DNA of 48,201 nucleotides from a virus (IMGVR_UViG_3300039307_000397:1-48201); one strand, 5' to 3'. Counted from the first letter of the stretch, positions 1-48,201 are shown. Translations and numbers: made by a program. The notes: a model not told the origin generated them from the letters alone.

Positions 1-261
1 ATGTCCGTGACAGAAGAAGAAATCCAATCCGTTCCGGTAAACGTGCGCACCGGCTGCACATGTCGGAACCATGGGCTTCCCGTAAACGGCGAAAGGTTTA
101 TCGATCCTTGCTGCAAAATCCATTATGCAGAGCTTGACGTCAGTGCGCTAATCGCAATGCCCGAAGAAGAAATCACTGAAGCAGAACTAAAGGGATGGCA
201 AAAACGCGAACCAGCAAAGAGGCGTATCAGCTACCCCAAGATGACGGTGGCCAAACGATGA
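1..261 (+). CDS. small Cys/His-rich protein, unknown function
   Basis: An 86-residue protein I do not recognise. Residues 19-41 hold a cluster C-x-C-x2-H followed later by CC-x2-H, which could bind a metal; the C-terminal third is charged. It opens a plus-strand run of genes linked by ATGA overlaps: its TGA stop shares bases with the ATG of the DUF1064-type gene at 258, implying translational coupling. The start codon is the first base of the window, so no ribosome binding site can be checked and the true start could lie upstream. The reading frame itself is supported by the coupling and by the shared operon. Confidence 0.6.
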   Translation: MSVTEEEIQSVPVNVRTGCTCRNHGLPVNGERFIDPCCKIHYAELDVSALIAMPEEEITEAELKGWQKREPAKRRISYPKMTVAKR

Positions 262-629
262 AACGCTCCTTTATCGCTCTGGGACGGCACCAGAGCACCA
301 TGAACAAGACTGAAGCAGCAGGAAAATACGGCAACCATCAAGCCGTTGCCAGCGACGGAAAAGTGTTTTCCAGCAAGCGGGAGTGCCGCAGGTATGAAGA
401 ACTTCTTCTCATGCAAAAGTTGGGCTTAATCAAGAATCTTCAAACCCAGGTGAAGTATGAGCTGATTCCCAAGCAAAAAGGCGAACGGGCTGTTACGTAC
501 ACCGCAGATTTTGTTTACCAAAACGATCATTTGCATGTTGAAGATGCAAAAGGATGCAAAACGCAGCAATACGTCATACGCCGCAAACTTATGTTGTGGG
601 TTCATCAGATCAAGGTGGAGGAGGTATGA
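258..629 (+). CDS. DUF1064-type phage nuclease-like protein
   Basis: A 123-residue protein resembling the phage family DUF1064. Visible family traits are KYGNHQAVASDGKVFSSKRE near residues 23-42, a Q-x-KYELIP segment near 64-71, and YTADFVY (81-87) followed by VEDAKG (94-99). D84 with D96-x-K98 looks like a degenerate PD-(D/E)XK nuclease centre, consistent with a small phage endonuclease or resolvase role; that role is inferred from family likeness, not shown. I chose the ATG at 258 because it overlaps the upstream stop as ATGA; an ATG at 300 is a weaker alternative. Its own TGA overlaps the next start, so the first three genes look like one translational unit. Confidence 0.75.
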   Translation: MKRSFIALGRHQSTMNKTEAAGKYGNHQAVASDGKVFSSKRECRRYEELLLMQKLGLIKNLQTQVKYELIPKQKGERAVTYTADFVYQNDHLHVEDAKGCKTQQYVIRRKLMLWVHQIKVEEV

Positions 630-1192
630 AAGGTCGCGCAATTAATTACGATTTTTTGGTTCCTGGAAAAAAGTTTTCGCGGCTTACATTTTTACGTCGG
701 ATCGATTCTTTGAAATCAGAATGGGTCTGCGATTGTGGAAACCTGCACATTTGCAAAAATTATTGCGTGGTTTTTGGATACTCAAAGTCGTGTGGCTGTT
801 TGAAGCAAGAGATGATTGCCAGCGGTCGTGCCCATTATATCCATGGTCACGGTTCAAAAAACGATCCTACACACCGAGTTTGGCTGGAAATGAAAAGAAG
901 GTGCAGCAACCCCAAACGCAATTCTTATGAACGATACGGCGCAAGAGGCATCACCGTATGCGAACGATGGAAATCCTTTGTGAACTTTCTTGAAGATATG
1001 GGAGAAAGGCCACAGGGGAAGAGCCTAGACAGAATCAACAATAATGGAAATTATGAACCTGGCAATTGCAAGTGGTCTACGGCTACAGAACAGGCAAACA
1101 ACCGACGCAAGCGCAGATGGTACAAAAAGCCGTGTTCCAAAAGTGAGGTTTTCGATGTCCCAAAAACCGCCGTTTCCGCTTTTGATTCTTAG
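626..1192 (+). CDS. HNH-type endonuclease-like protein with zinc-binding N-terminus
   Basis: A 188-residue protein with a Cys-rich N-terminal part (C35, C37, C43, C47, C56, C58) that probably binds zinc. The C-terminal module carries YGARGITVCERW (104-115), SLDRINNNGNY (133-143) and GNCKW (146-150). This arrangement is very common in phage proteins annotated as HNH or homing endonucleases; the central S-L-D-R-I-x-N and the N-x-x-x-C-x-W box are typical. Start at 626 is preceded by a GGAGGAGG ribosome site and overlaps the previous stop (ATGA). The last 38 bases overlap the following glycosyltransferase gene. It may be a selfish nuclease or a packaging-associated nicking enzyme; the sequence does not separate these. 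Confidence 0.72.
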   Translation: MKGRAINYDFLVPGKKFSRLTFLRRIDSLKSEWVCDCGNLHICKNYCVVFGYSKSCGCLKQEMIASGRAHYIHGHGSKNDPTHRVWLEMKRRCSNPKRNSYERYGARGITVCERWKSFVNFLEDMGERPQGKSLDRINNNGNYEPGNCKWSTATEQANNRRKRRWYKKPCSKSEVFDVPKTAVSAFDS

Positions 1193-2381
1193 TGACGCTC
1201 CGTCTGCATCGAGCGGGCTAGGCCGCATTTGCCGCGATCTGGCAACGCGCATCCATACGCACATGAGCGACGTATGCCGCGTGGCGACGCTTGGATACGG
1301 TGGGCCTGGATCTTGCAAGTTTGGCTTTCAGCAATACGTGATCGAGGGTATGTCCGACTGGGTGGTTCCCACGCTTCCAGAAGTGTGGGAAGACTTTGCC
1401 GACAAAGAAAAAGGCGTTGTCCTTACCATTTGGGATGCCAGTCGGCTGGCATGGTACGCGCAGCCCGCGCGCAGTGAGCAGTTGGCCGCAGAACCCGTAT
1501 TGCGGAACTGGCTCACCAAAGCGCCGTTCAAACGTTGGGGATATTTTCCGTTTGATGCGGAAGGACCCAATGGAAAACTTAGCTTCCCAATTCGGCAAAC
1601 TTTGCTTGGGTTTGACCGCATTTTGGCGTACGGAGCATGGGCAAAGGATCTGATCGAGCGATCGATCAGCGAGGAAGAAGCGGATCTTCGGCATCTGGAT
1701 TACCGTCCTCATGGCATTGACACTAGCGTGTTTTATGCGCGCGACTGGGCACAATGTCACCAGAAGTTTGGCTCCATCACTGGCGCGCGCTTGCTCATCG
1801 ATAAACCACAATTGTCATCGATTATGGAAAGCGAAACTCTCGTCGGCATTGTCGCCACCAACCAGGCACGTAAAGACTGGGCTCTGGGGATCGAGGCCGT
1901 TGCTCTGTTCGCCAAAGAGCGCAAAGTTCGGCTTTGGATTCATACCGATACTTTGGAGCGAAATTGGTCTCTTCCTGCCCTTCTGGCCGACTATGGGCTA
2001 CTCGACAAAACGCTGATCTCGCTTGGCTATTTGTCAGACAACAATATGGCTCAGGCTTATTCCGCTTGCAACGTGACGCTGGGAATCGGTTCTGAAGGTT
2101 TTGGTTATCCCCTTGCCGAATCTCTTGCTTGCGGCACGCCCGTTATTCACGGCAACTACGCTGGCGGTGCAGAAGTAGTACCAAGCGAAATGCGCGTTGA
2201 GCCAATCGCCTATCACAAAGAAGGTCTTTACTCTTGCGTACGGCCAGTCTTTAAAGCACAAGACTGGGCAGACCGCGCGCTTCAGTTTTCGGACCAGACA
2301 GCGCATCTCGATCCGCAATACGACTGGAACAATCTTTGGCCGCGCTGGCAAGCGTGGCTCCAAAAAGGAATCGCTGCTTAA
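1155..2381 (+). CDS. GT4-type glycosyltransferase
   Basis: A 408-residue GT-B-fold glycosyltransferase of the GT4 group. The N-terminal Rossmann half starts ILSDAPSASSGLGRI. The C-terminal half has the GT4 E-x7-E signature at E314 and E322 within EGFGYPLAESLACG, which in the family contacts the nucleotide-sugar donor. The HGIDTSVF segment resembles the mid-domain linker of this family. Donor and acceptor cannot be read from the sequence. The start at 1155 is chosen because GTGAGG lies 7 bases upstream; a longer frame from 1044 would run through the HNH gene. Its TAA shares one base with the ATG of the radical SAM gene, tying it to the sugar cassette. Confidence 0.85.
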   Translation: MSQKPPFPLLILSDAPSASSGLGRICRDLATRIHTHMSDVCRVATLGYGGPGSCKFGFQQYVIEGMSDWVVPTLPEVWEDFADKEKGVVLTIWDASRLAWYAQPARSEQLAAEPVLRNWLTKAPFKRWGYFPFDAEGPNGKLSFPIRQTLLGFDRILAYGAWAKDLIERSISEEEADLRHLDYRPHGIDTSVFYARDWAQCHQKFGSITGARLLIDKPQLSSIMESETLVGIVATNQARKDWALGIEAVALFAKERKVRLWIHTDTLERNWSLPALLADYGLLDKTLISLGYLSDNNMAQAYSACNVTLGIGSEGFGYPLAESLACGTPVIHGNYAGGAEVVPSEMRVEPIAYHKEGLYSCVRPVFKAQDWADRALQFSDQTAHLDPQYDWNNLWPRWQAWLQKGIAA

Positions 2382-3808
2382 TGATTACGCTTGTCACGCC
2401 ACCATCAACCTTCTTGCTCGACCAGCGCGTTTTTATGTCGTTGGGGATCTTGAAGGTGGGTGCCTCGTTGGAACAAGCCGGCGTGGCCGTGGATCATCTT
2501 GACCTTACCGGAGTGCGAAACTACCTTGATGTGGTGCGCGACTACATGCAGAGTTCTCCCTCGCGCTGCTTTGCTCTAACGGCCACCACACCGCAAATGC
2601 CTGCCGCCACCAGCATCGCTCAGATCATCCGGCCGAGCGCCAAGGTGATTCTTGGTGGCCCACATCCCACCCTGGTCAATGCCGCCGCCAAAAGAGAGCA
2701 AATTCCTGGCCGTGCATCCAAGGCGTTGGCTGAGCTGCTTTCCGGCTTTGATGCCATCATTGCCGGTGACGGAGAGCGTGCCATCTTCCGCGCCATGCAA
2801 GAAACCGGTCTGATTGATGCCGACGATCCCAAATCGGAGTTGTGGCAAACCTCCGAAGACTTCAATAACGCACCATGGCCAGCGCGCCACCTTGTCGACG
2901 TGGACAGCTATCACTACACAATCGATGGTCGACGCGCATTATCACTGGTGGCGCAGCTTGGTTGCCCGTTCGGTTGCAATTTTTGTGGCGGTCGCTTGAG
3001 CCCTATGCTGCGGCGGATGCGACGGCGCTCTACCGAGAACGTCATCGCGGAGATGCTGCATTTGCATGATAAGTACGGCGTCAGCGCCATCAATTTCTAT
3101 GACGATGAGCTGAATGTCAATCCTGAGATTGTTACCTTGATGCGAAGTATCCAGGCTACCGACGTTGATTGGCGACTCCGCGGCTTTGTTCGATCTGATC
3201 TGTTCACCGAAGAGCAGGCCGAAGCCATGTATGCAGCCGGTTTTCGCTGGCTACTCTGCGGCTTTGAATCAGCACATCCACAAATGCTGCGCAACATGAA
3301 CAAAAAATCCACTGTGGCCAACAACACGCGCATGCTGCGCATTGCCCACCAGCATGGGCTCAAGGTAAAAGCGCTGATGAGCTTTGGCCATCCTGGGGAG
3401 TCGGAAGCCACGATCATGACAACGCGCGACTGGCTACTTCAGGAAAAACCTGACGACTTTGACTGCACTATTATCACTACGTATCCAGGCTGCGCTTACT
3501 ACGACTACGCGCGTCCAGTTGAAAATGGTCTTTATGTCTTTGAAGCCTACGGCGATAAGCTTTACACACACGACGTGAACTATGCCACGGATGCTATGTA
3601 CTACAAGGGCAAGCCCGGCGATTACAAATCGTACGTCTGGACCGATTACCTTTCTCCCGGACAGCTTGTTGAACTGCGGGATGCGGTCGAGGCGGAAGTA
3701 CGAGACAAGCTGGAAATTCCCTTTTACGCTGGCGCGGCAGCTCTTCAATTTGAACACAGCATGGCGCAAGGAAACATTCCAGTACACATTTTACGGAGTT
3801 CGCGATGA
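2381..3808 (+). CDS. B12-binding-type radical SAM protein
   Basis: A 475-residue protein with the two-domain layout of the cobalamin-binding radical SAM class. The N-terminal half resembles a B12-binding Rossmann domain: VTPPSTFLLDQR at the start and the ILGGPHPT strand-loop in the middle. The radical SAM domain follows, with C195-x3-C199-x2-C202 (GCPFGCNFCGG) to hold the 4Fe-4S cluster. Later GFESAHPQMLRNMNK and SFGHPGESEAT match typical SAM-barrel segments. Members of this class methylate or rearrange unactivated carbons; the substrate here is unknown. Start at 2381 follows AAGGA and shares one base with the upstream stop. The next gene overlaps by ATGA. Placement between GT4 and GT2 suggests a sugar or glycan substrate. 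Confidence 0.85.
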   Translation: MITLVTPPSTFLLDQRVFMSLGILKVGASLEQAGVAVDHLDLTGVRNYLDVVRDYMQSSPSRCFALTATTPQMPAATSIAQIIRPSAKVILGGPHPTLVNAAAKREQIPGRASKALAELLSGFDAIIAGDGERAIFRAMQETGLIDADDPKSELWQTSEDFNNAPWPARHLVDVDSYHYTIDGRRALSLVAQLGCPFGCNFCGGRLSPMLRRMRRRSTENVIAEMLHLHDKYGVSAINFYDDELNVNPEIVTLMRSIQATDVDWRLRGFVRSDLFTEEQAEAMYAAGFRWLLCGFESAHPQMLRNMNKKSTVANNTRMLRIAHQHGLKVKALMSFGHPGESEATIMTTRDWLLQEKPDDFDCTIITTYPGCAYYDYARPVENGLYVFEAYGDKLYTHDVNYATDAMYYKGKPGDYKSYVWTDYLSPGQLVELRDAVEAEVRDKLEIPFYAGAAALQFEHSMAQGNIPVHILRSSR

Positions 3809-4389
3809 CGCCATACTTCTCAATCATTACCCCTACCCTCCAGCGCGACAGTCTTGTAGACGCGTGCAGAAGCATTACCTCCCAGACATTCGCTGACTGG
3901 GAAATGCTGATCCAGGTTGATGGTAATGCAATCAATGAAGATTTATTTGCCAAGATTAGTCCTACGCGGAAGATATGGGTTGAATCTTGCGGAGTACATC
4001 ACAACGATGGAGGAAATACCTGCCGACGGGAAGCGCTTAAACGCGCGACAGGGCAATACATCTGGTTTGTCGACGACGACAATATCGTTGCGGATGACAG
4101 GGTTTTAGAAGACATGACAAAAGCGATGGAAGACGCTGGGAAACCGCTTTGGGCACTCTTTCCTGTCACTCGCCTTGGCTGCCGTTTCTACACCGATCCT
4201 CCACGTTCCTGCCACGTGGACACAATGAACTTTGTTCTGCGGAAGGATATTGCGTATTGGCCCGACACAAATGCATACGGAAGCGACGGAATCCTGGTAG
4301 ATGACGTAATGTCGCGCAAGATTCCGTATGCAGCATTCCCGGATTTCAGACCCATCGGAATCATCCCGAAAATCAGTTTTTGCAAGTGA
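3805..4389 (+). CDS. GT2 family glycosyltransferase (GT-A fold)
   Basis: A 194-residue GT2-type transferase. The start YFSIITPTLQRDSLVDACRS is the classic first strand and helix of the fold, and FVDDDN at residues 88-93 gives the acidic DxD-type motif that holds the metal-bound nucleotide sugar. RREALKRATGQYIWFVDDD matches the usual approach to that motif. It is short compared with many GT2 enzymes (commonly 250-350 residues) and may be a minimal catalytic domain. It overlaps the radical SAM stop by ATGA and is followed after 6 bases by a methyltransferase. Sugar and acceptor are not deducible. Confidence 0.82.
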   Translation: MTPYFSIITPTLQRDSLVDACRSITSQTFADWEMLIQVDGNAINEDLFAKISPTRKIWVESCGVHHNDGGNTCRREALKRATGQYIWFVDDDNIVADDRVLEDMTKAMEDAGKPLWALFPVTRLGCRFYTDPPRSCHVDTMNFVLRKDIAYWPDTNAYGSDGILVDDVMSRKIPYAAFPDFRPIGIIPKISFCK

Positions 4390-4395
4390 GGAGTT

Positions 4396-4965
4396 ATGAT
4401 TTCATTTCAACAAGTTTTTGATGTTACAAACCCGATCAGCGATTATTTTCATCTGACAGAAGAGGAAGCTCGTTGTCTGTACAGCGCTCTGGTTCAGGTT
4501 CCGCCTAGTGGCGTAATCGTAGAGGTTGGGTGTCAACTTGGTCGATCAAGCAGCATTATTGCCCAGATCAAGCCTTTTCTGGATTATCGCAGCATTCATA
4601 TCGATCCTTTCCTTGCCGCAGAATGGGGTACGAAGTGGATGGAAATGATGCAGCATTTAAGTGGAATTTATGGATTCACATTGCTCAGAATGCGAACCGA
4701 ACAAGCAGTTTGGCATCTTGATCGGCTGTGCTCAGCAGGCATTGATCTGGCCTTTATTGATGGTGATCATGAAAAAAGAGGAGTCGCCATTGACATGGAA
4801 CTTGTTGCAGAACGCGTCAAGCCAGGCGGCTCCCTGGTATGCCACGACTATGCACAGCCCGCATTGCCCGGAGTAAAAGAGGCAATTGATGCATACGTAT
4901 CCATCGAGCGCTGGCAACATATCGGTGTTTACGACACTATTTCTTGGTGGAAAAGAAAAGCGTAA
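4396..4965 (+). CDS. class I SAM-dependent methyltransferase (Methyltransf_24-like)
   Basis: A 189-residue methyltransferase. IVEVGCQLGRSSS (residues 41-53) is the glycine-rich SAM-binding loop, IHIDP (67-71) gives the acidic residue that usually binds the ribose, and FIDGDHEKRGV (120-130) plus KPGGSLVCHDY match the Methyltransf_24 / CmcI-like group, often found in polysaccharide and glycosylation clusters. GAGGAG stands just before the ATG. It lies between two GT-A-type enzymes, so O-methylation of a sugar is a reasonable inference, though the substrate is not shown. It ends 25 bases before the next gene. Confidence 0.83.
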   Translation: MISFQQVFDVTNPISDYFHLTEEEARCLYSALVQVPPSGVIVEVGCQLGRSSSIIAQIKPFLDYRSIHIDPFLAAEWGTKWMEMMQHLSGIYGFTLLRMRTEQAVWHLDRLCSAGIDLAFIDGDHEKRGVAIDMELVAERVKPGGSLVCHDYAQPALPGVKEAIDAYVSIERWQHIGVYDTISWWKRKA

Positions 4966-4990
4966 ATTCAACCTTTTAAGCGAGGGTACG

Positions 4991-5683
4991 ATGACTGATT
5001 TTGCTGCGTACGTGTTTTACGTCAACCGCCCAGACCTGTTGGCTCGCGCGCTGAATTCATTTCAAGATCTGTGGCCGCAATTGACAATCCTTGATAATTC
5101 TGGAGAACAGTTGGCCAACGACATGAGCAACACGGACAGTAGCTTATCTACGTTTGTTCAAGCGCATACATTTTTGCCACCCGTTCCGTTAAACTACAGC
5201 CAAGCAATGAACTGGATGGTGAAGGACGCAACGACAAAAAGCGCTGATTTTATCCTTCATTTTCATTCTGACGCTGTTTCAACGAATTCCAACGCAGTCA
5301 AAGAATTGCTTACCTATGCACGAAAAGTAAAAACGGAGGAAAGAAGATGGGGTTGCCTTTGGACTTTTTACGATATTTTGTGGTGCATCAATCCTGTAGC
5401 CGCGCGTGATGTTGGAGGCTGGGATACGGAATTCACGGCTTACTTCACAGACCAGGATCTGAAGCGTCGGTTTACGCTTGCGGATTGGGCGTGCATCAAT
5501 ACCAACATTCAGGGAATCCGCCACGAGGGGTCCGCAACAATCAATTCAGATCCTGGTTTACGACTTCTGAATGGCGTTACGTTCCCCCTGCGGCGCTCTT
5601 ACTATGTCTCCAAATGGGGTGGAGAACCCGATCACGAACAATACCATGTACCGTTTAACTATCCAGCAGTTGTTCAACGATGA
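4991..5683 (+). CDS. GT-A-type glycosyltransferase-like protein
   Basis: A 230-residue protein resembling GT2-family enzymes. The first segment YVFYVNRPDLLARALNSF has the form of the GT-A opening, HFHSDA around residue 92-97 stands where the DxD-type motif is expected but has only one Asp, and the later GGWDTEFTAYFTDQDLKRR resembles the acceptor-side ED/QD helix. Catalysis with a single Asp is possible but uncertain, so it may be a divergent or inactive member. Start at 4991 is preceded by GAGGG; a longer frame from 4886 would overlap the methyltransferase. Its 3' end overlaps the convergent minus-strand gene by 29 bases. It closes the left sugar cassette. Confidence 0.68.
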   Translation: MTDFAAYVFYVNRPDLLARALNSFQDLWPQLTILDNSGEQLANDMSNTDSSLSTFVQAHTFLPPVPLNYSQAMNWMVKDATTKSADFILHFHSDAVSTNSNAVKELLTYARKVKTEERRWGCLWTFYDILWCINPVAARDVGGWDTEFTAYFTDQDLKRRFTLADWACINTNIQGIRHEGSATINSDPGLRLLNGVTFPLRRSYYVSKWGGEPDHEQYHVPFNYPAVVQR

Positions 5684-6098
5684 TGGATAGATCATAGTGT
5701 TCAACATTGGTCAACGAGGAGACTTTCCATTGAAGCGCAATGTCGCTCCCAAGTCTAAAGGTAAATACTTTATTCCCTGGATAAAGACTACTCCCCCCAA
5801 ATGACGCTCCATTATTGAAGGAATGTTCCCCCCAGAGATATTGGCCATTTACCATACCCGCTACTCCGCCGCTTCCAGCAACAAAAAGACCGATGCTTAC
5901 TCGGTAGACGCCAGCAGAGGGCGTTGTAAATACTGTGGCGTAGTCGAATGCGGTTGTTTGATCAGCTAAGGTTTGAGAATGAACGACAGTCGGCAAACAA
6001 ACTGCCGGAATATTGATCGCTGGTAGACAAACTGACATTGAAGTTACCTCCCAGGATTGATTTGCTAGCACCAGGATTCTACCATTATTGCTCTGCAT
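5655..6098 (-). CDS. small virion-like (jelly-roll type?) protein, unknown
   Basis: A 147-residue protein rich in small and aromatic residues. The middle part, with FDYATVFTTPSAGVYRVSIG and the alternating pattern after it, looks like a beta-sandwich of the C1q/tumour-necrosis type often found at tips of phage fibres; this is a pattern judgement only. Start at 6098 follows GAGGAC; the frame runs upstream to 6287 but crosses the dyad repeats, so the shorter start is preferred. It ends inside the last codons of the convergent glycosyltransferase gene. It stands apart from the late module, as a single minus-strand gene with its own upstream region. Confidence 0.55.
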   Translation of the reverse strand: MQSNNGRILVLANQSWEVTSMSVCLPAINIPAVCLPTVVHSQTLADQTTAFDYATVFTTPSAGVYRVSIGLFVAGSGGVAGMVNGQYLWGEHSFNNGASFGGSSLYPGNKVFTFRLGSDIALQWKVSSLTNVEHYDLSIIVEQLLDS

Positions 6099-6172
6099 GT
6101 CCTCTACTCGACGCCGTTCAATCGCCTTATTAAACCATAAAAATCTGCTACAATTTTTATCAGGTTTTGACG

Positions 6173-6198
6173 GTTTAAGTGCATTGAACAGATGCAAC
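6173..6198 (-). repeat. dyad repeat copy 1 (26 bp)
   Basis: Read on the minus strand this is GTTGCATCTGTTCAATGC followed by ACTTAAAC. It matches the plus-strand repeats at 43971 and 44040 over most of its length, including the distal TTAAAC. The core is an imperfect inverted repeat, GCATC and AATGC around five bases. The form suits a protein-binding site (operator or iteron). Confidence 0.7.
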
Positions 6199-6242
6199 CC
6201 TGAATTCCCGGTGCGCTGCCCATCGCATCTCGTAGCAACGTA

Positions 6243-6268
6243 GTTCAAGTGCATCGCACAGATGCACC
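6243..6268 (-). repeat. dyad repeat copy 2
   Basis: Minus strand GGTGCATCTGTGCGATGC then ACTTGAA. The inverted core GCATC-TGTGC-GATGC is perfect. It lies about 70 bases from copy 1 in the same orientation, similar to the spacing of the copies near 44 kb. Confidence 0.68.
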
Positions 6269-6336
6269 TGCTCCTCGCCCTGATCACGACAAAAATTACC
6301 GTTGCGTTTTAGCTGGCATCGGGTAATGATGCGGTC

Positions 6337-7017
6337 ATGGAACAAACGACTGAACCGCTTTCTGAATCTCCCGCTTCCGTTCTTCCCCAAGAAACGGATG
6401 CCAGCCCATCTGTACGGGGTGGCAAAGCCAGAATGAATGAGCTGACGCCGGACAAGCGGCGTGCTCTCGGCCGTAAAGCCGCACAGGCACGATGGGGAAA
6501 AGACAAAAACCAGGCAGTTGAAGAAAAAGCACCGCGCAAGCGCCGCAAAGCCAAGTTCGCCGTCGACCACGTAGTGTCTACTCCAAATGCACGACGCGAA
6601 ACACGCGTTTTTGGCATCGCTTTGATGGCTGCGGAAAAACGTCTTGCTCGAGCGATTGAAGAGCGTGCGCGCGCTGCAGCTACATGGGCAGTTCTGAATG
6701 CGGAAATCCCCAGTCTGCAAAGAACCATCGCAGCACTGCGCAATCAGCAGAATCCGAATACGCCCGCACAAGGCTATGAAATGACACTGCCAGATGGCTC
6801 TGGCTACCAGTCAAATGCCAGCTACGGTCTGCCCCAAGTGATCTCAGACGCGCCTGTGCCCGTTGTTGCGCCGCAGCAAGCTGCCATGACGCATGCACGT
6901 GCTGTAGCGGCTTCGCGCGTCGGTGGTGGGGCTGTAGAGAGCGATCTTGGCGTTACTGGAGACGACGAAGATCAGTTTCTCAATGCCAGCGGTATGGCCG
7001 GGGGAAACTGGCACTAA
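6337..7017 (+). CDS. Arg/Ala-rich protein with coiled-coil segment, unknown function
   Basis: A 226-residue protein I cannot assign. Residues 28-52 hold GGKARMNELTPDKRRALGRK and a following AAQARWGK, a short basic motif seen in many plasmid and phage proteins. Residues about 85-140 are helical and rich in Ala, Arg and Glu (coiled-coil-like); the C-terminal 80 residues are low complexity with Gly, Ala and Val. The basic N-terminal stretch could contact DNA. No good ribosome site precedes the ATG, which follows a GCATC/GATGC dyad by 4 bases, so initiation may be weak or controlled. It is convergent with the next gene, with 4 bases between the stops. Confidence 0.6.
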   Translation: MEQTTEPLSESPASVLPQETDASPSVRGGKARMNELTPDKRRALGRKAAQARWGKDKNQAVEEKAPRKRRKAKFAVDHVVSTPNARRETRVFGIALMAAEKRLARAIEERARAAATWAVLNAEIPSLQRTIAALRNQQNPNTPAQGYEMTLPDGSGYQSNASYGLPQVISDAPVPVVAPQQAAMTHARAVAASRVGGGAVESDLGVTGDDEDQFLNASGMAGGNWH

Positions 7018-7021
7018 CGGA

Positions 7022-7927
7022 TCATTCTTCCAGCAACCGGAACACGCTCTTGTGCGGCTCTTTGTTGGCATGACAATTTGTCCGAAGAGTGCAAGGGACG
7101 GGCCAGTCACAAGTAGAAAGCTGCGGCTCGGGCAGCGAGTCCAGATTCTGGACTTTCTCCAGCTTGCTTGCCGTTAGATCAAGCATGCGCTGGCGCGCGC
7201 TTGCTTCTGGTACGGGAATTTCGACAGGAAAGCACAGATCACTTAAAACGCCATCGTCGAGCATTGTCTGTAGCCAATCGTGCGTGCTTATGTCGTCGAA
7301 ATCTTCCCGCCAGATTGACAACCAGGTGCTTTTGAAGCCTTCAGACACATCGTTTTTTTTGCGAAAGCGCAGCTTTTTGTTTACTGGATGGCGCAGACCT
7401 TGCGTCCATGCAGAATGCCGCTTCCCGTTACGGTTTTGGCCAAGGACAATCACTGCCATCTGCATCGGTAAACCATAGGCGCAGACAGCGCCCAGGCTTT
7501 GCCAGGAACGGCACTCGTGGTAATGGCGATCATCGTTCCATCTCGATACCAGCACAATGCGGCGCAGGTGGAGTCCATCTGGAGAGAGAAAGCACGACGG
7601 CTTCCATTGCGGAAGTTCGTCGGGAATCTTCCATGGCGGTTCATCTGCTTTGCGGATCGCGGTCGTCACGATGTCGGCAAGACAAGCAAGGTGGCACACT
7701 TCAGCATGCACATCGTAGCTAGAAGTGGCCAGACCAGGCTCAACGCCAAATCCGTAGCATTCTTCTCCTGCCGCGTCTCCAAAATCTGTGCGATTAGACA
7801 AAACGCCAGCACGAATTGCACGCTGCAACATTTCGTTTCCGTCAAGCTTGATGCGCTCCCACGAGCGCAGCCAGTAGGCTTTTCGCGGGCATTCTTCTAA
7901 AGCCGTAAGCAGTTCCGCAGTATTCAT
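7022..7927 (-). CDS. Cas4/RecB-like protein with C-terminal cysteine cluster (tentative)
   Basis: A 301-residue protein with one Cys near the start (C13, in EECPRKAYW) and three near the end (C273, C279, C285, in CDWPVPCTLRTNC). That spacing of one N-terminal and three C-terminal cysteines is the layout of the 4Fe-4S site in Cas4 and AddB-type PD-(D/E)XK nucleases, and CPRKAYW fits their N-terminal box. The central part has H-rich and W-rich segments around residues 70-150, but I cannot point to a clean D...E-x-K centre, so it may be inactive or a different fold. It is divergent from vapB; the start lies next to the shared palindrome, and TAATAT 13 bases before the ATG suggests a nearly leaderless transcript. 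Confidence 0.5.
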   Translation of the reverse strand: MNTAELLTALEECPRKAYWLRSWERIKLDGNEMLQRAIRAGVLSNRTDFGDAAGEECYGFGVEPGLATSSYDVHAEVCHLACLADIVTTAIRKADEPPWKIPDELPQWKPSCFLSPDGLHLRRIVLVSRWNDDRHYHECRSWQSLGAVCAYGLPMQMAVIVLGQNRNGKRHSAWTQGLRHPVNKKLRFRKKNDVSEGFKSTWLSIWREDFDDISTHDWLQTMLDDGVLSDLCFPVEIPVPEASARQRMLDLTASKLEKVQNLDSLPEPQLSTCDWPVPCTLRTNCHANKEPHKSVFRLLEE

Positions 7928-7938
7928 GCCGACAATAT

Positions 7939-7956
7939 TATCACCGAACGGTGATA
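7939..7956. promoter_or_regulatory. palindromic operator of vapBC and the divergent gene
   Basis: TATCACCG, two A bases, then CGGTGATA: an 8-base perfect inverted repeat. It overlaps TACAAT (7955-7960), a plausible -10 for vapB, and abuts TAATAT on the other strand, a plausible -10 for the divergent gene. Autorepression of vapBC-type operons by the antitoxin or toxin-antitoxin complex at such palindromes is established for the family. Confidence 0.7.
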
Positions 7957-7979
7957 CAATCGATGCGTTAGGAGAATTT

Positions 7980-8177
7980 ATGAGAACAACAGTGGCACTT
8001 GACGACGATTTGTTGAAAACGGCCCAAGACTACAGCGGCGAGAAAGAACGGACGGCGCTGTTGCGCTTGGCGCTCAAGGCGTTGATTCACCTTGAAGCAT
8101 CGCGCAGGTTAGTTGCGCTCAAGGGCTCGATGCCCGAGCTGGAGAATATTCCTCGTACAAGGGTTGATGCCCTATGA
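7980..8177 (+). CDS. vapB: VapB-type antitoxin
   Basis: A 65-residue protein typical of VapB antitoxins. MRTTVALDDDLLKTAQDYSG at the start forms a ribbon-helix-helix DNA-binding module (strand TTVAL, then two helices), and the C-terminal part, with charged and hydrophobic residues ending in RTRVDAL, would wrap around the toxin. GGAG precedes the ATG at 7980; the frame continues upstream to 7926 across the operator, so the shorter start is chosen. The stop overlaps the toxin start by ATGA, the usual arrangement. A palindromic operator lies 24 bases upstream. Confidence 0.85.
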   Translation: MRTTVALDDDLLKTAQDYSGEKERTALLRLALKALIHLEASRRLVALKGSMPELENIPRTRVDAL

Positions 8178-8533
8178 TTTTGGCCGACACTTCAATTTGG
8201 ATTGATTATCTCCGGGGCCAAAACCGGGAGATGGAAAAATTGCTTGACGCTGGCCAGATCATAATGCACCCATTTGTTCTTGCGGAGATTTCTCTTGGAT
8301 CGTTGCGGAACCGGCGTAAAACGCTTGCAACGATGGGAAATCTTTTGCAAACAACCGTTGCGCAATTATCTGAAGTACGGCAAATGATTGAGGCAAACGC
8401 ACTTTATTCAAAAGGTATTGGCCTTATCGATGCACATTTGGTAGCCTCTTGCCTCTTGTCGACTGGAACACGTCTATGGACGCGCGATGTTCGGCTCGAA
8501 GCAGTTGCGCGTAGCTTGGGCATTTCTGCTTAA
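8174..8533 (+). CDS. vapC: VapC-type PIN-domain ribonuclease toxin
   Basis: A 119-residue PIN-domain protein. The acidic residues expected for Mg-dependent RNA cleavage are present: D5 in MILADTSIWIDYL, E38 in LAEISLGSL, D86 in GLIDAHLV and D105 in LWTRDVRLE. Length and motifs are standard for VapC, whose members cleave tRNA or rRNA and are held inactive by VapB. Start overlaps the antitoxin stop (ATGA). The pair is compact, self-contained and sits between late genes and a nuclease-like gene, so it is likely a moron that stabilises the element or blocks rival phages; that role is inference. Confidence 0.88.
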   Translation: MILADTSIWIDYLRGQNREMEKLLDAGQIIMHPFVLAEISLGSLRNRRKTLATMGNLLQTTVAQLSEVRQMIEANALYSKGIGLIDAHLVASCLLSTGTRLWTRDVRLEAVARSLGISA

Positions 8534-8558
8534 CAAGAACTTATTCTTGATCCCCTAC

Positions 8559-8590
8559 AAAAAAAGATGGCGAGCCGAAGCCCGCCATTC
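8559..8590 (-). terminator. intrinsic terminator of the late operon
   Basis: On the minus strand ATGGCGGGC, TTCG loop, GCTCGCCAT, then seven T bases. It follows the stop of the 894-residue gene at 8623 by about 33 bases and ends the leftward late transcript. On the plus strand it may also weakly stop vapBC transcripts. Confidence 0.85.
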
Positions 8591-8622
8591 TTTGCCACAC
8601 CATGTTTTGGCTTTGGATGCTT

Positions 8623-11307
8623 CTAGTATTCCGTTTCAGGCTCTTCTTCCGTCGACGTAGTGTCTGGCTCTTGCTGTTCCGGTGGAGTCGCAGGCGATTC
8701 TTCATCACTTGGCGTTTCTGTGTCGTCAGTCTTTGCGTCCTGTGCTTCCTGTTGCTGCTGTTGCCGTTGCGCAGCTTCTTTCCGCAACTGCATCAATGTT
8801 TTGGGTCCTGGAGCCGAAGCCACGCTCCCAGCCACAAAAGCGGTAAGGGCTTGTGCCACAGGCAAGTTTTTCTTTTTTGCTGCTTTCACCAAAGTATTCA
8901 AGTTCTGCGTAAAAACCGCTTTTTCTTCTGCGGGCAAGCGATTAAACATAGCAACGTCTTTTGGTGTAACCTTTGAAATCCAGTTCACCACCTCTGGACG
9001 TTCCAGCATACCTGCAAGAGCATGAGAACCGGCAAGAATCACTGGAGCCATCGCAACTTCAGTAAACGCGTATCCTGGATGGCCAAGCAGTGTAGAAAGC
9101 ACAGCCGCTGGAGCCGTGTAGTACAGCGCATTGATGGTGCGCCGCACGCCTTGCTGCCGCAGGCTTTCGGCAGACGCAGTAACACCAGATTTTCTGCTCT
9201 CAGCAAGATCTTCAGGGCTGATCGTTTTGCGCTCAGGCTGGATTTCTTCTGGCCGAGGCGGCAACGGAACGCGTTCTGGCTGTTCAATTTTCTCCGCAGC
9301 CGGCGCAGGAGGTTCTGGTTCAGATTGCAAACGATAGCCGGGACGCAAGTCATCTGGCGTAGGCGGTTCCGGCTCTGGCTTCAGTCGATACCCCTCACGC
9401 AAGTCATCTGGCGATGGCGGCGGCGGAATTTGCTTTCTTGCTTTGCGGAGCTGGTCCTCCGTCTGCATTTTTTTCAGTTGTTCACGACGCGCCTGCACCT
9501 TTTCGTAGTCTTTGACCAACGAAGGATCGTACACCTGCGCCGCATTCAATCGCTCCCGGTCATTTTCTTCGTCGAACTGCTCAGGGTTGGCCTCCCGCTT
9601 GCGAATCTCGTCTTGCGTCTTTGGAACATGCCGTTCCCGTCCAAATGCTTTTTGGTACTTCTGTGTCTCTTCTCGAGCAGCTTTTAAATCATCGAGCGCC
9701 CCTGCGTTCATGGACGCTCTCGTTTCGGCCTGATCGAGCGTTTTAAGAAGCTGCTTCATTTCGCCGAGCAAAGGGCCTTCGTACTTTCCGCTGTAAACGT
9801 TCCGGCCAACAATTGATCTTGCACGATGGAGCTGCTCAGCAGGAATTGCCTTTCCCGGTTCAGGGTTGAAGTCAATCGGCTCTGGTTCAAAACCGTTGGT
9901 TGAAGCAATCTTGTCGACTTCCGCTTTTTTCTCGGGAGAAAGATCCCAATAATTCTCCTTGTACCCCTGCGATTTCATAATCGCTGCACGATCTTTTGCA
10001 TACATGGACTCGGGGGGAGCGTCCTCTGGATCGGGGGTAAGCTGGTTGATCACTCTCGCCACTTCGGGAGAGAGTTTGGTGATCTTCTTCAACGGCTCAG
10101 AAATTTCCCCGCCATCGATCGTGACTCCGGCCATCTTGTCATGCCAGGGCTTCCATGCCTTATCGGTGGCCGCTTTAGCTTTTGCTTTGACGGCATCCTC
10201 TTTGGCATAGTAGTTCGTCGTGTCCTGCTGAAGTCCCGCTTCTTCCGCACGCCGCAGCTCAAGCGCATGATCGGTAGCAGCGTTTTCCTGCGCAATCTGA
10301 TCAGCAGTTTCTTTGTGCTTTGCCATAATTCGTGCATTGTCTTTGCGAACACGTTCAATATCAGCAGCGTGCCGAGCACGCACTCGCGCATTATCCTCTT
10401 TCACTTTAGCCACGTCAGCGGCATGTTTGCTTCGCGCAAGCTCGTCTGCCGTTTTTACCTTTTCCGCATGCGTCTGCTCTCTCCCGGATGTTTCATGCAA
10501 GGCTTCTTGCGTTTTTTCCATATGCGCACGAGCTGCTTCCGCATTTTTCTCTGCTGTTTTTACTGCAGCATCTGCATTAGCTTTCACAGTGCTTTCCGCG
10601 AGATTTCTCAAGCCACGCGGACCTGTGCCGGTAAGAGCTTCGGCTGTACTACGAGCCGCAGCGCCTCCTGCACGGGCAATGCCTTTTGCTGCGTGCGGAG
10701 CAGCATACAGACCGACATTGCCAGCAGCAGTTCCGGCAGCACCGGCAATGTCCCCTTGACCAATCTGCGTGCCCAACTGCTCGCCCACCTGCGCAGCCCA
10801 CGGCCCAACGCCAGGCAATGCAGTAGCCAGTGCATGCGCCGCCGCTTTTTGGGCATGCTCACGCGCAACGTATTTATTCGGTGCAGTACGAGCTTGTTGA
10901 AATTCGCTGGCTGTTTGCTGCGCCTGCTGTTTTGCTGGATCAATCAAAAAACGTTTCGCAATCAGGCCAGCTCTGCCTGTTTTTTGTACTGTTTTTGCCT
11001 CTTCGGGATTTTGCGCTCCTTCTGCGACCCCGTGGTAAAGCCCAGATACCGCGCCGCCAATCGCTTCTCCAGCACTCGACAAAAATCTAGATGCAGCACC
11101 GCCTACAGGTTTTGCAGCTTCTTCTGGCGCATACATCGGCCGTCCTGCGGCATTGCGACCAACAACACGCGCGCCTTTTGGCACAGTAGAATCAGGCGCG
11201 GCTGTCTGCGAGGCATCCAGCGTATATCCCTTTGGCAATTTCGGCTGTTTTGCCGAATTTTCAGCTTTTTCTGGCTTGTCGATCGTGTACCCAGCAGGAA
11301 GCGGCAT
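8623..11307 (-). CDS. large helical internal virion (ejection-type) protein, candidate
   Basis: An 894-residue protein, last gene of the leftward late operon. The first 60 residues are low complexity with two GYT[IL]D boxes; residues about 65-210 have Gly/Ala-rich hydrophobic helices; about 235-370 is a long coiled coil rich in Ala, Glu, Lys and Arg. Near residues 640-685 two tandem 19-residue proline repeats carry PDDLR-x-GYRL; hydrophobic helices follow near 745-790, and the tail is Gln- and Glu-rich. Long helical proteins at this place, beside tail genes, are often the DNA-ejection or core proteins of short-tailed phages. No lytic transglycosylase motif is seen. Its ATG shares one base with the upstream stop. 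Confidence 0.6.
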   Translation of the reverse strand: MPLPAGYTIDKPEKAENSAKQPKLPKGYTLDASQTAAPDSTVPKGARVVGRNAAGRPMYAPEEAAKPVGGAASRFLSSAGEAIGGAVSGLYHGVAEGAQNPEEAKTVQKTGRAGLIAKRFLIDPAKQQAQQTASEFQQARTAPNKYVAREHAQKAAAHALATALPGVGPWAAQVGEQLGTQIGQGDIAGAAGTAAGNVGLYAAPHAAKGIARAGGAAARSTAEALTGTGPRGLRNLAESTVKANADAAVKTAEKNAEAARAHMEKTQEALHETSGREQTHAEKVKTADELARSKHAADVAKVKEDNARVRARHAADIERVRKDNARIMAKHKETADQIAQENAATDHALELRRAEEAGLQQDTTNYYAKEDAVKAKAKAATDKAWKPWHDKMAGVTIDGGEISEPLKKITKLSPEVARVINQLTPDPEDAPPESMYAKDRAAIMKSQGYKENYWDLSPEKKAEVDKIASTNGFEPEPIDFNPEPGKAIPAEQLHRARSIVGRNVYSGKYEGPLLGEMKQLLKTLDQAETRASMNAGALDDLKAAREETQKYQKAFGRERHVPKTQDEIRKREANPEQFDEENDRERLNAAQVYDPSLVKDYEKVQARREQLKKMQTEDQLRKARKQIPPPPSPDDLREGYRLKPEPEPPTPDDLRPGYRLQSEPEPPAPAAEKIEQPERVPLPPRPEEIQPERKTISPEDLAESRKSGVTASAESLRQQGVRRTINALYYTAPAAVLSTLLGHPGYAFTEVAMAPVILAGSHALAGMLERPEVVNWISKVTPKDVAMFNRLPAEEKAVFTQNLNTLVKAAKKKNLPVAQALTAFVAGSVASAPGPKTLMQLRKEAAQRQQQQQEAQDAKTDDTETPSDEESPATPPEQQEPDTTSTEEEPETEY

Positions 11308-12881
11308 TATCGCACCACCCTTCCTGTCTTCACGTCAAACCAAGTATTTCCACCGTCGTTGGAACCGATCTTGTGACCGTTCGGACCCGTTGCAGTTTGC
11401 TTGTAGGTTCGGGCCGCGCCCCCTGCCGGTGCCGGCGCGCCACCGCCTGCTGGCAAACCCATTCTAGCCATTCTAGCCATTGCAAAAAGATTTCTTTTGC
11501 GAGCTGCCATCGTCATATCTGCGTAGTGAAGTGCGCTTTTCAAAGCCTGTGGGGAGTTTGCTTTGTTGATACTCTCACTAATCGCAGCGATTTCTTTTTG
11601 GGTTGCACCAACGCCGGTAAAAGCTCTGGCCATTTCACCTTCGAGCGATGTCTTGACAGTTTCAAAGTCTGTAGGCGCGGTTTTTCCCGTCGCTTGAGCC
11701 CACGCCAAGCTTGCACGATTAAGCAAAGGAATACTTCCTGTGCCAAGGGCATCAACCAAACTTCTAGCCAATTTCAAGTGATCCTCGGCTGTTCCCAACG
11801 CAGCGAGGTTTGTTCCAAGCCCCTTTGGAACCAATCCCTTGCGTATATTAAGATTGACTTGATAGTCTGTGCTTGCCGGAGTGGCATATTTATTCCGCTC
11901 GGCCTTTCCTGCAGGTACAATCATGGTTTGGTTTGGATTGTCAGGATTCACAACAACCATCGGTCGTGCCTGCGCAGCCGCTGTCATGCGAGCGACACCA
12001 GGGACAACGCTCGTCTGCCGAACGTATTCTGGATAGCTTTTGAGTGCAGCCTGTTCCTCTGGAGTTAATTCTTGCCCTTGATTTTTTTTGACCAGGGCAC
12101 GCATAAACTCCGGACCGGGTGAGGGCGGCCGCTGTTCTGGCGGGGTGTATCCCTCTGGCATCGGTTCAGCCATAATTGCGCCTGTCAGTGAATCTTGCAT
12201 CGACTGGTAATATCTGCCATCGGCTCCCTTGTACGGCTTTGTTCCCGTAAGAGGCTTGAGCGTAGACTTTTTGTCTGTCGTGCCCAAAGCCGCATCCAGA
12301 TAGGTATTCGTCAGATGTTTGAGTTCTTCTGGCGTAGCGTCTGGATGGAATTTTTTGATGGCATCCACACCGCCCTGTACAGTCTCCATCATGCCAGCCG
12401 TACCGGCTTTTGCTTTCTGGACTTCTTGCTGTTCCAGCGTCAACGGTGAACCTGCAGCCATCATTCTGGCTTCCGCCTGTGCGCGTAGCTGCGCAGCATT
12501 GCGCGGCGGCCGGATAGTCGTTGTCGCCTGGCCTCTGGTCTGCAATGTCGGTTGGTACCCAGCGGGTGCTGGAATCCGATCATCTTTTTCTTTTGTCAAA
12601 TGCAACAAGTGCCCAAACTTTTGCATGGCACCAGGCTGCTTGGCAAACATACTGTTCCGGGCTTCAAGAGCTTGCGAAAGGTTCTGTTGTACCTCGGCCC
12701 GCTCTTTGCTTCCTTCTGGAAAATTCGCAAGCTTCTGTTGCAAATTGCCAATGTTTGTCTGAAGCTCGTTGAAATTGGTGCTAAATTCCTTATCCGAAAA
12801 GTCTTCCTTTCGCTGCTGCCGATGAGCAGCAAGCTGACTTCCCAAATTCCATCCAGCATTCCATGCATCGCTGCTTGCCAT
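11307..12881 (-). CDS. internal virion protein candidate
   Basis: A 524-residue protein upstream of and overlapping the 894-residue gene by one base. The N-terminal 90 residues are a helical segment rich in Gln, Asn and Glu; the middle is Pro- and Lys-rich and disordered. A compact C-terminal helical domain (about residues 365-470) carries LGTAEDHLKLARSLVDALG and PTDFETVKTSLEGEMARAF. This C-terminal pattern recurs in structural proteins of short-tailed phages beside ejection proteins, which is the basis for the call. AAGGGG precedes the ATG. A Gly/Ala/Pro-rich stretch near 470-490 links to a last small segment ending TWFDVKTGRVVR. Confidence 0.55.
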   Translation of the reverse strand: MASSDAWNAGWNLGSQLAAHRQQRKEDFSDKEFSTNFNELQTNIGNLQQKLANFPEGSKERAEVQQNLSQALEARNSMFAKQPGAMQKFGHLLHLTKEKDDRIPAPAGYQPTLQTRGQATTTIRPPRNAAQLRAQAEARMMAAGSPLTLEQQEVQKAKAGTAGMMETVQGGVDAIKKFHPDATPEELKHLTNTYLDAALGTTDKKSTLKPLTGTKPYKGADGRYYQSMQDSLTGAIMAEPMPEGYTPPEQRPPSPGPEFMRALVKKNQGQELTPEEQAALKSYPEYVRQTSVVPGVARMTAAAQARPMVVVNPDNPNQTMIVPAGKAERNKYATPASTDYQVNLNIRKGLVPKGLGTNLAALGTAEDHLKLARSLVDALGTGSIPLLNRASLAWAQATGKTAPTDFETVKTSLEGEMARAFTGVGATQKEIAAISESINKANSPQALKSALHYADMTMAARKRNLFAMARMARMGLPAGGGAPAPAGGAARTYKQTATGPNGHKIGSNDGGNTWFDVKTGRVVR

Positions 12882-12891
12882 GCTTTGCCCC

Positions 12892-13482
12892 TTACTGAGA
12901 GTTCTGCGTCCAGTAGCTATTTAATCCGCTCATAGCGCCCTTAGCCGCTCCAGTACCAGAAAGCGCACCACCAGCAGCGCCCAAGCCAAACGATTCGGCG
13001 GCAGAAACGCCGCTCGTAATGCCTTTTCCAAGAATGCTGTTTGCCCAGTTCTGCATTCGCTCCTGTGACAGCCCTGCTTCCTGTGAAGTGGCACTCATTC
13101 CCTGCCCTAAAAGGCTACTTCCAGAACTGGCCAACCCACTAGCCGAGGTGCCAAGCAGCGAAGAAATCATGTTGTTGATGGATGCCCGCGATGTGTCATC
13201 AGCCATTTGCATAGAAGCATTGGTGCCGCCTCCGCGGTTGCCAAACTGCGATGCACTCATTTTGGCTTGCTGCCCTTGGCCTTTAATGCTGCTGATCTCC
13301 GGCCCCAAAACCTTTCCGATTTTGGATTGACTTCCAGAGAGGATCGAGGACATGAAGTCTGACGCTTGGGACAAGTTCTTCTCGCCCAGCCCAGTGGCAA
13401 AGCTGCCGATCTGGCCAAACTGGCTAATGTCCTTTGACAGCGTCGGATTTGAACCACCGAAAAGGCTTCCCCAGAATCCCAT
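12892..13482 (-). CDS. Gly/Ser-rich virion protein, candidate internal or tail protein
   Basis: A 196-residue protein starting MGFWGSLFGGSNP, with a Ser/Gly-rich, partly amphipathic composition and hydrophobic Gly/Ala segments at the end. Such small glycine-rich proteins commonly stand beside ejection proteins in short-tailed phages, but there is no decisive motif. The ATG at 13482 follows GGGAGG; a longer frame to 13518 enters the RNA element. It is the first gene after RNA element 1: the 7-base word around its start (GGGCATG) is the exact complement of the element's CATGCCC box, so its translation may be controlled by that leader. Confidence 0.6.
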   Translation of the reverse strand: MGFWGSLFGGSNPTLSKDISQFGQIGSFATGLGEKNLSQASDFMSSILSGSQSKIGKVLGPEISSIKGQGQQAKMSASQFGNRGGGTNASMQMADDTSRASINNMISSLLGTSASGLASSGSSLLGQGMSATSQEAGLSQERMQNWANSILGKGITSGVSAAESFGLGAAGGALSGTGAAKGAMSGLNSYWTQNSQ

Positions 13483-13501
13483 GCCCACCTCCCAAGCAGA
13501 A

Positions 13502-13569
13502 AAATGGCCCAAGGCCATTTCTGGTCTTGAGCCATTGCTTGTTCCGCAAGTGCGGGGGCATGTCGCTCA
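13502..13569 (-). ncRNA. repeated leader RNA element, copy 1
   Basis: Order on the minus strand: GAGCGACATGCC box (5'), hairpin CCGC/GCGG with its own sequence, conserved GAACAAGCAATGGCTCAAGA block, then the terminator-like hairpin AAATGGCC/GGCCATTT with five T bases. TTGAGC at the 5' end can pair with GCTCAA of the terminator arm (6 bases), giving an alternative fold. The block reads as a short peptide beginning MAQDQKWPWAI, with GCGG before it as a possible ribosome site. The gene at 13482 starts about 20 bases further on. Confidence 0.75.
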
Positions 13570-13582
13570 ACTTCTGCTCTTC

Positions 13583-13611
13583 ATTTTGAACGCATTATTG
13601 CTTGGTGACAA
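13583..13611 (-). promoter_or_regulatory. sigma70-like promoter for RNA element 1
   Basis: Minus strand TTGTCA, 17-base spacer, CAAAAT. The element's 5' box starts 14 bases beyond the -10. The -10 matches four of six consensus bases. It lies in the gap after the 319-residue gene, so the element and the downstream genes may have their own transcript start. Confidence 0.5.
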
Positions 13612-13641
13612 TCCTTTTTTTGATGCGCGATAGTGAGGGTA

Positions 13642-14601
13642 TTATTCGTAAACCACAGTGGCATCCCATGTTCCGGTGGAAACAATCGTCAATCCATTCA
13701 CAAAAGCCGTGTCATATTCAAGCGTGACCGGATTGGCCTGAGCCGGGGTATTGATTTCGGCAATCACTGTTCCTGATCCTGCCGTGTTGTCATACATCGT
13801 AATCAAAGTTCCGCCTGGGTTATTCAGAGTAATTCTGTGCAGAGTTCCTGCCCCGTATTTAATAACAGTTGTTGCTGCTGTTGTGACGTGCGCAGAAGTC
13901 GGCTGTGTTTCAAACTTTCCCGCACGAAAAATCGAAGACGCCCAAGAAGAAATAGCGCAATTTGTTGTTAAACCGCTTGAATTAACAGTATCCATCCAGA
14001 CATACATGTTATAGATGTTTGTCCATGGAGTTGTATTAAACGTAAGAGTATGTGCAACAACGCCATTTATTTCAAAATTTACAAGACTAGGCCGCATCTG
14101 AATGCGCCATATATTAGCATTGGTAAGCGTTGGTACAGTTTGGACGCCGTTCCATGACGTACTTACAACTGCCGTTTCTACTCCGCCCTTCATTGTGGCC
14201 ACATATAACGATGTACCGTCTAGCTTAAAATAGGCACCGTCTGTTCCCGCATTCATTCCTCCCCATCGCCGTACGTTGTTTACCACGCCTGTGTCGCTTA
14301 AATAAATTTGCGATCCATAGAGATTAAGCGTTTGGCCAATGTATCGTGCAATCGCTTTGCTAGAAGAAATGGCAGAGCTATTCGCCGTAATTCCTGTTGC
14401 CGCAGTTTGTATGCCATTGCTCTGCGTTACTGTTCCGCTACCAACGACTGTTGACGTCCAAAAATTGCTGTCAACGGTAGATCCGGGGAAAATTCCTCCT
14501 GCTAACCGAATGGGTTCTACGGTGCGCATCTCTTGATTTGGAGTTGCCGCCACAAGATTGCCGTAAATATCGATGACTTCTGTTTGCTTCCAGTAGCTCA
14601 T
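13642..14601 (-). CDS. tail fibre or appendage protein, candidate
   Basis: A 319-residue protein rich in Thr, Ser, Asn and Gly with alternating hydrophobic patterns typical of beta-structured phage fibres. The middle part (about residues 95-215), with YFKLDGTSLYVATMKGG and FEINGVVAHTL, resembles a concanavalin/lectin-like jelly roll as seen in carbohydrate-binding tail proteins; the last 90 residues form another beta-rich domain. GGAGGGTGT precedes the ATG. It follows another fibre-like gene by 12 bases and precedes RNA element 1. A glycan-binding role fits but is not proven. Confidence 0.6.
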   Translation of the reverse strand: MSYWKQTEVIDIYGNLVAATPNQEMRTVEPIRLAGGIFPGSTVDSNFWTSTVVGSGTVTQSNGIQTAATGITANSSAISSSKAIARYIGQTLNLYGSQIYLSDTGVVNNVRRWGGMNAGTDGAYFKLDGTSLYVATMKGGVETAVVSTSWNGVQTVPTLTNANIWRIQMRPSLVNFEINGVVAHTLTFNTTPWTNIYNMYVWMDTVNSSGLTTNCAISSWASSIFRAGKFETQPTSAHVTTAATTVIKYGAGTLHRITLNNPGGTLITMYDNTAGSGTVIAEINTPAQANPVTLEYDTAFVNGLTIVSTGTWDATVVYE

Positions 14602-14613
14602 ACACCCTCCGCA

Positions 14614-15660
14614 CTACAGAATAATCCAGTTTGTGCCATTGCTCATCACTACCAAATTTTCCCATTGGATAATCGGTTGTGTCGAATTACCGTCAATTGT
14701 TTGGCTCGACGTCGTCGCCACGGTAATAGTTCCAGTTCCAGAGTTTTTAATGGAATAAATTTGCCCAGTTACGCCTACGGCGGTTGGCAGCGTAATTGTA
14801 AAAGAATTAGCAGTACATTCAACCTGATAATCTGTTGCCGTCATCGTGTAGTTCGCAGTTTTTGCCGTATAAGGATACAGCGGAATTTGCGAAAACGACG
14901 CAACTCCAGAGATGTCTGTGAACGCAGGCTGCGATAGTTGCGGCACACCAGACAAATTAATTGAGTTAATCCACTCGTGGGCAATAGGCGCAACAGCTTC
15001 GATAATTCCTAGCGTGGTATACGTAGCAGTCGGCACCGAAATCACGCCCGATGATATTTTGATTGTTGTGCCATCTGGTTTAACTAGGCCAAATTGAGTC
15101 AGCGTCGCAATCGGAACCAGATCCGCCCAAAAATTTGTTCCATCGTAAACAACTGTAGCAGCACAATTTTGAGCGACGGGCATAGACGCAGCAGTAAGAT
15201 TTTCCCGGTAAGAAATCGTTCCGTCGATTGGAGTCAGTGTTGCTGTTCCAGCCCCAAAGTTGAGAAAACTTACATACCAAGGAAGAGTAATTGCCGGCGA
15301 AGATGAAGCAACGCTTAGCGTAATGGCAATCGGAGAAGCATCATCTAGGATGATGAACTTTGCATAATCCGATTGCAACGTCGTATAGGCCGTCACCCCT
15401 GTTTGATCATTTACATAACCGATCGTTGTCGTTGCAGTGTTGGTAACAACTGTTTGCGTCCCTGTGGACGTACTGGTCGACGTACTCGAAGTTGTTGTCG
15501 TCGTTGTTGCAGACGTCAACTGGCTTTTCAAAGACGCAACAGCTTGGTTCAAGTCAAGAATTCCCTGGTAGGCATTGCGATGCGCAGCCTTTGCGCCATC
15601 GCTTTCATTGGCAATCTCCGTTTCAAACGGATAACGAAATGACTCCAGATTGACTGTCAT
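14614..15660 (-). CDS. tail fibre protein, candidate
   Basis: A 348-residue beta-rich protein. Residues 1-48 are a short helical start; residues about 50-70 are almost pure Thr/Ser, a flexible linker typical of fibres. A middle segment has FGLVKPDGTTIKISSGVISV, a shaft-like repeat common in tail fibres, and the C-terminal domain, with YTMTATDYQVECTANSFTI then TLPTAVGVTGQ, resembles the knob domain of many phage fibres. The ATG overlaps the stop of a small zinc-ribbon gene (ATGA). It is the upstream partner of the 319-residue appendage gene. Confidence 0.68.
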   Translation of the reverse strand: MTVNLESFRYPFETEIANESDGAKAAHRNAYQGILDLNQAVASLKSQLTSATTTTTTSSTSTSTSTGTQTVVTNTATTTIGYVNDQTGVTAYTTLQSDYAKFIILDDASPIAITLSVASSSPAITLPWYVSFLNFGAGTATLTPIDGTISYRENLTAASMPVAQNCAATVVYDGTNFWADLVPIATLTQFGLVKPDGTTIKISSGVISVPTATYTTLGIIEAVAPIAHEWINSINLSGVPQLSQPAFTDISGVASFSQIPLYPYTAKTANYTMTATDYQVECTANSFTITLPTAVGVTGQIYSIKNSGTGTITVATTSSQTIDGNSTQPIIQWENLVVMSNGTNWIIL

Positions 15661-15773
15661 TTTTGCTTAGCCTTCCAGATCGTGCATGCAGGGCACAAAC
15701 CGCTGGGCGGTGGAACGAGTTGAATTGCCCCACAGCGTTTGCATCGTCGCTCAGAAACCGTAATTTTTCCCAC
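15657..15773 (-). CDS. tiny zinc-ribbon protein
   Basis: A 38-residue protein with CKRC and CPAC pairs spaced 14 residues apart, a minimal zinc ribbon. A GTG start at 15773 is inferred: it follows GGAGG by 7 bases and stands one base after the stop of the 1263-residue tail gene, and the stop overlaps the fibre start by ATGA. Such tiny metal-binding proteins are common between phage structural genes; function unknown. The longer frame upstream lies inside the big tail gene and is not used. Confidence 0.6.
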   Translation of the reverse strand: MGKITVSERRCKRCGAIQLVPPPSGLCPACTIWKAKQK

Positions 15774-15774
15774 T

Positions 15775-18700
15775 TTATCCACCTCCTCCGCTTTCGACAA
15801 AGGGCTGCAACTCTTTGTACTCTCCTGTTGATCCCCAATCCTTTGCTTGCACGACAAAACCTTCCACGTTGAGTTGGAACGGAACTGTGGAAGTAAACTT
15901 GAACCACAACAGCTTCCACTTGCTTGGGCCGCAAACAAGTTTCAACTTTGTCAGTGCTCCCCCCGACGAAGGAATCGTGATCGCCGGTGGACCGTAACTG
16001 TTGTTGTCCGCATCCGCCGCATAGCCCGTCAACGTAATGGTAGAGCTGGATGAATATTCAACGATTAAAACCGGCCCCAACGTCTGCCATCCTTTTCCGC
16101 CGATTGCAGGAGTCAACACAATGGCCGTTCCGGTTTCCGTACCACCGCTGGCCAATTGCCGAATTGTTCCATCGTTGCAACCAACCAGAACTCCCTGTTG
16201 GCTCAATCCTTCGTTTGCTGCATGGATCGTCACTGGCCATTCGTATACGTCCCACACCCATCCCTTCGAAACAATGTCGTAAACAAGGGTGTGCGGATTT
16301 CCATCCGTTCCGACGTAGTCGTAATACATATATCCGTTTTGAATGCTGAACTTTTGCAAATTTGGCAGCGAATCGTCGGGCGGATAAATCGTTACGCCTT
16401 CCCGCGTCACTGGCTGCGGTATGCTAGTACCACCATCCTCATCCTCATGCGGAAAAAGCGATTCCAAATCCTGATCTGTAATCGACTGGGATGCCCCTCC
16501 CCCAGGCGAGACGTGAATTCCATCATCTACGCGAAAGAAGATCAGCCCTCCGCCTTCGATTGCCACGCAGCGAGGAATAAACAATCCGCGGTTTACGCTT
16601 GTAGCTTGCAAAGTCCAGGTCGATCCGGTGGTCCCCGTTACAGTGGCAAGCGCATTGAAAAAGTTGGGCATGATCACCCAAGCACGCCGAATCGAAAACA
16701 GCACTCCTCTACCACCGGACATCGCGCCGTTGACCAGCGGTTCGCTTGGATCAGTCACATCCAACTGGTTGGTGTCTGGTGCCGCATCAAGATTCGATCC
16801 AGCGCACCAGTAAAGCGTTCCTGGACGCAACGGATCACCAACGCCAAACGTGTAATTAATGTTGTCCGTAGGCCCAAAAAGATACGGCATCGGCTGATTG
16901 GCGAGGATCGGTTCTGAAATTTCGTAGGCCAGATTAGTTCCATCAGGAACGCCCGGAATCGTGATCTGATCAACAAAACCAGTAGGAACGACGATTCCCT
17001 TATCCGTAAACGTCACATTACCGCTGACCGTCGTGCCACCTGAAGTGCTAAAAGTCGGGATTGAACTTCCCGAGGTTCCCGCTGCCGTGACAAGCTGGTA
17101 ATGACCATTGGAATCCAGAATCACCCAATTCAATGCGTAGGCAGTCAAAGTCGCAAAGGAACTGGCCGTAGGCCGCGCAATCAACGTGTAGGCCAGCGAC
17201 GTCGGAGAGCCAATCCGGATGATCGTTCCCGACAGCCAGCGTGTATTGAATCCAGTGGCTGTTCCTCCAATGGCTCCTCCACTGACCCAAGTAATTACGC
17301 TTCCTGAAACCGTGCAGATACCTTTTTGAGACAGATCAATCGACGGAAAAGGCTCATAGTTGGAATAAACAAGTAAATCGGAACCCAGTTCTGTATCCGT
17401 CAAAGAATCCGTAACGGGGGTATTTGTTCCACTACCTCCGAGGTCATCATTTGGCCCAGTGCAAACATACGTATAAGTTGTAATTGCGGAATCAACACGA
17501 TAGTAATCAACTTTGTCTACTTGGGGATCGTTGGACCAAAGCGACGTGACGGTATTTGAAGTAACAGGAACGGCTTCTGCAGTTGATCCGGGTGATGGAT
17601 TGGAGATTGCTCCCGTGGCGCTAGAGCGATAGACATAGCGGTATTGGACTTCCTCTCTGACGGTGGAGCTGAGCGGCGGGACAATTGTCGGAGTAGCTCC
17701 AGGAGTTGGAGATACCATTAAAAGCAAGATTCGGCCAGAGTGGTACCAAAAGTCGTAGTCAATTTCAATCGTGTGAATTGCGGCTGCTGAAAAGTGCAGG
17801 ACCAAAGTCGTAATTGTGCATTGACCGCCCTGATTGTAATAAGTGCTGCCAAATTTCAACGGCGCAACGGGAAGAAGAGCAATACCGCTCACCACCGAAA
17901 TGGTTTGGCCATACGATGAAATTTGTGTATTGCTCAAAGTAGCAGTTCCTGCAACTGTTTGTTCGTTGCCTGTCATGTACGTTGCAGTAGCAGAAACAAT
18001 AGTGGGGCTTCCGCTGATGCCCCACATTACCTGGTCTTTGCTAGTCAAAACAAAAGTGTAGTTTCCTGCTGCCGGAATATAAATGCTCCCAGTCAGGCAA
18101 AAATTAAAATTTGTGTACGTCGTGTTAGTCGTGTATGTCGACGTAATTGGAGACGCAAAAACGGAATTTGTACCGTTGGCAGCACTTTCCGCTGTCAGTT
18201 GAGTCCAAGCCATTGCTGTCGTTGTGTCGCTATTGCCACTGGTAATGTCTACGCCAGGCAATCCAGGGATACCGGCTGCAAGTGCTGGAATTGCCGCTGG
18301 ACCAAACGATGCATCGAAAATAAACGAATTTCCTGTTGTGCTTCCGTCCGCATTGGAGGTTGAACGGATTGGCCCTGAACCCCCAGAATCACTTGAGTTC
18401 TTCCAGATGTAAGTGCCTGTTTGTCCAGATGTCGGAGAATCTCCCCAGTAATAAAGTGTCAACGTGCCAAGAATGGAAACAACCGATGGCAATGCATCTG
18501 TTGTCACCGTTACTGTAATGCTGAAAGATCCAGAGTTGTTGCTAAAAGTGTTTCCTGTTGAGTTAATGCCAACTTGGAAAGATACGGCCGACGAAGGAAT
18601 AGTAATTGCCACACCCAGCGTTCCGCCCACATCCACAATGTTTTTTCTGTAGAGTGGAGCCACGCCAGCAGCAATTACATTTCCGCTTCCATCCGTAAAT

Positions 18701-19566
18701 GCCCCAATAATGATCGATGGAGTCGTCAAGGGAGGCGAAACTCCGCCTGTAGGCTGCACATAGTAGCCAGGGTTGGTTGAAGCCAGCGTCGGCCCAGTTG
18801 CTGTTGGAGTTGTGACAGTATTTCCGTTAATGATTACCGTGCCGGTTGGATTCGGAATGGTAATTGTTAACGTAGTAGCATTTTTAACGTTGATCGTATA
18901 CGGCGCAGTTCCGTCAACAGGAGGCGTGGTATTTGGGTACCCCTCTGTTTCACCGTAATCAAAGTTTGAGTTTGTTCCTGTTGGATAGTTTGTCCAAGGA
19001 ATTGCCGTAGCAAAGAGTGTTCCAGTTGTCGTAACGCTGGAATTTTCTGTGGAAACTGACGGAGCAAGCTGCGGCTCCTTGATGCCCATCTTGTAAACAA
19101 CACCATCCGAACGAACTTTCATCATTCCGTTGGATGGAAAGTCAACAGCAGTATGACCACCGCTATTGTTGGTAATCAAATATTCTGTATCAAGAGTGAC
19201 GTTTCCCTGTTCAGCCGAATCGCCTACATACATCCATGGCTGAACAGAAGTATTTGGGCGGAAAGGAATCATGGAAACGGGATTGCCACTTAATCCTGTC
19301 GCCACGACTGTGCTACCAGCATATAAAGTGGTTCCAGCACCGTTGATAAGCGCATAACCACTCGATGGTCCATTGGGCGTGGAATCGTTCAGGCGTCGAA
19401 TTGTATGGACGGCAGCAGAAAGCGTGTAAAGCGCCGTCGTCAGCAAATTGCGAAAGTTGATGCTGCCGACGGAATAGGAACGGATATTTTGGGCAATCGT
19501 CACCCTGCCGCTAGGCACGCGGTTAATGGGATGAGTCAGATCCAAACCGTGGAATTCAAGCGCCAC
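15775..19566 (-). CDS. very large tail protein, with gp10-like C-terminal part and PA14-like insert (tentative)
   Basis: A 1263-residue beta-rich protein. The N-terminal 170 residues open FHGLDLTHPINRVPSGRVTI. A central part (about residues 490-620) resembles a PA14-type sugar-binding module: it has IYIPAAGNYTFVLTSKDQ, then DYDFWYHSGRILLLMV. The C-terminal 380 residues, including GVLFSIRRAWVIMPNFF and LVYDIVSKGWVWDVYEWP, resemble the beta-propeller head-to-tail stabiliser proteins of short-tailed phages such as P22 gp10. These are pattern likenesses only. A GTG at 19566 after GCGAGGGC is the likely start; the frame upstream to 19650 runs through RNA element 2, and the GGCGAGG by this start is complementary to the element's CCTCGCC. 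Confidence 0.65.
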   Translation of the reverse strand: MALEFHGLDLTHPINRVPSGRVTIAQNIRSYSVGSINFRNLLTTALYTLSAAVHTIRRLNDSTPNGPSSGYALINGAGTTLYAGSTVVATGLSGNPVSMIPFRPNTSVQPWMYVGDSAEQGNVTLDTEYLITNNSGGHTAVDFPSNGMMKVRSDGVVYKMGIKEPQLAPSVSTENSSVTTTGTLFATAIPWTNYPTGTNSNFDYGETEGYPNTTPPVDGTAPYTINVKNATTLTITIPNPTGTVIINGNTVTTPTATGPTLASTNPGYYVQPTGGVSPPLTTPSIIIGAFTDGSGNVIAAGVAPLYRKNIVDVGGTLGVAITIPSSAVSFQVGINSTGNTFSNNSGSFSITVTVTTDALPSVVSILGTLTLYYWGDSPTSGQTGTYIWKNSSDSGGSGPIRSTSNADGSTTGNSFIFDASFGPAAIPALAAGIPGLPGVDITSGNSDTTTAMAWTQLTAESAANGTNSVFASPITSTYTTNTTYTNFNFCLTGSIYIPAAGNYTFVLTSKDQVMWGISGSPTIVSATATYMTGNEQTVAGTATLSNTQISSYGQTISVVSGIALLPVAPLKFGSTYYNQGGQCTITTLVLHFSAAAIHTIEIDYDFWYHSGRILLLMVSPTPGATPTIVPPLSSTVREEVQYRYVYRSSATGAISNPSPGSTAEAVPVTSNTVTSLWSNDPQVDKVDYYRVDSAITTYTYVCTGPNDDLGGSGTNTPVTDSLTDTELGSDLLVYSNYEPFPSIDLSQKGICTVSGSVITWVSGGAIGGTATGFNTRWLSGTIIRIGSPTSLAYTLIARPTASSFATLTAYALNWVILDSNGHYQLVTAAGTSGSSIPTFSTSGGTTVSGNVTFTDKGIVVPTGFVDQITIPGVPDGTNLAYEISEPILANQPMPYLFGPTDNINYTFGVGDPLRPGTLYWCAGSNLDAAPDTNQLDVTDPSEPLVNGAMSGGRGVLFSIRRAWVIMPNFFNALATVTGTTGSTWTLQATSVNRGLFIPRCVAIEGGGLIFFRVDDGIHVSPGGGASQSITDQDLESLFPHEDEDGGTSIPQPVTREGVTIYPPDDSLPNLQKFSIQNGYMYYDYVGTDGNPHTLVYDIVSKGWVWDVYEWPVTIHAANEGLSQQGVLVGCNDGTIRQLASGGTETGTAIVLTPAIGGKGWQTLGPVLIVEYSSSSTITLTGYAADADNNSYGPPAITIPSSGGALTKLKLVCGPSKWKLLWFKFTSTVPFQLNVEGFVVQAKDWGSTGEYKELQPFVESGGGG

Positions 19567-19583
19567 GCTGCCCTCGCCTGATA

Positions 19584-19657
19584 AAAACAGCAATGGCCCA
19601 AAACCATCGCTGGTCTTGAGCCATTGCTTGTTCGCCACTGGGCGAGGCATGTTGCTC
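19584..19657 (-). ncRNA. repeated leader RNA element, copy 2
   Basis: Minus strand order: GAGCAACATGCC box, hairpin TCGCC/GGCGA, GAACAAGCAATGGCTCAAGA block, long hairpin AGCAATGGCTCAA with TTGGGCCATTGCT (one G-U), then TTTTT. The loop and stem match copy 3 closely. The box strand CCTCGCC (19641-19647) is the complement of GGCGAGG (19572-19578) around the ribosome site of the large tail gene. The peptide frame begins MAQDQRWFWAI and runs to a stop over the GTG start of the tail gene. Confidence 0.8.
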
Positions 19658-19697
19658 GATGACTTATTTTATGCTTTCCGTTGTTTTGTGCATACGC

Positions 19698-21029
19698 TTA
19701 TTTCGATTGTTCACTCGACTGTTTTTTCTGGTTTGCGCTGTTATATCGCTCCTGATTGCGATCTTGCGCTTGGCCACGTTGCACCAAAATATCGCTGAAG
19801 CTGCCCGTGCTCTTGAGTCGCGAGTTCTCCGCAGAACATGCCTGGATAGCGCGCGACTCCAAAGCTAATGCCTGTTGAAACTCCGCGCCGCCCATCTTGA
19901 AGCAAGCCAAGCTCTGCGCAAGATCAAGCACTGCATCCCAGTTGCTACGCGAAACCTGCACGTAATCCGCATCAAGCGTTGGCACTGGTGCGTTGGCCAA
20001 TACTGTCAGCCCAATGCCGCTTCCTGTTGGAGCTGCCAAAAAGTCGATACCACCAACCACAATGCAAGGTCCAAAACTGGTGGGCGTTGAATCCCACTCC
20101 GGCGTGTAGCGATCCATGGCAGCAATCGAAGGCATATCGCAAGCCACGTTATTGACTTTCCCCAGCATCGCCCAAGGCGTTTTCAGCAACAGATTTAAGC
20201 CATCCTGATAGCGTCGCAGACAATAGGCTGATCGTTCTCTGTCTGTTGCCTCTGGCTCTCTTCCTAGCAGGTCTGCGATCGCTCCCCATTCCAGAGCCCA
20301 GGCAAAGTCGTTGGGGATGCCTAGCAGCGTCGCTGTGGGCGGGATGAAGGCCGCTCCAGACTGCAGAACAACTGCCTCATACGTTCCCGGCTGGCTGGGA
20401 GGAATATCGACATCCCACGAAAGCGGCGGATCGGATGAAAGACTGAAGGTTTGCGGCGTTCCAGAATTCTGTTGATAAAGCGGCGCTTCGTAAAACTCTT
20501 GTGCCACTGTGTCATCGCGGTAAAGCGTGTTGGACGATCCGCTTACAGGAATGTAGCGCACACGTTCAACGTCGATCACTGTATCGGGCAGCGTCGTCCG
20601 GCGCGTGTTGGGCGTCAACGCGATATTGGCTAGCAAACTTTGATTGCAATTTGATACTTGCAGCATTTCATCACGGCGTCGTTGCAGCGCCTGAGAAAAA
20701 TCGCTGATGGTGAATTGCGTTGTTCCTGTCCAGGTTCCGCCTGTTGGCGGCTCCAGCAGATGATATTCCATCATCGTAAACGAATCATTGCACGTCAGTG
20801 TGCGCAACCGCGGAGAGTTTACCAAAAGGCCAAGAGAGTTCCACAACGACGAGGAATTATAAATAAAATCAGTTTTCCATGTGTAAGTAAGTGCATTAAA
20901 CATCCGTAGTGCTTTTTTGATGTAGAGACCGTTCTCAGCGTCTGTCCAAAACACATTTCCAGAATCAGCCAGCCGAGAGGCAAGCTGTTGCCGTGCCGTC
21001 GCGTATGTTAGCCAACTGTACGAAGCCAT
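19698..21029 (-). CDS. virion protein, adaptor- or head-completion-like (tentative)
   Basis: A 443-residue protein beginning SWLTYATARQQLASRLAD with a helix-turn pattern typical of phage head-completion or adaptor proteins, then a long beta-rich middle and a helical part with FAWALEWGAIADLLGREPEA and RRYQDGLNLLLKTPWAML. The helical segments and the ends resemble the neck/adaptor class; the last 30 residues are Gln/Asn/Ser-rich. It is not a repeat of the 336-residue adaptor-like protein. No strong ribosome site; its start lies three bases after the previous stop (TGATGAATGG), which suggests coupling. It precedes RNA element 2. Confidence 0.5.
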   Translation of the reverse strand: MASYSWLTYATARQQLASRLADSGNVFWTDAENGLYIKKALRMFNALTYTWKTDFIYNSSSLWNSLGLLVNSPRLRTLTCNDSFTMMEYHLLEPPTGGTWTGTTQFTISDFSQALQRRRDEMLQVSNCNQSLLANIALTPNTRRTTLPDTVIDVERVRYIPVSGSSNTLYRDDTVAQEFYEAPLYQQNSGTPQTFSLSSDPPLSWDVDIPPSQPGTYEAVVLQSGAAFIPPTATLLGIPNDFAWALEWGAIADLLGREPEATDRERSAYCLRRYQDGLNLLLKTPWAMLGKVNNVACDMPSIAAMDRYTPEWDSTPTSFGPCIVVGGIDFLAAPTGSGIGLTVLANAPVPTLDADYVQVSRSNWDAVLDLAQSLACFKMGGAEFQQALALESRAIQACSAENSRLKSTGSFSDILVQRGQAQDRNQERYNSANQKKQSSEQSK

Positions 21030-21032
21030 TCA

Positions 21033-21314
21033 TCACCGTTTGCTTGTTGCGATCTTGCTTTTCCCTTTTTTGCCCTTGTTTTTTTTCCCTTTGCCCTTGG
21101 TGCCACAGCACTCAATGTGCGCCGAAGCAATGCGCAACGCCGCATCGTGAGTTGGGGCAACAAAAGTCTTGCTAACGTACGAACTTCCCGGTCCGCTTCC
21201 TTCGCTGCTCGTGTGAACGATGAACCCGTTCTCAGCGCTATCGATCGACGTTGTTACTCTGCCAGATCCGCCACCCATACTAGGGGATGCTGATTTCGAT
21301 TTTCTCTTTGCCAT
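21033..21314 (-). CDS. small basic protein with Lys-rich tail
   Basis: A 93-residue protein. It starts MAKRKSKSASPS, has a mixed middle (with the single CC pair near residue 70) and ends in a Lys/Gly-rich stretch, CGTKGKGKKNKGKKGK then SKIATSKR. The strongly positive ends suggest binding to DNA, RNA or acidic surfaces. AAAGGA stands 6 bases before the ATG; the in-frame GTG one codon earlier is less likely. One of six tiny basic proteins scattered in this module; function unknown. Confidence 0.6.
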   Translation of the reverse strand: MAKRKSKSASPSMGGGSGRVTTSIDSAENGFIVHTSSEGSGPGSSYVSKTFVAPTHDAALRIASAHIECCGTKGKGKKNKGKKGKSKIATSKR

Positions 21315-21317
21315 CAC

Positions 21318-21575
21318 TTATCCTTTCGACATCGCGCGTTTGCGACTGCTGGTTTTTTTTGCGCCCGTTTTCTTTAAACCGCTCACTGCAATGCCTGGAA
21401 ACTTGCCATGAACTTTACGGCGTACAGCCGCCTTTTCCGCTGGCGATCCATGCTGGGACACGCGAGCAAGGGCATTTCTGGCATGTTTTACATCGTTGAT
21501 TGGATATCGCCGCCCTTTCAAGGCAAAGGCTTTTCCCGGAATCTTGTTTCGCTTTGCTGCAGTTAGTTTGGCCAT
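21318..21575 (-). CDS. small basic protein, unknown (leader RNA 3 target)
   Basis: An 85-residue Lys/Arg/Ala-rich protein starting MAKLTAAKRNKIPGKAFALK and ending KKTGAKKTSSRKRAMSKG. The middle part (DVKHARNALARVSQHGSPAE) looks like two short helices, so it may have a small fold with a basic tail; it resembles small phage proteins of the form F-A-x-P-x-x-R-x-Y-P-I-x-D-x-x-H-A-R-N-A-L-A-R. GAGGAG precedes the ATG. RNA element 3, with its own good promoter, ends about 25 bases upstream of the start. It is followed at once by another basic protein gene. Confidence 0.68.
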   Translation of the reverse strand: MAKLTAAKRNKIPGKAFALKGRRYPINDVKHARNALARVSQHGSPAEKAAVRRKVHGKFPGIAVSGLKKTGAKKTSSRKRAMSKG

Positions 21576-21597
21576 GCCGCACTCCTCTTACGCAAAA

Positions 21598-21673
21598 ACA
21601 GCAATGGCTCAAAACCATCGCTGGTCTTGAGCCATTGCTTGTTCTCCCTGCGTAGGGGAGGGCATGTTGCTCA
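21598..21673 (-). ncRNA. repeated leader RNA element, copy 3
   Basis: The best-formed copy. Minus strand: GAGCAACATGCC box, hairpin CTCCC/GGGAG, GAACAAGCAATGGCTCAAGA block, a perfect 13-base stem AGCAATGGCTCAA/TTGAGCCATTGCT with a loop, then GTTTTTG. TGAGC at the 5' end pairs with GCTCA of the terminator arm. The peptide frame reads MAQDQRWF and then stops inside the terminator, so it is a complete eight-codon frame with GGGAGA 7 bases before it. CATGCC and TACGC in the first hairpin are complementary to GGCATG and GCGTA around the downstream gene's start. Confidence 0.85.
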
Positions 21674-21686
21674 GTGATTCTGCATC

Positions 21687-21716
21687 ATTATGTTCGCAAT
21701 CATCTCTTGCTGACAA
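21687..21716 (-). promoter_or_regulatory. sigma70-like promoter for RNA element 3
   Basis: Minus strand TTGTCA, 18-base spacer, CATAAT. The 5' box of the element begins 14 bases beyond the -10, so the transcript should start at or just before it. Confidence 0.65.
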
Positions 21717-21894
21717 CTCTTTTCTGCCGTCCGCGCTTCTTTGCTTTACCCTTCTGTGGCCCGATTCGGCCTTCACGCCGCAAATAGCTTAAAAGAATTG
21801 CTTTTGCCTGCTTTTTGCTCCGTACAATCTTGCCGCCTTTTCCCGAGTGCAGCTTGTGCTTACGGAATTTTTTCATGACCTCGCTTGCTGGCAT
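21700..21894 (-). CDS. small basic protein with KQAxAI motif (DUF6496-like)
   Basis: A 64-residue very basic protein. KHKLHSGKGGKIVRSKKQA followed by KAILLSYLRREGRIG fits a widespread family of small phage/plasmid proteins in which a GK-rich loop is followed by a KQA-x-AI-x-LS helix; function of the family is not known to me. The ribosome site is an unusual run of seven G bases (CAAGGGGGGG) three bases before the ATG, and it is the perfect 10-base complement of the C-run in leader RNA element 4, so translation is very probably controlled by RNA structure. The tail ends in KKRGRQKRVVSKR. Confidence 0.72.
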   Translation of the reverse strand: MPASEVMKKFRKHKLHSGKGGKIVRSKKQAKAILLSYLRREGRIGPQKGKAKKRGRQKRVVSKR

Positions 21895-21897
21895 AAT

Positions 21898-21951
21898 CCC
21901 CCCCTTGAAAGAGCCATTGCTGTTTCCCTAACAAGGGGGGGCATGCTGCTC
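21898..21951 (-). ncRNA. repeated leader RNA element, copy 4 (short form)
   Basis: Minus strand: GAGCAGCATGCC box, a C-run, GGGAAACAGCAATGGCTC block, but no terminator hairpin; the ribosome site of the 64-residue gene follows directly. CCCCCCCTTG (21932-21941) and CAAGGGGGGG (21898-21907) are perfect complements, so two folds exclude each other: the C-run with GGG before the block, or with the ribosome site. The block would begin MALSRGGL instead of MAQDQ. This copy points to translation control rather than termination. Confidence 0.72.
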
Positions 21952-22048
21952 GCGTTAAGCCGTTGCGCGGTTGGTCAGGATTCACACCTGACAGGAGGCA
22001 TATTCCAAGATGGACCCCACGTTGCTCAAGGCACCACCGCGCAAGCCG

Positions 22049-22588
22049 TTACAGTTTTGCGCTATTCTGGCCAATGTCGTCAGCGAGCTGGTTCCACTGC
22101 GATTTATACGCACCAACCTTCGACTGCAAGAGATGCGGATTCTTCAGCGGTACGCGGCCACGATGCGGATTGCCTTGAGCCATAGCCTTTACTGCCACCG
22201 ACATCTTCCCTGTCTTGACAAAGGTGGTAAGAATTGTTTCGATGGCACTCACCAACAAGTCAATCAGCGCAGTGTAGGTCGAGGTCACAGGAATGACTGC
22301 CAAAACAGCTTCAAGAGTATCCAAGGCGCTGATTACCGCCGAAACTGCGGTAGACGCATCCCAACTTGCTTCCGTCGACTTCAGAGCGGCAATGGCATTG
22401 CTCAGCGTGGTAAACCAACTTTCAGTCGAGCTGGACAAAGCCAAAATCTTCTCTGCGCTATCAAGCACAACGTTGAGATAGCTCTTTAGCGTATCCGTTG
22501 AGCATCCTTCCATTGTCAGCAAGGAAACAGGCCCACCCACAACCGCTGCAGCAATTCCCGAAGACTTTAAAAACATTCTGCGGTTCAT
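22049..22588 (-). CDS. Tat-type signal / lipoprotein-like exported protein
   Basis: A 179-residue protein. The N-terminus MNRRMFLKSSGIAAAVVGGP is a textbook twin-arginine signal (RRMFLK) followed by a hydrophobic stretch and ends at LTMEGC (C29), a possible but non-canonical lipobox. The mature part is a chain of amphipathic helices rich in Ala, Ser, Thr and Leu (residues 35-130), then a basic tail. It stands beside the holin-like gene, so it may be an envelope-acting lysis or superinfection protein. GAGGAG precedes the ATG. Tat export of a phage protein from a lysis group is unusual. Confidence 0.62.
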   Translation of the reverse strand: MNRRMFLKSSGIAAAVVGGPVSLLTMEGCSTDTLKSYLNVVLDSAEKILALSSSTESWFTTLSNAIAALKSTEASWDASTAVSAVISALDTLEAVLAVIPVTSTYTALIDLLVSAIETILTTFVKTGKMSVAVKAMAQGNPHRGRVPLKNPHLLQSKVGAYKSQWNQLADDIGQNSAKL

Positions 22589-22604
22589 ACCACTCCTCTG
22601 CTCG

Positions 22605-22853
22605 TTATTGCTTGTTCAAGTTCAAGCTGTTCGCACCGTCTACCGGCTCCGTGCTCACGTCGGGAAGGGGCGACTTTTTCAGCAAAGCAAGCACGGGAAT
22701 AATGGCGCCCGCCAAAGCAATTTTCCCGATGTTTTCCCATCCAGCCAACGTAAAATTAAATGCACTGGGATCTACAAAAACAGCGCCCAATGCGCTTGCG
22801 GCCCCGCCAATCGCTGCAGCCACAATCGAATGAATCCACGATTTCCAGTTCAT
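22605..22853 (-). CDS. holin-like small membrane protein
   Basis: An 82-residue protein with two hydrophobic segments: residues 6-25 (WIHSIVAAAIGGAASALGAV) and about 40-58 (IGKIALAGAIIPVLALLKK), and a short hydrophilic tail. Size, two-span topology and position with an exported protein and a single-span membrane protein are as expected of holins, which make holes in the inner membrane. The ATG at 22853 follows GGAGG and overlaps the upstream stop (ATGA). No endolysin is found nearby, so the assignment rests on topology only. Confidence 0.6.
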   Translation of the reverse strand: MNWKSWIHSIVAAAIGGAASALGAVFVDPSAFNFTLAGWENIGKIALAGAIIPVLALLKKSPLPDVSTEPVDGANSLNLNKQ

Positions 22854-22993
22854 AAATTCCTCCAAAGCGTCTTCTTTGACTTAGAGCAACAATACGAGCA
22901 TGGAAATGTCCCAGCGATTGTGTCGATCTTGCCGCGACCTCCGCAATGCGGACAGCCAAAAAACAAAATGCGTAATTTACGCCACCAAGGCAT
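22850..22993 (-). CDS. tiny zinc-ribbon-like protein
   Basis: A 47-residue protein starting MPWWRKLRILFFGCPHCGGR. CPHCGGRGKI and CSYCC form two Cys pairs 16 residues apart, as in DnaJ-type or rubredoxin-type zinc sites. The hydrophobic, Trp-rich start could sit at a membrane. GGAG lies 9 bases before the ATG. Its TGA shares two bases with the holin-like start, so both are translated together. Confidence 0.58.
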   Translation of the reverse strand: MPWWRKLRILFFGCPHCGGRGKIDTIAGTFPCSYCCSKSKKTLWRNL

Positions 22994-23061
22994 TTTGCTT
23001 TCACTCCTCATGCTGCTCAAGCACATGTTGACGACTTCTGTTCCAGCGGTCAACGCTAAAA

Positions 23062-23427
23062 TTACTTTGGATTTTTGTCAGCATTTTTGTTGTTTAAAGA
23101 CGCTTTTTGCGGACTTTTTTGTGCGTCTGCAAGCAGAAAAGAAAAAACTTTGTTTTGAGAATTTTGTTCAAGTGCGGCCTTGGGATGATCGCGATAATAC
23201 TCCGCAACCACGACCTTGGCCGCAGGAACAACGATTCCAAGCGCCCAAATAGCAACGGCCAAAAAAGCAGTCCAAACAATGCCTAGAACCCACGAGGCAC
23301 CATACACAAAACCAATCTTGCGATTCATGCTTGATTGAAACCGCAAAAGGCTGGTCACACCTTTTTCAACAACTACAAGACGGTCATTGTGATTGGTAAG
23401 TTCTACGGCCACTTCTTCGTTTGTCAT
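23062..23427 (-). CDS. single-span membrane protein, holin/XhlA-like (tentative)
   Basis: A 121-residue protein with an N-terminal helix (VAVELTNHNDRLVVVEKGVT), a basic loop (FQSSMNRKIGF), one long hydrophobic segment (about residues 40-68, VYGASWVLGIVWTAFLAVAI) and a hydrophilic, Lys/Asn/Gln-rich tail. Helix-plus-span architecture is seen in XhlA-type lysis accessory proteins, though there the span is at the C-terminal end. Two ATG codons stand 6 bases apart; the second (23427) has the better 8-base distance from AAGGA. It precedes the zinc-ribbon and holin-like genes in one transcript. Confidence 0.5.
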   Translation of the reverse strand: MTNEEVAVELTNHNDRLVVVEKGVTSLLRFQSSMNRKIGFVYGASWVLGIVWTAFLAVAIWALGIVVPAAKVVVAEYYRDHPKAALEQNSQNKVFSFLLADAQKSPQKASLNNKNADKNPK

Positions 23428-23459
23428 AGTCATTGTCCTTTTTTCATTGGCATTAAATG

Positions 23460-24248
23460 TCAATCGGCAATAAAAGACCACGTGCCGTTAGGAGGCGTTC
23501 CTCCCGTAGAGTCTCCGCAAAATTGTATGACAAGAGAAGATGCACTCGCCATACGAGAATATCCAACAGATACGTGAGACATTGCAGATGGAGGCGTCAT
23601 CCCCGAAATTACCTGCCCAACTATTGGACCGCTTAAACTGAACGCCTGTTCTGCGCAGGTTGATGCTGATACCGCCGCAGGGGAGAGGCTCACTGCAAAA
23701 TGTCTCGGTGCGACGACGGGAAACCATTTCGAGACGTTGGGATTGTAAAAAAGCTGTACAGGAACATTTTCGGAGGGAACATACGCTTGTGCAATATTCC
23801 CGCTTGTTCCAATTGTCCATGTCGGCGATGCATATGGTACAAGGACCAGATAGCAAGCCGATGCCGAAAATCCAGAGCAATTGCTCGGCAAGGTAATTGT
23901 ATCTATTTCGGCAGAACCCGTTACATTCATATACGAACTTGTTGGAGCAATTGTTGTTGCTGCTGTAATGGTTGCCTGAAGCGGTAATAGGTATCGCCCC
24001 ACGATGCCACCTGTAAACTGATTTGATTTTGCCGTAAAGTTAAGTTGCCCTTGGCCGTTCGTTGACGATCCGCCGCTCGCTTGAATCTGCGCATCGTAAG
24101 TTATACCCGTGTTGCCCGAACTAAAAAAATTGATGTGGGGAGTGCCAGATGCACTAGGATTTCCAGCCTGATAACTTCCAAAATATGCGACATTGCAAGT
24201 TGTAGCGGAAACGTCGATACCGCTGGCCAAAGGCGAATCCGCGTTCAT
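23460..24248 (-). CDS. tail fibre or appendage protein, candidate
   Basis: A 262-residue beta-rich protein of Ser, Thr, Ala and Gly with no predicted export signal. Middle segments such as TAATTIAPTSSYMNVTGSAE and LPSNCSGFSASACYLVLVPY resemble repeats of phage fibre-shaft and capping domains. It has several Cys residues, unusual for a cytoplasmic virion protein. It follows the tail-spike gene by 24 bases with no clear ribosome site, so it may depend on translation of that gene. It may bind the spike or serve as its tip. Confidence 0.5.
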   Translation of the reverse strand: MNADSPLASGIDVSATTCNVAYFGSYQAGNPSASGTPHINFFSSGNTGITYDAQIQASGGSSTNGQGQLNFTAKSNQFTGGIVGRYLLPLQATITAATTIAPTSSYMNVTGSAEIDTITLPSNCSGFSASACYLVLVPYASPTWTIGTSGNIAQAYVPSENVPVQLFYNPNVSKWFPVVAPRHFAVSLSPAAVSASTCAEQAFSLSGPIVGQVISGMTPPSAMSHVSVGYSRMASASSLVIQFCGDSTGGTPPNGTWSFIAD

Positions 24249-24272
24249 GACACCAAATGCACAAACATCAAA

Positions 24273-26108
24273 CTAATTACTTGTCGCAAAAGATGTATGG
24301 TAGGTTCGACCACTGTGAATCAAAATGTACGCTGGAGAGAATACCGGAATAAGGTCAGTGTCAAGCAAAGTTGCTGTTCCCGAACTAGGACCGTGGAATG
24401 TTGTCCCTGTAAACACGGCACTGTTGATGGAACCTTTTCCTCCTATAATTGATCCTCCACTGTATGTGGTGTCGATGTACATTCCAGTAAAACTGGCACC
24501 AAATGTTTTTGATCCAGAGAGTACATGCAGTGAATCGGAAATATTTCCACTGCCAATTTGGCCTCCAACAAAATTGATTTGGTTAAGTCCCCCTGTGCAA
24601 GACAATTGAACACCGCGAACAAATCTTGATTGCGAGAATGTAACACTTTGAGCGCACACGTCAACAACGCCGCTCGTCGAGAAAAGACGAGTCAATTCAA
24701 GATCGCCCCCGCCATTGTCACCAATCATAGTCACAGTGGAAGCGCTTATCGTCGCCGATGTCGACCCGCTGCCAGATATAGTCGATGCAATCTCAATTTG
24801 CGATGTGCTCAATCCTGTTGAAAGAACTGTTGCAAACGTGTCGTTAAGCGCATACAATGCGTCCGTCGATCCAGCGTAGATAATTACCCTATCGCCCGCT
24901 TGGAGTGTGTTGGGAACCGTAATAACAAGTGTTGTCCCGTCGCCGGAATAGGCAGTCGAGGCCAGTTTTGAATTATTGGAATCCGCACCGGTTAGTGAAA
25001 TATCCTCAAAAGCAGAATCGTTGTTATTTGTGTTTCTCCATAACAGTCCGTGACCGTACAGTCGGAGGTTTATATAACGATTGTGCTGTGATGGAGCCGT
25101 AAGATACGACGAAGAAATTGATGTGTCGAGCATCGAGGTAATATTCGGAAAATCTCCGGTATTTGTAATTTGCGAAATGTGCAAATTTAATAATTGCGAA
25201 TGAAGAACATTTGTATAGTTAATAAAAACACCGGAGCTTGCTGTCATTGGCACTAACTCCGTATATCCATAACCAGATCCTTCAATAATCGGTGGAACAG
25301 TGCATCCCACGATACTGCCGACGGGGCAAATGTTCCAGTTCTTTAAATAAAACAATCCAGGACCGATTTGTGCTATATATTGATGCGCAGCAGCAATAGA
25401 AGAAAGTCTTTCTAACGCTGGTTCATTATCAAAAGAACTATCATTAGCTTTAGTTCCGCAATCAGCGGAATAAAGAGTTCCGTATTCCACCTGACGAATC
25501 CATGTTCCCCCGCCAGATGCCGGGGCAAAGTTAATGCATCCATCCGGAGTAATTGTGTTTGTTGTATATTCGAAAATTCCGCCTCCTCCTTGACCATATC
25601 CATAATCCGCAACGATTGCTCTAACACCTGTAGTTGGAGTTGTCATTGCCACCAACGCGGCAACAGTTGGTGCAAGATTTGGGGCAATTATTGCACCAGT
25701 CATAGTACAGCCACTTAGCGTGCAATAAGAAGCGCCAGCTCCTTGCGGAAATATTCCTGTAATTGTTACTGGCGATGGATATACGTTAGGACTTGTTCCG
25801 CCACTAAGCACAACGTCGTATCCCGCCCCTGTTGTTGCATAAAACATCCAAGAAGCATTTGTATTGGCCGTAAATGGGTTTGACAATACCGTGCTTCCAG
25901 AATCTGAATAAATTGTTGCCAGTGTCGTTGTCCCAGTAAGATACACCGTTACAGTGCAAGAAGGAATTAATCCTTGCTGATAGTTTGTAGAAGACAAACC
26001 CGACACTGTAGCTTGAGCTGCGCCAAGATTGCAGTAGCCGCTTAATGCTGCTGTCTGTGCGTACAGCGACGTTGTTAAAATAAAAATCGCGAATACTGTC
26101 TTTTTCAT
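24273..26108 (-). CDS. tail spike-like beta-helix protein with N-terminal signal peptide
   Basis: A 611-residue protein. Residues 1-18 (MKKTVFAIFILTTSLYAQ) are a clear Sec signal peptide; GAGGAAT before the ATG confirms this start. Residues about 45-125 form a small beta domain with FTANTNASWMFYATTGAGYD, common as the N-terminal module of tail proteins in soil-bacterial phages. Residues about 190-590 have the repeats of a right-handed parallel beta helix (pectate-lyase fold), as in spikes that cleave or bind host polysaccharide; no catalytic residues can be named. A signal peptide is odd for a spike, which should fold in the cytoplasm. It may be an exported polysaccharide lyase instead. Confidence 0.65.
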   Translation of the reverse strand: MKKTVFAIFILTTSLYAQTAALSGYCNLGAAQATVSGLSSTNYQQGLIPSCTVTVYLTGTTTLATIYSDSGSTVLSNPFTANTNASWMFYATTGAGYDVVLSGGTSPNVYPSPVTITGIFPQGAGASYCTLSGCTMTGAIIAPNLAPTVAALVAMTTPTTGVRAIVADYGYGQGGGGIFEYTTNTITPDGCINFAPASGGGTWIRQVEYGTLYSADCGTKANDSSFDNEPALERLSSIAAAHQYIAQIGPGLFYLKNWNICPVGSIVGCTVPPIIEGSGYGYTELVPMTASSGVFINYTNVLHSQLLNLHISQITNTGDFPNITSMLDTSISSSYLTAPSQHNRYINLRLYGHGLLWRNTNNNDSAFEDISLTGADSNNSKLASTAYSGDGTTLVITVPNTLQAGDRVIIYAGSTDALYALNDTFATVLSTGLSTSQIEIASTISGSGSTSATISASTVTMIGDNGGGDLELTRLFSTSGVVDVCAQSVTFSQSRFVRGVQLSCTGGLNQINFVGGQIGSGNISDSLHVLSGSKTFGASFTGMYIDTTYSGGSIIGGKGSINSAVFTGTTFHGPSSGTATLLDTDLIPVFSPAYILIHSGRTYHTSFATSN

Positions 26109-26114
26109 AATTCC

Positions 26115-27647
26115 TCAATGAACTCTGCGCGCTGTGATGTTTCCGTAAGATGCCACTGTTCCTGCCGTAAAGGTTGCTTCCGCAACCAAGTACGCAGTGG
26201 ATGCTGATGCGCTGTTGATAATCTTGCGCGGAATGGTAACCGTAGCCTTGAAGGAAGTTGTGGTGATGGCCAACGGTGTCGCATAAAAAACTTCTGTTCC
26301 ATCTGTAGGAAGTGTGGCTGTTGTGGTGTTGATGCCACCTTCCCAGACAGCCGAAGCAGCAACCGTGGCAGATGTGGCTACAAATGTAATCTCGCCCATC
26401 ACGTCCCAATCACCTGCGGTAAGCGCAATCGATGTAACGTTGGCTGGTGTTGCCGTGGTCAGGGAGACTGCTGAACCAGATACAATCAAGGACGAAAGCG
26501 GTTGCCCGATGTAGCCTGCAGCCGCAGCAACTCCGTCAATCTCTCCAAAAATATTGACTTTGCTTCCGCTGGTGGAGTTGCCAATTGCCACCGTCTTTGC
26601 ATTCGCACTTGTGCCGATATTTACTGTGCCAGTCGTGCCAGAATCAAATGTTGCAGCACCAGTCGTGCCAGATTTAACTGTCACTGCAATTGCCGTTGGA
26701 GCCGACATGCCAAGGCCATTTGGCGTAAGCAGATTTGATCCCGTCAGCGATGCGATCAAAGATCCGTTGTCAATGTAGGTATACGCCGTCCCGCAAGTAA
26801 CAATTCCTGCAGAAACACCCGTAATAAGATTGGCTGTAGTTGCGCTGGTCGCGCTTGATCCAGACAAATTAATATTTGCCTGAAGATTATTGTTTGTTGC
26901 GATAAATCCACGAATCACAGCCAAGCCACCATTGCTCATATCGACATTGGTGTATGCGCCCGTGGCAAGCGACTGACAATCGATGATCGTCAAAACAGTC
27001 GCTGCCGTAGCTCCTGATGCCGTAGCAAATCTTGGCGTACCAACCACGTTTGTAAAAACAGGTGTTGCGCCAACGTTCAGGGTGACGAGACTATTGGCAA
27101 GAATTGACATTGAAAAAAAGTGTTCGTATCCCGACGTAAAAATTCCGCCCGCAATTGTCAACGATCCGCCAAGACGTTCTGATTCGACTGTTGAAGTCGC
27201 TGCATAGGTTAATGACCCTGTCGTTGTAGTATTTAGGTTGTAAATTTCGAATCCTGCATTGACTGTAATATTTCCAGTAATTGTCCACTGCGATTCGTTG
27301 CCGTAGATTGTCATGAAATAGGCAGGCAATGATGGATTACCTGTATAGGTATAACCAGCAGATGTCGGAGTGCAATAAATCACAAAGGGACCAGTGGCAT
27401 TTGCCGCACCCGCAAACAATTGTGTTAATGTCGTATACGGCAACAATGCCGTTCCGTTTGGCGTATAGCTATCTGTGCGCGTTCCGTCCAGATAAAAAGA
27501 CGCCGTTGAACTACTCGGATATGCAAATGACGTAGTACCAGTCGCGGACTGATAGGGCTCGCCCCCAGTTGTTCCGCCCGCCAAACTCGTTGCAGTTGCT
27601 GAGGTCGTAGTAGCGCCATACACTCCAACTTCGGCTTGTCCGCTCAT
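26115..27647 (-). CDS. tail fibre-like beta-rich protein
   Basis: A 510-residue Thr/Ala/Gly-rich beta protein. The N-terminal 80 residues include TSFAYPSSSTASFYLDGTRT, the middle part (about residues 100-330) has repeats of a beta-helix type (ITGNITVNAGFEIYNLNTTT), and the C-terminal 150 residues, with TAGDWDVMGEITFVATSAT and EVFYATPLAITTTS, match a beta-sandwich often capping phage fibres. GAGGTAAG precedes the ATG. The stop stands six bases before the spike gene, so the two are cotranslated. Confidence 0.62.
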   Translation of the reverse strand: MSGQAEVGVYGATTTSATATSLAGGTTGGEPYQSATGTTSFAYPSSSTASFYLDGTRTDSYTPNGTALLPYTTLTQLFAGAANATGPFVIYCTPTSAGYTYTGNPSLPAYFMTIYGNESQWTITGNITVNAGFEIYNLNTTTTGSLTYAATSTVESERLGGSLTIAGGIFTSGYEHFFSMSILANSLVTLNVGATPVFTNVVGTPRFATASGATAATVLTIIDCQSLATGAYTNVDMSNGGLAVIRGFIATNNNLQANINLSGSSATSATTANLITGVSAGIVTCGTAYTYIDNGSLIASLTGSNLLTPNGLGMSAPTAIAVTVKSGTTGAATFDSGTTGTVNIGTSANAKTVAIGNSTSGSKVNIFGEIDGVAAAAGYIGQPLSSLIVSGSAVSLTTATPANVTSIALTAGDWDVMGEITFVATSATVAASAVWEGGINTTTATLPTDGTEVFYATPLAITTTSFKATVTIPRKIINSASASTAYLVAEATFTAGTVASYGNITARRVH

Positions 27648-27651
27648 AATC

Positions 27652-28029
27652 TTACCTCGTCAACAAAACAGTGATTGCTACTGCATTGGTCAATGTAACG
27701 ACTTGCACGCGCACAAATTTTGCCCAAAAAGATGGCAACTCGATTCGACCGACATTTGAAGAATTCAATCCATTAGTCAGCGTGGCGAGAGTAACGTAAT
27801 GCGTGTTGTCGTCTGTGTCTGCCGTTTGTACGTCAACTTCAAACGTTCCAGGAGCCGCGCCAAACGTAAACTCCAACGACATGCCCCACGGATAGTAAGC
27901 ACCGCGTTCGCGACGAAGCTGATAGGCAATGCTTGCCGTTCCGTTCGCCACAGTCTCGTTTTGAAATAAATACGCTTGGCGATTCTCGTAAAGAAGCTTG
28001 GCTTGTCCTGTTCCTGCGTAACCTGGCAT
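27652..28029 (-). CDS. small beta-rich virion protein, unknown
   Basis: A 125-residue protein with QNETVANGTASIAYQLRRER and LEFTFGAAPGTFEVDVQTAD, then WAKFVRVQVVTLTNAVAI: two beta sheets with a sandwich look. It could be a decoration or fibre-adaptor protein. The ATG at 28029 follows a GGGG run; the in-frame start at 28044 overlaps the upstream adaptor-like gene and is not preferred. It lies between the adaptor-like and fibre genes, a position often held by neck or collar proteins. Confidence 0.5.
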   Translation of the reverse strand: MPGYAGTGQAKLLYENRQAYLFQNETVANGTASIAYQLRRERGAYYPWGMSLEFTFGAAPGTFEVDVQTADTDDNTHYVTLATLTNGLNSSNVGRIELPSFWAKFVRVQVVTLTNAVAITVLLTR

Positions 28030-28031
28030 CG

Positions 28032-29042
28032 TTAGTCCCCCCATCCGCCGACGTTCAATTGGCCTTCCACTGTCGAGTACGGTTCGCCAAACGCCGATGG
28101 GAATCTCTGCATCTTGGTGAAGTACAAATCCACAAGGCTCTTGTCCATGACACGAATTGTCTTCAAGCGATCACTGTACTCAGCACGCGCAGCTTGCGTG
28201 AGAAACTGCCAGTTTGCGCCAGCACCACGCTCCATCTCGTCGCCTTTTTGCGACTCTTTCCAGAGATAAAGCATTTCGTAGGCACGCAACTTTACCAGTT
28301 CTTCCGTCAACGGAAATGGCAACGTATCGGAAGGACTGGTCAGCGCCGGCCAATTTGCTTGGTAGCCAAATGTGTACGGCAATTGCGAGATTGGATGTGG
28401 CCAAAGCTCATAAAGCATTTGGCCCAATGTTGCCGAACCTGTGCGAGTGTCTTGGGCATAAGGAACAACGTACAGAGGTTCGTCAAAATCTGTTCGTTCT
28501 GCGTCTTCATTTGCCAAATCGATCTGCGTCTTGCTCCACCAGTCCAGTTGGTTATTGTTGGTGGTATCGCGAATGTTGTACCAGCGTTTGAAACCGGCCG
28601 GAGCTGGATAGTAGGCCTGATAGGCCATGTAAGTTCCATTGGTCTGCGCAGGCTCCATCCACGGACGATCAATCGTCAGTACAACGGCAGAAGGATTCGT
28701 TGCGTTCAACGCAATGATGGAATAGAGCGAGTAGTAAGGAACACGGATTTGATACTGCGTGATCAGTGGTGGATTGGTAATCGTTGCCAGCCACGCGGCA
28801 GAAGCTGTTGCATTGCCTGTAATCGTGTTTGTGAAGGGAGTGACCGTGATTGTCCCTGGGCTAAGAAAAGTGGTCGTCGGCGATCCCAGCAGTGATGGCG
28901 TCAGCCAACCACCCGTCTGCAACTGAAACGACCACACGTTTTCATTTTGAATTGCGGCCAATGATTCATTGATCTTGGTTTTCACCAAGCCGAGGTTGCA
29001 ACCGGGAATCCCGAGCAACTCTTGAATCATGTTTTGGAACAT
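28032..29042 (-). CDS. head-tail adaptor-like protein (tentative)
   Basis: A 336-residue protein. Residues 1-50 are helical (MIQELLGIPGCNLGLVKTKI then NESLAAIQNENVW), followed by a beta-rich insert. The C-terminal half, with LTEELVKLRAYEMLYLWKES and EYSDRLKTIRVMDKSLVD, forms a helical bundle typical of adaptors that join portal and tail in short-tailed phages. AAGGAG stands 8 bases upstream. Order: major capsid, decoration-like proteins, this gene, then fibres, as expected of a neck protein. Confidence 0.55.
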   Translation of the reverse strand: MFQNMIQELLGIPGCNLGLVKTKINESLAAIQNENVWSFQLQTGGWLTPSLLGSPTTTFLSPGTITVTPFTNTITGNATASAAWLATITNPPLITQYQIRVPYYSLYSIIALNATNPSAVVLTIDRPWMEPAQTNGTYMAYQAYYPAPAGFKRWYNIRDTTNNNQLDWWSKTQIDLANEDAERTDFDEPLYVVPYAQDTRTGSATLGQMLYELWPHPISQLPYTFGYQANWPALTSPSDTLPFPLTEELVKLRAYEMLYLWKESQKGDEMERGAGANWQFLTQAARAEYSDRLKTIRVMDKSLVDLYFTKMQRFPSAFGEPYSTVEGQLNVGGWGD

Positions 29043-29066
29043 CGCCGCAGCTCCTTATTACTTGCT

Positions 29067-29174
29067 TTACTTCGATTGCCGACGTTTTCTTGCGCCTTTC
29101 TTCTTGCCCTTTTTCTTGCCGACGCTACGTTGATCGCTTTCCTCTCCTGCTAACTTTCCACATTGCTTGTTCAT
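29067..29174 (-). CDS. tiny Lys/Arg-rich protein
   Basis: A 35-residue protein that ends in VGKKKGKKKGARKRRQSK, a protamine-like tail with net charge well above +10. AAGGAG eight bases before the ATG supports translation. No leader element precedes this copy. It belongs to the set of tiny basic proteins spread through the late region; binding to nucleic acid is a guess from charge. Confidence 0.55.
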   Translation of the reverse strand: MNKQCGKLAGEESDQRSVGKKKGKKKGARKRRQSK

Positions 29175-29254
29175 CGTATTCACTCCTTGCCAAAACGCCC
29201 CCTGCGAGTCGACCCCGCAAGAGGCGTTTGGTTTGTCTTCGGGAGAAGACCCTG

Positions 29255-29599
29255 TTAGAACTGTCCGACGAATGCGCCGAGCTGTACCGATTCTGCCGAG
29301 AGATTGATGGCTCCTGCTTCTGCTCCAGTAGAAGTAACAAACCAATGGAGTGCCCACGTTTGACGAGCGCCAGTTCCTGACGGACGCGGTTGAACCCAAT
29401 AGGTTCCGCTGACTGTTTGCACACCACCCGGAATTGCGTCGATGTAGTAGTTCGGTACCGCCAAAGTCACGACATCGCCAGTGGTAGAGTTGTACGACGT
29501 AGGTCCAGTACCACTTCCAACGAAGAGCGCACGCCGTCCAACAAATTCAGGGTAGAGCGCACCAGCATTAGCGCCTTTTCCGATTGCTGTGAGAATCAT
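29255..29599 (-). CDS. small virion protein, candidate decoration protein
   Basis: A 114-residue protein of beta character with GALYPEFVGRRALFVGSGTG, TYWVQPRPSGTGARQTWALH and a hydrophobic end. Its place just downstream of the 278-residue head protein and the major capsid gene suggests a capsid decoration or stabilising protein. AAGGAG precedes the ATG by six bases. No motif proves it. Confidence 0.5.
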   Translation of the reverse strand: MILTAIGKGANAGALYPEFVGRRALFVGSGTGPTSYNSTTGDVVTLAVPNYYIDAIPGGVQTVSGTYWVQPRPSGTGARQTWALHWFVTSTGAEAGAINLSAESVQLGAFVGQF

Positions 29600-29657
29600 G
29601 GTTACTCCTTGATGGCAATGTGCAGGAGCGAGCATCGCTGCCCGCTCCCAATCGCAA

Positions 29658-30494
29658 TTAGTCCTGAACCACCCCGGCTGCGTAACCGAGTTGAATCTTG
29701 AACGGCGTATTTACCAGTGGCGTGGTCAAAGGATCAATGACCTGGCCGATTGCATAAATACTGAATGTGGCGCTAGAAGCAGTCATCGTTCCATCAGCCG
29801 AAGAACTTTTGACAATGGCAAATTGGTTAACTGCCTGTGTCTGCGCGGCTGTAGTCAAAACGGTAGCCGTCCCCAGCTCCTGAACAAAGCCGTAGTTGCC
29901 AGGCGTAATCGAGTTGAGGAACACAACTGGACGCACGGCGTTTGGAGCAATGTCTGCACTTGTCACCAGATTCGGTGTAGTGTTCAACTGAGCCACCACC
30001 GTACCGGGCGTGCCACCAGTAACGAGTGTGAAAGTCGGAGCTGCCGTGTAACCGTAACCGCCCTGCAACACTGTCGCCGAAGTCACCGTCCCGGCCGATC
30101 CAACCACAACCTGAATCAACGCACCCGTTCCACCATTGCCAGCGTTGGCTGCAACGTTATAAGTTCCAGCCGTCTGGCCAGTGCCCACAGTGAGAATTAC
30201 CACCGACTGCATGTAAGTGCCAGCGCGCAAATAACCGACAGTGCCGGTTCTGACGTTGGCTGCAGTCGCGCCTGAGTCAACCTGCACAAAGCGGTAACGT
30301 CCCGCAAATAAAGTTCCATTGGTTGTGTACGACCCCTGCTTTGCTTCTTCGTTAGTCGCGTCGAAGTAATCGCCAAGATTCAGGCCACCGGCAGCAAAGG
30401 GCTGGCCGGTACGGAGGTCTGTTAAGGCAGTCGGCGAGGTGAAATTCCCGTTATTCCACGCTAACCACGTAGGTACAATAGGCTGAAAAGGCAT
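29658..30494 (-). CDS. head-associated beta-rich protein, candidate decoration/head fibre
   Basis: A 278-residue protein starting MPFQPIVPTWLAWNNGNFTS, rich in Thr, Gly, Ala and Val. The C-terminal part, with VNQFAIVKSSSADGTMTASS, resembles proteins found immediately downstream of phage major capsid genes. The Gly-rich middle, TAGTYNVAANAGNGGTGALI and VLQGGYGYTAAPTFT, contains the common Y-G-Y-T-A-A-P-T repeat module of virion appendages. AGGAGG precedes the ATG. It follows the major capsid gene by nine bases. Confidence 0.58.
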   Translation of the reverse strand: MPFQPIVPTWLAWNNGNFTSPTALTDLRTGQPFAAGGLNLGDYFDATNEEAKQGSYTTNGTLFAGRYRFVQVDSGATAANVRTGTVGYLRAGTYMQSVVILTVGTGQTAGTYNVAANAGNGGTGALIQVVVGSAGTVTSATVLQGGYGYTAAPTFTLVTGGTPGTVVAQLNTTPNLVTSADIAPNAVRPVVFLNSITPGNYGFVQELGTATVLTTAAQTQAVNQFAIVKSSSADGTMTASSATFSIYAIGQVIDPLTTPLVNTPFKIQLGYAAGVVQD

Positions 30495-30503
30495 TCCATC
30501 CTC

Positions 30504-31736
30504 CTATGCCGAGAATCCAAAAGCGTAGCTTGAATGACGCGGTTGCACGTTATACAGATTGATGCCCAACCGCATAAACAGAGCGTCGATACTCACGTTG
30601 TTCGGCATCGGAGCGCGACGAAGACCAAAGTTCCAGCCCTTCTTGTTGGTCGGCCGAATCTTGAAGCTTTCCGGCTCGAGGAAGTAAATCACTTCCGAAG
30701 GCTGAATCGTGGTAACTGAAGGCAAACCAGAACCAGTCGGCGAAACTGCAACGTTCGCGCCGTTCTTGGTAAACTGCGGAGTCGTGAACGCCACGGTTGT
30801 CGTGCTCGATCCAACGCCATCAGCAAGGTTCGTATTGCCAGCCGCACCATTGGCCGGAGCCAACTCAATGTAGTTCTGAGCCTGTGCAGAGGGGGCCAGC
30901 GGATCGGCGTAAATATCCACGCCGTTGAAATTCAAGCCGTCCCATTTAATATCGTGCCGTGTGTTTGAAATATCACGACGCTGCGCATCAAGAGCAACAG
31001 CAATGGCTCGGAATCCAAAAACGTTGGTAATGCCCAACGTCGGATTGCCGCCCGTCACCTTGCACTGCGACCACAACTGCATCAAAGCAGCAAAATCAAT
31101 CTGTCCTGTGCCGCCAGCGGACGTGCCAAGATAAAGCGGCGTCGAGTTCAGCGCAGTTCCGATATTTCCATTGCGCGCCTGACCACCGTAGTTCGTGTAA
31201 ATGTTGCCGTACACGGACGGATCAATACCGTTATTCAGCGCTTCATCAAGGCCGTTGATGGTCTTGATGCGGTTATCAGAAATCGTGGTGGCAGAGGCTT
31301 GGCCGTGACGGAACGAATCCATCTCCTGCATGGTATTCATGGTCATCACCATGGCTTCCATGTAGAGCTGGTATTCGTCGACAATCTTCGACGGACCGGA
31401 GTTAATCACGCCACCGGTGCCGGAACCGTCATCCATCTCCCAGTCATCCAGCGGATACCAGGTGGCATACGCCTTCGGCAGGAACTTGATGCCGGTGTTG
31501 ATCTGCTGGCGAGTCACAGTGACGGTCTGGCCGGGATTCACAGCAGCGCCCTGCGTGCGCCCGTAGAGAATACCTTCCATCATGCCAGCGCCGCCGAGGA
31601 ATTCATCCCACACGCCGGCTCGGCGGAGTTTCGCCTGGAAAGGAGTGTCCACGAAGAGGTTATTAAAAACTACATTCTTGCGGACGCTTTCGAGATTACT
31701 CGCATCTATCTCATTATAAAGGGGATCTGTTGGCAT
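30504..31736 (-). CDS. major capsid protein
   Basis: A 410-residue protein with the profile of a major capsid protein: KNVVFNNLFVDTPFQAKLR near the start, GQTVTVTRQQINTGIKFLPK, a long central segment with YMEAMVMTMNTMQEMDSFRH, and the typical end PNNVSIDALFMRLGINLYNV. It lies downstream of the scaffold gene and upstream of decoration-like genes, in the usual order. There is no recognisable ribosome site (GCTGAAACCATC before the ATG), which is odd for the most abundant virion protein. The upstream homing endonuclease gene ends 12 bases before, and its insertion may have changed the translation signal. Confidence 0.85.
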   Translation of the reverse strand: MPTDPLYNEIDASNLESVRKNVVFNNLFVDTPFQAKLRRAGVWDEFLGGAGMMEGILYGRTQGAAVNPGQTVTVTRQQINTGIKFLPKAYATWYPLDDWEMDDGSGTGGVINSGPSKIVDEYQLYMEAMVMTMNTMQEMDSFRHGQASATTISDNRIKTINGLDEALNNGIDPSVYGNIYTNYGGQARNGNIGTALNSTPLYLGTSAGGTGQIDFAALMQLWSQCKVTGGNPTLGITNVFGFRAIAVALDAQRRDISNTRHDIKWDGLNFNGVDIYADPLAPSAQAQNYIELAPANGAAGNTNLADGVGSSTTTVAFTTPQFTKNGANVAVSPTGSGLPSVTTIQPSEVIYFLEPESFKIRPTNKKGWNFGLRRAPMPNNVSIDALFMRLGINLYNVQPRHSSYAFGFSA

Positions 31737-31748
31737 GATGGTTTCAGC

Positions 31749-32369
31749 TTAGGCAATGGCTACGATCTTTTGTGCCGGTACCTGGCGCTGCTCCTTTCGA
31801 GTTTTTCTCCACTGCTGGGTTGCGATCCGACGTTTCTCCATCCACGCCGGATCTTGAGATTTCTGTTGGTAATAGGCATCACGGTACTTCGCACGTTTTG
31901 CAGCACTCTTGTTACGGCGTGCATCAGTGAAGCGTTGTACTGTCGCGCAAAAAATCTGATACCGGTCGGATGGACCATCTGCGTTGTTCAACACAAGCAA
32001 ATCGCTTGCATAGTCCAGAAAAGTTCTTACCGAGGTTGAATCAATCTGCGCTTTACGGCGCGCAGTAAGAAATGGGTAAATCGTTCCAAGAAAAGCTCTT
32101 GCTCTGTCACCGCAAATTGCCCAGCAATAGCACTGAAATCTGCGTTGATCTCCGACGTTGTAAAGCTTGATTCCACCGCCGAAAAAGTCTCGCAACCGAT
32201 AAAGCAACTCAGGGTCTTTTTGCGTAACTGTGACGGAGAAAGATTTTCCTTTCGTCCCGCTAGCAACGCAGCTTCCTTCGCCTTCATAAATTCCTGCAGC
32301 CCAAGCAACATCCAAGGCTGTTGGAGTCTTTGTGGCGTCGAGCCCCGGTTTGTCTTTGCAAACGATCAT
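31749..32369 (-). CDS. free-standing LAGLIDADG-type homing endonuclease
   Basis: A 206-residue protein. AAGIYEGEGSCVASGTKG near residues 24-41 is a single LAGLIDADG motif, and KSFSVTVTQKDPELLYRLRD then FFGGGIKLY is the usual beta-sheet and helix region. Single-motif proteins act as dimers. The long basic C-terminal helix (about residues 130-190) probably contacts DNA. It stands between scaffold and major capsid genes, a known site for such selfish genes. AAGGGA precedes the ATG at 32369; a GTG or ATG at 32399 would lie inside RNA element 5. The stop is 12 bases before the capsid start. Confidence 0.8.
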   Translation of the reverse strand: MIVCKDKPGLDATKTPTALDVAWAAGIYEGEGSCVASGTKGKSFSVTVTQKDPELLYRLRDFFGGGIKLYNVGDQRRFQCYCWAICGDRARAFLGTIYPFLTARRKAQIDSTSVRTFLDYASDLLVLNNADGPSDRYQIFCATVQRFTDARRNKSAAKRAKYRDAYYQQKSQDPAWMEKRRIATQQWRKTRKEQRQVPAQKIVAIA

Positions 32370-32394
32370 GTAATTCCCTTCTTCTCCCGAAAAT

Positions 32395-32460
32395 AGCAAT
32401 GGCCCAAGCCATTGCTAGGCTTGAGCCATTGCTTGTTCCCTTGCGGGGGGCATGCGTCTC
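32395..32460 (-). ncRNA. repeated leader RNA element, copy 5
   Basis: Minus strand: GAGACGCATGCC box, hairpin CCC/GGG around CGCAA, GAACAAGCAATGGCTCAAG block, then AGCAATGGCTCAAG paired with CTTGGGCCATTGCT and a TATTTT tail. Here the 3' half differs from other copies (CCTAGC in place of GACCAG) and the stem has changed on both sides, keeping the pairing. The peptide frame is only MAQA. The element precedes the homing endonuclease gene rather than a basic-protein gene. Confidence 0.75.
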
Positions 32461-32491
32461 GACTAATCTTCACAACACACAACTGCAAAAA

Positions 32492-33496
32492 CTACGCTGC
32501 GGCAGTAGCTGTTTCCGTAATTTCCTGCCGAATCGCCTGCGATGTTGCCTGCCGACGCTGCGACTCATTCAAGTTCAAAGGATCGGGCCGTTCATTGGCC
32601 TTCACGGCGCGGGCAACATCTGCAAAGCGAGAAGGCTGCGAGATCCGCACGTCGGGATTCGATCCAATCTTCTCGGCCCATTTGCGATCCGTTTCTTCAA
32701 TCGCCTTTTGCCGTGCTTCCTCCGCTTCTTTCAGCTTTGCTTCAAAAGGTGCCGAAGCTTCCTGCCGAACCTTTGCGTCATGCTCTTCTTGCGCCTTGCG
32801 CTGAAGATCGGCCTGCTTGCCAGCAAAGTCATACTTCCGCGACACGTAATCGCGGAACGGCAACCGAGAATTGCTGGCTTCTTCTGAGAGCTTGTCAAAG
32901 GAATCGGGAAGAAACTGGCCACCGGACAGCCGCTGATATTCCTGCATTGCCCAGCCAATATTGCTGATGCCATTGCCCAGGCGCTGATCGATGGCTTCCA
33001 TCGTGAACGTCGGACTGCCTGGCGTGCTGCCGGGAGCACCAGCCACATAGCGTCCCTGTGCATCGCGCTGCTGGGTAGTTGCTTCCTGCGGTTTAAAGTT
33101 CGGGGCTTCAGTCGGAACAAATCCAGCAGCGCGTGCGGCTTCATTCTGCGCACGGTAGAAAGCGGCCTGCGCTTCCAAGTTTGCCTTCTCTGTTCCCCAG
33201 TTATTCAATGCCGGCGCAATCTCTTTGTCGTAGAACTCCGCGTTAGAACGCTGAGCAATTTCGGCTGCTTCCTTTGCTTCTGCCGCAGCCTTCCGTTCCT
33301 GCTCAGCCTTTTCAGTGGACTGCTGTGCGGCCACGCGCTCTTGTTCAGCCTTGGCAGCGGATTCCTGCGCAGCCTTGCGTTCCTGTTCTGCGGTAGTCAA
33401 GACTCCGGAAAACGCAGTGATCGCTTTCGCATCAAGTGCTGCGATCTGCTCGTCAGTCAATCCGGATTGCTTTAAAATCTCATTTACTGTCGGCAT
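32492..33496 (-). CDS. capsid scaffolding protein
   Basis: A 334-residue, highly helical acidic/basic protein without sign of a globular core: the start has LKQSGLTDEQIAALDAKA, then a long coiled coil (about residues 35-75, repeats of AEQERKAA), a disordered linker near 120-165 and a helical, charged C-terminal part. Position between portal and major capsid genes and lack of other motifs fit a scaffold, which shapes the procapsid and then leaves. GGGAGA precedes the ATG. Only the RNA element and the homing gene interrupt the usual scaffold-capsid order. Confidence 0.78.
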   Translation of the reverse strand: MPTVNEILKQSGLTDEQIAALDAKAITAFSGVLTTAEQERKAAQESAAKAEQERVAAQQSTEKAEQERKAAAEAKEAAEIAQRSNAEFYDKEIAPALNNWGTEKANLEAQAAFYRAQNEAARAAGFVPTEAPNFKPQEATTQQRDAQGRYVAGAPGSTPGSPTFTMEAIDQRLGNGISNIGWAMQEYQRLSGGQFLPDSFDKLSEEASNSRLPFRDYVSRKYDFAGKQADLQRKAQEEHDAKVRQEASAPFEAKLKEAEEARQKAIEETDRKWAEKIGSNPDVRISQPSRFADVARAVKANERPDPLNLNESQRRQATSQAIRQEITETATAAA

Positions 33497-33517
33497 TTTC
33501 TGTTCTCTCCCGAAGCG

Positions 33518-33838
33518 TTAGTATTGCGGTTGCTGGCCCATCGGTGTCGGCTGCGGCGGACTTACCAAAGCCGTTTGCATTTCTTGAATTCCCTGAGAAA
33601 CCTTCTCAGCGCCCGAGGCAAGACGAGGGTCAGAAGCAGCCATTTGCTTAGCTGTCTGATACCAACGCGCAAGCAACATCTGCATTGGATTCGCAGGAGC
33701 TTGCGAAGGGGGGCCTTGCTGCGGAGTATTTTGATCAGGAGGAGGAGTAGCGCCCTGCGGCGGAGCACCAGCTCCCTGATCGGGAGGCGGTGCGCCTTGT
33801 TCCTGACCTTGCGGCATTGGTTGAGAAGCTGTAGCCAT
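33518..33838 (-). CDS. Pro/Gln-rich small protein, virion assembly associated
   Basis: A 106-residue protein. Residues 1-50 are disordered, Pro- and Gln-rich (QEQGAPPPDQGAGAPPQGAT), residues 52-90 form a helix (NPMQMLLARWYQTAKQMAAS), and the last residues are again Pro/Gln-rich. Similar small proteins stand between portal and scaffold genes in many phages and may be scaffold-associated. AGGAG precedes the ATG. Function is unknown. Confidence 0.55.
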   Translation of the reverse strand: MATASQPMPQGQEQGAPPPDQGAGAPPQGATPPPDQNTPQQGPPSQAPANPMQMLLARWYQTAKQMAASDPRLASGAEKVSQGIQEMQTALVSPPQPTPMGQQPQY

Positions 33839-33861
33839 TACTGAATCTCCTAATTTGAGAT

Positions 33862-33890
33862 CCCCAACGGCAGCATAGCTACCGTTGGGG
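33862..33890. other. strong hairpin between two small genes
   Basis: CCCCAACGG and CCGTTGGGG form a perfect nine-base stem around an 11-base loop, in the gap between the tiny basic gene and the Pro/Gln-rich gene. No T-run follows on either strand, so it is not a standard terminator; it may protect or process the mRNA between the two genes. Confidence 0.55.
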
Positions 33891-33898
33891 AAAGGTAA

Positions 33899-34006
33899 CT
33901 ACGCCTTGATGGCGCTCCGCTTGCCGCGACCCTTGCGGCCACGACCCTTGCGACCCTTTTTCAGGTGGCTGACCTTCACTGCGCTTGCCTTGCGACGCTT
34001 TGCCAT
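33899..34006 (-). CDS. tiny Lys/Arg-rich protein (leader RNA 6 target)
   Basis: A 35-residue protein of more than one-third Lys/Arg, starting MAKRRKASAVKVSHLKKGRK then GRGRKGRGKR and ending SAIKA. It looks like a protamine-type polycation. AAGGAGG precedes the ATG at 34006 and is strong; CCAAGGAGG of that site is the perfect nine-base complement of CCTCCTTGG in the upstream RNA element 6. Expression should thus be high but gated. The transcript starts at a near-consensus promoter at 34117-34145. Function is unknown; DNA condensation or virion DNA binding is a guess. Confidence 0.65.
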   Translation of the reverse strand: MAKRRKASAVKVSHLKKGRKGRGRKGRGKRSAIKA

Positions 34007-34030
34007 GGTGTTCCTCCTTGGATGCAAAAT

Positions 34031-34100
34031 AGAAATGGCCCAAGGCCATTTCTGGTCTTGAGCCATTGCTGATTCCCCAAGGAGGGGGGGCATGCCGCTC
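34031..34100 (-). ncRNA. repeated leader RNA element, copy 6
   Basis: Minus strand: GAGCGGCATGCC box with a C-run, hairpin CCCC-TCCTT-GGGG, GGGAATCAGCAATGGCTC block, then the hairpin AAATGGCC/GGCCATTT and CTATTTTG. The loop word CCTCCTTGG (34077-34085) is a perfect nine-base complement of the ribosome site CCAAGGAGG (34013-34021). TTGAGC can pair with GCTCAA. The peptide frame MAQDQKWPWAISI runs on in frame to the start of the basic protein and through it. Confidence 0.82.
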
Positions 34101-34116
34101 AAAAGATTCTGATAGA

Positions 34117-34145
34117 GCTATAGGCCGAATTTTTTTTCACGTCAA
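34117..34145 (-). promoter_or_regulatory. strong sigma70-like promoter for RNA element 6
   Basis: Minus strand TTGACG, 17-base spacer that is A-rich, TATAGC. The RNA element's 5' box starts 16 bases beyond. TTCGG lies just before the -10, as in the promoter of element 7. Confidence 0.7.
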
Positions 34146-34154
34146 GTGTTATTT

Positions 34155-34394
34155 TTACAAAACTGTTTCGCCTACATCCAGAATCTTGCGAATTTCTGCC
34201 GCTTGAGCATCAGAAATCTTAGTGCGCTGCTCTAGGTTGACCCCTTGCACGGAACCTTGGTTGTACTGGACGACCATTTTTCCAGTTGTTCTTGTTGCCT
34301 GCAGTAACTCGTTCACCTGCTGAATGTCAGTAGGTAATTCAACGCTTACTTCAGTCTGGTAGTAGTCTTTTTGAACTTTGATTTGGACTGCCAT
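34155..34394 (-). CDS. small protein, unknown, downstream of portal
   Basis: A 79-residue protein starting MAVQIKVQKDYYQTEVSVEL and ending AEIRKILDVGETVL: two beta strands, then helices. No family is recognised. It follows the portal gene by nine bases and AAGGAG precedes its ATG. It is probably made with the portal and could be a small assembly factor. The next 50 bases downstream carry the promoter of RNA element 6. Confidence 0.55.
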   Translation of the reverse strand: MAVQIKVQKDYYQTEVSVELPTDIQQVNELLQATRTTGKMVVQYNQGSVQGVNLEQRTKISDAQAAEIRKILDVGETVL

Positions 34395-34403
34395 GTCGTC
34401 TCC

Positions 34404-36476
34404 TTAGCTTTCAGTCACCACGGTCCGCGGTTCTCCACCCTGCGCGCCCTTTTGCTTGATTTTTGGTGCCTTTCCTCCGCTCGATGGTCGACCACCACCA
34501 CCGCCTTTGCCACCACCGCCACCTTTACCGCCACCTTTACCGCCGCCCTCTTCAGGCATCTGGATTCCAAGTTGCTTCATGAATTGCTGTGCTGCTGCCG
34601 CCGCAAGAATCTTCAACTTCTGCGATTCCAGCTCTTCGTTGAACCACTTCTCATGCTCGGTATTTCCTGCGACTTCGCCATAGTTGGGAATATCGAGATT
34701 TTTCATCACCGTCGACCAAGAGATCGGCGCACCGCCGCGCTTCAGTTGCAGCATCATCAACTGCCGTTGCATCTGGGTTACCTTCAACAACGTGCTAGGC
34801 ACCGATACCAGCCGAATCTGCTTCGCAAACCAGCGCGCACGTGTCAGTTGGTTATAATGCGACGGATCTTCGGGAAAATTCCCTTGAATCATTTCATCCG
34901 GCAGATGGCTTGGAACCAGATCATCGGGATTAAAATCAAAAACCTCGCGCGCAATGCTGTCCGGCCCTACATACTCCATGATTCGCTTGACGTTGAACCA
35001 TTGCATGATCAGAAACTTCATGCGATAGCCCACGGCCTTGTTGCCTTTTTCAATACGCGCGGCAATTCCCTTTGCGATCGGACCAATAGATTCCAACATC
35101 TTGTCGGCCGTATCGTTGGCAATGTTCATCTTCATGTTTTGAAGATTGCCAAGATCAGTCAAACCTAATTGCGCCTGTTTGCTTTCCTTCAAATACTTCA
35201 AAAACGTAAAATGCGTCGAATCAACACGCACGCTATCAGGAAGAATCGACTGAAGGATGTCTTTCGGCTTTCCATCTACGCCATAGCGGACATCCTGTTC
35301 AAAAATGTCAAAGTGTTCAATCTTTGCGCCGCCTGTAGCTGTATGGTCATAGCCAATCGGCGGATTCAAGGTAATAGTAATGACGTCATCGATTTTGCGT
35401 TCAATCTTGCGCGTCGTCGTTTCAATCGAAGCTACATCGCCAACCAAAGAGCGTCCCAGTGGCTCCCACGCCCAATCGTCCACGGTGTACTGAATCACAG
35501 GAATCTTGCCATCCCAATCAAAACTTGGCCCGTCATACATCGGGCGATCAAGCCCTGTTGAAGTGATAATGAGTCGCAGGTTTGGATACACGCGGCAGTC
35601 TTCCACTGTTGCCGGGCGCATATACGGTTGGCCATTGCGCATGCCGCCAAAAATCAACTGGCCGACATAAGGGACCTTGTAGAACCAACTGGTGCCAACA
35701 TCGCCCATTGGCAGTTCATAACCCGTATTGTTGATTCGTAAGTCACGAACGAACGTATAGCGGATTTCGCAATAGAGATTGCCAAAACTCCGATTTGGGC
35801 CACCGTAGCGGAAGCGTTCGGCGTAATCCATTCTCCGCGCTTGAACCTGAGTCTTGTAGCTGCGCGGCCCGACAGTTTGCAGTTTCCCCTGGAAAAGCGG
35901 GAAACGTCCATGAGCCTCTGCAATCGGCATGTAGTCATAGACCGTGACCGCATAGGCGTCTTGAACATCGTTGCTTCGAGGAATCTGAACTGGCACTACA
36001 TCCAGCAGTCCCAAGGCATCAAAAACCATCTTGCGTTCGCCGTAGCCATATTCATCTGCACGCACCTTCGGCCACAGATAACCAATACCGGTAACGCTGG
36101 CATACTGCAAAACTTTCAGAATCTGGAAAGGAAAGTCTGATTCAAGGTAGACACATTTTGATACCTTGGTCAGCATCTCTGCCATTTGTTTGAATGCAGG
36201 AATGTCCGATCCATACCCGGCAATTTCACGAACTTCAGAAAGCGTTTCGCAAAATTTTCGGATATCGTACTTCAGCTCATTGGTAATCAGGGTCGACCGC
36301 GACTTATCCCGAAAAATAGCATCGAAAATGCGCATGTTCGTGCCCAGGTTCTTGTAGCATGTCTGCCCTTCAAGAAACCCTTCACCTTCTTCGATTTGTT
36401 CCTCGACCCATCCAGCACGTGACTCTGGCGAGGATTCAAAAGCTGGGCATTGCCAAACGACAGTTTCGAGTTCCAT
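34404..36476 (-). CDS. portal protein
   Basis: A 690-residue protein at the expected place after the terminase. It has the long helical and beta mix of portals: IFRDKSRSTLITNELKYDIR near the start, then YASVTGIGYLWPKVRADEYG, a PWLP-like loop, IPVIQYTVDDWAWEPLGRSL and helices GDVASIETTTRKIERKIDDV that match the stem and crown of phage portals. The last 70 residues are low complexity: runs of Gly and Lys (GGGKGGGKGGGGGKGGGGG) then Lys-rich residues, a disordered basic tail unusual in length. Portals form dodecameric rings that pass DNA. The start lacks a perfect ribosome site (AGGG, 13 bases upstream). Confidence 0.85.
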   Translation of the reverse strand: MELETVVWQCPAFESSPESRAGWVEEQIEEGEGFLEGQTCYKNLGTNMRIFDAIFRDKSRSTLITNELKYDIRKFCETLSEVREIAGYGSDIPAFKQMAEMLTKVSKCVYLESDFPFQILKVLQYASVTGIGYLWPKVRADEYGYGERKMVFDALGLLDVVPVQIPRSNDVQDAYAVTVYDYMPIAEAHGRFPLFQGKLQTVGPRSYKTQVQARRMDYAERFRYGGPNRSFGNLYCEIRYTFVRDLRINNTGYELPMGDVGTSWFYKVPYVGQLIFGGMRNGQPYMRPATVEDCRVYPNLRLIITSTGLDRPMYDGPSFDWDGKIPVIQYTVDDWAWEPLGRSLVGDVASIETTTRKIERKIDDVITITLNPPIGYDHTATGGAKIEHFDIFEQDVRYGVDGKPKDILQSILPDSVRVDSTHFTFLKYLKESKQAQLGLTDLGNLQNMKMNIANDTADKMLESIGPIAKGIAARIEKGNKAVGYRMKFLIMQWFNVKRIMEYVGPDSIAREVFDFNPDDLVPSHLPDEMIQGNFPEDPSHYNQLTRARWFAKQIRLVSVPSTLLKVTQMQRQLMMLQLKRGGAPISWSTVMKNLDIPNYGEVAGNTEHEKWFNEELESQKLKILAAAAAQQFMKQLGIQMPEEGGGKGGGKGGGGGKGGGGGRPSSGGKAPKIKQKGAQGGEPRTVVTES

Positions 36477-36562
36477 AGATCACCGTTTCCCTGCTCGGTG
36501 AGTTATTGAGCTATTGCGCATAGTAGGCAAATTTCACTTACACGTCTACGCTAATTTCACAC

Positions 36563-36581
36563 AGCGTAAGTTATGCGCAAT
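36563..36581 (+). promoter_or_regulatory. operator-like site GCGTAA-N4-TGCGCAA, copy 1
   Basis: AGCGTAAGTTATGCGCAAT in the gap before the portal gene. The same word, AGCGTAA then four bases then TGCGCAAT, appears on the minus strand at 43456-43474, and a close variant at 43406-43424. The gap also holds the mirror-like CTACGCTAATTTCACACAGC, so it may be a repressor or activator target for the portal transcript. Confidence 0.55.
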
Positions 36582-36971
36582 CTAATGCCCCTTTTCGTAT
36601 GCTTCGGAATGAAGATAGCTTTCACGGCGCATTCTTGTTTTGTCAGGCCGATTGTCATACGCTTCCAAGTGCCGCCGTAAGAACTCGCGGTTTAAGTTAT
36701 TTCGCGCATTTGCCATCAAATGCTGAATGTGATGGCGTAAGTTTGCTCTCAAACGATCTTCAATCTCTGCGCGTTCATCGTCCTTCATCTGTTCTCGGAT
36801 GGCTTCTTGTCCCCGCATTTTTTGTGACCATTGCTCTGCCTCATGCGCGGTATTGCACACAATTTTTTCGTGCAAATACGGAGCTGGAAATTCTTCAGGT
36901 AAGCCCATCTTGATTTCGCCTGAAAGCGTATCAAGCCAAAAAACGATTTTTCTGCTTAATTGTGCGTTCAA
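36582..36971 (-). CDS. small basic/acidic protein between terminase and portal, unknown
   Basis: A 129-residue protein. I infer a TTG start at 36971: its bases overlap the terminase TGA (TTGA) and GGGAGG lies six bases before. The GTG at 37007 is an alternative but lies far inside terminase. The protein starts (after Met) with KIVFWLDTLSGEIKMGLPEE, a beta-hairpin, then has a highly charged helical part (residues 45-105, EAIREQMKDDERAEIEDRLR and MANARNNLNREFLRRHLEAY), and ends RRESYLHSEAYEKGH. Such proteins often stand between terminase and portal and may be head or packaging cofactors. Confidence 0.6.
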   Translation of the reverse strand: MNAQLSRKIVFWLDTLSGEIKMGLPEEFPAPYLHEKIVCNTAHEAEQWSQKMRGQEAIREQMKDDERAEIEDRLRANLRHHIQHLMANARNNLNREFLRRHLEAYDNRPDKTRMRRESYLHSEAYEKGH

Positions 36972-39900
36972 TCGAGTCCTCCCACAGACATCATGTTTGT
37001 AGAGCACACGGCTTTACTCAGCGGCGGCACTTTCTCCGTTGGCAACGCGTAGCGTTTTTGTGATCTTTCTGCAAGAATGTCGAAGTCATGCGCAGTAAAG
37101 AAAGATTGCGCCGCAGCGCGCACACGATCATCATGCTGGCCGCTGCGATGCTCCATCTTGGAGATTCTGCCAGCCGCTGCATGCCGTTCCAACGTTTTTA
37201 ATTCTTCAATCAACCAGCGCGATGCCGGGCGATACCAGCCACCATTTACAGCTTCGGTAAAGCGCGTCATCAAGATTGGCACGCTCCACACGTTTGAAAA
37301 CCAACCTTGCTTTTTGCCAGCATCATCTTTGATTTTTTTGCTGTCGTAGCGTCGCGGAATATGATGCCAATGAAAGCCCATCAGCTTTAATTGGTGCTGG
37401 CATGTATCGCCAGGTCTTCCAATCTGCTCTACGCAAAACTTTACTCCGCGCGAATCTTTTGAATTTTCTCCATACCAGGCAGCAATGCAAGCCGCAAATC
37501 CGACAACCTGCGCAGAGTTGATGCGGTTCGATACCAGCTCTGCCACCTGATAGTCATATTCATCTCCAAAGCGATTGCGTGTCACCGATACGCAGGTTCT
37601 GTCTTCATCCTCTTTGCCAAGTCCATCAGCCGTATCGATTCCGCAGCTGTAGGTGTACCCACGCTTGGGCTCTTCATATACCAAGAGCTTGTCAAAAGTC
37701 TCTTGCTCTACATCTTCATCAAAAGGAAGAAGCGGAACAAGAACCCAGTCATAGCGCTGGCCGCGATCCGATTTCCAGCTCACGCGGATATGTGCCTTGT
37801 CGTAATCGATCAGCGGTTCTGGCGGTTCAAAACCATCGTCGATGGAGTCTCCAGTAATGGCGTACGCTTGTACTGGATTTTTTCTTTCTTTGGCGTTTCC
37901 TTTTACCTCATAGATGTGGTCTTCGATCTCCTGAATCGTTTCCACGTCAAACACACTGTCATGTACGCCTGTCAATGCTTCAAAGTCATCGGCTGGCATC
38001 TGCGCAAGCCAAATCTTTTGGCTGTGGTTCTTGCAGGATTTGGCAAAATTGAACTCCCAAAACCACTGCTGCTCCAGCGGCATCCGCCAATCTTTCCCAG
38101 CAATCCGCGACAAGAACGGCGTATTGCGGATGTAGGACTCCGCGCGGATCACATGCTTGCGCGTTGCCTCCATGCGCTTTTGGTAAAAGCCTTCTGGAAC
38201 CGGGAACTGGCGAATCCATGCCGCTTCTGGATACAGATCCGTCGCCATAGGCCATGGGATAAACACGGGGCAAAGATCATGTAACCCCTTGGGAAAGTCT
38301 TCCTTTGCCGCGCGCCAGGTTTCAGCCAACCACCCAGTGTTTCCGCCACCAGTGCCTTCAAACACCATGAAAAGGTTGGGCGTAGCATGTGTGGCGCGTA
38401 ACAGACCTTCTTCAATCACCTTTTTGGGTTTGGGAATATCGGCCAGTTCTGACACGTGAATGCAGTTATGCACAGCGCATTGCATTGTTGCAAAAGAGTG
38501 TGTTGAATCAATAACTTCCACGTCATAGAACGATTCACTAAATCCGTCTTTGACGCTTTCAATTTTGATATCGATTGCTGAATCATCTTTGCTGTAATGC
38601 CAGTGACGCGCTTTTTCACTCGATGGAACATGCACAAGGCCGAATGCCATCCGGTAGCGATAGCCGCATGATCCCACCATCACAAGTTTCCAGGTCTCGT
38701 GCTTCTTTCCACCCCATGGTGATTGTTTTGCAGGCTCGCGGTAGATGGAAGCCCATCCAAAGCCAAGGGAAGCTACCAAGTCGCGCAGTTGCACAGTAAC
38801 GGCCTCGCAGACGCAAGGCGCAATGACCAAATTTGAATTTTTTTCGCAGTGACCATCGCCATCGAGATAGCCCTTCAAAAGGAAAAGGCAAAAGTCGCGA
38901 CCCGCAGTCCAAATCCAATCAGGGACATGCTTCTTGTACTTGCGACCAAAGTTCTCTGCTAACCAACGCGCAAGCCAAGCGCAAGAAACGCAAACCTGGG
39001 AGCCATTTTCTCCATGATCTTTGACATGCACGTGCTGGTCTTCGCCAAGAACTGCTTTGATTGCTGCTTCCGTACGTGCAGCTTCGCGACGATGCACTGT
39101 AAAAATTACTTCCGACAGATATGGTTTTTTGTTGGGCTTCCCCAATCCACTTTCATGACATGATCCTTCCGCCAGATAAAGCCCGGCCAAGTAGGCAACA
39201 GCCGGTGAATACGCCAGCTCAAATTCAATCGCATGCGCATCATCAATTTTTCCGCGCAGCATCTTCCGCAACGGCTCTCCGCTGTTTTCTGCGCGGATTT
39301 CGCGTACTGGATAGCGAACAAAATCCCCCGCAGTCAAGTCAGCGGCTTCGCGCCATCCGTCCGGTGTCCAAATGCGGTGATCGAGCGTTGTTTCTAGCGA
39401 CTCGTAGCATCCCCACGACTTGATGATGCGTGTTGGTTCGCCTTTCCGCGTTGTCTGGAAAGAGCACTTTACAGCAGCAAGTTGGCCATTAATCGTCAAG
39501 ACTTGATCGTTGGGAAGAAGATCTTCAATCGCCTTCATTCCGCCGTTAGCAACACGGATCAGCGAACCTTGCACAAGACACGTCGGCGTCCATCCTTGTG
39601 CAATGCCGGTTGCCTGCATGCCAGATTGAATCGAGAGAACCGATCCGTTATCAAAAGCGCCCTTCGGTAAGCGCCGTGGCACCAGCCACCATGGGCATTG
39701 ATTGTAGGCAATATCCAAGATGCGTCCGATCAGCTCGGATTTGTCCGACTGCACAGACGCCATCACGGCCTGCGTGTGCGGAATGAACAGCATGCGCTGA
39801 AGAAACTTCAGGGCGGTTTTTGTGGTGATGCCTACCTGTCGCGCTTTCAAGATCAGCAAACGGATAGCAACCTGCTGCTCGTCAAAGTCGGCAATTACAG

Positions 39901-40234
39901 AGTCAAAAACTTCCTGCGATTTTCGATTTTTAAATTTAAAAATTTCTCCGCCTTCGTTGCAGACGTAGGCGTAGCACTCGTCAAAGTAGTTGCTGTCGAG
40001 GCCGCACATGACTTGCTCGTTCTCGATCCACCGCCAGATTTCTTTGCGACGTTTTTCTGTAATCGTACGGACGAGAGAAATGTAGGAAGAGCGTGAGTTT
40101 GATTCGATTTTTACAATAGAGTCGATGTAGTGCTTGAATTCTTCTACCTGAGCAAACGTATGAGGGGTAGGCATCCACCCCTCACGCGCGGCAAACTTGT
40201 CCAGGTTCTGAATGATAATCTTTTCGGAATACAT
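36968..40234 (-). CDS. terL: large terminase subunit, interrupted by an intein
   Basis: A 1088-residue precursor; removal of residues 219-590 leaves a 716-residue terminase. The ATPase part has KARQVGITTKT (130-140) in place of a classical Walker A, and the segment after the intein (CIHVSELADIP, 591-601) is Walker B-like, with E596 as the likely catalytic acid. The nuclease part has D867 (GIDTADG), E936 (CVEQIG) and D1035/D1036 (HDDRVR), the expected metal-binding residues of the RNase H-like fold. The enzyme cuts and pumps DNA into the prohead. GAGGGCTGATGT precedes the ATG. It overlaps the next gene by TTGA. Confidence 0.9.
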   Translation of the reverse strand: MYSEKIIIQNLDKFAAREGWMPTPHTFAQVEEFKHYIDSIVKIESNSRSSYISLVRTITEKRRKEIWRWIENEQVMCGLDSNYFDECYAYVCNEGGEIFKFKNRKSQEVFDSVIADFDEQQVAIRLLILKARQVGITTKTALKFLQRMLFIPHTQAVMASVQSDKSELIGRILDIAYNQCPWWLVPRRLPKGAFDNGSVLSIQSGMQATGIAQGWTPTCLVQGSLIRVANGGMKAIEDLLPNDQVLTINGQLAAVKCSFQTTRKGEPTRIIKSWGCYESLETTLDHRIWTPDGWREAADLTAGDFVRYPVREIRAENSGEPLRKMLRGKIDDAHAIEFELAYSPAVAYLAGLYLAEGSCHESGLGKPNKKPYLSEVIFTVHRREAARTEAAIKAVLGEDQHVHVKDHGENGSQVCVSCAWLARWLAENFGRKYKKHVPDWIWTAGRDFCLFLLKGYLDGDGHCEKNSNLVIAPCVCEAVTVQLRDLVASLGFGWASIYREPAKQSPWGGKKHETWKLVMVGSCGYRYRMAFGLVHVPSSEKARHWHYSKDDSAIDIKIESVKDGFSESFYDVEVIDSTHSFATMQCAVHNCIHVSELADIPKPKKVIEEGLLRATHATPNLFMVFEGTGGGNTGWLAETWRAAKEDFPKGLHDLCPVFIPWPMATDLYPEAAWIRQFPVPEGFYQKRMEATRKHVIRAESYIRNTPFLSRIAGKDWRMPLEQQWFWEFNFAKSCKNHSQKIWLAQMPADDFEALTGVHDSVFDVETIQEIEDHIYEVKGNAKERKNPVQAYAITGDSIDDGFEPPEPLIDYDKAHIRVSWKSDRGQRYDWVLVPLLPFDEDVEQETFDKLLVYEEPKRGYTYSCGIDTADGLGKEDEDRTCVSVTRNRFGDEYDYQVAELVSNRINSAQVVGFAACIAAWYGENSKDSRGVKFCVEQIGRPGDTCQHQLKLMGFHWHHIPRRYDSKKIKDDAGKKQGWFSNVWSVPILMTRFTEAVNGGWYRPASRWLIEELKTLERHAAAGRISKMEHRSGQHDDRVRAAAQSFFTAHDFDILAERSQKRYALPTEKVPPLSKAVCSTNMMSVGGLD
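38465..39580 (-). mobile_element. intein (Hint plus LAGLIDADG) in the terminase gene
   Basis: Residues 219-590 of the terminase precursor, 372 residues. The first residue is Cys (CLVQGSLIRVANGGMKAIED, block A), block B is near 282-290 (TTLDHRIW), two LAGLIDADG motifs are at 349-359 (LAGLYLAEGSC) and 453-463 (LKGYLDGDGHC), block F is near 569-577 (FYDVEVIDS), and it ends in HN (589-590) before Cys 591 of the extein. All catalytic positions for splicing are present, so it should be active, and the endonuclease looks complete. It is inserted just before the Walker B strand, a preferred intein site. Confidence 0.92.
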
Positions 40235-40247
40235 CAGCCCTCATGAG

Positions 40248-40361
40248 CTAGCCCTTAACGGCAATCGTTTTGCTGGCTCTCTTACCGAGCTTTTTCACAT
40301 GCTTTGTGTTCTTTCTCAGGTGTTCCAGTTTGGTATTGGAAACAGCCTTGAATTTTGCCAT
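40248..40361 (-). CDS. tiny Lys-rich protein (leader RNA 7 target)
   Basis: A 37-residue protein: MAKFKAVSNTKLEHLRKNTK then HVKKLGKRASKTIAVKG. It shares the start MAK and the HL-[RK]-K pattern with the tiny protein at 33899 (MAKRRKASAVKVSHLKKGRK), so the two may be diverged duplicates. AAGGAGG precedes the ATG at 40361. The stop stands 14 bases before terminase. RNA element 7 and a promoter at 40486-40512 stand upstream. Confidence 0.65.
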   Translation of the reverse strand: MAKFKAVSNTKLEHLRKNTKHVKKLGKRASKTIAVKG

Positions 40362-40394
40362 GACGTTCCTCCTTGGGGGTATGCAGCGGCCTGG

Positions 40395-40470
40395 AAAACA
40401 GAAATGGCCCAGGAGCCATTTCTGGTCCTGAGCCATTGCTTGTTCCCGCAAAGCGAGGGGCATGTGTCTC
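40395..40470 (-). ncRNA. repeated leader RNA element, copy 7
   Basis: Minus strand: GAGACACATGCC box, hairpin CTCGC/GCGGG with one G-U pair, GGAACAAGCAATGGCTCAGG block, hairpin AATGGCTCAGG/CCTGGGCCATT and TCTGTTTT. Both sides of the terminator stem have changed relative to other copies (CAGG/CCTG for CAAG/CTTG), a compensatory exchange. The peptide frame is MAQDQKWLLGHFCF and runs into the basic gene in frame. Confidence 0.8.
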
Positions 40471-40485
40471 GGTGATTGCTTTACA

Positions 40486-40512
40486 TTTATACCGAATTAC
40501 TTTTTGCGTCAA
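40486..40512 (-). promoter_or_regulatory. promoter for RNA element 7
   Basis: Minus strand TTGACG, 15-base spacer, TATAAA (a 17-base spacer would give TAAATG). TTCGG stands just before the -10, as in the promoter of element 6. GAGAC of the element lies about 16 bases downstream of the -10. The -35 lies just after two copies of AGCGTAACT (40513-40541), which may be control sites. Confidence 0.55.
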
Positions 40513-40521
40513 GCGTAACTT

Positions 40522-41367
40522 TTAATTCTCTGAGCGTAACTGGCGGATTGGCACAAGCTTTTGCAACGTTTCACTTGGAGACGGGAAAAGATCGTCAATG
40601 TCATCTTCACCGTCAAAAACAGTTTTTTCGTTTACTTCTTCTTTGTCCGCATTGCCAGAAGAACCAAATACAGCTTTACCAATAAACGTCGGGCCTTTGG
40701 GCGTAGGAAGGAACCCCAACGCCTGGTGCATCATCGTGCGATCCTTTACGCCGCCCGGCATCTGCGCATACTCGATCGTTCTTTTCATGATTGTAGGGTG
40801 AGAACTGAGAGCAAGCACCTTCACGGTGTTTACTGAAGCAGCCTGCAATGCAAACAAGATTGCGCCTGTCAGCCGTTGCAGATCAATTTTGGCTGAAAAG
40901 GCAACGGCTTCCCACGGCAGCACTTCACGATCACCAGAAGGAATAGAATCGTACTTTTTCAAAAATTCCGCAATAACTTCATCTTGCGCACAAAAGCGCA
41001 TAGCGTTTAAGACAGACTTCAGGCCACCTTCAGCATTTTTAAACAGCGGGGTGATCGCCGGCAGAGATTCCATCATCGTCGGCTTGATCTTCAGGCGCTT
41101 CAGTGCTTCCTCTTCCCTGTTTATCTTTGCTCGAGGCTTCTTCGGCACCGGCAGTGGCTGCTGTGTGTCTTGCAAGGAATTCTTTTTCGCGCTCGCCAAT
41201 GTATTGTTCTTCTTCTGGGACTGTAAGCCAATCGTCGAGAGATTCGTTGCTGGCTCCCTGTTGTTCTCGGATGAGGTCTTCTTCATTCGGAACCCGAGAG
41301 TAAACAGCTTCTCTGGCTTCTTTTCGTTCTGGCCATTGCTTGACGAATTGTTTTTCTTTTGTGTCAT
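40522..41367 (-). CDS. helical protein upstream of terminase, candidate small terminase subunit
   Basis: A 281-residue frame. The first 95 residues are low complexity (Lys, Asn, Ser, Gln, with a Pro/Lys patch) and overlap the neighbouring gene in another frame; residues about 97-230 form a compact domain with VLNAMRFCAQDEVIAEFLKK, LPWEAVAFSAKIDLQRLTGA and MHQALGFLPTPKGPTFIG. Its place upstream of terminase suggests the DNA-recognising small subunit, but no helix-turn-helix is evident. The start is doubtful: 41367 has only GGTAGG before it, while the Met pair at 41079/41076 would shorten the overlap to about 40 bases. Confidence 0.55.
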   Translation of the reverse strand: MTQKKNNSSSNGQNEKKPEKLFTLGFRMKKTSSENNREPATNLSTIGLQSQKKNNTLASAKKNSLQDTQQPLPVPKKPRAKINREEEALKRLKIKPTMMESLPAITPLFKNAEGGLKSVLNAMRFCAQDEVIAEFLKKYDSIPSGDREVLPWEAVAFSAKIDLQRLTGAILFALQAASVNTVKVLALSSHPTIMKRTIEYAQMPGGVKDRTMMHQALGFLPTPKGPTFIGKAVFGSSGNADKEEVNEKTVFDGEDDIDDLFPSPSETLQKLVPIRQLRSEN

Positions 41368-41437
41368 GGATGCCTACCAACGCTGTCGCGATCTTTTCAA
41401 AGGCATATACAAGCCGTTCTTCCTGATCTTCTGTCAT
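41039..41437 (-). CDS. acidic protein, unknown
   Basis: A 132-residue Glu-rich protein. It opens MTEDQEERLVYAFEKIATAL then VGIHDTKEKQ, a helix pattern common to many small phage proteins, and ends in an acidic disordered tail (STEAPEDQADDDGISAGD). It overlaps the upstream gene by ATGA and the next frame by 329 bases. Of the two overlapping frames this one has the better start. Function is unknown. Confidence 0.6.
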   Translation of the reverse strand: MTEDQEERLVYAFEKIATALVGIHDTKEKQFVKQWPERKEAREAVYSRVPNEEDLIREQQGASNESLDDWLTVPEEEQYIGEREKEFLARHTAATAGAEEASSKDKQGRGSTEAPEDQADDDGISAGDHPAV

Positions 41438-41754
41438 GGTTCTGGCTCCTCCACCCAGCCATTACGTCCCTTGCCAAAATCCACATTTACCAGTGGAGTG
41501 TTCCACGTCTCGGTTTCTTCGTCGTAGCTGGGATCTAACGCAGGAGTGTCTAGCATCGTATTGAGCCGTTGGCGCAGAATCTCTGGAGTCGTTTCCGGAT
41601 CAGCAGTATCCCCCCACACTACAAACATCTGCCCATCGCTTCGAACGGCACGAAGAAACTGTACCGAGCCTTTCTTCCAATGGCCAGAATCTTCTTGATC
41701 CCAACGCGGAACTGGCTTCATCCACTCTGTGCGTAGCCAATAAAATTCGCTCAT
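41434..41754 (-). CDS. small Trp-rich protein, unknown
   Basis: A 106-residue protein starting MSEFYWLRTEWMKPVPRWDQ, with a beta-rich middle (SVQFLRAVRSDGQMFVVWGD) and a PETTPEILRQRL helix; the end is acidic with Pro and Trp. No family is recognised. It has GGGAGAAG before the ATG and overlaps both neighbours by ATGA, so it is translated in a chain with them. Confidence 0.6.
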   Translation of the reverse strand: MSEFYWLRTEWMKPVPRWDQEDSGHWKKGSVQFLRAVRSDGQMFVVWGDTADPETTPEILRQRLNTMLDTPALDPSYDEETETWNTPLVNVDFGKGRNGWVEEPEP

Positions 41755-42137
41755 TCATTCTTCTCCCGATGTTCATTATTGTCCCACCAAATTGGAGTAG
41801 ATAGTTCTTCGATAGGGCTTGGAATGTGCCATGGAGCCCGTTCATGAACTGGAGGGATAAAGGGAGTCTTGTTGATTGGCTTGCCTTCCAGCCCTGGTGC
41901 ATCAAATGGCAATTCAGGCATAAAGCGTTGCGAAAGTTGGTAGGGCGTTTCAAGTGTTGGGTTGGTGCAATTTCTGTGCTCAACCTTGTCTACCCAAAAC
42001 GGCCCTACCTTGACGTGGTGATACTTGTGCCCTTTTAAAATGCGCTTGTGACACAGTCGGCAAGTCCGATGATGCACAGTCTCCAGATCAAAGAGCCCGG
42101 TCAACCGTTCAAACCACGTCTGCTTTTTCTCTTTCAT
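41751..42137 (-). CDS. Cys/His-rich protein, probable metal binder
   Basis: A 128-residue protein. Residues 21-58 hold HHRTCRLCHKRILKGHKYHH and, a little later, HRNC: a C-x2-C pair with several His and a last Cys, a likely zinc site. The rest is Pro-rich with Trp and looks disordered. AAAGG precedes the ATG weakly. It is next to a secreted small protein and overlaps the next gene (ATGA). Function is unknown. Confidence 0.58.
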   Translation of the reverse strand: MKEKKQTWFERLTGLFDLETVHHRTCRLCHKRILKGHKYHHVKVGPFWVDKVEHRNCTNPTLETPYQLSQRFMPELPFDAPGLEGKPINKTPFIPPVHERAPWHIPSPIEELSTPIWWDNNEHREKNE

Positions 42138-42146
42138 CGTGCGCCT

Positions 42147-42446
42147 TTACTTTTTTTCCGACAATGCAGGCTTGGGCTGCTCCGGCTTCGTTTGTTCCGG
42201 CTCCACAACAAAATTCTGTGGATTTACGCGATAGCCAGGATGGCTTGTGTTGAACTCTGTCAGGATTGCCTGCTCTTGCTGCAGCGCATCCTGCCACTGC
42301 TTTTGCGCATCCTGCTTGATCTTTTCGCAGCTCTGAAGCGCGATACGATCAGCAGTGCTCAACTGCGGTGCGGGATTTGATCTTTGTACCGATTGTGCAA
42401 ATGCCGGCGTCAATGCCAGCACGAAAACCGCCAACCAACGTTTCAT
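42147..42446 (-). CDS. small secreted protein with signal peptide
   Basis: A 99-residue protein. MKRWLAVFVLALTPAFAQ is a clear Sec signal peptide with cleavage after AFA, and the mature part (82 residues) is helical (QDAQKQWQDALQQEQAILTE) with one Cys and a Pro/Lys/Glu-rich end. There is no lipobox. A periplasmic protein in this early-looking group might be a spanin-like lysis partner or a superinfection factor; neither is proven. AAGGAG precedes the ATG. Confidence 0.6.
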   Translation of the reverse strand: MKRWLAVFVLALTPAFAQSVQRSNPAPQLSTADRIALQSCEKIKQDAQKQWQDALQQEQAILTEFNTSHPGYRVNPQNFVVEPEQTKPEQPKPALSEKK

Positions 42447-42456
42447 GATCTTCTCC

Positions 42457-42858
42457 TTACTTCTGCTTTTTAGCGTAATGACGCTTCTTCACAACAACGG
42501 CCCCCTCTTCATCCTTGCCAAGAGTAGGCACGTCCTGTCCGCTGCGCTCGCGCACCAGGTTGAGCCGCGGTTCAAGAGGGATTTCAACTTCAGTATCAAT
42601 TTCGGTGTCAATGACCGGAGATTCTCCGTCCACAGGAAAGTCTTCGGTCGCTGGTGCGCTGACAGGAATCTCCGTCTTGATTTCTGCCGTATCGAGCCCG
42701 TGCAACTTCAGATGGATCTTGACCGTGCCGTCGTATCCACCTGTGTAGGCATCCATCTCGCGCAGGTTGCAATCACCGCGCAGTTTCTCAGCGACCTGAT
42801 CAAGCAAGTCGTTGATAATTTCTTCTCCCGTCAAACCCTCAACGTAATCGTCTTCCAC
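42457..42858 (-). CDS. acidic protein, unknown
   Basis: A 133-residue protein inferred to start at a GTG (42858) because GGAGAGG stands six bases before it; the longer frame to 42915 would overlap the neighbouring gene. It has DDYVEGLTGEEIINDLLDQV then AEKLRGDCNLREMDAYTGGY, a helix-sheet region, and an acidic Pro/Val-rich linker (PVSAPATEDFPVDGESPVID), then a Lys-rich end (VVVKKRHYAKKQK). No family is recognised. Confidence 0.55.
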   Translation of the reverse strand: MEDDYVEGLTGEEIINDLLDQVAEKLRGDCNLREMDAYTGGYDGTVKIHLKLHGLDTAEIKTEIPVSAPATEDFPVDGESPVIDTEIDTEVEIPLEPRLNLVRERSGQDVPTLGKDEEGAVVVKKRHYAKKQK

Positions 42859-42875
42859 AAAGCACCTCTCCTGAT

Positions 42876-43091
42876 TTATTCCTTTGTTTTTGTCTTGCAC
42901 TCCAAGAAGAACCAAAACTTTGCCATTTCCAGCAATCCAACAAGATTGGAATTTTGAAGGTGGTTGGAAGCAAACACCAAGTCGCCTTTTTGTGTCTTGT
43001 AGATCACCACGATTTCAGTTGGTTCATCCTGGTTGAAGTCTTCCAGACAATCAATCAGCACCTGGCTCGGGCTAGTCGGACCTGTAGGCAT
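42876..43091 (-). CDS. small protein, unknown
   Basis: A 71-residue protein starting MPTGPTSPSQVLIDCLEDFN and continuing EPTEIVVIYKTQKGDLVFAS. The pattern (helix, strand EIVVIYK, strand LVFASN, helix) resembles small phage regulatory or host-takeover proteins without a known function. The ATG at 43091 follows GGTGGGAG by 2-3 bases; an ATG at 43118 overlaps the upstream gene and is less likely. It follows the XRE-type gene. Confidence 0.55.
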   Translation of the reverse strand: MPTGPTSPSQVLIDCLEDFNQDEPTEIVVIYKTQKGDLVFASNHLQNSNLVGLLEMAKFWFFLECKTKTKE

Positions 43092-43101
43092 TTCTCCCAC
43101 C

Positions 43102-43335
43102 TCAAGCAGCCTCTTCATTGCTGTACTTCGCCTTCAACGCCAAAAACTTTCTCAGCGTATCCGGGAACGGGCAAACCTTCCCTGCCTCGATCAACTGCAC
43201 CGTGCGCCGACTCAAGCCCAGCACTTCAGCGAGCTTGACCTGTGTGAACAGATGATCCTTGCGAAACTTGCGCCATTCTTCTCGACGGCTGTCTCGATCC
43301 TTCAAATCTTCTTCGGTTGGCTTTGATCTTGACAT
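43102..43335 (-). CDS. XRE-family transcription regulator
   Basis: A 77-residue protein with a helix-turn-helix at residues 30-53: FTQVKLAEVLGLSRRTVQLI followed by EAGK, the standard XRE pattern (Q at the start of helix 2, S-x-x-T-V in the recognition helix). The N-terminal 28 residues are charged. It heads the leftward gene group; GGGAG precedes the ATG. Upstream at 43406-43474 are two copies of a GCGTAA/TGCGCAA site, the natural candidates for its own binding. It may be the switch between late and early expression. Confidence 0.82.
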   Translation of the reverse strand: MSRSKPTEEDLKDRDSRREEWRKFRKDHLFTQVKLAEVLGLSRRTVQLIEAGKVCPFPDTLRKFLALKAKYSNEEAA

Positions 43336-43405
43336 TGGTTAACTCCCTCTAGCACCGCACCACTTTCATTTCCACAGTCAATTCCACAGCGCACCCACCA
43401 ATGAC

Positions 43406-43424
43406 TTTGCGCATAACCTACGCC
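43406..43424 (-). promoter_or_regulatory. operator-like site, copy 2
   Basis: Minus strand GGCGTAGGTTATGCGCAAA, a variant of the site at 36563 (AGCGTAAGTTATGCGCAAT) with three changes. It lies 71 bases before the start of the XRE-type gene. Confidence 0.58.
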
Positions 43425-43455
43425 AGTCCTGGTTTTCTGTCTACTGTGATTTTTC

Positions 43456-43474
43456 ATTGCGCAAGGATTACGCT
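43456..43474 (-). promoter_or_regulatory. operator-like site, copy 3
   Basis: Minus strand AGCGTAATCCTTGCGCAAT: AGCGTAA and TGCGCAAT are the same as at 36563, with different bases between. It lies 50 bases from copy 2, five helical turns, so both could be bound by one protein on the same face. Confidence 0.58.
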
Positions 43475-43593
43475 TTGAAGGGTGGATTTATACAGAAATT
43501 ATTGGATAAAGATAAATTGCGCAGCACGTCGTTTGATCAATGCAAGGGCTAAAACTCTTTATTCTCCTGTAGTGCGATTTTGGTGCGTATTTC

Positions 43594-43603
43594 GTGATAC
43601 TAT
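43594..43603 (+). promoter_or_regulatory. extended -10 promoter of the RHH-type gene
   Basis: TG, one base, TACTAT: a good extended -10. No consensus -35 at 17 bases. A start 7-8 bases downstream would leave a short leader with GGGGG just before the ATG at 43621. Confidence 0.6.
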
Positions 43604-43620
43604 GCAGGCTGGGGGTATTT

Positions 43621-43821
43621 ATGGCACGCATGACAATTGCGCTTCCTGCCGAAATCGTTAAGATTGTTAACGATACAGCCGAAAAGGAATCAGTTCCAAA
43701 GACAGAAGTCATCCGACGCATGTTCACTGTGCTGAAGCTGGCGCAGGAAGAAAAGAACAAGGGCAATTCTCTTGGCATTGTGAACGGAGACAAGGTCGTT
43801 GCTCGTATTGTTGGGGTATAA
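43621..43821 (+). CDS. small ribbon-helix-helix-like DNA-binding protein
   Basis: A 66-residue protein. MARMTIALPAEIVKIVNDTA then EKESVPKTEVIRRMFTVLKL is a ribbon-helix-helix pattern (strand MTIALP, helix, turn with P, helix), as in CopG/Arc regulators; the last 15 residues (NGDKVVARIVGV) are beta-like. GGGGG before the ATG sets the start; the longer frame to 43594 lies in the promoter. It is the only plus-strand gene in this part, convergent with the methyltransferase about 400 bases away, and divergent from the XRE gene. It could bind the nearby dyads. Confidence 0.65.
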   Translation: MARMTIALPAEIVKIVNDTAEKESVPKTEVIRRMFTVLKLAQEEKNKGNSLGIVNGDKVVARIVGV

Positions 43822-43855
43822 GTCCTGTAAAAAACAGGAAATACTGTTTACTTGA

Positions 43856-43897
43856 TGCATAGGCGCATTTGCACTGCGGGTTCAATGCGCCTATGCA
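43856..43897. repeat. 14-base inverted repeat
   Basis: TGCATAGGCGCATT and AATGCGCCTATGCA, perfect complements, around a 14-base spacer. No T-run follows on either strand. It shares CAATGCGC with the dyads next to it, so it may belong to the same binding set, or act as a structural hairpin. Confidence 0.65.
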
Positions 43898-43917
43898 AAA
43901 ATTTGTAAGAACTTGGT

Positions 43918-43943
43918 GTTGCGTCTATACAATGCGCTTTATT
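43918..43943 (+). repeat. dyad repeat copy 3
   Basis: GTTGCGTCTATACAATGCGC followed by TTTATT. A diverged member: the core is GCGTC/AATGC, and it keeps GTTGC at the start. Confidence 0.6.
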
Positions 43944-43970
43944 ACAAACAAACGTTCATGATGTGCCAGA

Positions 43971-43996
43971 GTTGCATCTGCGCGATGCACTTAAAC
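43971..43996 (+). repeat. dyad repeat copy 4
   Basis: GTTGCATCTGCGCGATGCAC followed by TTAAAC. The core GCATC-TGCGC-GATGC is a perfect inverted repeat. It matches copy 1 (on the minus strand at 6173) including the distal TTAAAC. Confidence 0.7.
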
Positions 43997-44039
43997 TTCC
44001 TTTAACAAATACCGACTGTTAACAACTGGGAATCTTCAT

Positions 44040-44065
44040 GTTGCATCTATGCGATGCGCTAAAAC
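44040..44065 (+). repeat. dyad repeat copy 5
   Basis: GTTGCATCTATGCGATGCGC followed by TAAAAC. Perfect inverted core GCATC-TATGC-GATGC. Copies 3, 4 and 5 start 53 and 69 bases apart, in the same direction. Confidence 0.7.
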
Positions 44066-44117
44066 TGTTTACAGTATACATGATTTATATTTACCTGAAA
44101 ACTCTATTCAAAATGTC

Positions 44118-44195
44118 TATCTGGGCGCAGTATTATTAGAATCAAACGTTTGCTTTTGGAACAAATGATTGAATTTAATCTTCTACGCCCAGATA
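44118..44195. repeat. 10-base inverted repeat spanning 78 bases
   Basis: TATCTGGGCG (44118-44127) and CGCCCAGATA (44186-44195), with a 58-base interior that is AT-rich and holds the palindrome CAAACGTTTG. It lies close to the stop of the methyltransferase gene. It could form a large stem-loop in RNA or mark a protein-binding or recombination site. Confidence 0.55.
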
Positions 44196-44228
44196 TATTT
44201 CGATGATAAAATTTTAAGAATGTAGTAC

Positions 44229-44810
44229 CTAGAGTTTTAGTAGTACAAATTCAATTGCTGATTCCGTTATAGGATTAAGCGTTTGATCTTCATTGTGATG
44301 AGTATAAAAATAAGTTGAATCTAGCATTTCAACTTTTATTACGCGCACTGTTTCATTAAATTTGGACAAAAATGAAAGCAGCGAAATAGAACGTTCGCTC
44401 CAGCTTTTTGCTTTTGTCATCGTAAATGTCCATTGGTGTTCTAAATTCCAGCGCGAAGGAAAAACCTTTTGTTCATAAAGATCTTCGTCTGGAACCATGC
44501 AGACAATATGGCCTCCATGTTTAGTCACACGAATCCAATTCTGCAAAGCCACTTCTGGATTATTCATATGTTCAAGACAATGCGAGGCATGCGTAAAGTC
44601 AAAAGACTCATCTGAAACTTTCTCCAAAAATTGTGCGTCACCGTCTTGTTTATCCCATCCAAACACCCGAGAGACGAGAGGAAACATCTCCGTATATTGC
44701 GACAAGCAATCATCTCCGGCTCCAATATCTAGCCCAACTCCAACAAAATAGCGCCGAAGAAATCTTGAGTCTGAGAGCCTGCGCGAAACAGCCTTGCTGC
44801 ATTCCTGCAT
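44229..44810 (-). CDS. class I SAM-dependent methyltransferase
   Basis: A 193-residue methyltransferase. GLDIGAGDD (26-34) is the SAM-binding loop; FDFTHASHCLEHMNNPEVAL and HGGHIVCMVPDEDLYEQ are typical of the Methyltransf_11/SAM class in lipopolysaccharide and glycan clusters; and FPSRWNLEHQWTFTM continues that family. It is the last gene of the right-hand sugar block (GT9 before it). Probably transfers a methyl group to a sugar or glycan. The gap to GT9 is 26 bases; a weak purine-rich site precedes the ATG. Confidence 0.78.
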   Translation of the reverse strand: MQECSKAVSRRLSDSRFLRRYFVGVGLDIGAGDDCLSQYTEMFPLVSRVFGWDKQDGDAQFLEKVSDESFDFTHASHCLEHMNNPEVALQNWIRVTKHGGHIVCMVPDEDLYEQKVFPSRWNLEHQWTFTMTKAKSWSERSISLLSFLSKFNETVRVIKVEMLDSTYFYTHHNEDQTLNPITESAIEFVLLKL

Positions 44811-44836
44811 AACGTTTTTCTCCTTTGTTCGTTGTA

Positions 44837-46027
44837 TTACTTATCTGATGAGGTAATAGCCAGCGAATCAGACAAATGCTGATTGTGGACAGCATTCTGC
44901 AAAATTCTAACAATTGCTTGCACGGCATCTTCGTCTAGAATGGCGATAATACAATTGGCTTCGACGCCACGACAACGATTTTTGCATGGCCAGACTGCGT
45001 GCTCTGGTTGCAAAACAATGGCATCGGCTTTTCCCCAAGGATGAAAACGAATAGGGGAATGATTATCGATCGGGTCTCCATCCTTTGGGTGTGGAGAAAA
45101 AACAACAACGGGTACATCGACCCCGGCTGCAATATGCGCAGGTCCAGAATCCATTGAAACCGCCATAGTGGATAAGGATAGCAGCGCGGCAACTTGTGTA
45201 ATTGATGTAGCTCCGCAAAAATTTCGGCAATTATCAATGGATGCGGAAAGCTTTTCTCCAATGTCTTTTTCTCGAGGACCGCCCAAAACAATAAATTGGA
45301 CGTTAGGAATGATTTGCTTTACTCTGCAAAGAATGCTGGCCAGTTTGTTGGCAGGAAGCAAGCGGTTAAAACCGGAGGCTCCAGGGCACACGCAAATAAT
45401 AGGTTTCTGCCGATCAAGGCGCAGCGCCAACAGCGCTTTTTCCGCGAATTGCTGATCAGATTCTTCCACCCACACATCGACTGCGTTAGTATCGGAAATT
45501 CCCCCAATATATTGCAGCAACGCATCATTGTGCTCTATATCGTGGGCAGCAAAAGGACGCCGAATCACATGAGTGTAGAGTTTGCTGTAATCTGGGATAT
45601 GTGCATATAAAGCAGGGACAGAAAAACCAACAATAGAAGAAGCCCCACTATTTTTTGCAACAAATGCCGCGCCGCTATAATCCCAATCCCAGCGTGGTAC
45701 AAGCGCTAAGTCGTATTTTTTTTCGTTATAGCGTTGCATAAGCGCATTGGAAGACTGTGAATTAGTGGCAATGTCAATACGATCAACGCGGTTGTCTTTC
45801 AGATGCAATTGCGCATGTGCCACCGCATCCACATACGGACAAAGCTTAGCCAATCCATAAGATCCTGGCGATACCACCAAATCAATAAAAGCGTTTTTTG
45901 CACACGCTCTTAAGCCGCGTAAAAATGGCGTTGCCAGCACAAAATCGCCAATATTGTCCATCTTGACAACCAAAATCTGGTGGCAATTGGTAACGTTGAT
46001 TTTTTCATTTTTCTCTGAAGCATTCAT
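44837..46027 (-). CDS. GT9 (heptosyltransferase-like) glycosyltransferase
   Basis: A 396-residue GT-B-fold enzyme of the GT9 family (heptosyltransferase/ADP-heptose:LPS type). Traits: ILVVKMDNIGDFVLATPFLR near the start (D-x-IGD box), CPGASGFNRLLPANKLASIL at the start of the C-terminal domain, and SMDSGPAHIAAGVDVPVVVF, the conserved donor-site box. Two cysteines near the end (CKNRCRG) are a feature of some members. ATG at 46027 with a weak purine site; a longer frame upstream overlaps the HAD gene. Its presence suggests LPS-type substrates and a Gram-negative host. Confidence 0.85.
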   Translation of the reverse strand: MNASEKNEKINVTNCHQILVVKMDNIGDFVLATPFLRGLRACAKNAFIDLVVSPGSYGLAKLCPYVDAVAHAQLHLKDNRVDRIDIATNSQSSNALMQRYNEKKYDLALVPRWDWDYSGAAFVAKNSGASSIVGFSVPALYAHIPDYSKLYTHVIRRPFAAHDIEHNDALLQYIGGISDTNAVDVWVEESDQQFAEKALLALRLDRQKPIICVCPGASGFNRLLPANKLASILCRVKQIIPNVQFIVLGGPREKDIGEKLSASIDNCRNFCGATSITQVAALLSLSTMAVSMDSGPAHIAAGVDVPVVVFSPHPKDGDPIDNHSPIRFHPWGKADAIVLQPEHAVWPCKNRCRGVEANCIIAILDEDAVQAIVRILQNAVHNQHLSDSLAITSSDK

Positions 46028-46050
46028 ATGTCTTTTCTCGTTTTTAACGC

Positions 46051-48201
46051 TTATTGCTCGGTTCTTCCAGCATCCATCATCCACAACAGACTGCGCAAGG
46101 CCATAGCCTTTGCGTTGTTCTGATTAAGTAGGCCTGCTTTCCAATAGGCCATATCAAAGTCCTCCAAAATTTCTTGTGGATTTGAACCGGAGGTAAACTT
46201 CGCCACATACCGAAAACTATCCATGCCGTAGTTTTCACAGTGTGCGATACCACCAATTTTTTCGGCCTCTTGGGCCGTGGGACGAATAAAAAGGCGAAAG
46301 AATTCTTCAGCAGCAACAAGCGAAGGAATTGAAGAAAAATTGTGATGTGCACTGGCACGCTTGAACTCGCGCGCAAAACATAATGCGCCTTCGTGAATTT
46401 TTGTTAGCATCGCTGCTTGTTCATCGGTTTTGTCTGGTGCCTGAAAATCTTCTTTAATGTGCTTGTTACCTTGTTTGAAGCAAACAAGACTTCCCGTCAG
46501 GCTGCTATAGACGGACTCCAGCAGCACATAGCAGCTTCGAACCAGTTGGTCGATTTGCATTGGCTGGCCTTTTTGTGCCAGATATGCTGCATGTTGAATG
46601 CCTGGAAATTCGTTGTGCACAAAAGACGCCTGTGTTGCAAAGTAGTAGCCTTTAAAACGCAACGGCTGCCCTCGCTGCGCCAAAATTAAATGTATCGCCT
46701 TCTGAATCGTTCCATTCCAGCCAAGATCAACGATTGCCTGAGATTTTTGCTTAAATAAACCTTTCTGCTCAAAAAAGGCTTCAAGCAAACGACGCTCTTG
46801 TCGGCTTCTCGCTAAAAGCGCCTTTAAAATTCGTGGACTTTGTAACAGTCCTAAAAGCTTTTGATGATCAATCCTTCCGTCCACCATTTCATCCAAAGAC
46901 TGGAATCCGTTTGCATAGAATTCCTGTTCAAACTCCTGTGCAGACACCTTTAGCCGCTCAAGATACTTGCGCACTGGCAATGGCTTAATGCAAGACAAAA
47001 AATTTGGCAGAGCAAATGCAGGCGCAATTTCAAGTGTCGGAAACACAAAAGCGCGTCGCGAGGAAGGAAGCAAACTTGTCTTTACTGAAGGATGGTCGGG
47101 ATAAAGTTCCTTCCAAATGCGGTAGGGTAGCTCTCCATCGCGCAAAAGAAACCATGCTTGTTCAATGCCGTCTTCTTGGAATCGTTCTTTAAGCCAGCAG
47201 CAAAATCCCGTGGTTAAAGGGCCAAAAACTCGATAGCCTAACCACGTCCAAAAGTCTTCGTGCAATGATGTTGCATGCCGTTTTACACGAATCATTCCGC
47301 GTAAATATGATTGGACAGTTGCGGATTCTTCAGAGCAGCAACCATTTACTACGTTTGAGCTGGCCTTGTGTATATGCAACAAAACGTTGATTCCCATTTC
47401 CTTCGGCTTGTCATAATCAGAAATAGGATGATCGCCTAGGTGCAAAACATCTTCTGGCCGAACTTTAAGGGCATCCAGCATCTTGCTAAATAGAACGCCG
47501 CTTTGCTTGCTGACGCGTAAATCAGAAGAAACAAAAAGATTTTTCTCCGTAACAGGAAAACCTTTTTCCGAAAGCAGACGCAGCAGAAAAGATTTGTGCA
47601 GATACATGTCTGAAGCGATTACGACGCATTTGCCTGCATCGATTGCACGCTGATAAAGTTCCACAAAAAACGGGTTCGGTTGACAAAGTTTGCGCTCAAT
47701 ATTTTCTTCTGCCGCTACAAACTGAGGAATCAAACCCAAAGAAATATTGTTCCGTTTGCAAAAAACGGCATAAATTTCAGAGAGATTGACTTCGCCACTG
47801 CCTGTGGTGTTAAAAAGTGCTTGCCTGGCTAAATTTTCGGCTTCGGTGCGCAAGTGAAATAATGGCGCAGAAAAAATTTGTTTATGGAAAGCAGGCTCAT
47901 CCTTCAGGAAAAAAAACACATTTGATGGATGATCAACAGTACGCATCAGCAACGTATCAAAGATGTCGAAAGAAATGACTCGATAACGCTTAAGTTCTTC
48001 ATCGAAAATGCGTTCAATTTCTTTGTCCTGAGTGTACTTTTGATTTTCTTTTTGTTGCCTTTGACTTGCGAATTTTTGCAAAGTAGCAAAGTTTAAAGCG
48101 CCTGAATCCATCAGAAGAGATTCCCCAAAGGAAATCTCTTCCGGAGACATAGAGTTATTTTCTTGATGCATGCATGGTTTAGAAGACGCGAGTGTCGGCA
48201 T
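46051..48201 (-). CDS. large HAD-superfamily protein (COG5610-like), sugar cluster
   Basis: A 716-residue protein. Near residues 75-90 VISFDIFDTLLMR gives the HAD nucleophile D79 and D82. VVIASDMYL (motif II) and LHLGDHPISDYDKPKEMG (motif IV) follow, so the first 300 residues form a HAD domain. The rest (about 300-700), with AWFLLRDGELPYRIWKELYP and QAIVDLGWNGTIQKAIHLIL, fits the COG5610-like proteins of polysaccharide clusters, where a transferase-like domain is fused to the HAD module. Its start codon is the last base of the window, so the N-terminus may extend beyond. It heads a block with GT9 and a methyltransferase. Confidence 0.72.
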   Translation of the reverse strand: MPTLASSKPCMHQENNSMSPEEISFGESLLMDSGALNFATLQKFASQRQQKENQKYTQDKEIERIFDEELKRYRVISFDIFDTLLMRTVDHPSNVFFFLKDEPAFHKQIFSAPLFHLRTEAENLARQALFNTTGSGEVNLSEIYAVFCKRNNISLGLIPQFVAAEENIERKLCQPNPFFVELYQRAIDAGKCVVIASDMYLHKSFLLRLLSEKGFPVTEKNLFVSSDLRVSKQSGVLFSKMLDALKVRPEDVLHLGDHPISDYDKPKEMGINVLLHIHKASSNVVNGCCSEESATVQSYLRGMIRVKRHATSLHEDFWTWLGYRVFGPLTTGFCCWLKERFQEDGIEQAWFLLRDGELPYRIWKELYPDHPSVKTSLLPSSRRAFVFPTLEIAPAFALPNFLSCIKPLPVRKYLERLKVSAQEFEQEFYANGFQSLDEMVDGRIDHQKLLGLLQSPRILKALLARSRQERRLLEAFFEQKGLFKQKSQAIVDLGWNGTIQKAIHLILAQRGQPLRFKGYYFATQASFVHNEFPGIQHAAYLAQKGQPMQIDQLVRSCYVLLESVYSSLTGSLVCFKQGNKHIKEDFQAPDKTDEQAAMLTKIHEGALCFAREFKRASAHHNFSSIPSLVAAEEFFRLFIRPTAQEAEKIGGIAHCENYGMDSFRYVAKFTSGSNPQEILEDFDMAYWKAGLLNQNNAKAMALRSLLWMMDAGRTEQ

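Follow-up and report, generated by a model that had tools for sequence, protein, structure and literature searches.

Candidate two-state leader RNAs matched to the ribosome-binding sites of late genes in soil and peat phages

Phage late genes are switched by new sigma factors, new RNA polymerases or Q-type protein antiterminators. At lambda pR'-tR', for instance, the promoter is always active and an early terminator blocks transcription until Q acts, which it does through a DNA site and at one promoter. RNA structure is used in other systems. In the T4 genes e, soc, 49 and I-TevI, the Shine-Dalgarno (SD) sequence is hidden in RNA helices, and late RNA escapes this masking by starting inside the helix (PMC3014915). 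SAM-II leaders serve as the dual-control example of translational/transcriptional riboswitches (PMC9373788), while the put RNA, about 70 nt in length, contacts RNA polymerase through two stem-loops and acts at a distance, over kilobases (PMC9378689). Here, we describe a family of 80-120-nt leaders that belongs to soil and peat phages, in which such a leader precedes each of seven or eight distinct late genes.

The stretch of DNA analysed, hereafter the window, is a 48,201-base virus record from IMG/VR, in which a sequence-only reading had noticed seven related minus-strand elements upstream of genes of different types. Box positions and a covariance model both confirmed seven related leaders, all on the minus strand and in the places given by that reading, and a start codon lies just downstream of every one of them (Table 1). 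The 5' box said to be common to the elements is exact in 7/7 copies; the common block (GAACAAGCAATGGCTC) held for five copies, in which it is exact, and differs at two bases in the copies at 21951 and 34100 (leaders 4 and 2). Matches to the box by itself are unremarkable in the window (9 at one mismatch versus 7.2 expected). The box together with the block at its spacing is rare, yielding 7 minus-strand matches versus 0 in a reversed-pattern control; a terminator arm read in reverse complement accounts for a plus-strand match at 21573-21610. The covariance model was built from 54 distinct close copies. It returned exactly these seven elements on the minus strand of the window, six of them at 82-95 bits and the copy at 21951 at 36 bits, and its weaker plus-strand matches are the reverse complements of terminator hairpins. 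The family had not been recognised by the sequence-only reading, and a look-up in Rfam 15 agreed, since neither the window nor ten diverged loci gave a match at gathering score. The Rfam matches that appeared were chance microRNA hairpins only (E 0.04-10).

Table 1. Leaders in the 48,201-base window and the genes that follow them. Scores are from the covariance model (CM); E-values are rough, the calibration having been short. A, B and P2 are leader segments described in the text.
Leader	Position	Strand	5' box	CM score	Elements	Downstream gene
1	40391-40470	-	40459-40470	87 bits (CM R1), E 2e-20	A box 40460-40470, P2, B 40430-40439, terminator	37-aa basic protein (start codon 40361), then terminase large subunit 36968-40234
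2	34022-34100	-	34089-34100	95 bits		35-aa Lys/Arg-rich protein (start codon 34006)
3	32386-32460	-	32449-32460	82 bits		homing endonuclease 31749-32369 (phrog_5046 HNH / LAGLIDADG_3), inserted ahead of major capsid gene 30504-31736
4	21890-21951	-	21940-21951	36 bits	P1 + P2, then SD; no terminator	DUF6496 gene 21700-21894
5	21591-21672	-	21661-21672	83 bits		85-aa DUF6582-like gene 21318-21575
6	19580-19657	-	19646-19657	90 bits		PA14-domain structural protein (PF07691) 15775-19566, GTG start at 19566
7	13491-13568	-	13557-13568	84 bits		196-aa gene 12892-13482

The segments of a leader follow one another in the order A (the box), P2, B (the block), C, D, a U-tract and E, which comprises the SD sequence and the start codon. 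Box A, GAG[CA]NNCATGC, and block B (GCAATGGCTC) are complementary, and the helix that they form, designated P1, encloses the hairpin P2 and carries a 2-3-nt bulge on its 5' side and a 1-nt bulge on its 3' side. B doubles as the 5' arm of a long terminator hairpin formed with D, which in many close copies is capped by a GNRA-type tetraloop (CCA-GNRA-TGG, directly seen in A1), and segment C, located within this long hairpin, is able to pair with D alone. Since B is common to A-B and B-D, the two folds are mutually exclusive. A terminator-like hairpin had been claimed for six window copies and was found in six, the copy at 21951 being the one without, and a U-rich tract is present in 6/7 copies. 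Because these tracts are not only short but also interrupted (e.g., UUUCUAUUUU), termination may be partial. Exclusive helices that share B, one of them apparently a terminator-like hairpin with a U-tract, are the arrangement expected of an attenuator.

Covariation was then evaluated for both folds. When every pair of columns in the 54 close copies was scanned for mutual information, C-D 61-82 and P2 17-34 and 15-36 were among the top pairs, along with the inner pair 59-64 and the B-D pair 54-70 of the long hairpin, and pair counts for both alternative folds exceeded those of shuffled and slid controls. The first hairpin, P2, indeed varies and stays paired, with two-sided changes at all four pairs in the 54 distinct copies, and the exchange of CAAG/CTTG for CAGG/CCTG is real, columns 54-70 being A-U in 35 sequences, G-C in 12 and G-U in 5. 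P1 is invariant in the close copies except C4, and these copies are therefore uninformative on P1. In the diverged set of 27 homologues, two-sided changes were found at 14/20 pairs, compared with 7.2 for shuffled and 3-7 for slid controls, and P1 showed them at 6/9 pairs, including 1-71 (GC to UA), 8-66 (GC, AU, UA) and 10-63 (GC, AU, UA). Covariation that is clear in the close copies and stronger in this larger alignment upholds the earlier claim of a selected RNA structure rather than recent copying.

Because the diverged alignment had been fitted to the model, an extra swap test was performed on raw segments; the swap tests, here and below, ignore shared descent, and their permutation counts are not probabilities. 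For A-B, own partners gave -7.40 versus -6.18, with 2/10,000 permutations as good, and for B-D, -6.22 versus -3.61, with 0/10,000 as good, while the control A-D swap was not significant (939/10,000). The changes can also be followed by eye in single diverged leaders, such as UAGC...GCUA with GCGGCGGCU/AGCCGCCGC in L169 and CUAAC/GUAUAG with GCCUAUUU in L368. Such joint change of several strands is what a strand-exchange device would require.

The layout, an aptamer-like stem with one strand in common with a terminator, also fits a small-molecule riboswitch, in which a ligand would stabilise P1 of a P1-P2 aptamer and turn the late genes on, and the P1 strands are almost invariant in close copies, as such an aptamer would have it. 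However, P1 of the diverged leaders varies freely with compensation, both the length and the sequence of the joining segment that follows P2 are variable, so that no conserved pocket is left, and the targets are structural rather than metabolic genes, all of which render a riboswitch very unlikely. No invariant loop marking a ligand pocket was found in the alignments, and the P1 geometry is kept while its sequence varies; these features favour a shape-reading protein or a kinetic device over a small-molecule pocket. A leader peptide was rejected, the AUGs of box and block differing in frame between copies and being lost in diverged copies.

The strand made up of A and P2 is complementary to E, the SD/start region of the leader's own downstream gene, and varies along with it. 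In leader 2, the P2 strand CCTCCTTGG is complementary to the leader's own SD CCAAGGAGG, a 9-nt perfect match; in leader 4, the SD of the DUF6496 gene, CAAGGGGGGG, is the pairing partner of the P2 strand CCCCCCCTTG; in leader 7, the box contains CATGCCC, the complement of the GGGCATG found at the start codon; and the own-SD energy of leader 5 ranks 0 of 96. An example of run lengths across phages is the series CCUUGG/CCAAGG, CCUUUGG/CCAAAGG and CCUUUUGG/CCAAAAGG. Since C-rich strands suit any SD, swap tests were made in which the own E of a leader was compared with the E of others. Stratified swaps of 97 leaders within orthologue groups gave -15.91 for own E versus -14.37 (sd 0.20, 0/10,000), and free swaps gave -15.90 versus -14.06 (sd 0.25, 0/5,000 as good). 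Capsid-gene leaders alone gave -13.06 versus -11.80 (0/5,000), and diverged leaders alone, swapped for A/P2-E, -12.35 versus -9.74 (0/10,000). A trivial C-rich match of A/P2 to any SD fails to explain this result, and we regard the fact that three partly independent sets of sequences agree as a stronger argument than any single permutation count.

Where a homing endonuclease is inserted between the leader and the capsid gene, own matches are energetically weak (-4.7 to -8.8), versus -9.7 to -19.0 for leaders directly before the capsid gene, as would be expected had the leader adapted to the SD of the capsid gene itself; in relatives that do not have the insertion, the counterpart of leader 3 adjoins the capsid gene directly. 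Little or no own-SD match was seen in one diverged leader (L361) and in several leaders of endonuclease genes. Taken as a whole, a leader strand that is complementary to its own SD/start region and co-varies with it is what an SD-sequestering leader would be expected to contain. The sequence-only reading was right that the variable hairpin keeps its pairing, and incomplete in that the hairpin also matches the ribosome-binding site of the very gene it precedes. The box-block pairing, the use of the block as a terminator arm and the match of the variable hairpin to the downstream SD region were all absent from it.

To follow the path of folding, prefixes of the window leaders were folded. Prefixes to B form P1 and P2 in 7/7 leaders, and prefixes through D refold to the B-D hairpin in the six that bear a terminator. 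In minimum-energy folds of the full window leaders, SD/start is paired with A/P2 in 6/7, around the terminator or, in the copy at 21951, around a loop with the SD directly paired to P2; in the copy at 32460, which precedes the inserted endonuclease gene, this pairing is weak. Among the diverged leaders, SD bases are paired to A/P2 in 24/26 minimum-energy folds. In the window leaders, forcing P1 costs 7-24 kcal/mol relative to the OFF fold (for leader 6, -36.9 versus -53.0 kcal/mol), and leader 4 has a minimum energy of -31.0 kcal/mol and a probability of 0.91 that its SD is paired. The predicted ground state is thus OFF, with the terminator hairpin nested in an SD-sequestering helix.

Sequence comparison demonstrates the pairings A-B, P2, B-D, C-D and A/P2-E and the confinement of the leaders to the late module. 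We read each element as a probable two-state cis-acting attenuator leader of a phage late gene, and assign this reading a probability of roughly 0.68. RNA made only from A to B would fold into P1 closed by P2, an early, ON-type state. As D emerges, B would leave A, and the B-D hairpin with the U-tract would end transcription; in read-through RNA, the freed A-P2 strand would cover E and mask the ribosome-binding site. If P1 were held instead, the terminator would be broken and E free, so that both OFF levels, transcription and translation, would be opened and the gene would be ON. The C-D hairpin, which is selected, terminator-like and able to coexist with P1, means that P1 may not fully prevent termination. 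The order of the prefix folds, P1 and P2 first and the terminator later, would also suit a triggerless timing device, in which the lifetime of a transient P1-P2 relative to the speed of polymerase or ribosome sets a fixed low expression, and no conserved binding site was recognised. A uniform low level at 7-8 late genes, however, ill fits the high demand for capsid protein, and we give such a device only a very slight chance.

The -35 core motif TTGAC was found 39-48 nt upstream of the box in 29/66 non-redundant leaders, versus a shuffled mean of 1.0. At the same spacing, it is present in 25/30 leaders of small basic genes and in 1/11 leaders of capsid genes, a distribution indicating that some leaders probably have a transcription start of their own, with others located inside operons. 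Immediately 5' of leader 1 lies a promoter-like pair, TTGACG - 17 nt - TATAAA. The TTGAC-type sequences are 5' of strand A, and RNA from such putative promoters would contain A. The position near promoters, with a terminator immediately after, is shared with a put-like element, whose P1-P2 would bind RNA polymerase and confer resistance to nearby and later terminators. Yet the P1 sequence is not conserved, a single bulged hairpin shares its strand with the terminator, and local competition is already sufficient, making a put-like action highly improbable.

RNase III-type sites occur in the intergenic regions of T7-like phages, and the long nested helix could likewise be an RNA-processing signal, at which cleavage would yield defined, translatable late mRNAs with no switch. 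The very stable OFF stems (-42 to -58 kcal/mol in six full window leaders), the copies ahead of many late genes and the seemingly operon-internal capsid-gene leaders, nearly all devoid of TTGAC, are all in keeping with processing. Against it, the A-B pairing is kept by compensatory change though incompatible with the long helix, and a processing hairpin needs neither a U-tract nor an SD-matched strand; we judge processing unlikely and retain the two-state attenuator.

Relatives with 130-kb genomes carry 7-8 clear copies within roughly 33-37 kb of one strand, as in a 134-kb record with 8 sense-strand copies at 89-126 kb and a 133-kb record with 7 at 71-104 kb, on one strand each. Other records of 39-89 kb have 5-8 copies, and more distant 120-140-kb relatives only 1-4 recognisable ones. 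The relatives are for the most part metagenome fragments. Scanning IMG/VR with the pattern yielded at least 117 stretches, and most of the boxed ones among the matches listed are real. With a capsid-protein search, loci were obtained from phages 65-98% identical in capsid: strict copies are present in nearly all phages above 90% capsid identity, and the model detects diverged copies in most of the distant phages, typically some 1.6 kb 5' of the capsid gene, such homologues extending to phages with a capsid protein about 66% identical. Leader 2 is the window copy kept most widely among relatives.

The sequence-only reading had proposed a covariance-model search of phage and bacterial genomes. 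This search returned diverged copies in related phages and did not find the family in 297 genomes from the phylum of an Acidobacteria MAG, where one weak, chance-like hairpin lay on a contig without phage genes. A pattern scan of bacterial genomes gave scattered chance matches, none with the box, and blastn gave nothing convincing in plasmids or in INPHARED phages. A known mobile repeat had also been considered; no such match was found, and the compensatory changes, the context-matched P2 and the confinement to the late strand argue against a mobile repeat. The nearest cultured relative by capsid (27% identity) is the Tunturiibacter phage Tunturi_1, which has an Acidobacteriota host (PMC11924767); a small basic ORF is similarly placed in it, and the element is absent. 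With the nearest cultured relative that remote and devoid of the element, an Acidobacteriota host for these phages is only a lead, probable at most.

What would hold P1 is a separate question from the two folds. The most likely trigger, one we put at somewhat less than even odds, would be a phage-encoded RNA-binding antiterminator that recognises the bulged P1 and releases 7-8 late units together. A little more tentatively still, the late genes may form a regulon of RNA switches, in which one phage factor acting on bulged P1 lifts both termination and ribosome-site masking at 7-8 units. A BglG/LicT-type RNA-binding domain (PF03123) was absent from 12 related phage records and present in the controls, and a host-encoded one is possible. 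A search with PF00940 for a phage RNA polymerase of their own gave no match, the control likewise matching nowhere.

If the two-state reading is true, dispersed RNA leaders retuned to their own ribosome-binding sites would be another solution to late-gene control, and a trans-acting factor would be predicted in phages of largely uncultured soil bacteria. The leaders would also offer a compact natural switch with dual control, of transcription and translation, in many variants suited to the study of anti-SD/SD co-evolution. No description of this leader family was found in the open literature and Rfam 15, a search that left subscription journals mostly outside. One control over a whole late-gene set by such leaders looks unrecorded, and a single-factor late-gene regulon run by RNA switches, itself a tentative proposal, would be a mode that we found described for no phage.

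Compared with known systems, the leaders resemble lambda pR'-tR' in their working logic, in which a constitutive-type promoter stands directly before a terminator that has to be passed for late genes to be expressed; their signal is RNA and present in many units, in contrast to the DNA site and single promoter of Q. Like put of HK022, they are phage cis-acting RNAs near transcript starts and tied to termination control, but neither sequence nor architecture matches, since they possess one bulged hairpin, P1-P2, and a hairpin that shares its strand. With riboswitches they have in common two exclusive folds, one of which has a terminator or a masked SD, and they differ in having no conserved ligand core, no metabolic targets and no Rfam entry. 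The likeness to T4 late leaders is the predicted masking of a late-gene SD/start codon by an RNA helix; T4 late RNA, however, does not contain the 5' strand, whereas the promoter-like sequence of the present family, where present, is upstream of strand A, and the present leaders have a built-in terminator and an alternative stem. BglG, SacY and LicT act at RAT, a short bulged antiterminator hairpin that similarly shares a strand with an intrinsic terminator, but RAT has no SD-matching strand, and the phage leaders come in 7-8 copies on late genes. By analogy, the family would unite the workings of a protein-controlled attenuator and of an SD-masking leader, and we file it as a new RNA family in which known principles occur in an unusual multi-copy, gene-matched arrangement.

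In all relatives, the most conserved leaders precede very small Lys/Arg-rich proteins of 32 to 42 amino acids, which are possibly head or DNA-binding proteins. At the major capsid gene of the window, a homing endonuclease gene is an insertion that separates the leader from the capsid gene. In the endonuclease-free relatives, the capsid gene lies directly behind its leader, and the complementarity of leader strand A and P2 to the Shine-Dalgarno (SD)/start region of the gene is better there. The intein of the terminase large subunit begins with a Hint segment (CLVQGSLIRVANGG...), carries a LAGLIDADG-like domain, and ends in ...AVHN, followed by C.

Features on the minus strand of the window
Feature	Position	Strand	Remark
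Homing endonuclease gene	31749-32369	-	PHROGs match is HNH; Pfam gives a weak LAGLIDADG match
Small Lys/Arg-rich proteins	33899-34006; start codon at 40361	-	behind the most conserved leaders
Terminase large subunit, 1088 aa	36968-40234	-	intein-containing

Glycosyltransferase genes (group 1 and family 9) are found at 1044-2381 (+) and 44837-46084 (-), and the late block excludes both.

Two leaders of one phage, L105 (6962-7040 and 9772-9863), share an identical 40-nt upstream sequence and a nearly identical P2 hairpin, whereas their terminators and SDs differ. By this pattern, the promoter-leader unit appears to have been duplicated, or copied by gene conversion, in the recent past.

In the cultured relative Tunturiibacter phage Tunturi_1 (L313), the stretch 5605-5740, where the leader would stand before the small basic ORF, holds no switch but a simple hairpin that resembles a terminator (CCCCTCCCCGTGAGGGG, then ATTATTTTTT).
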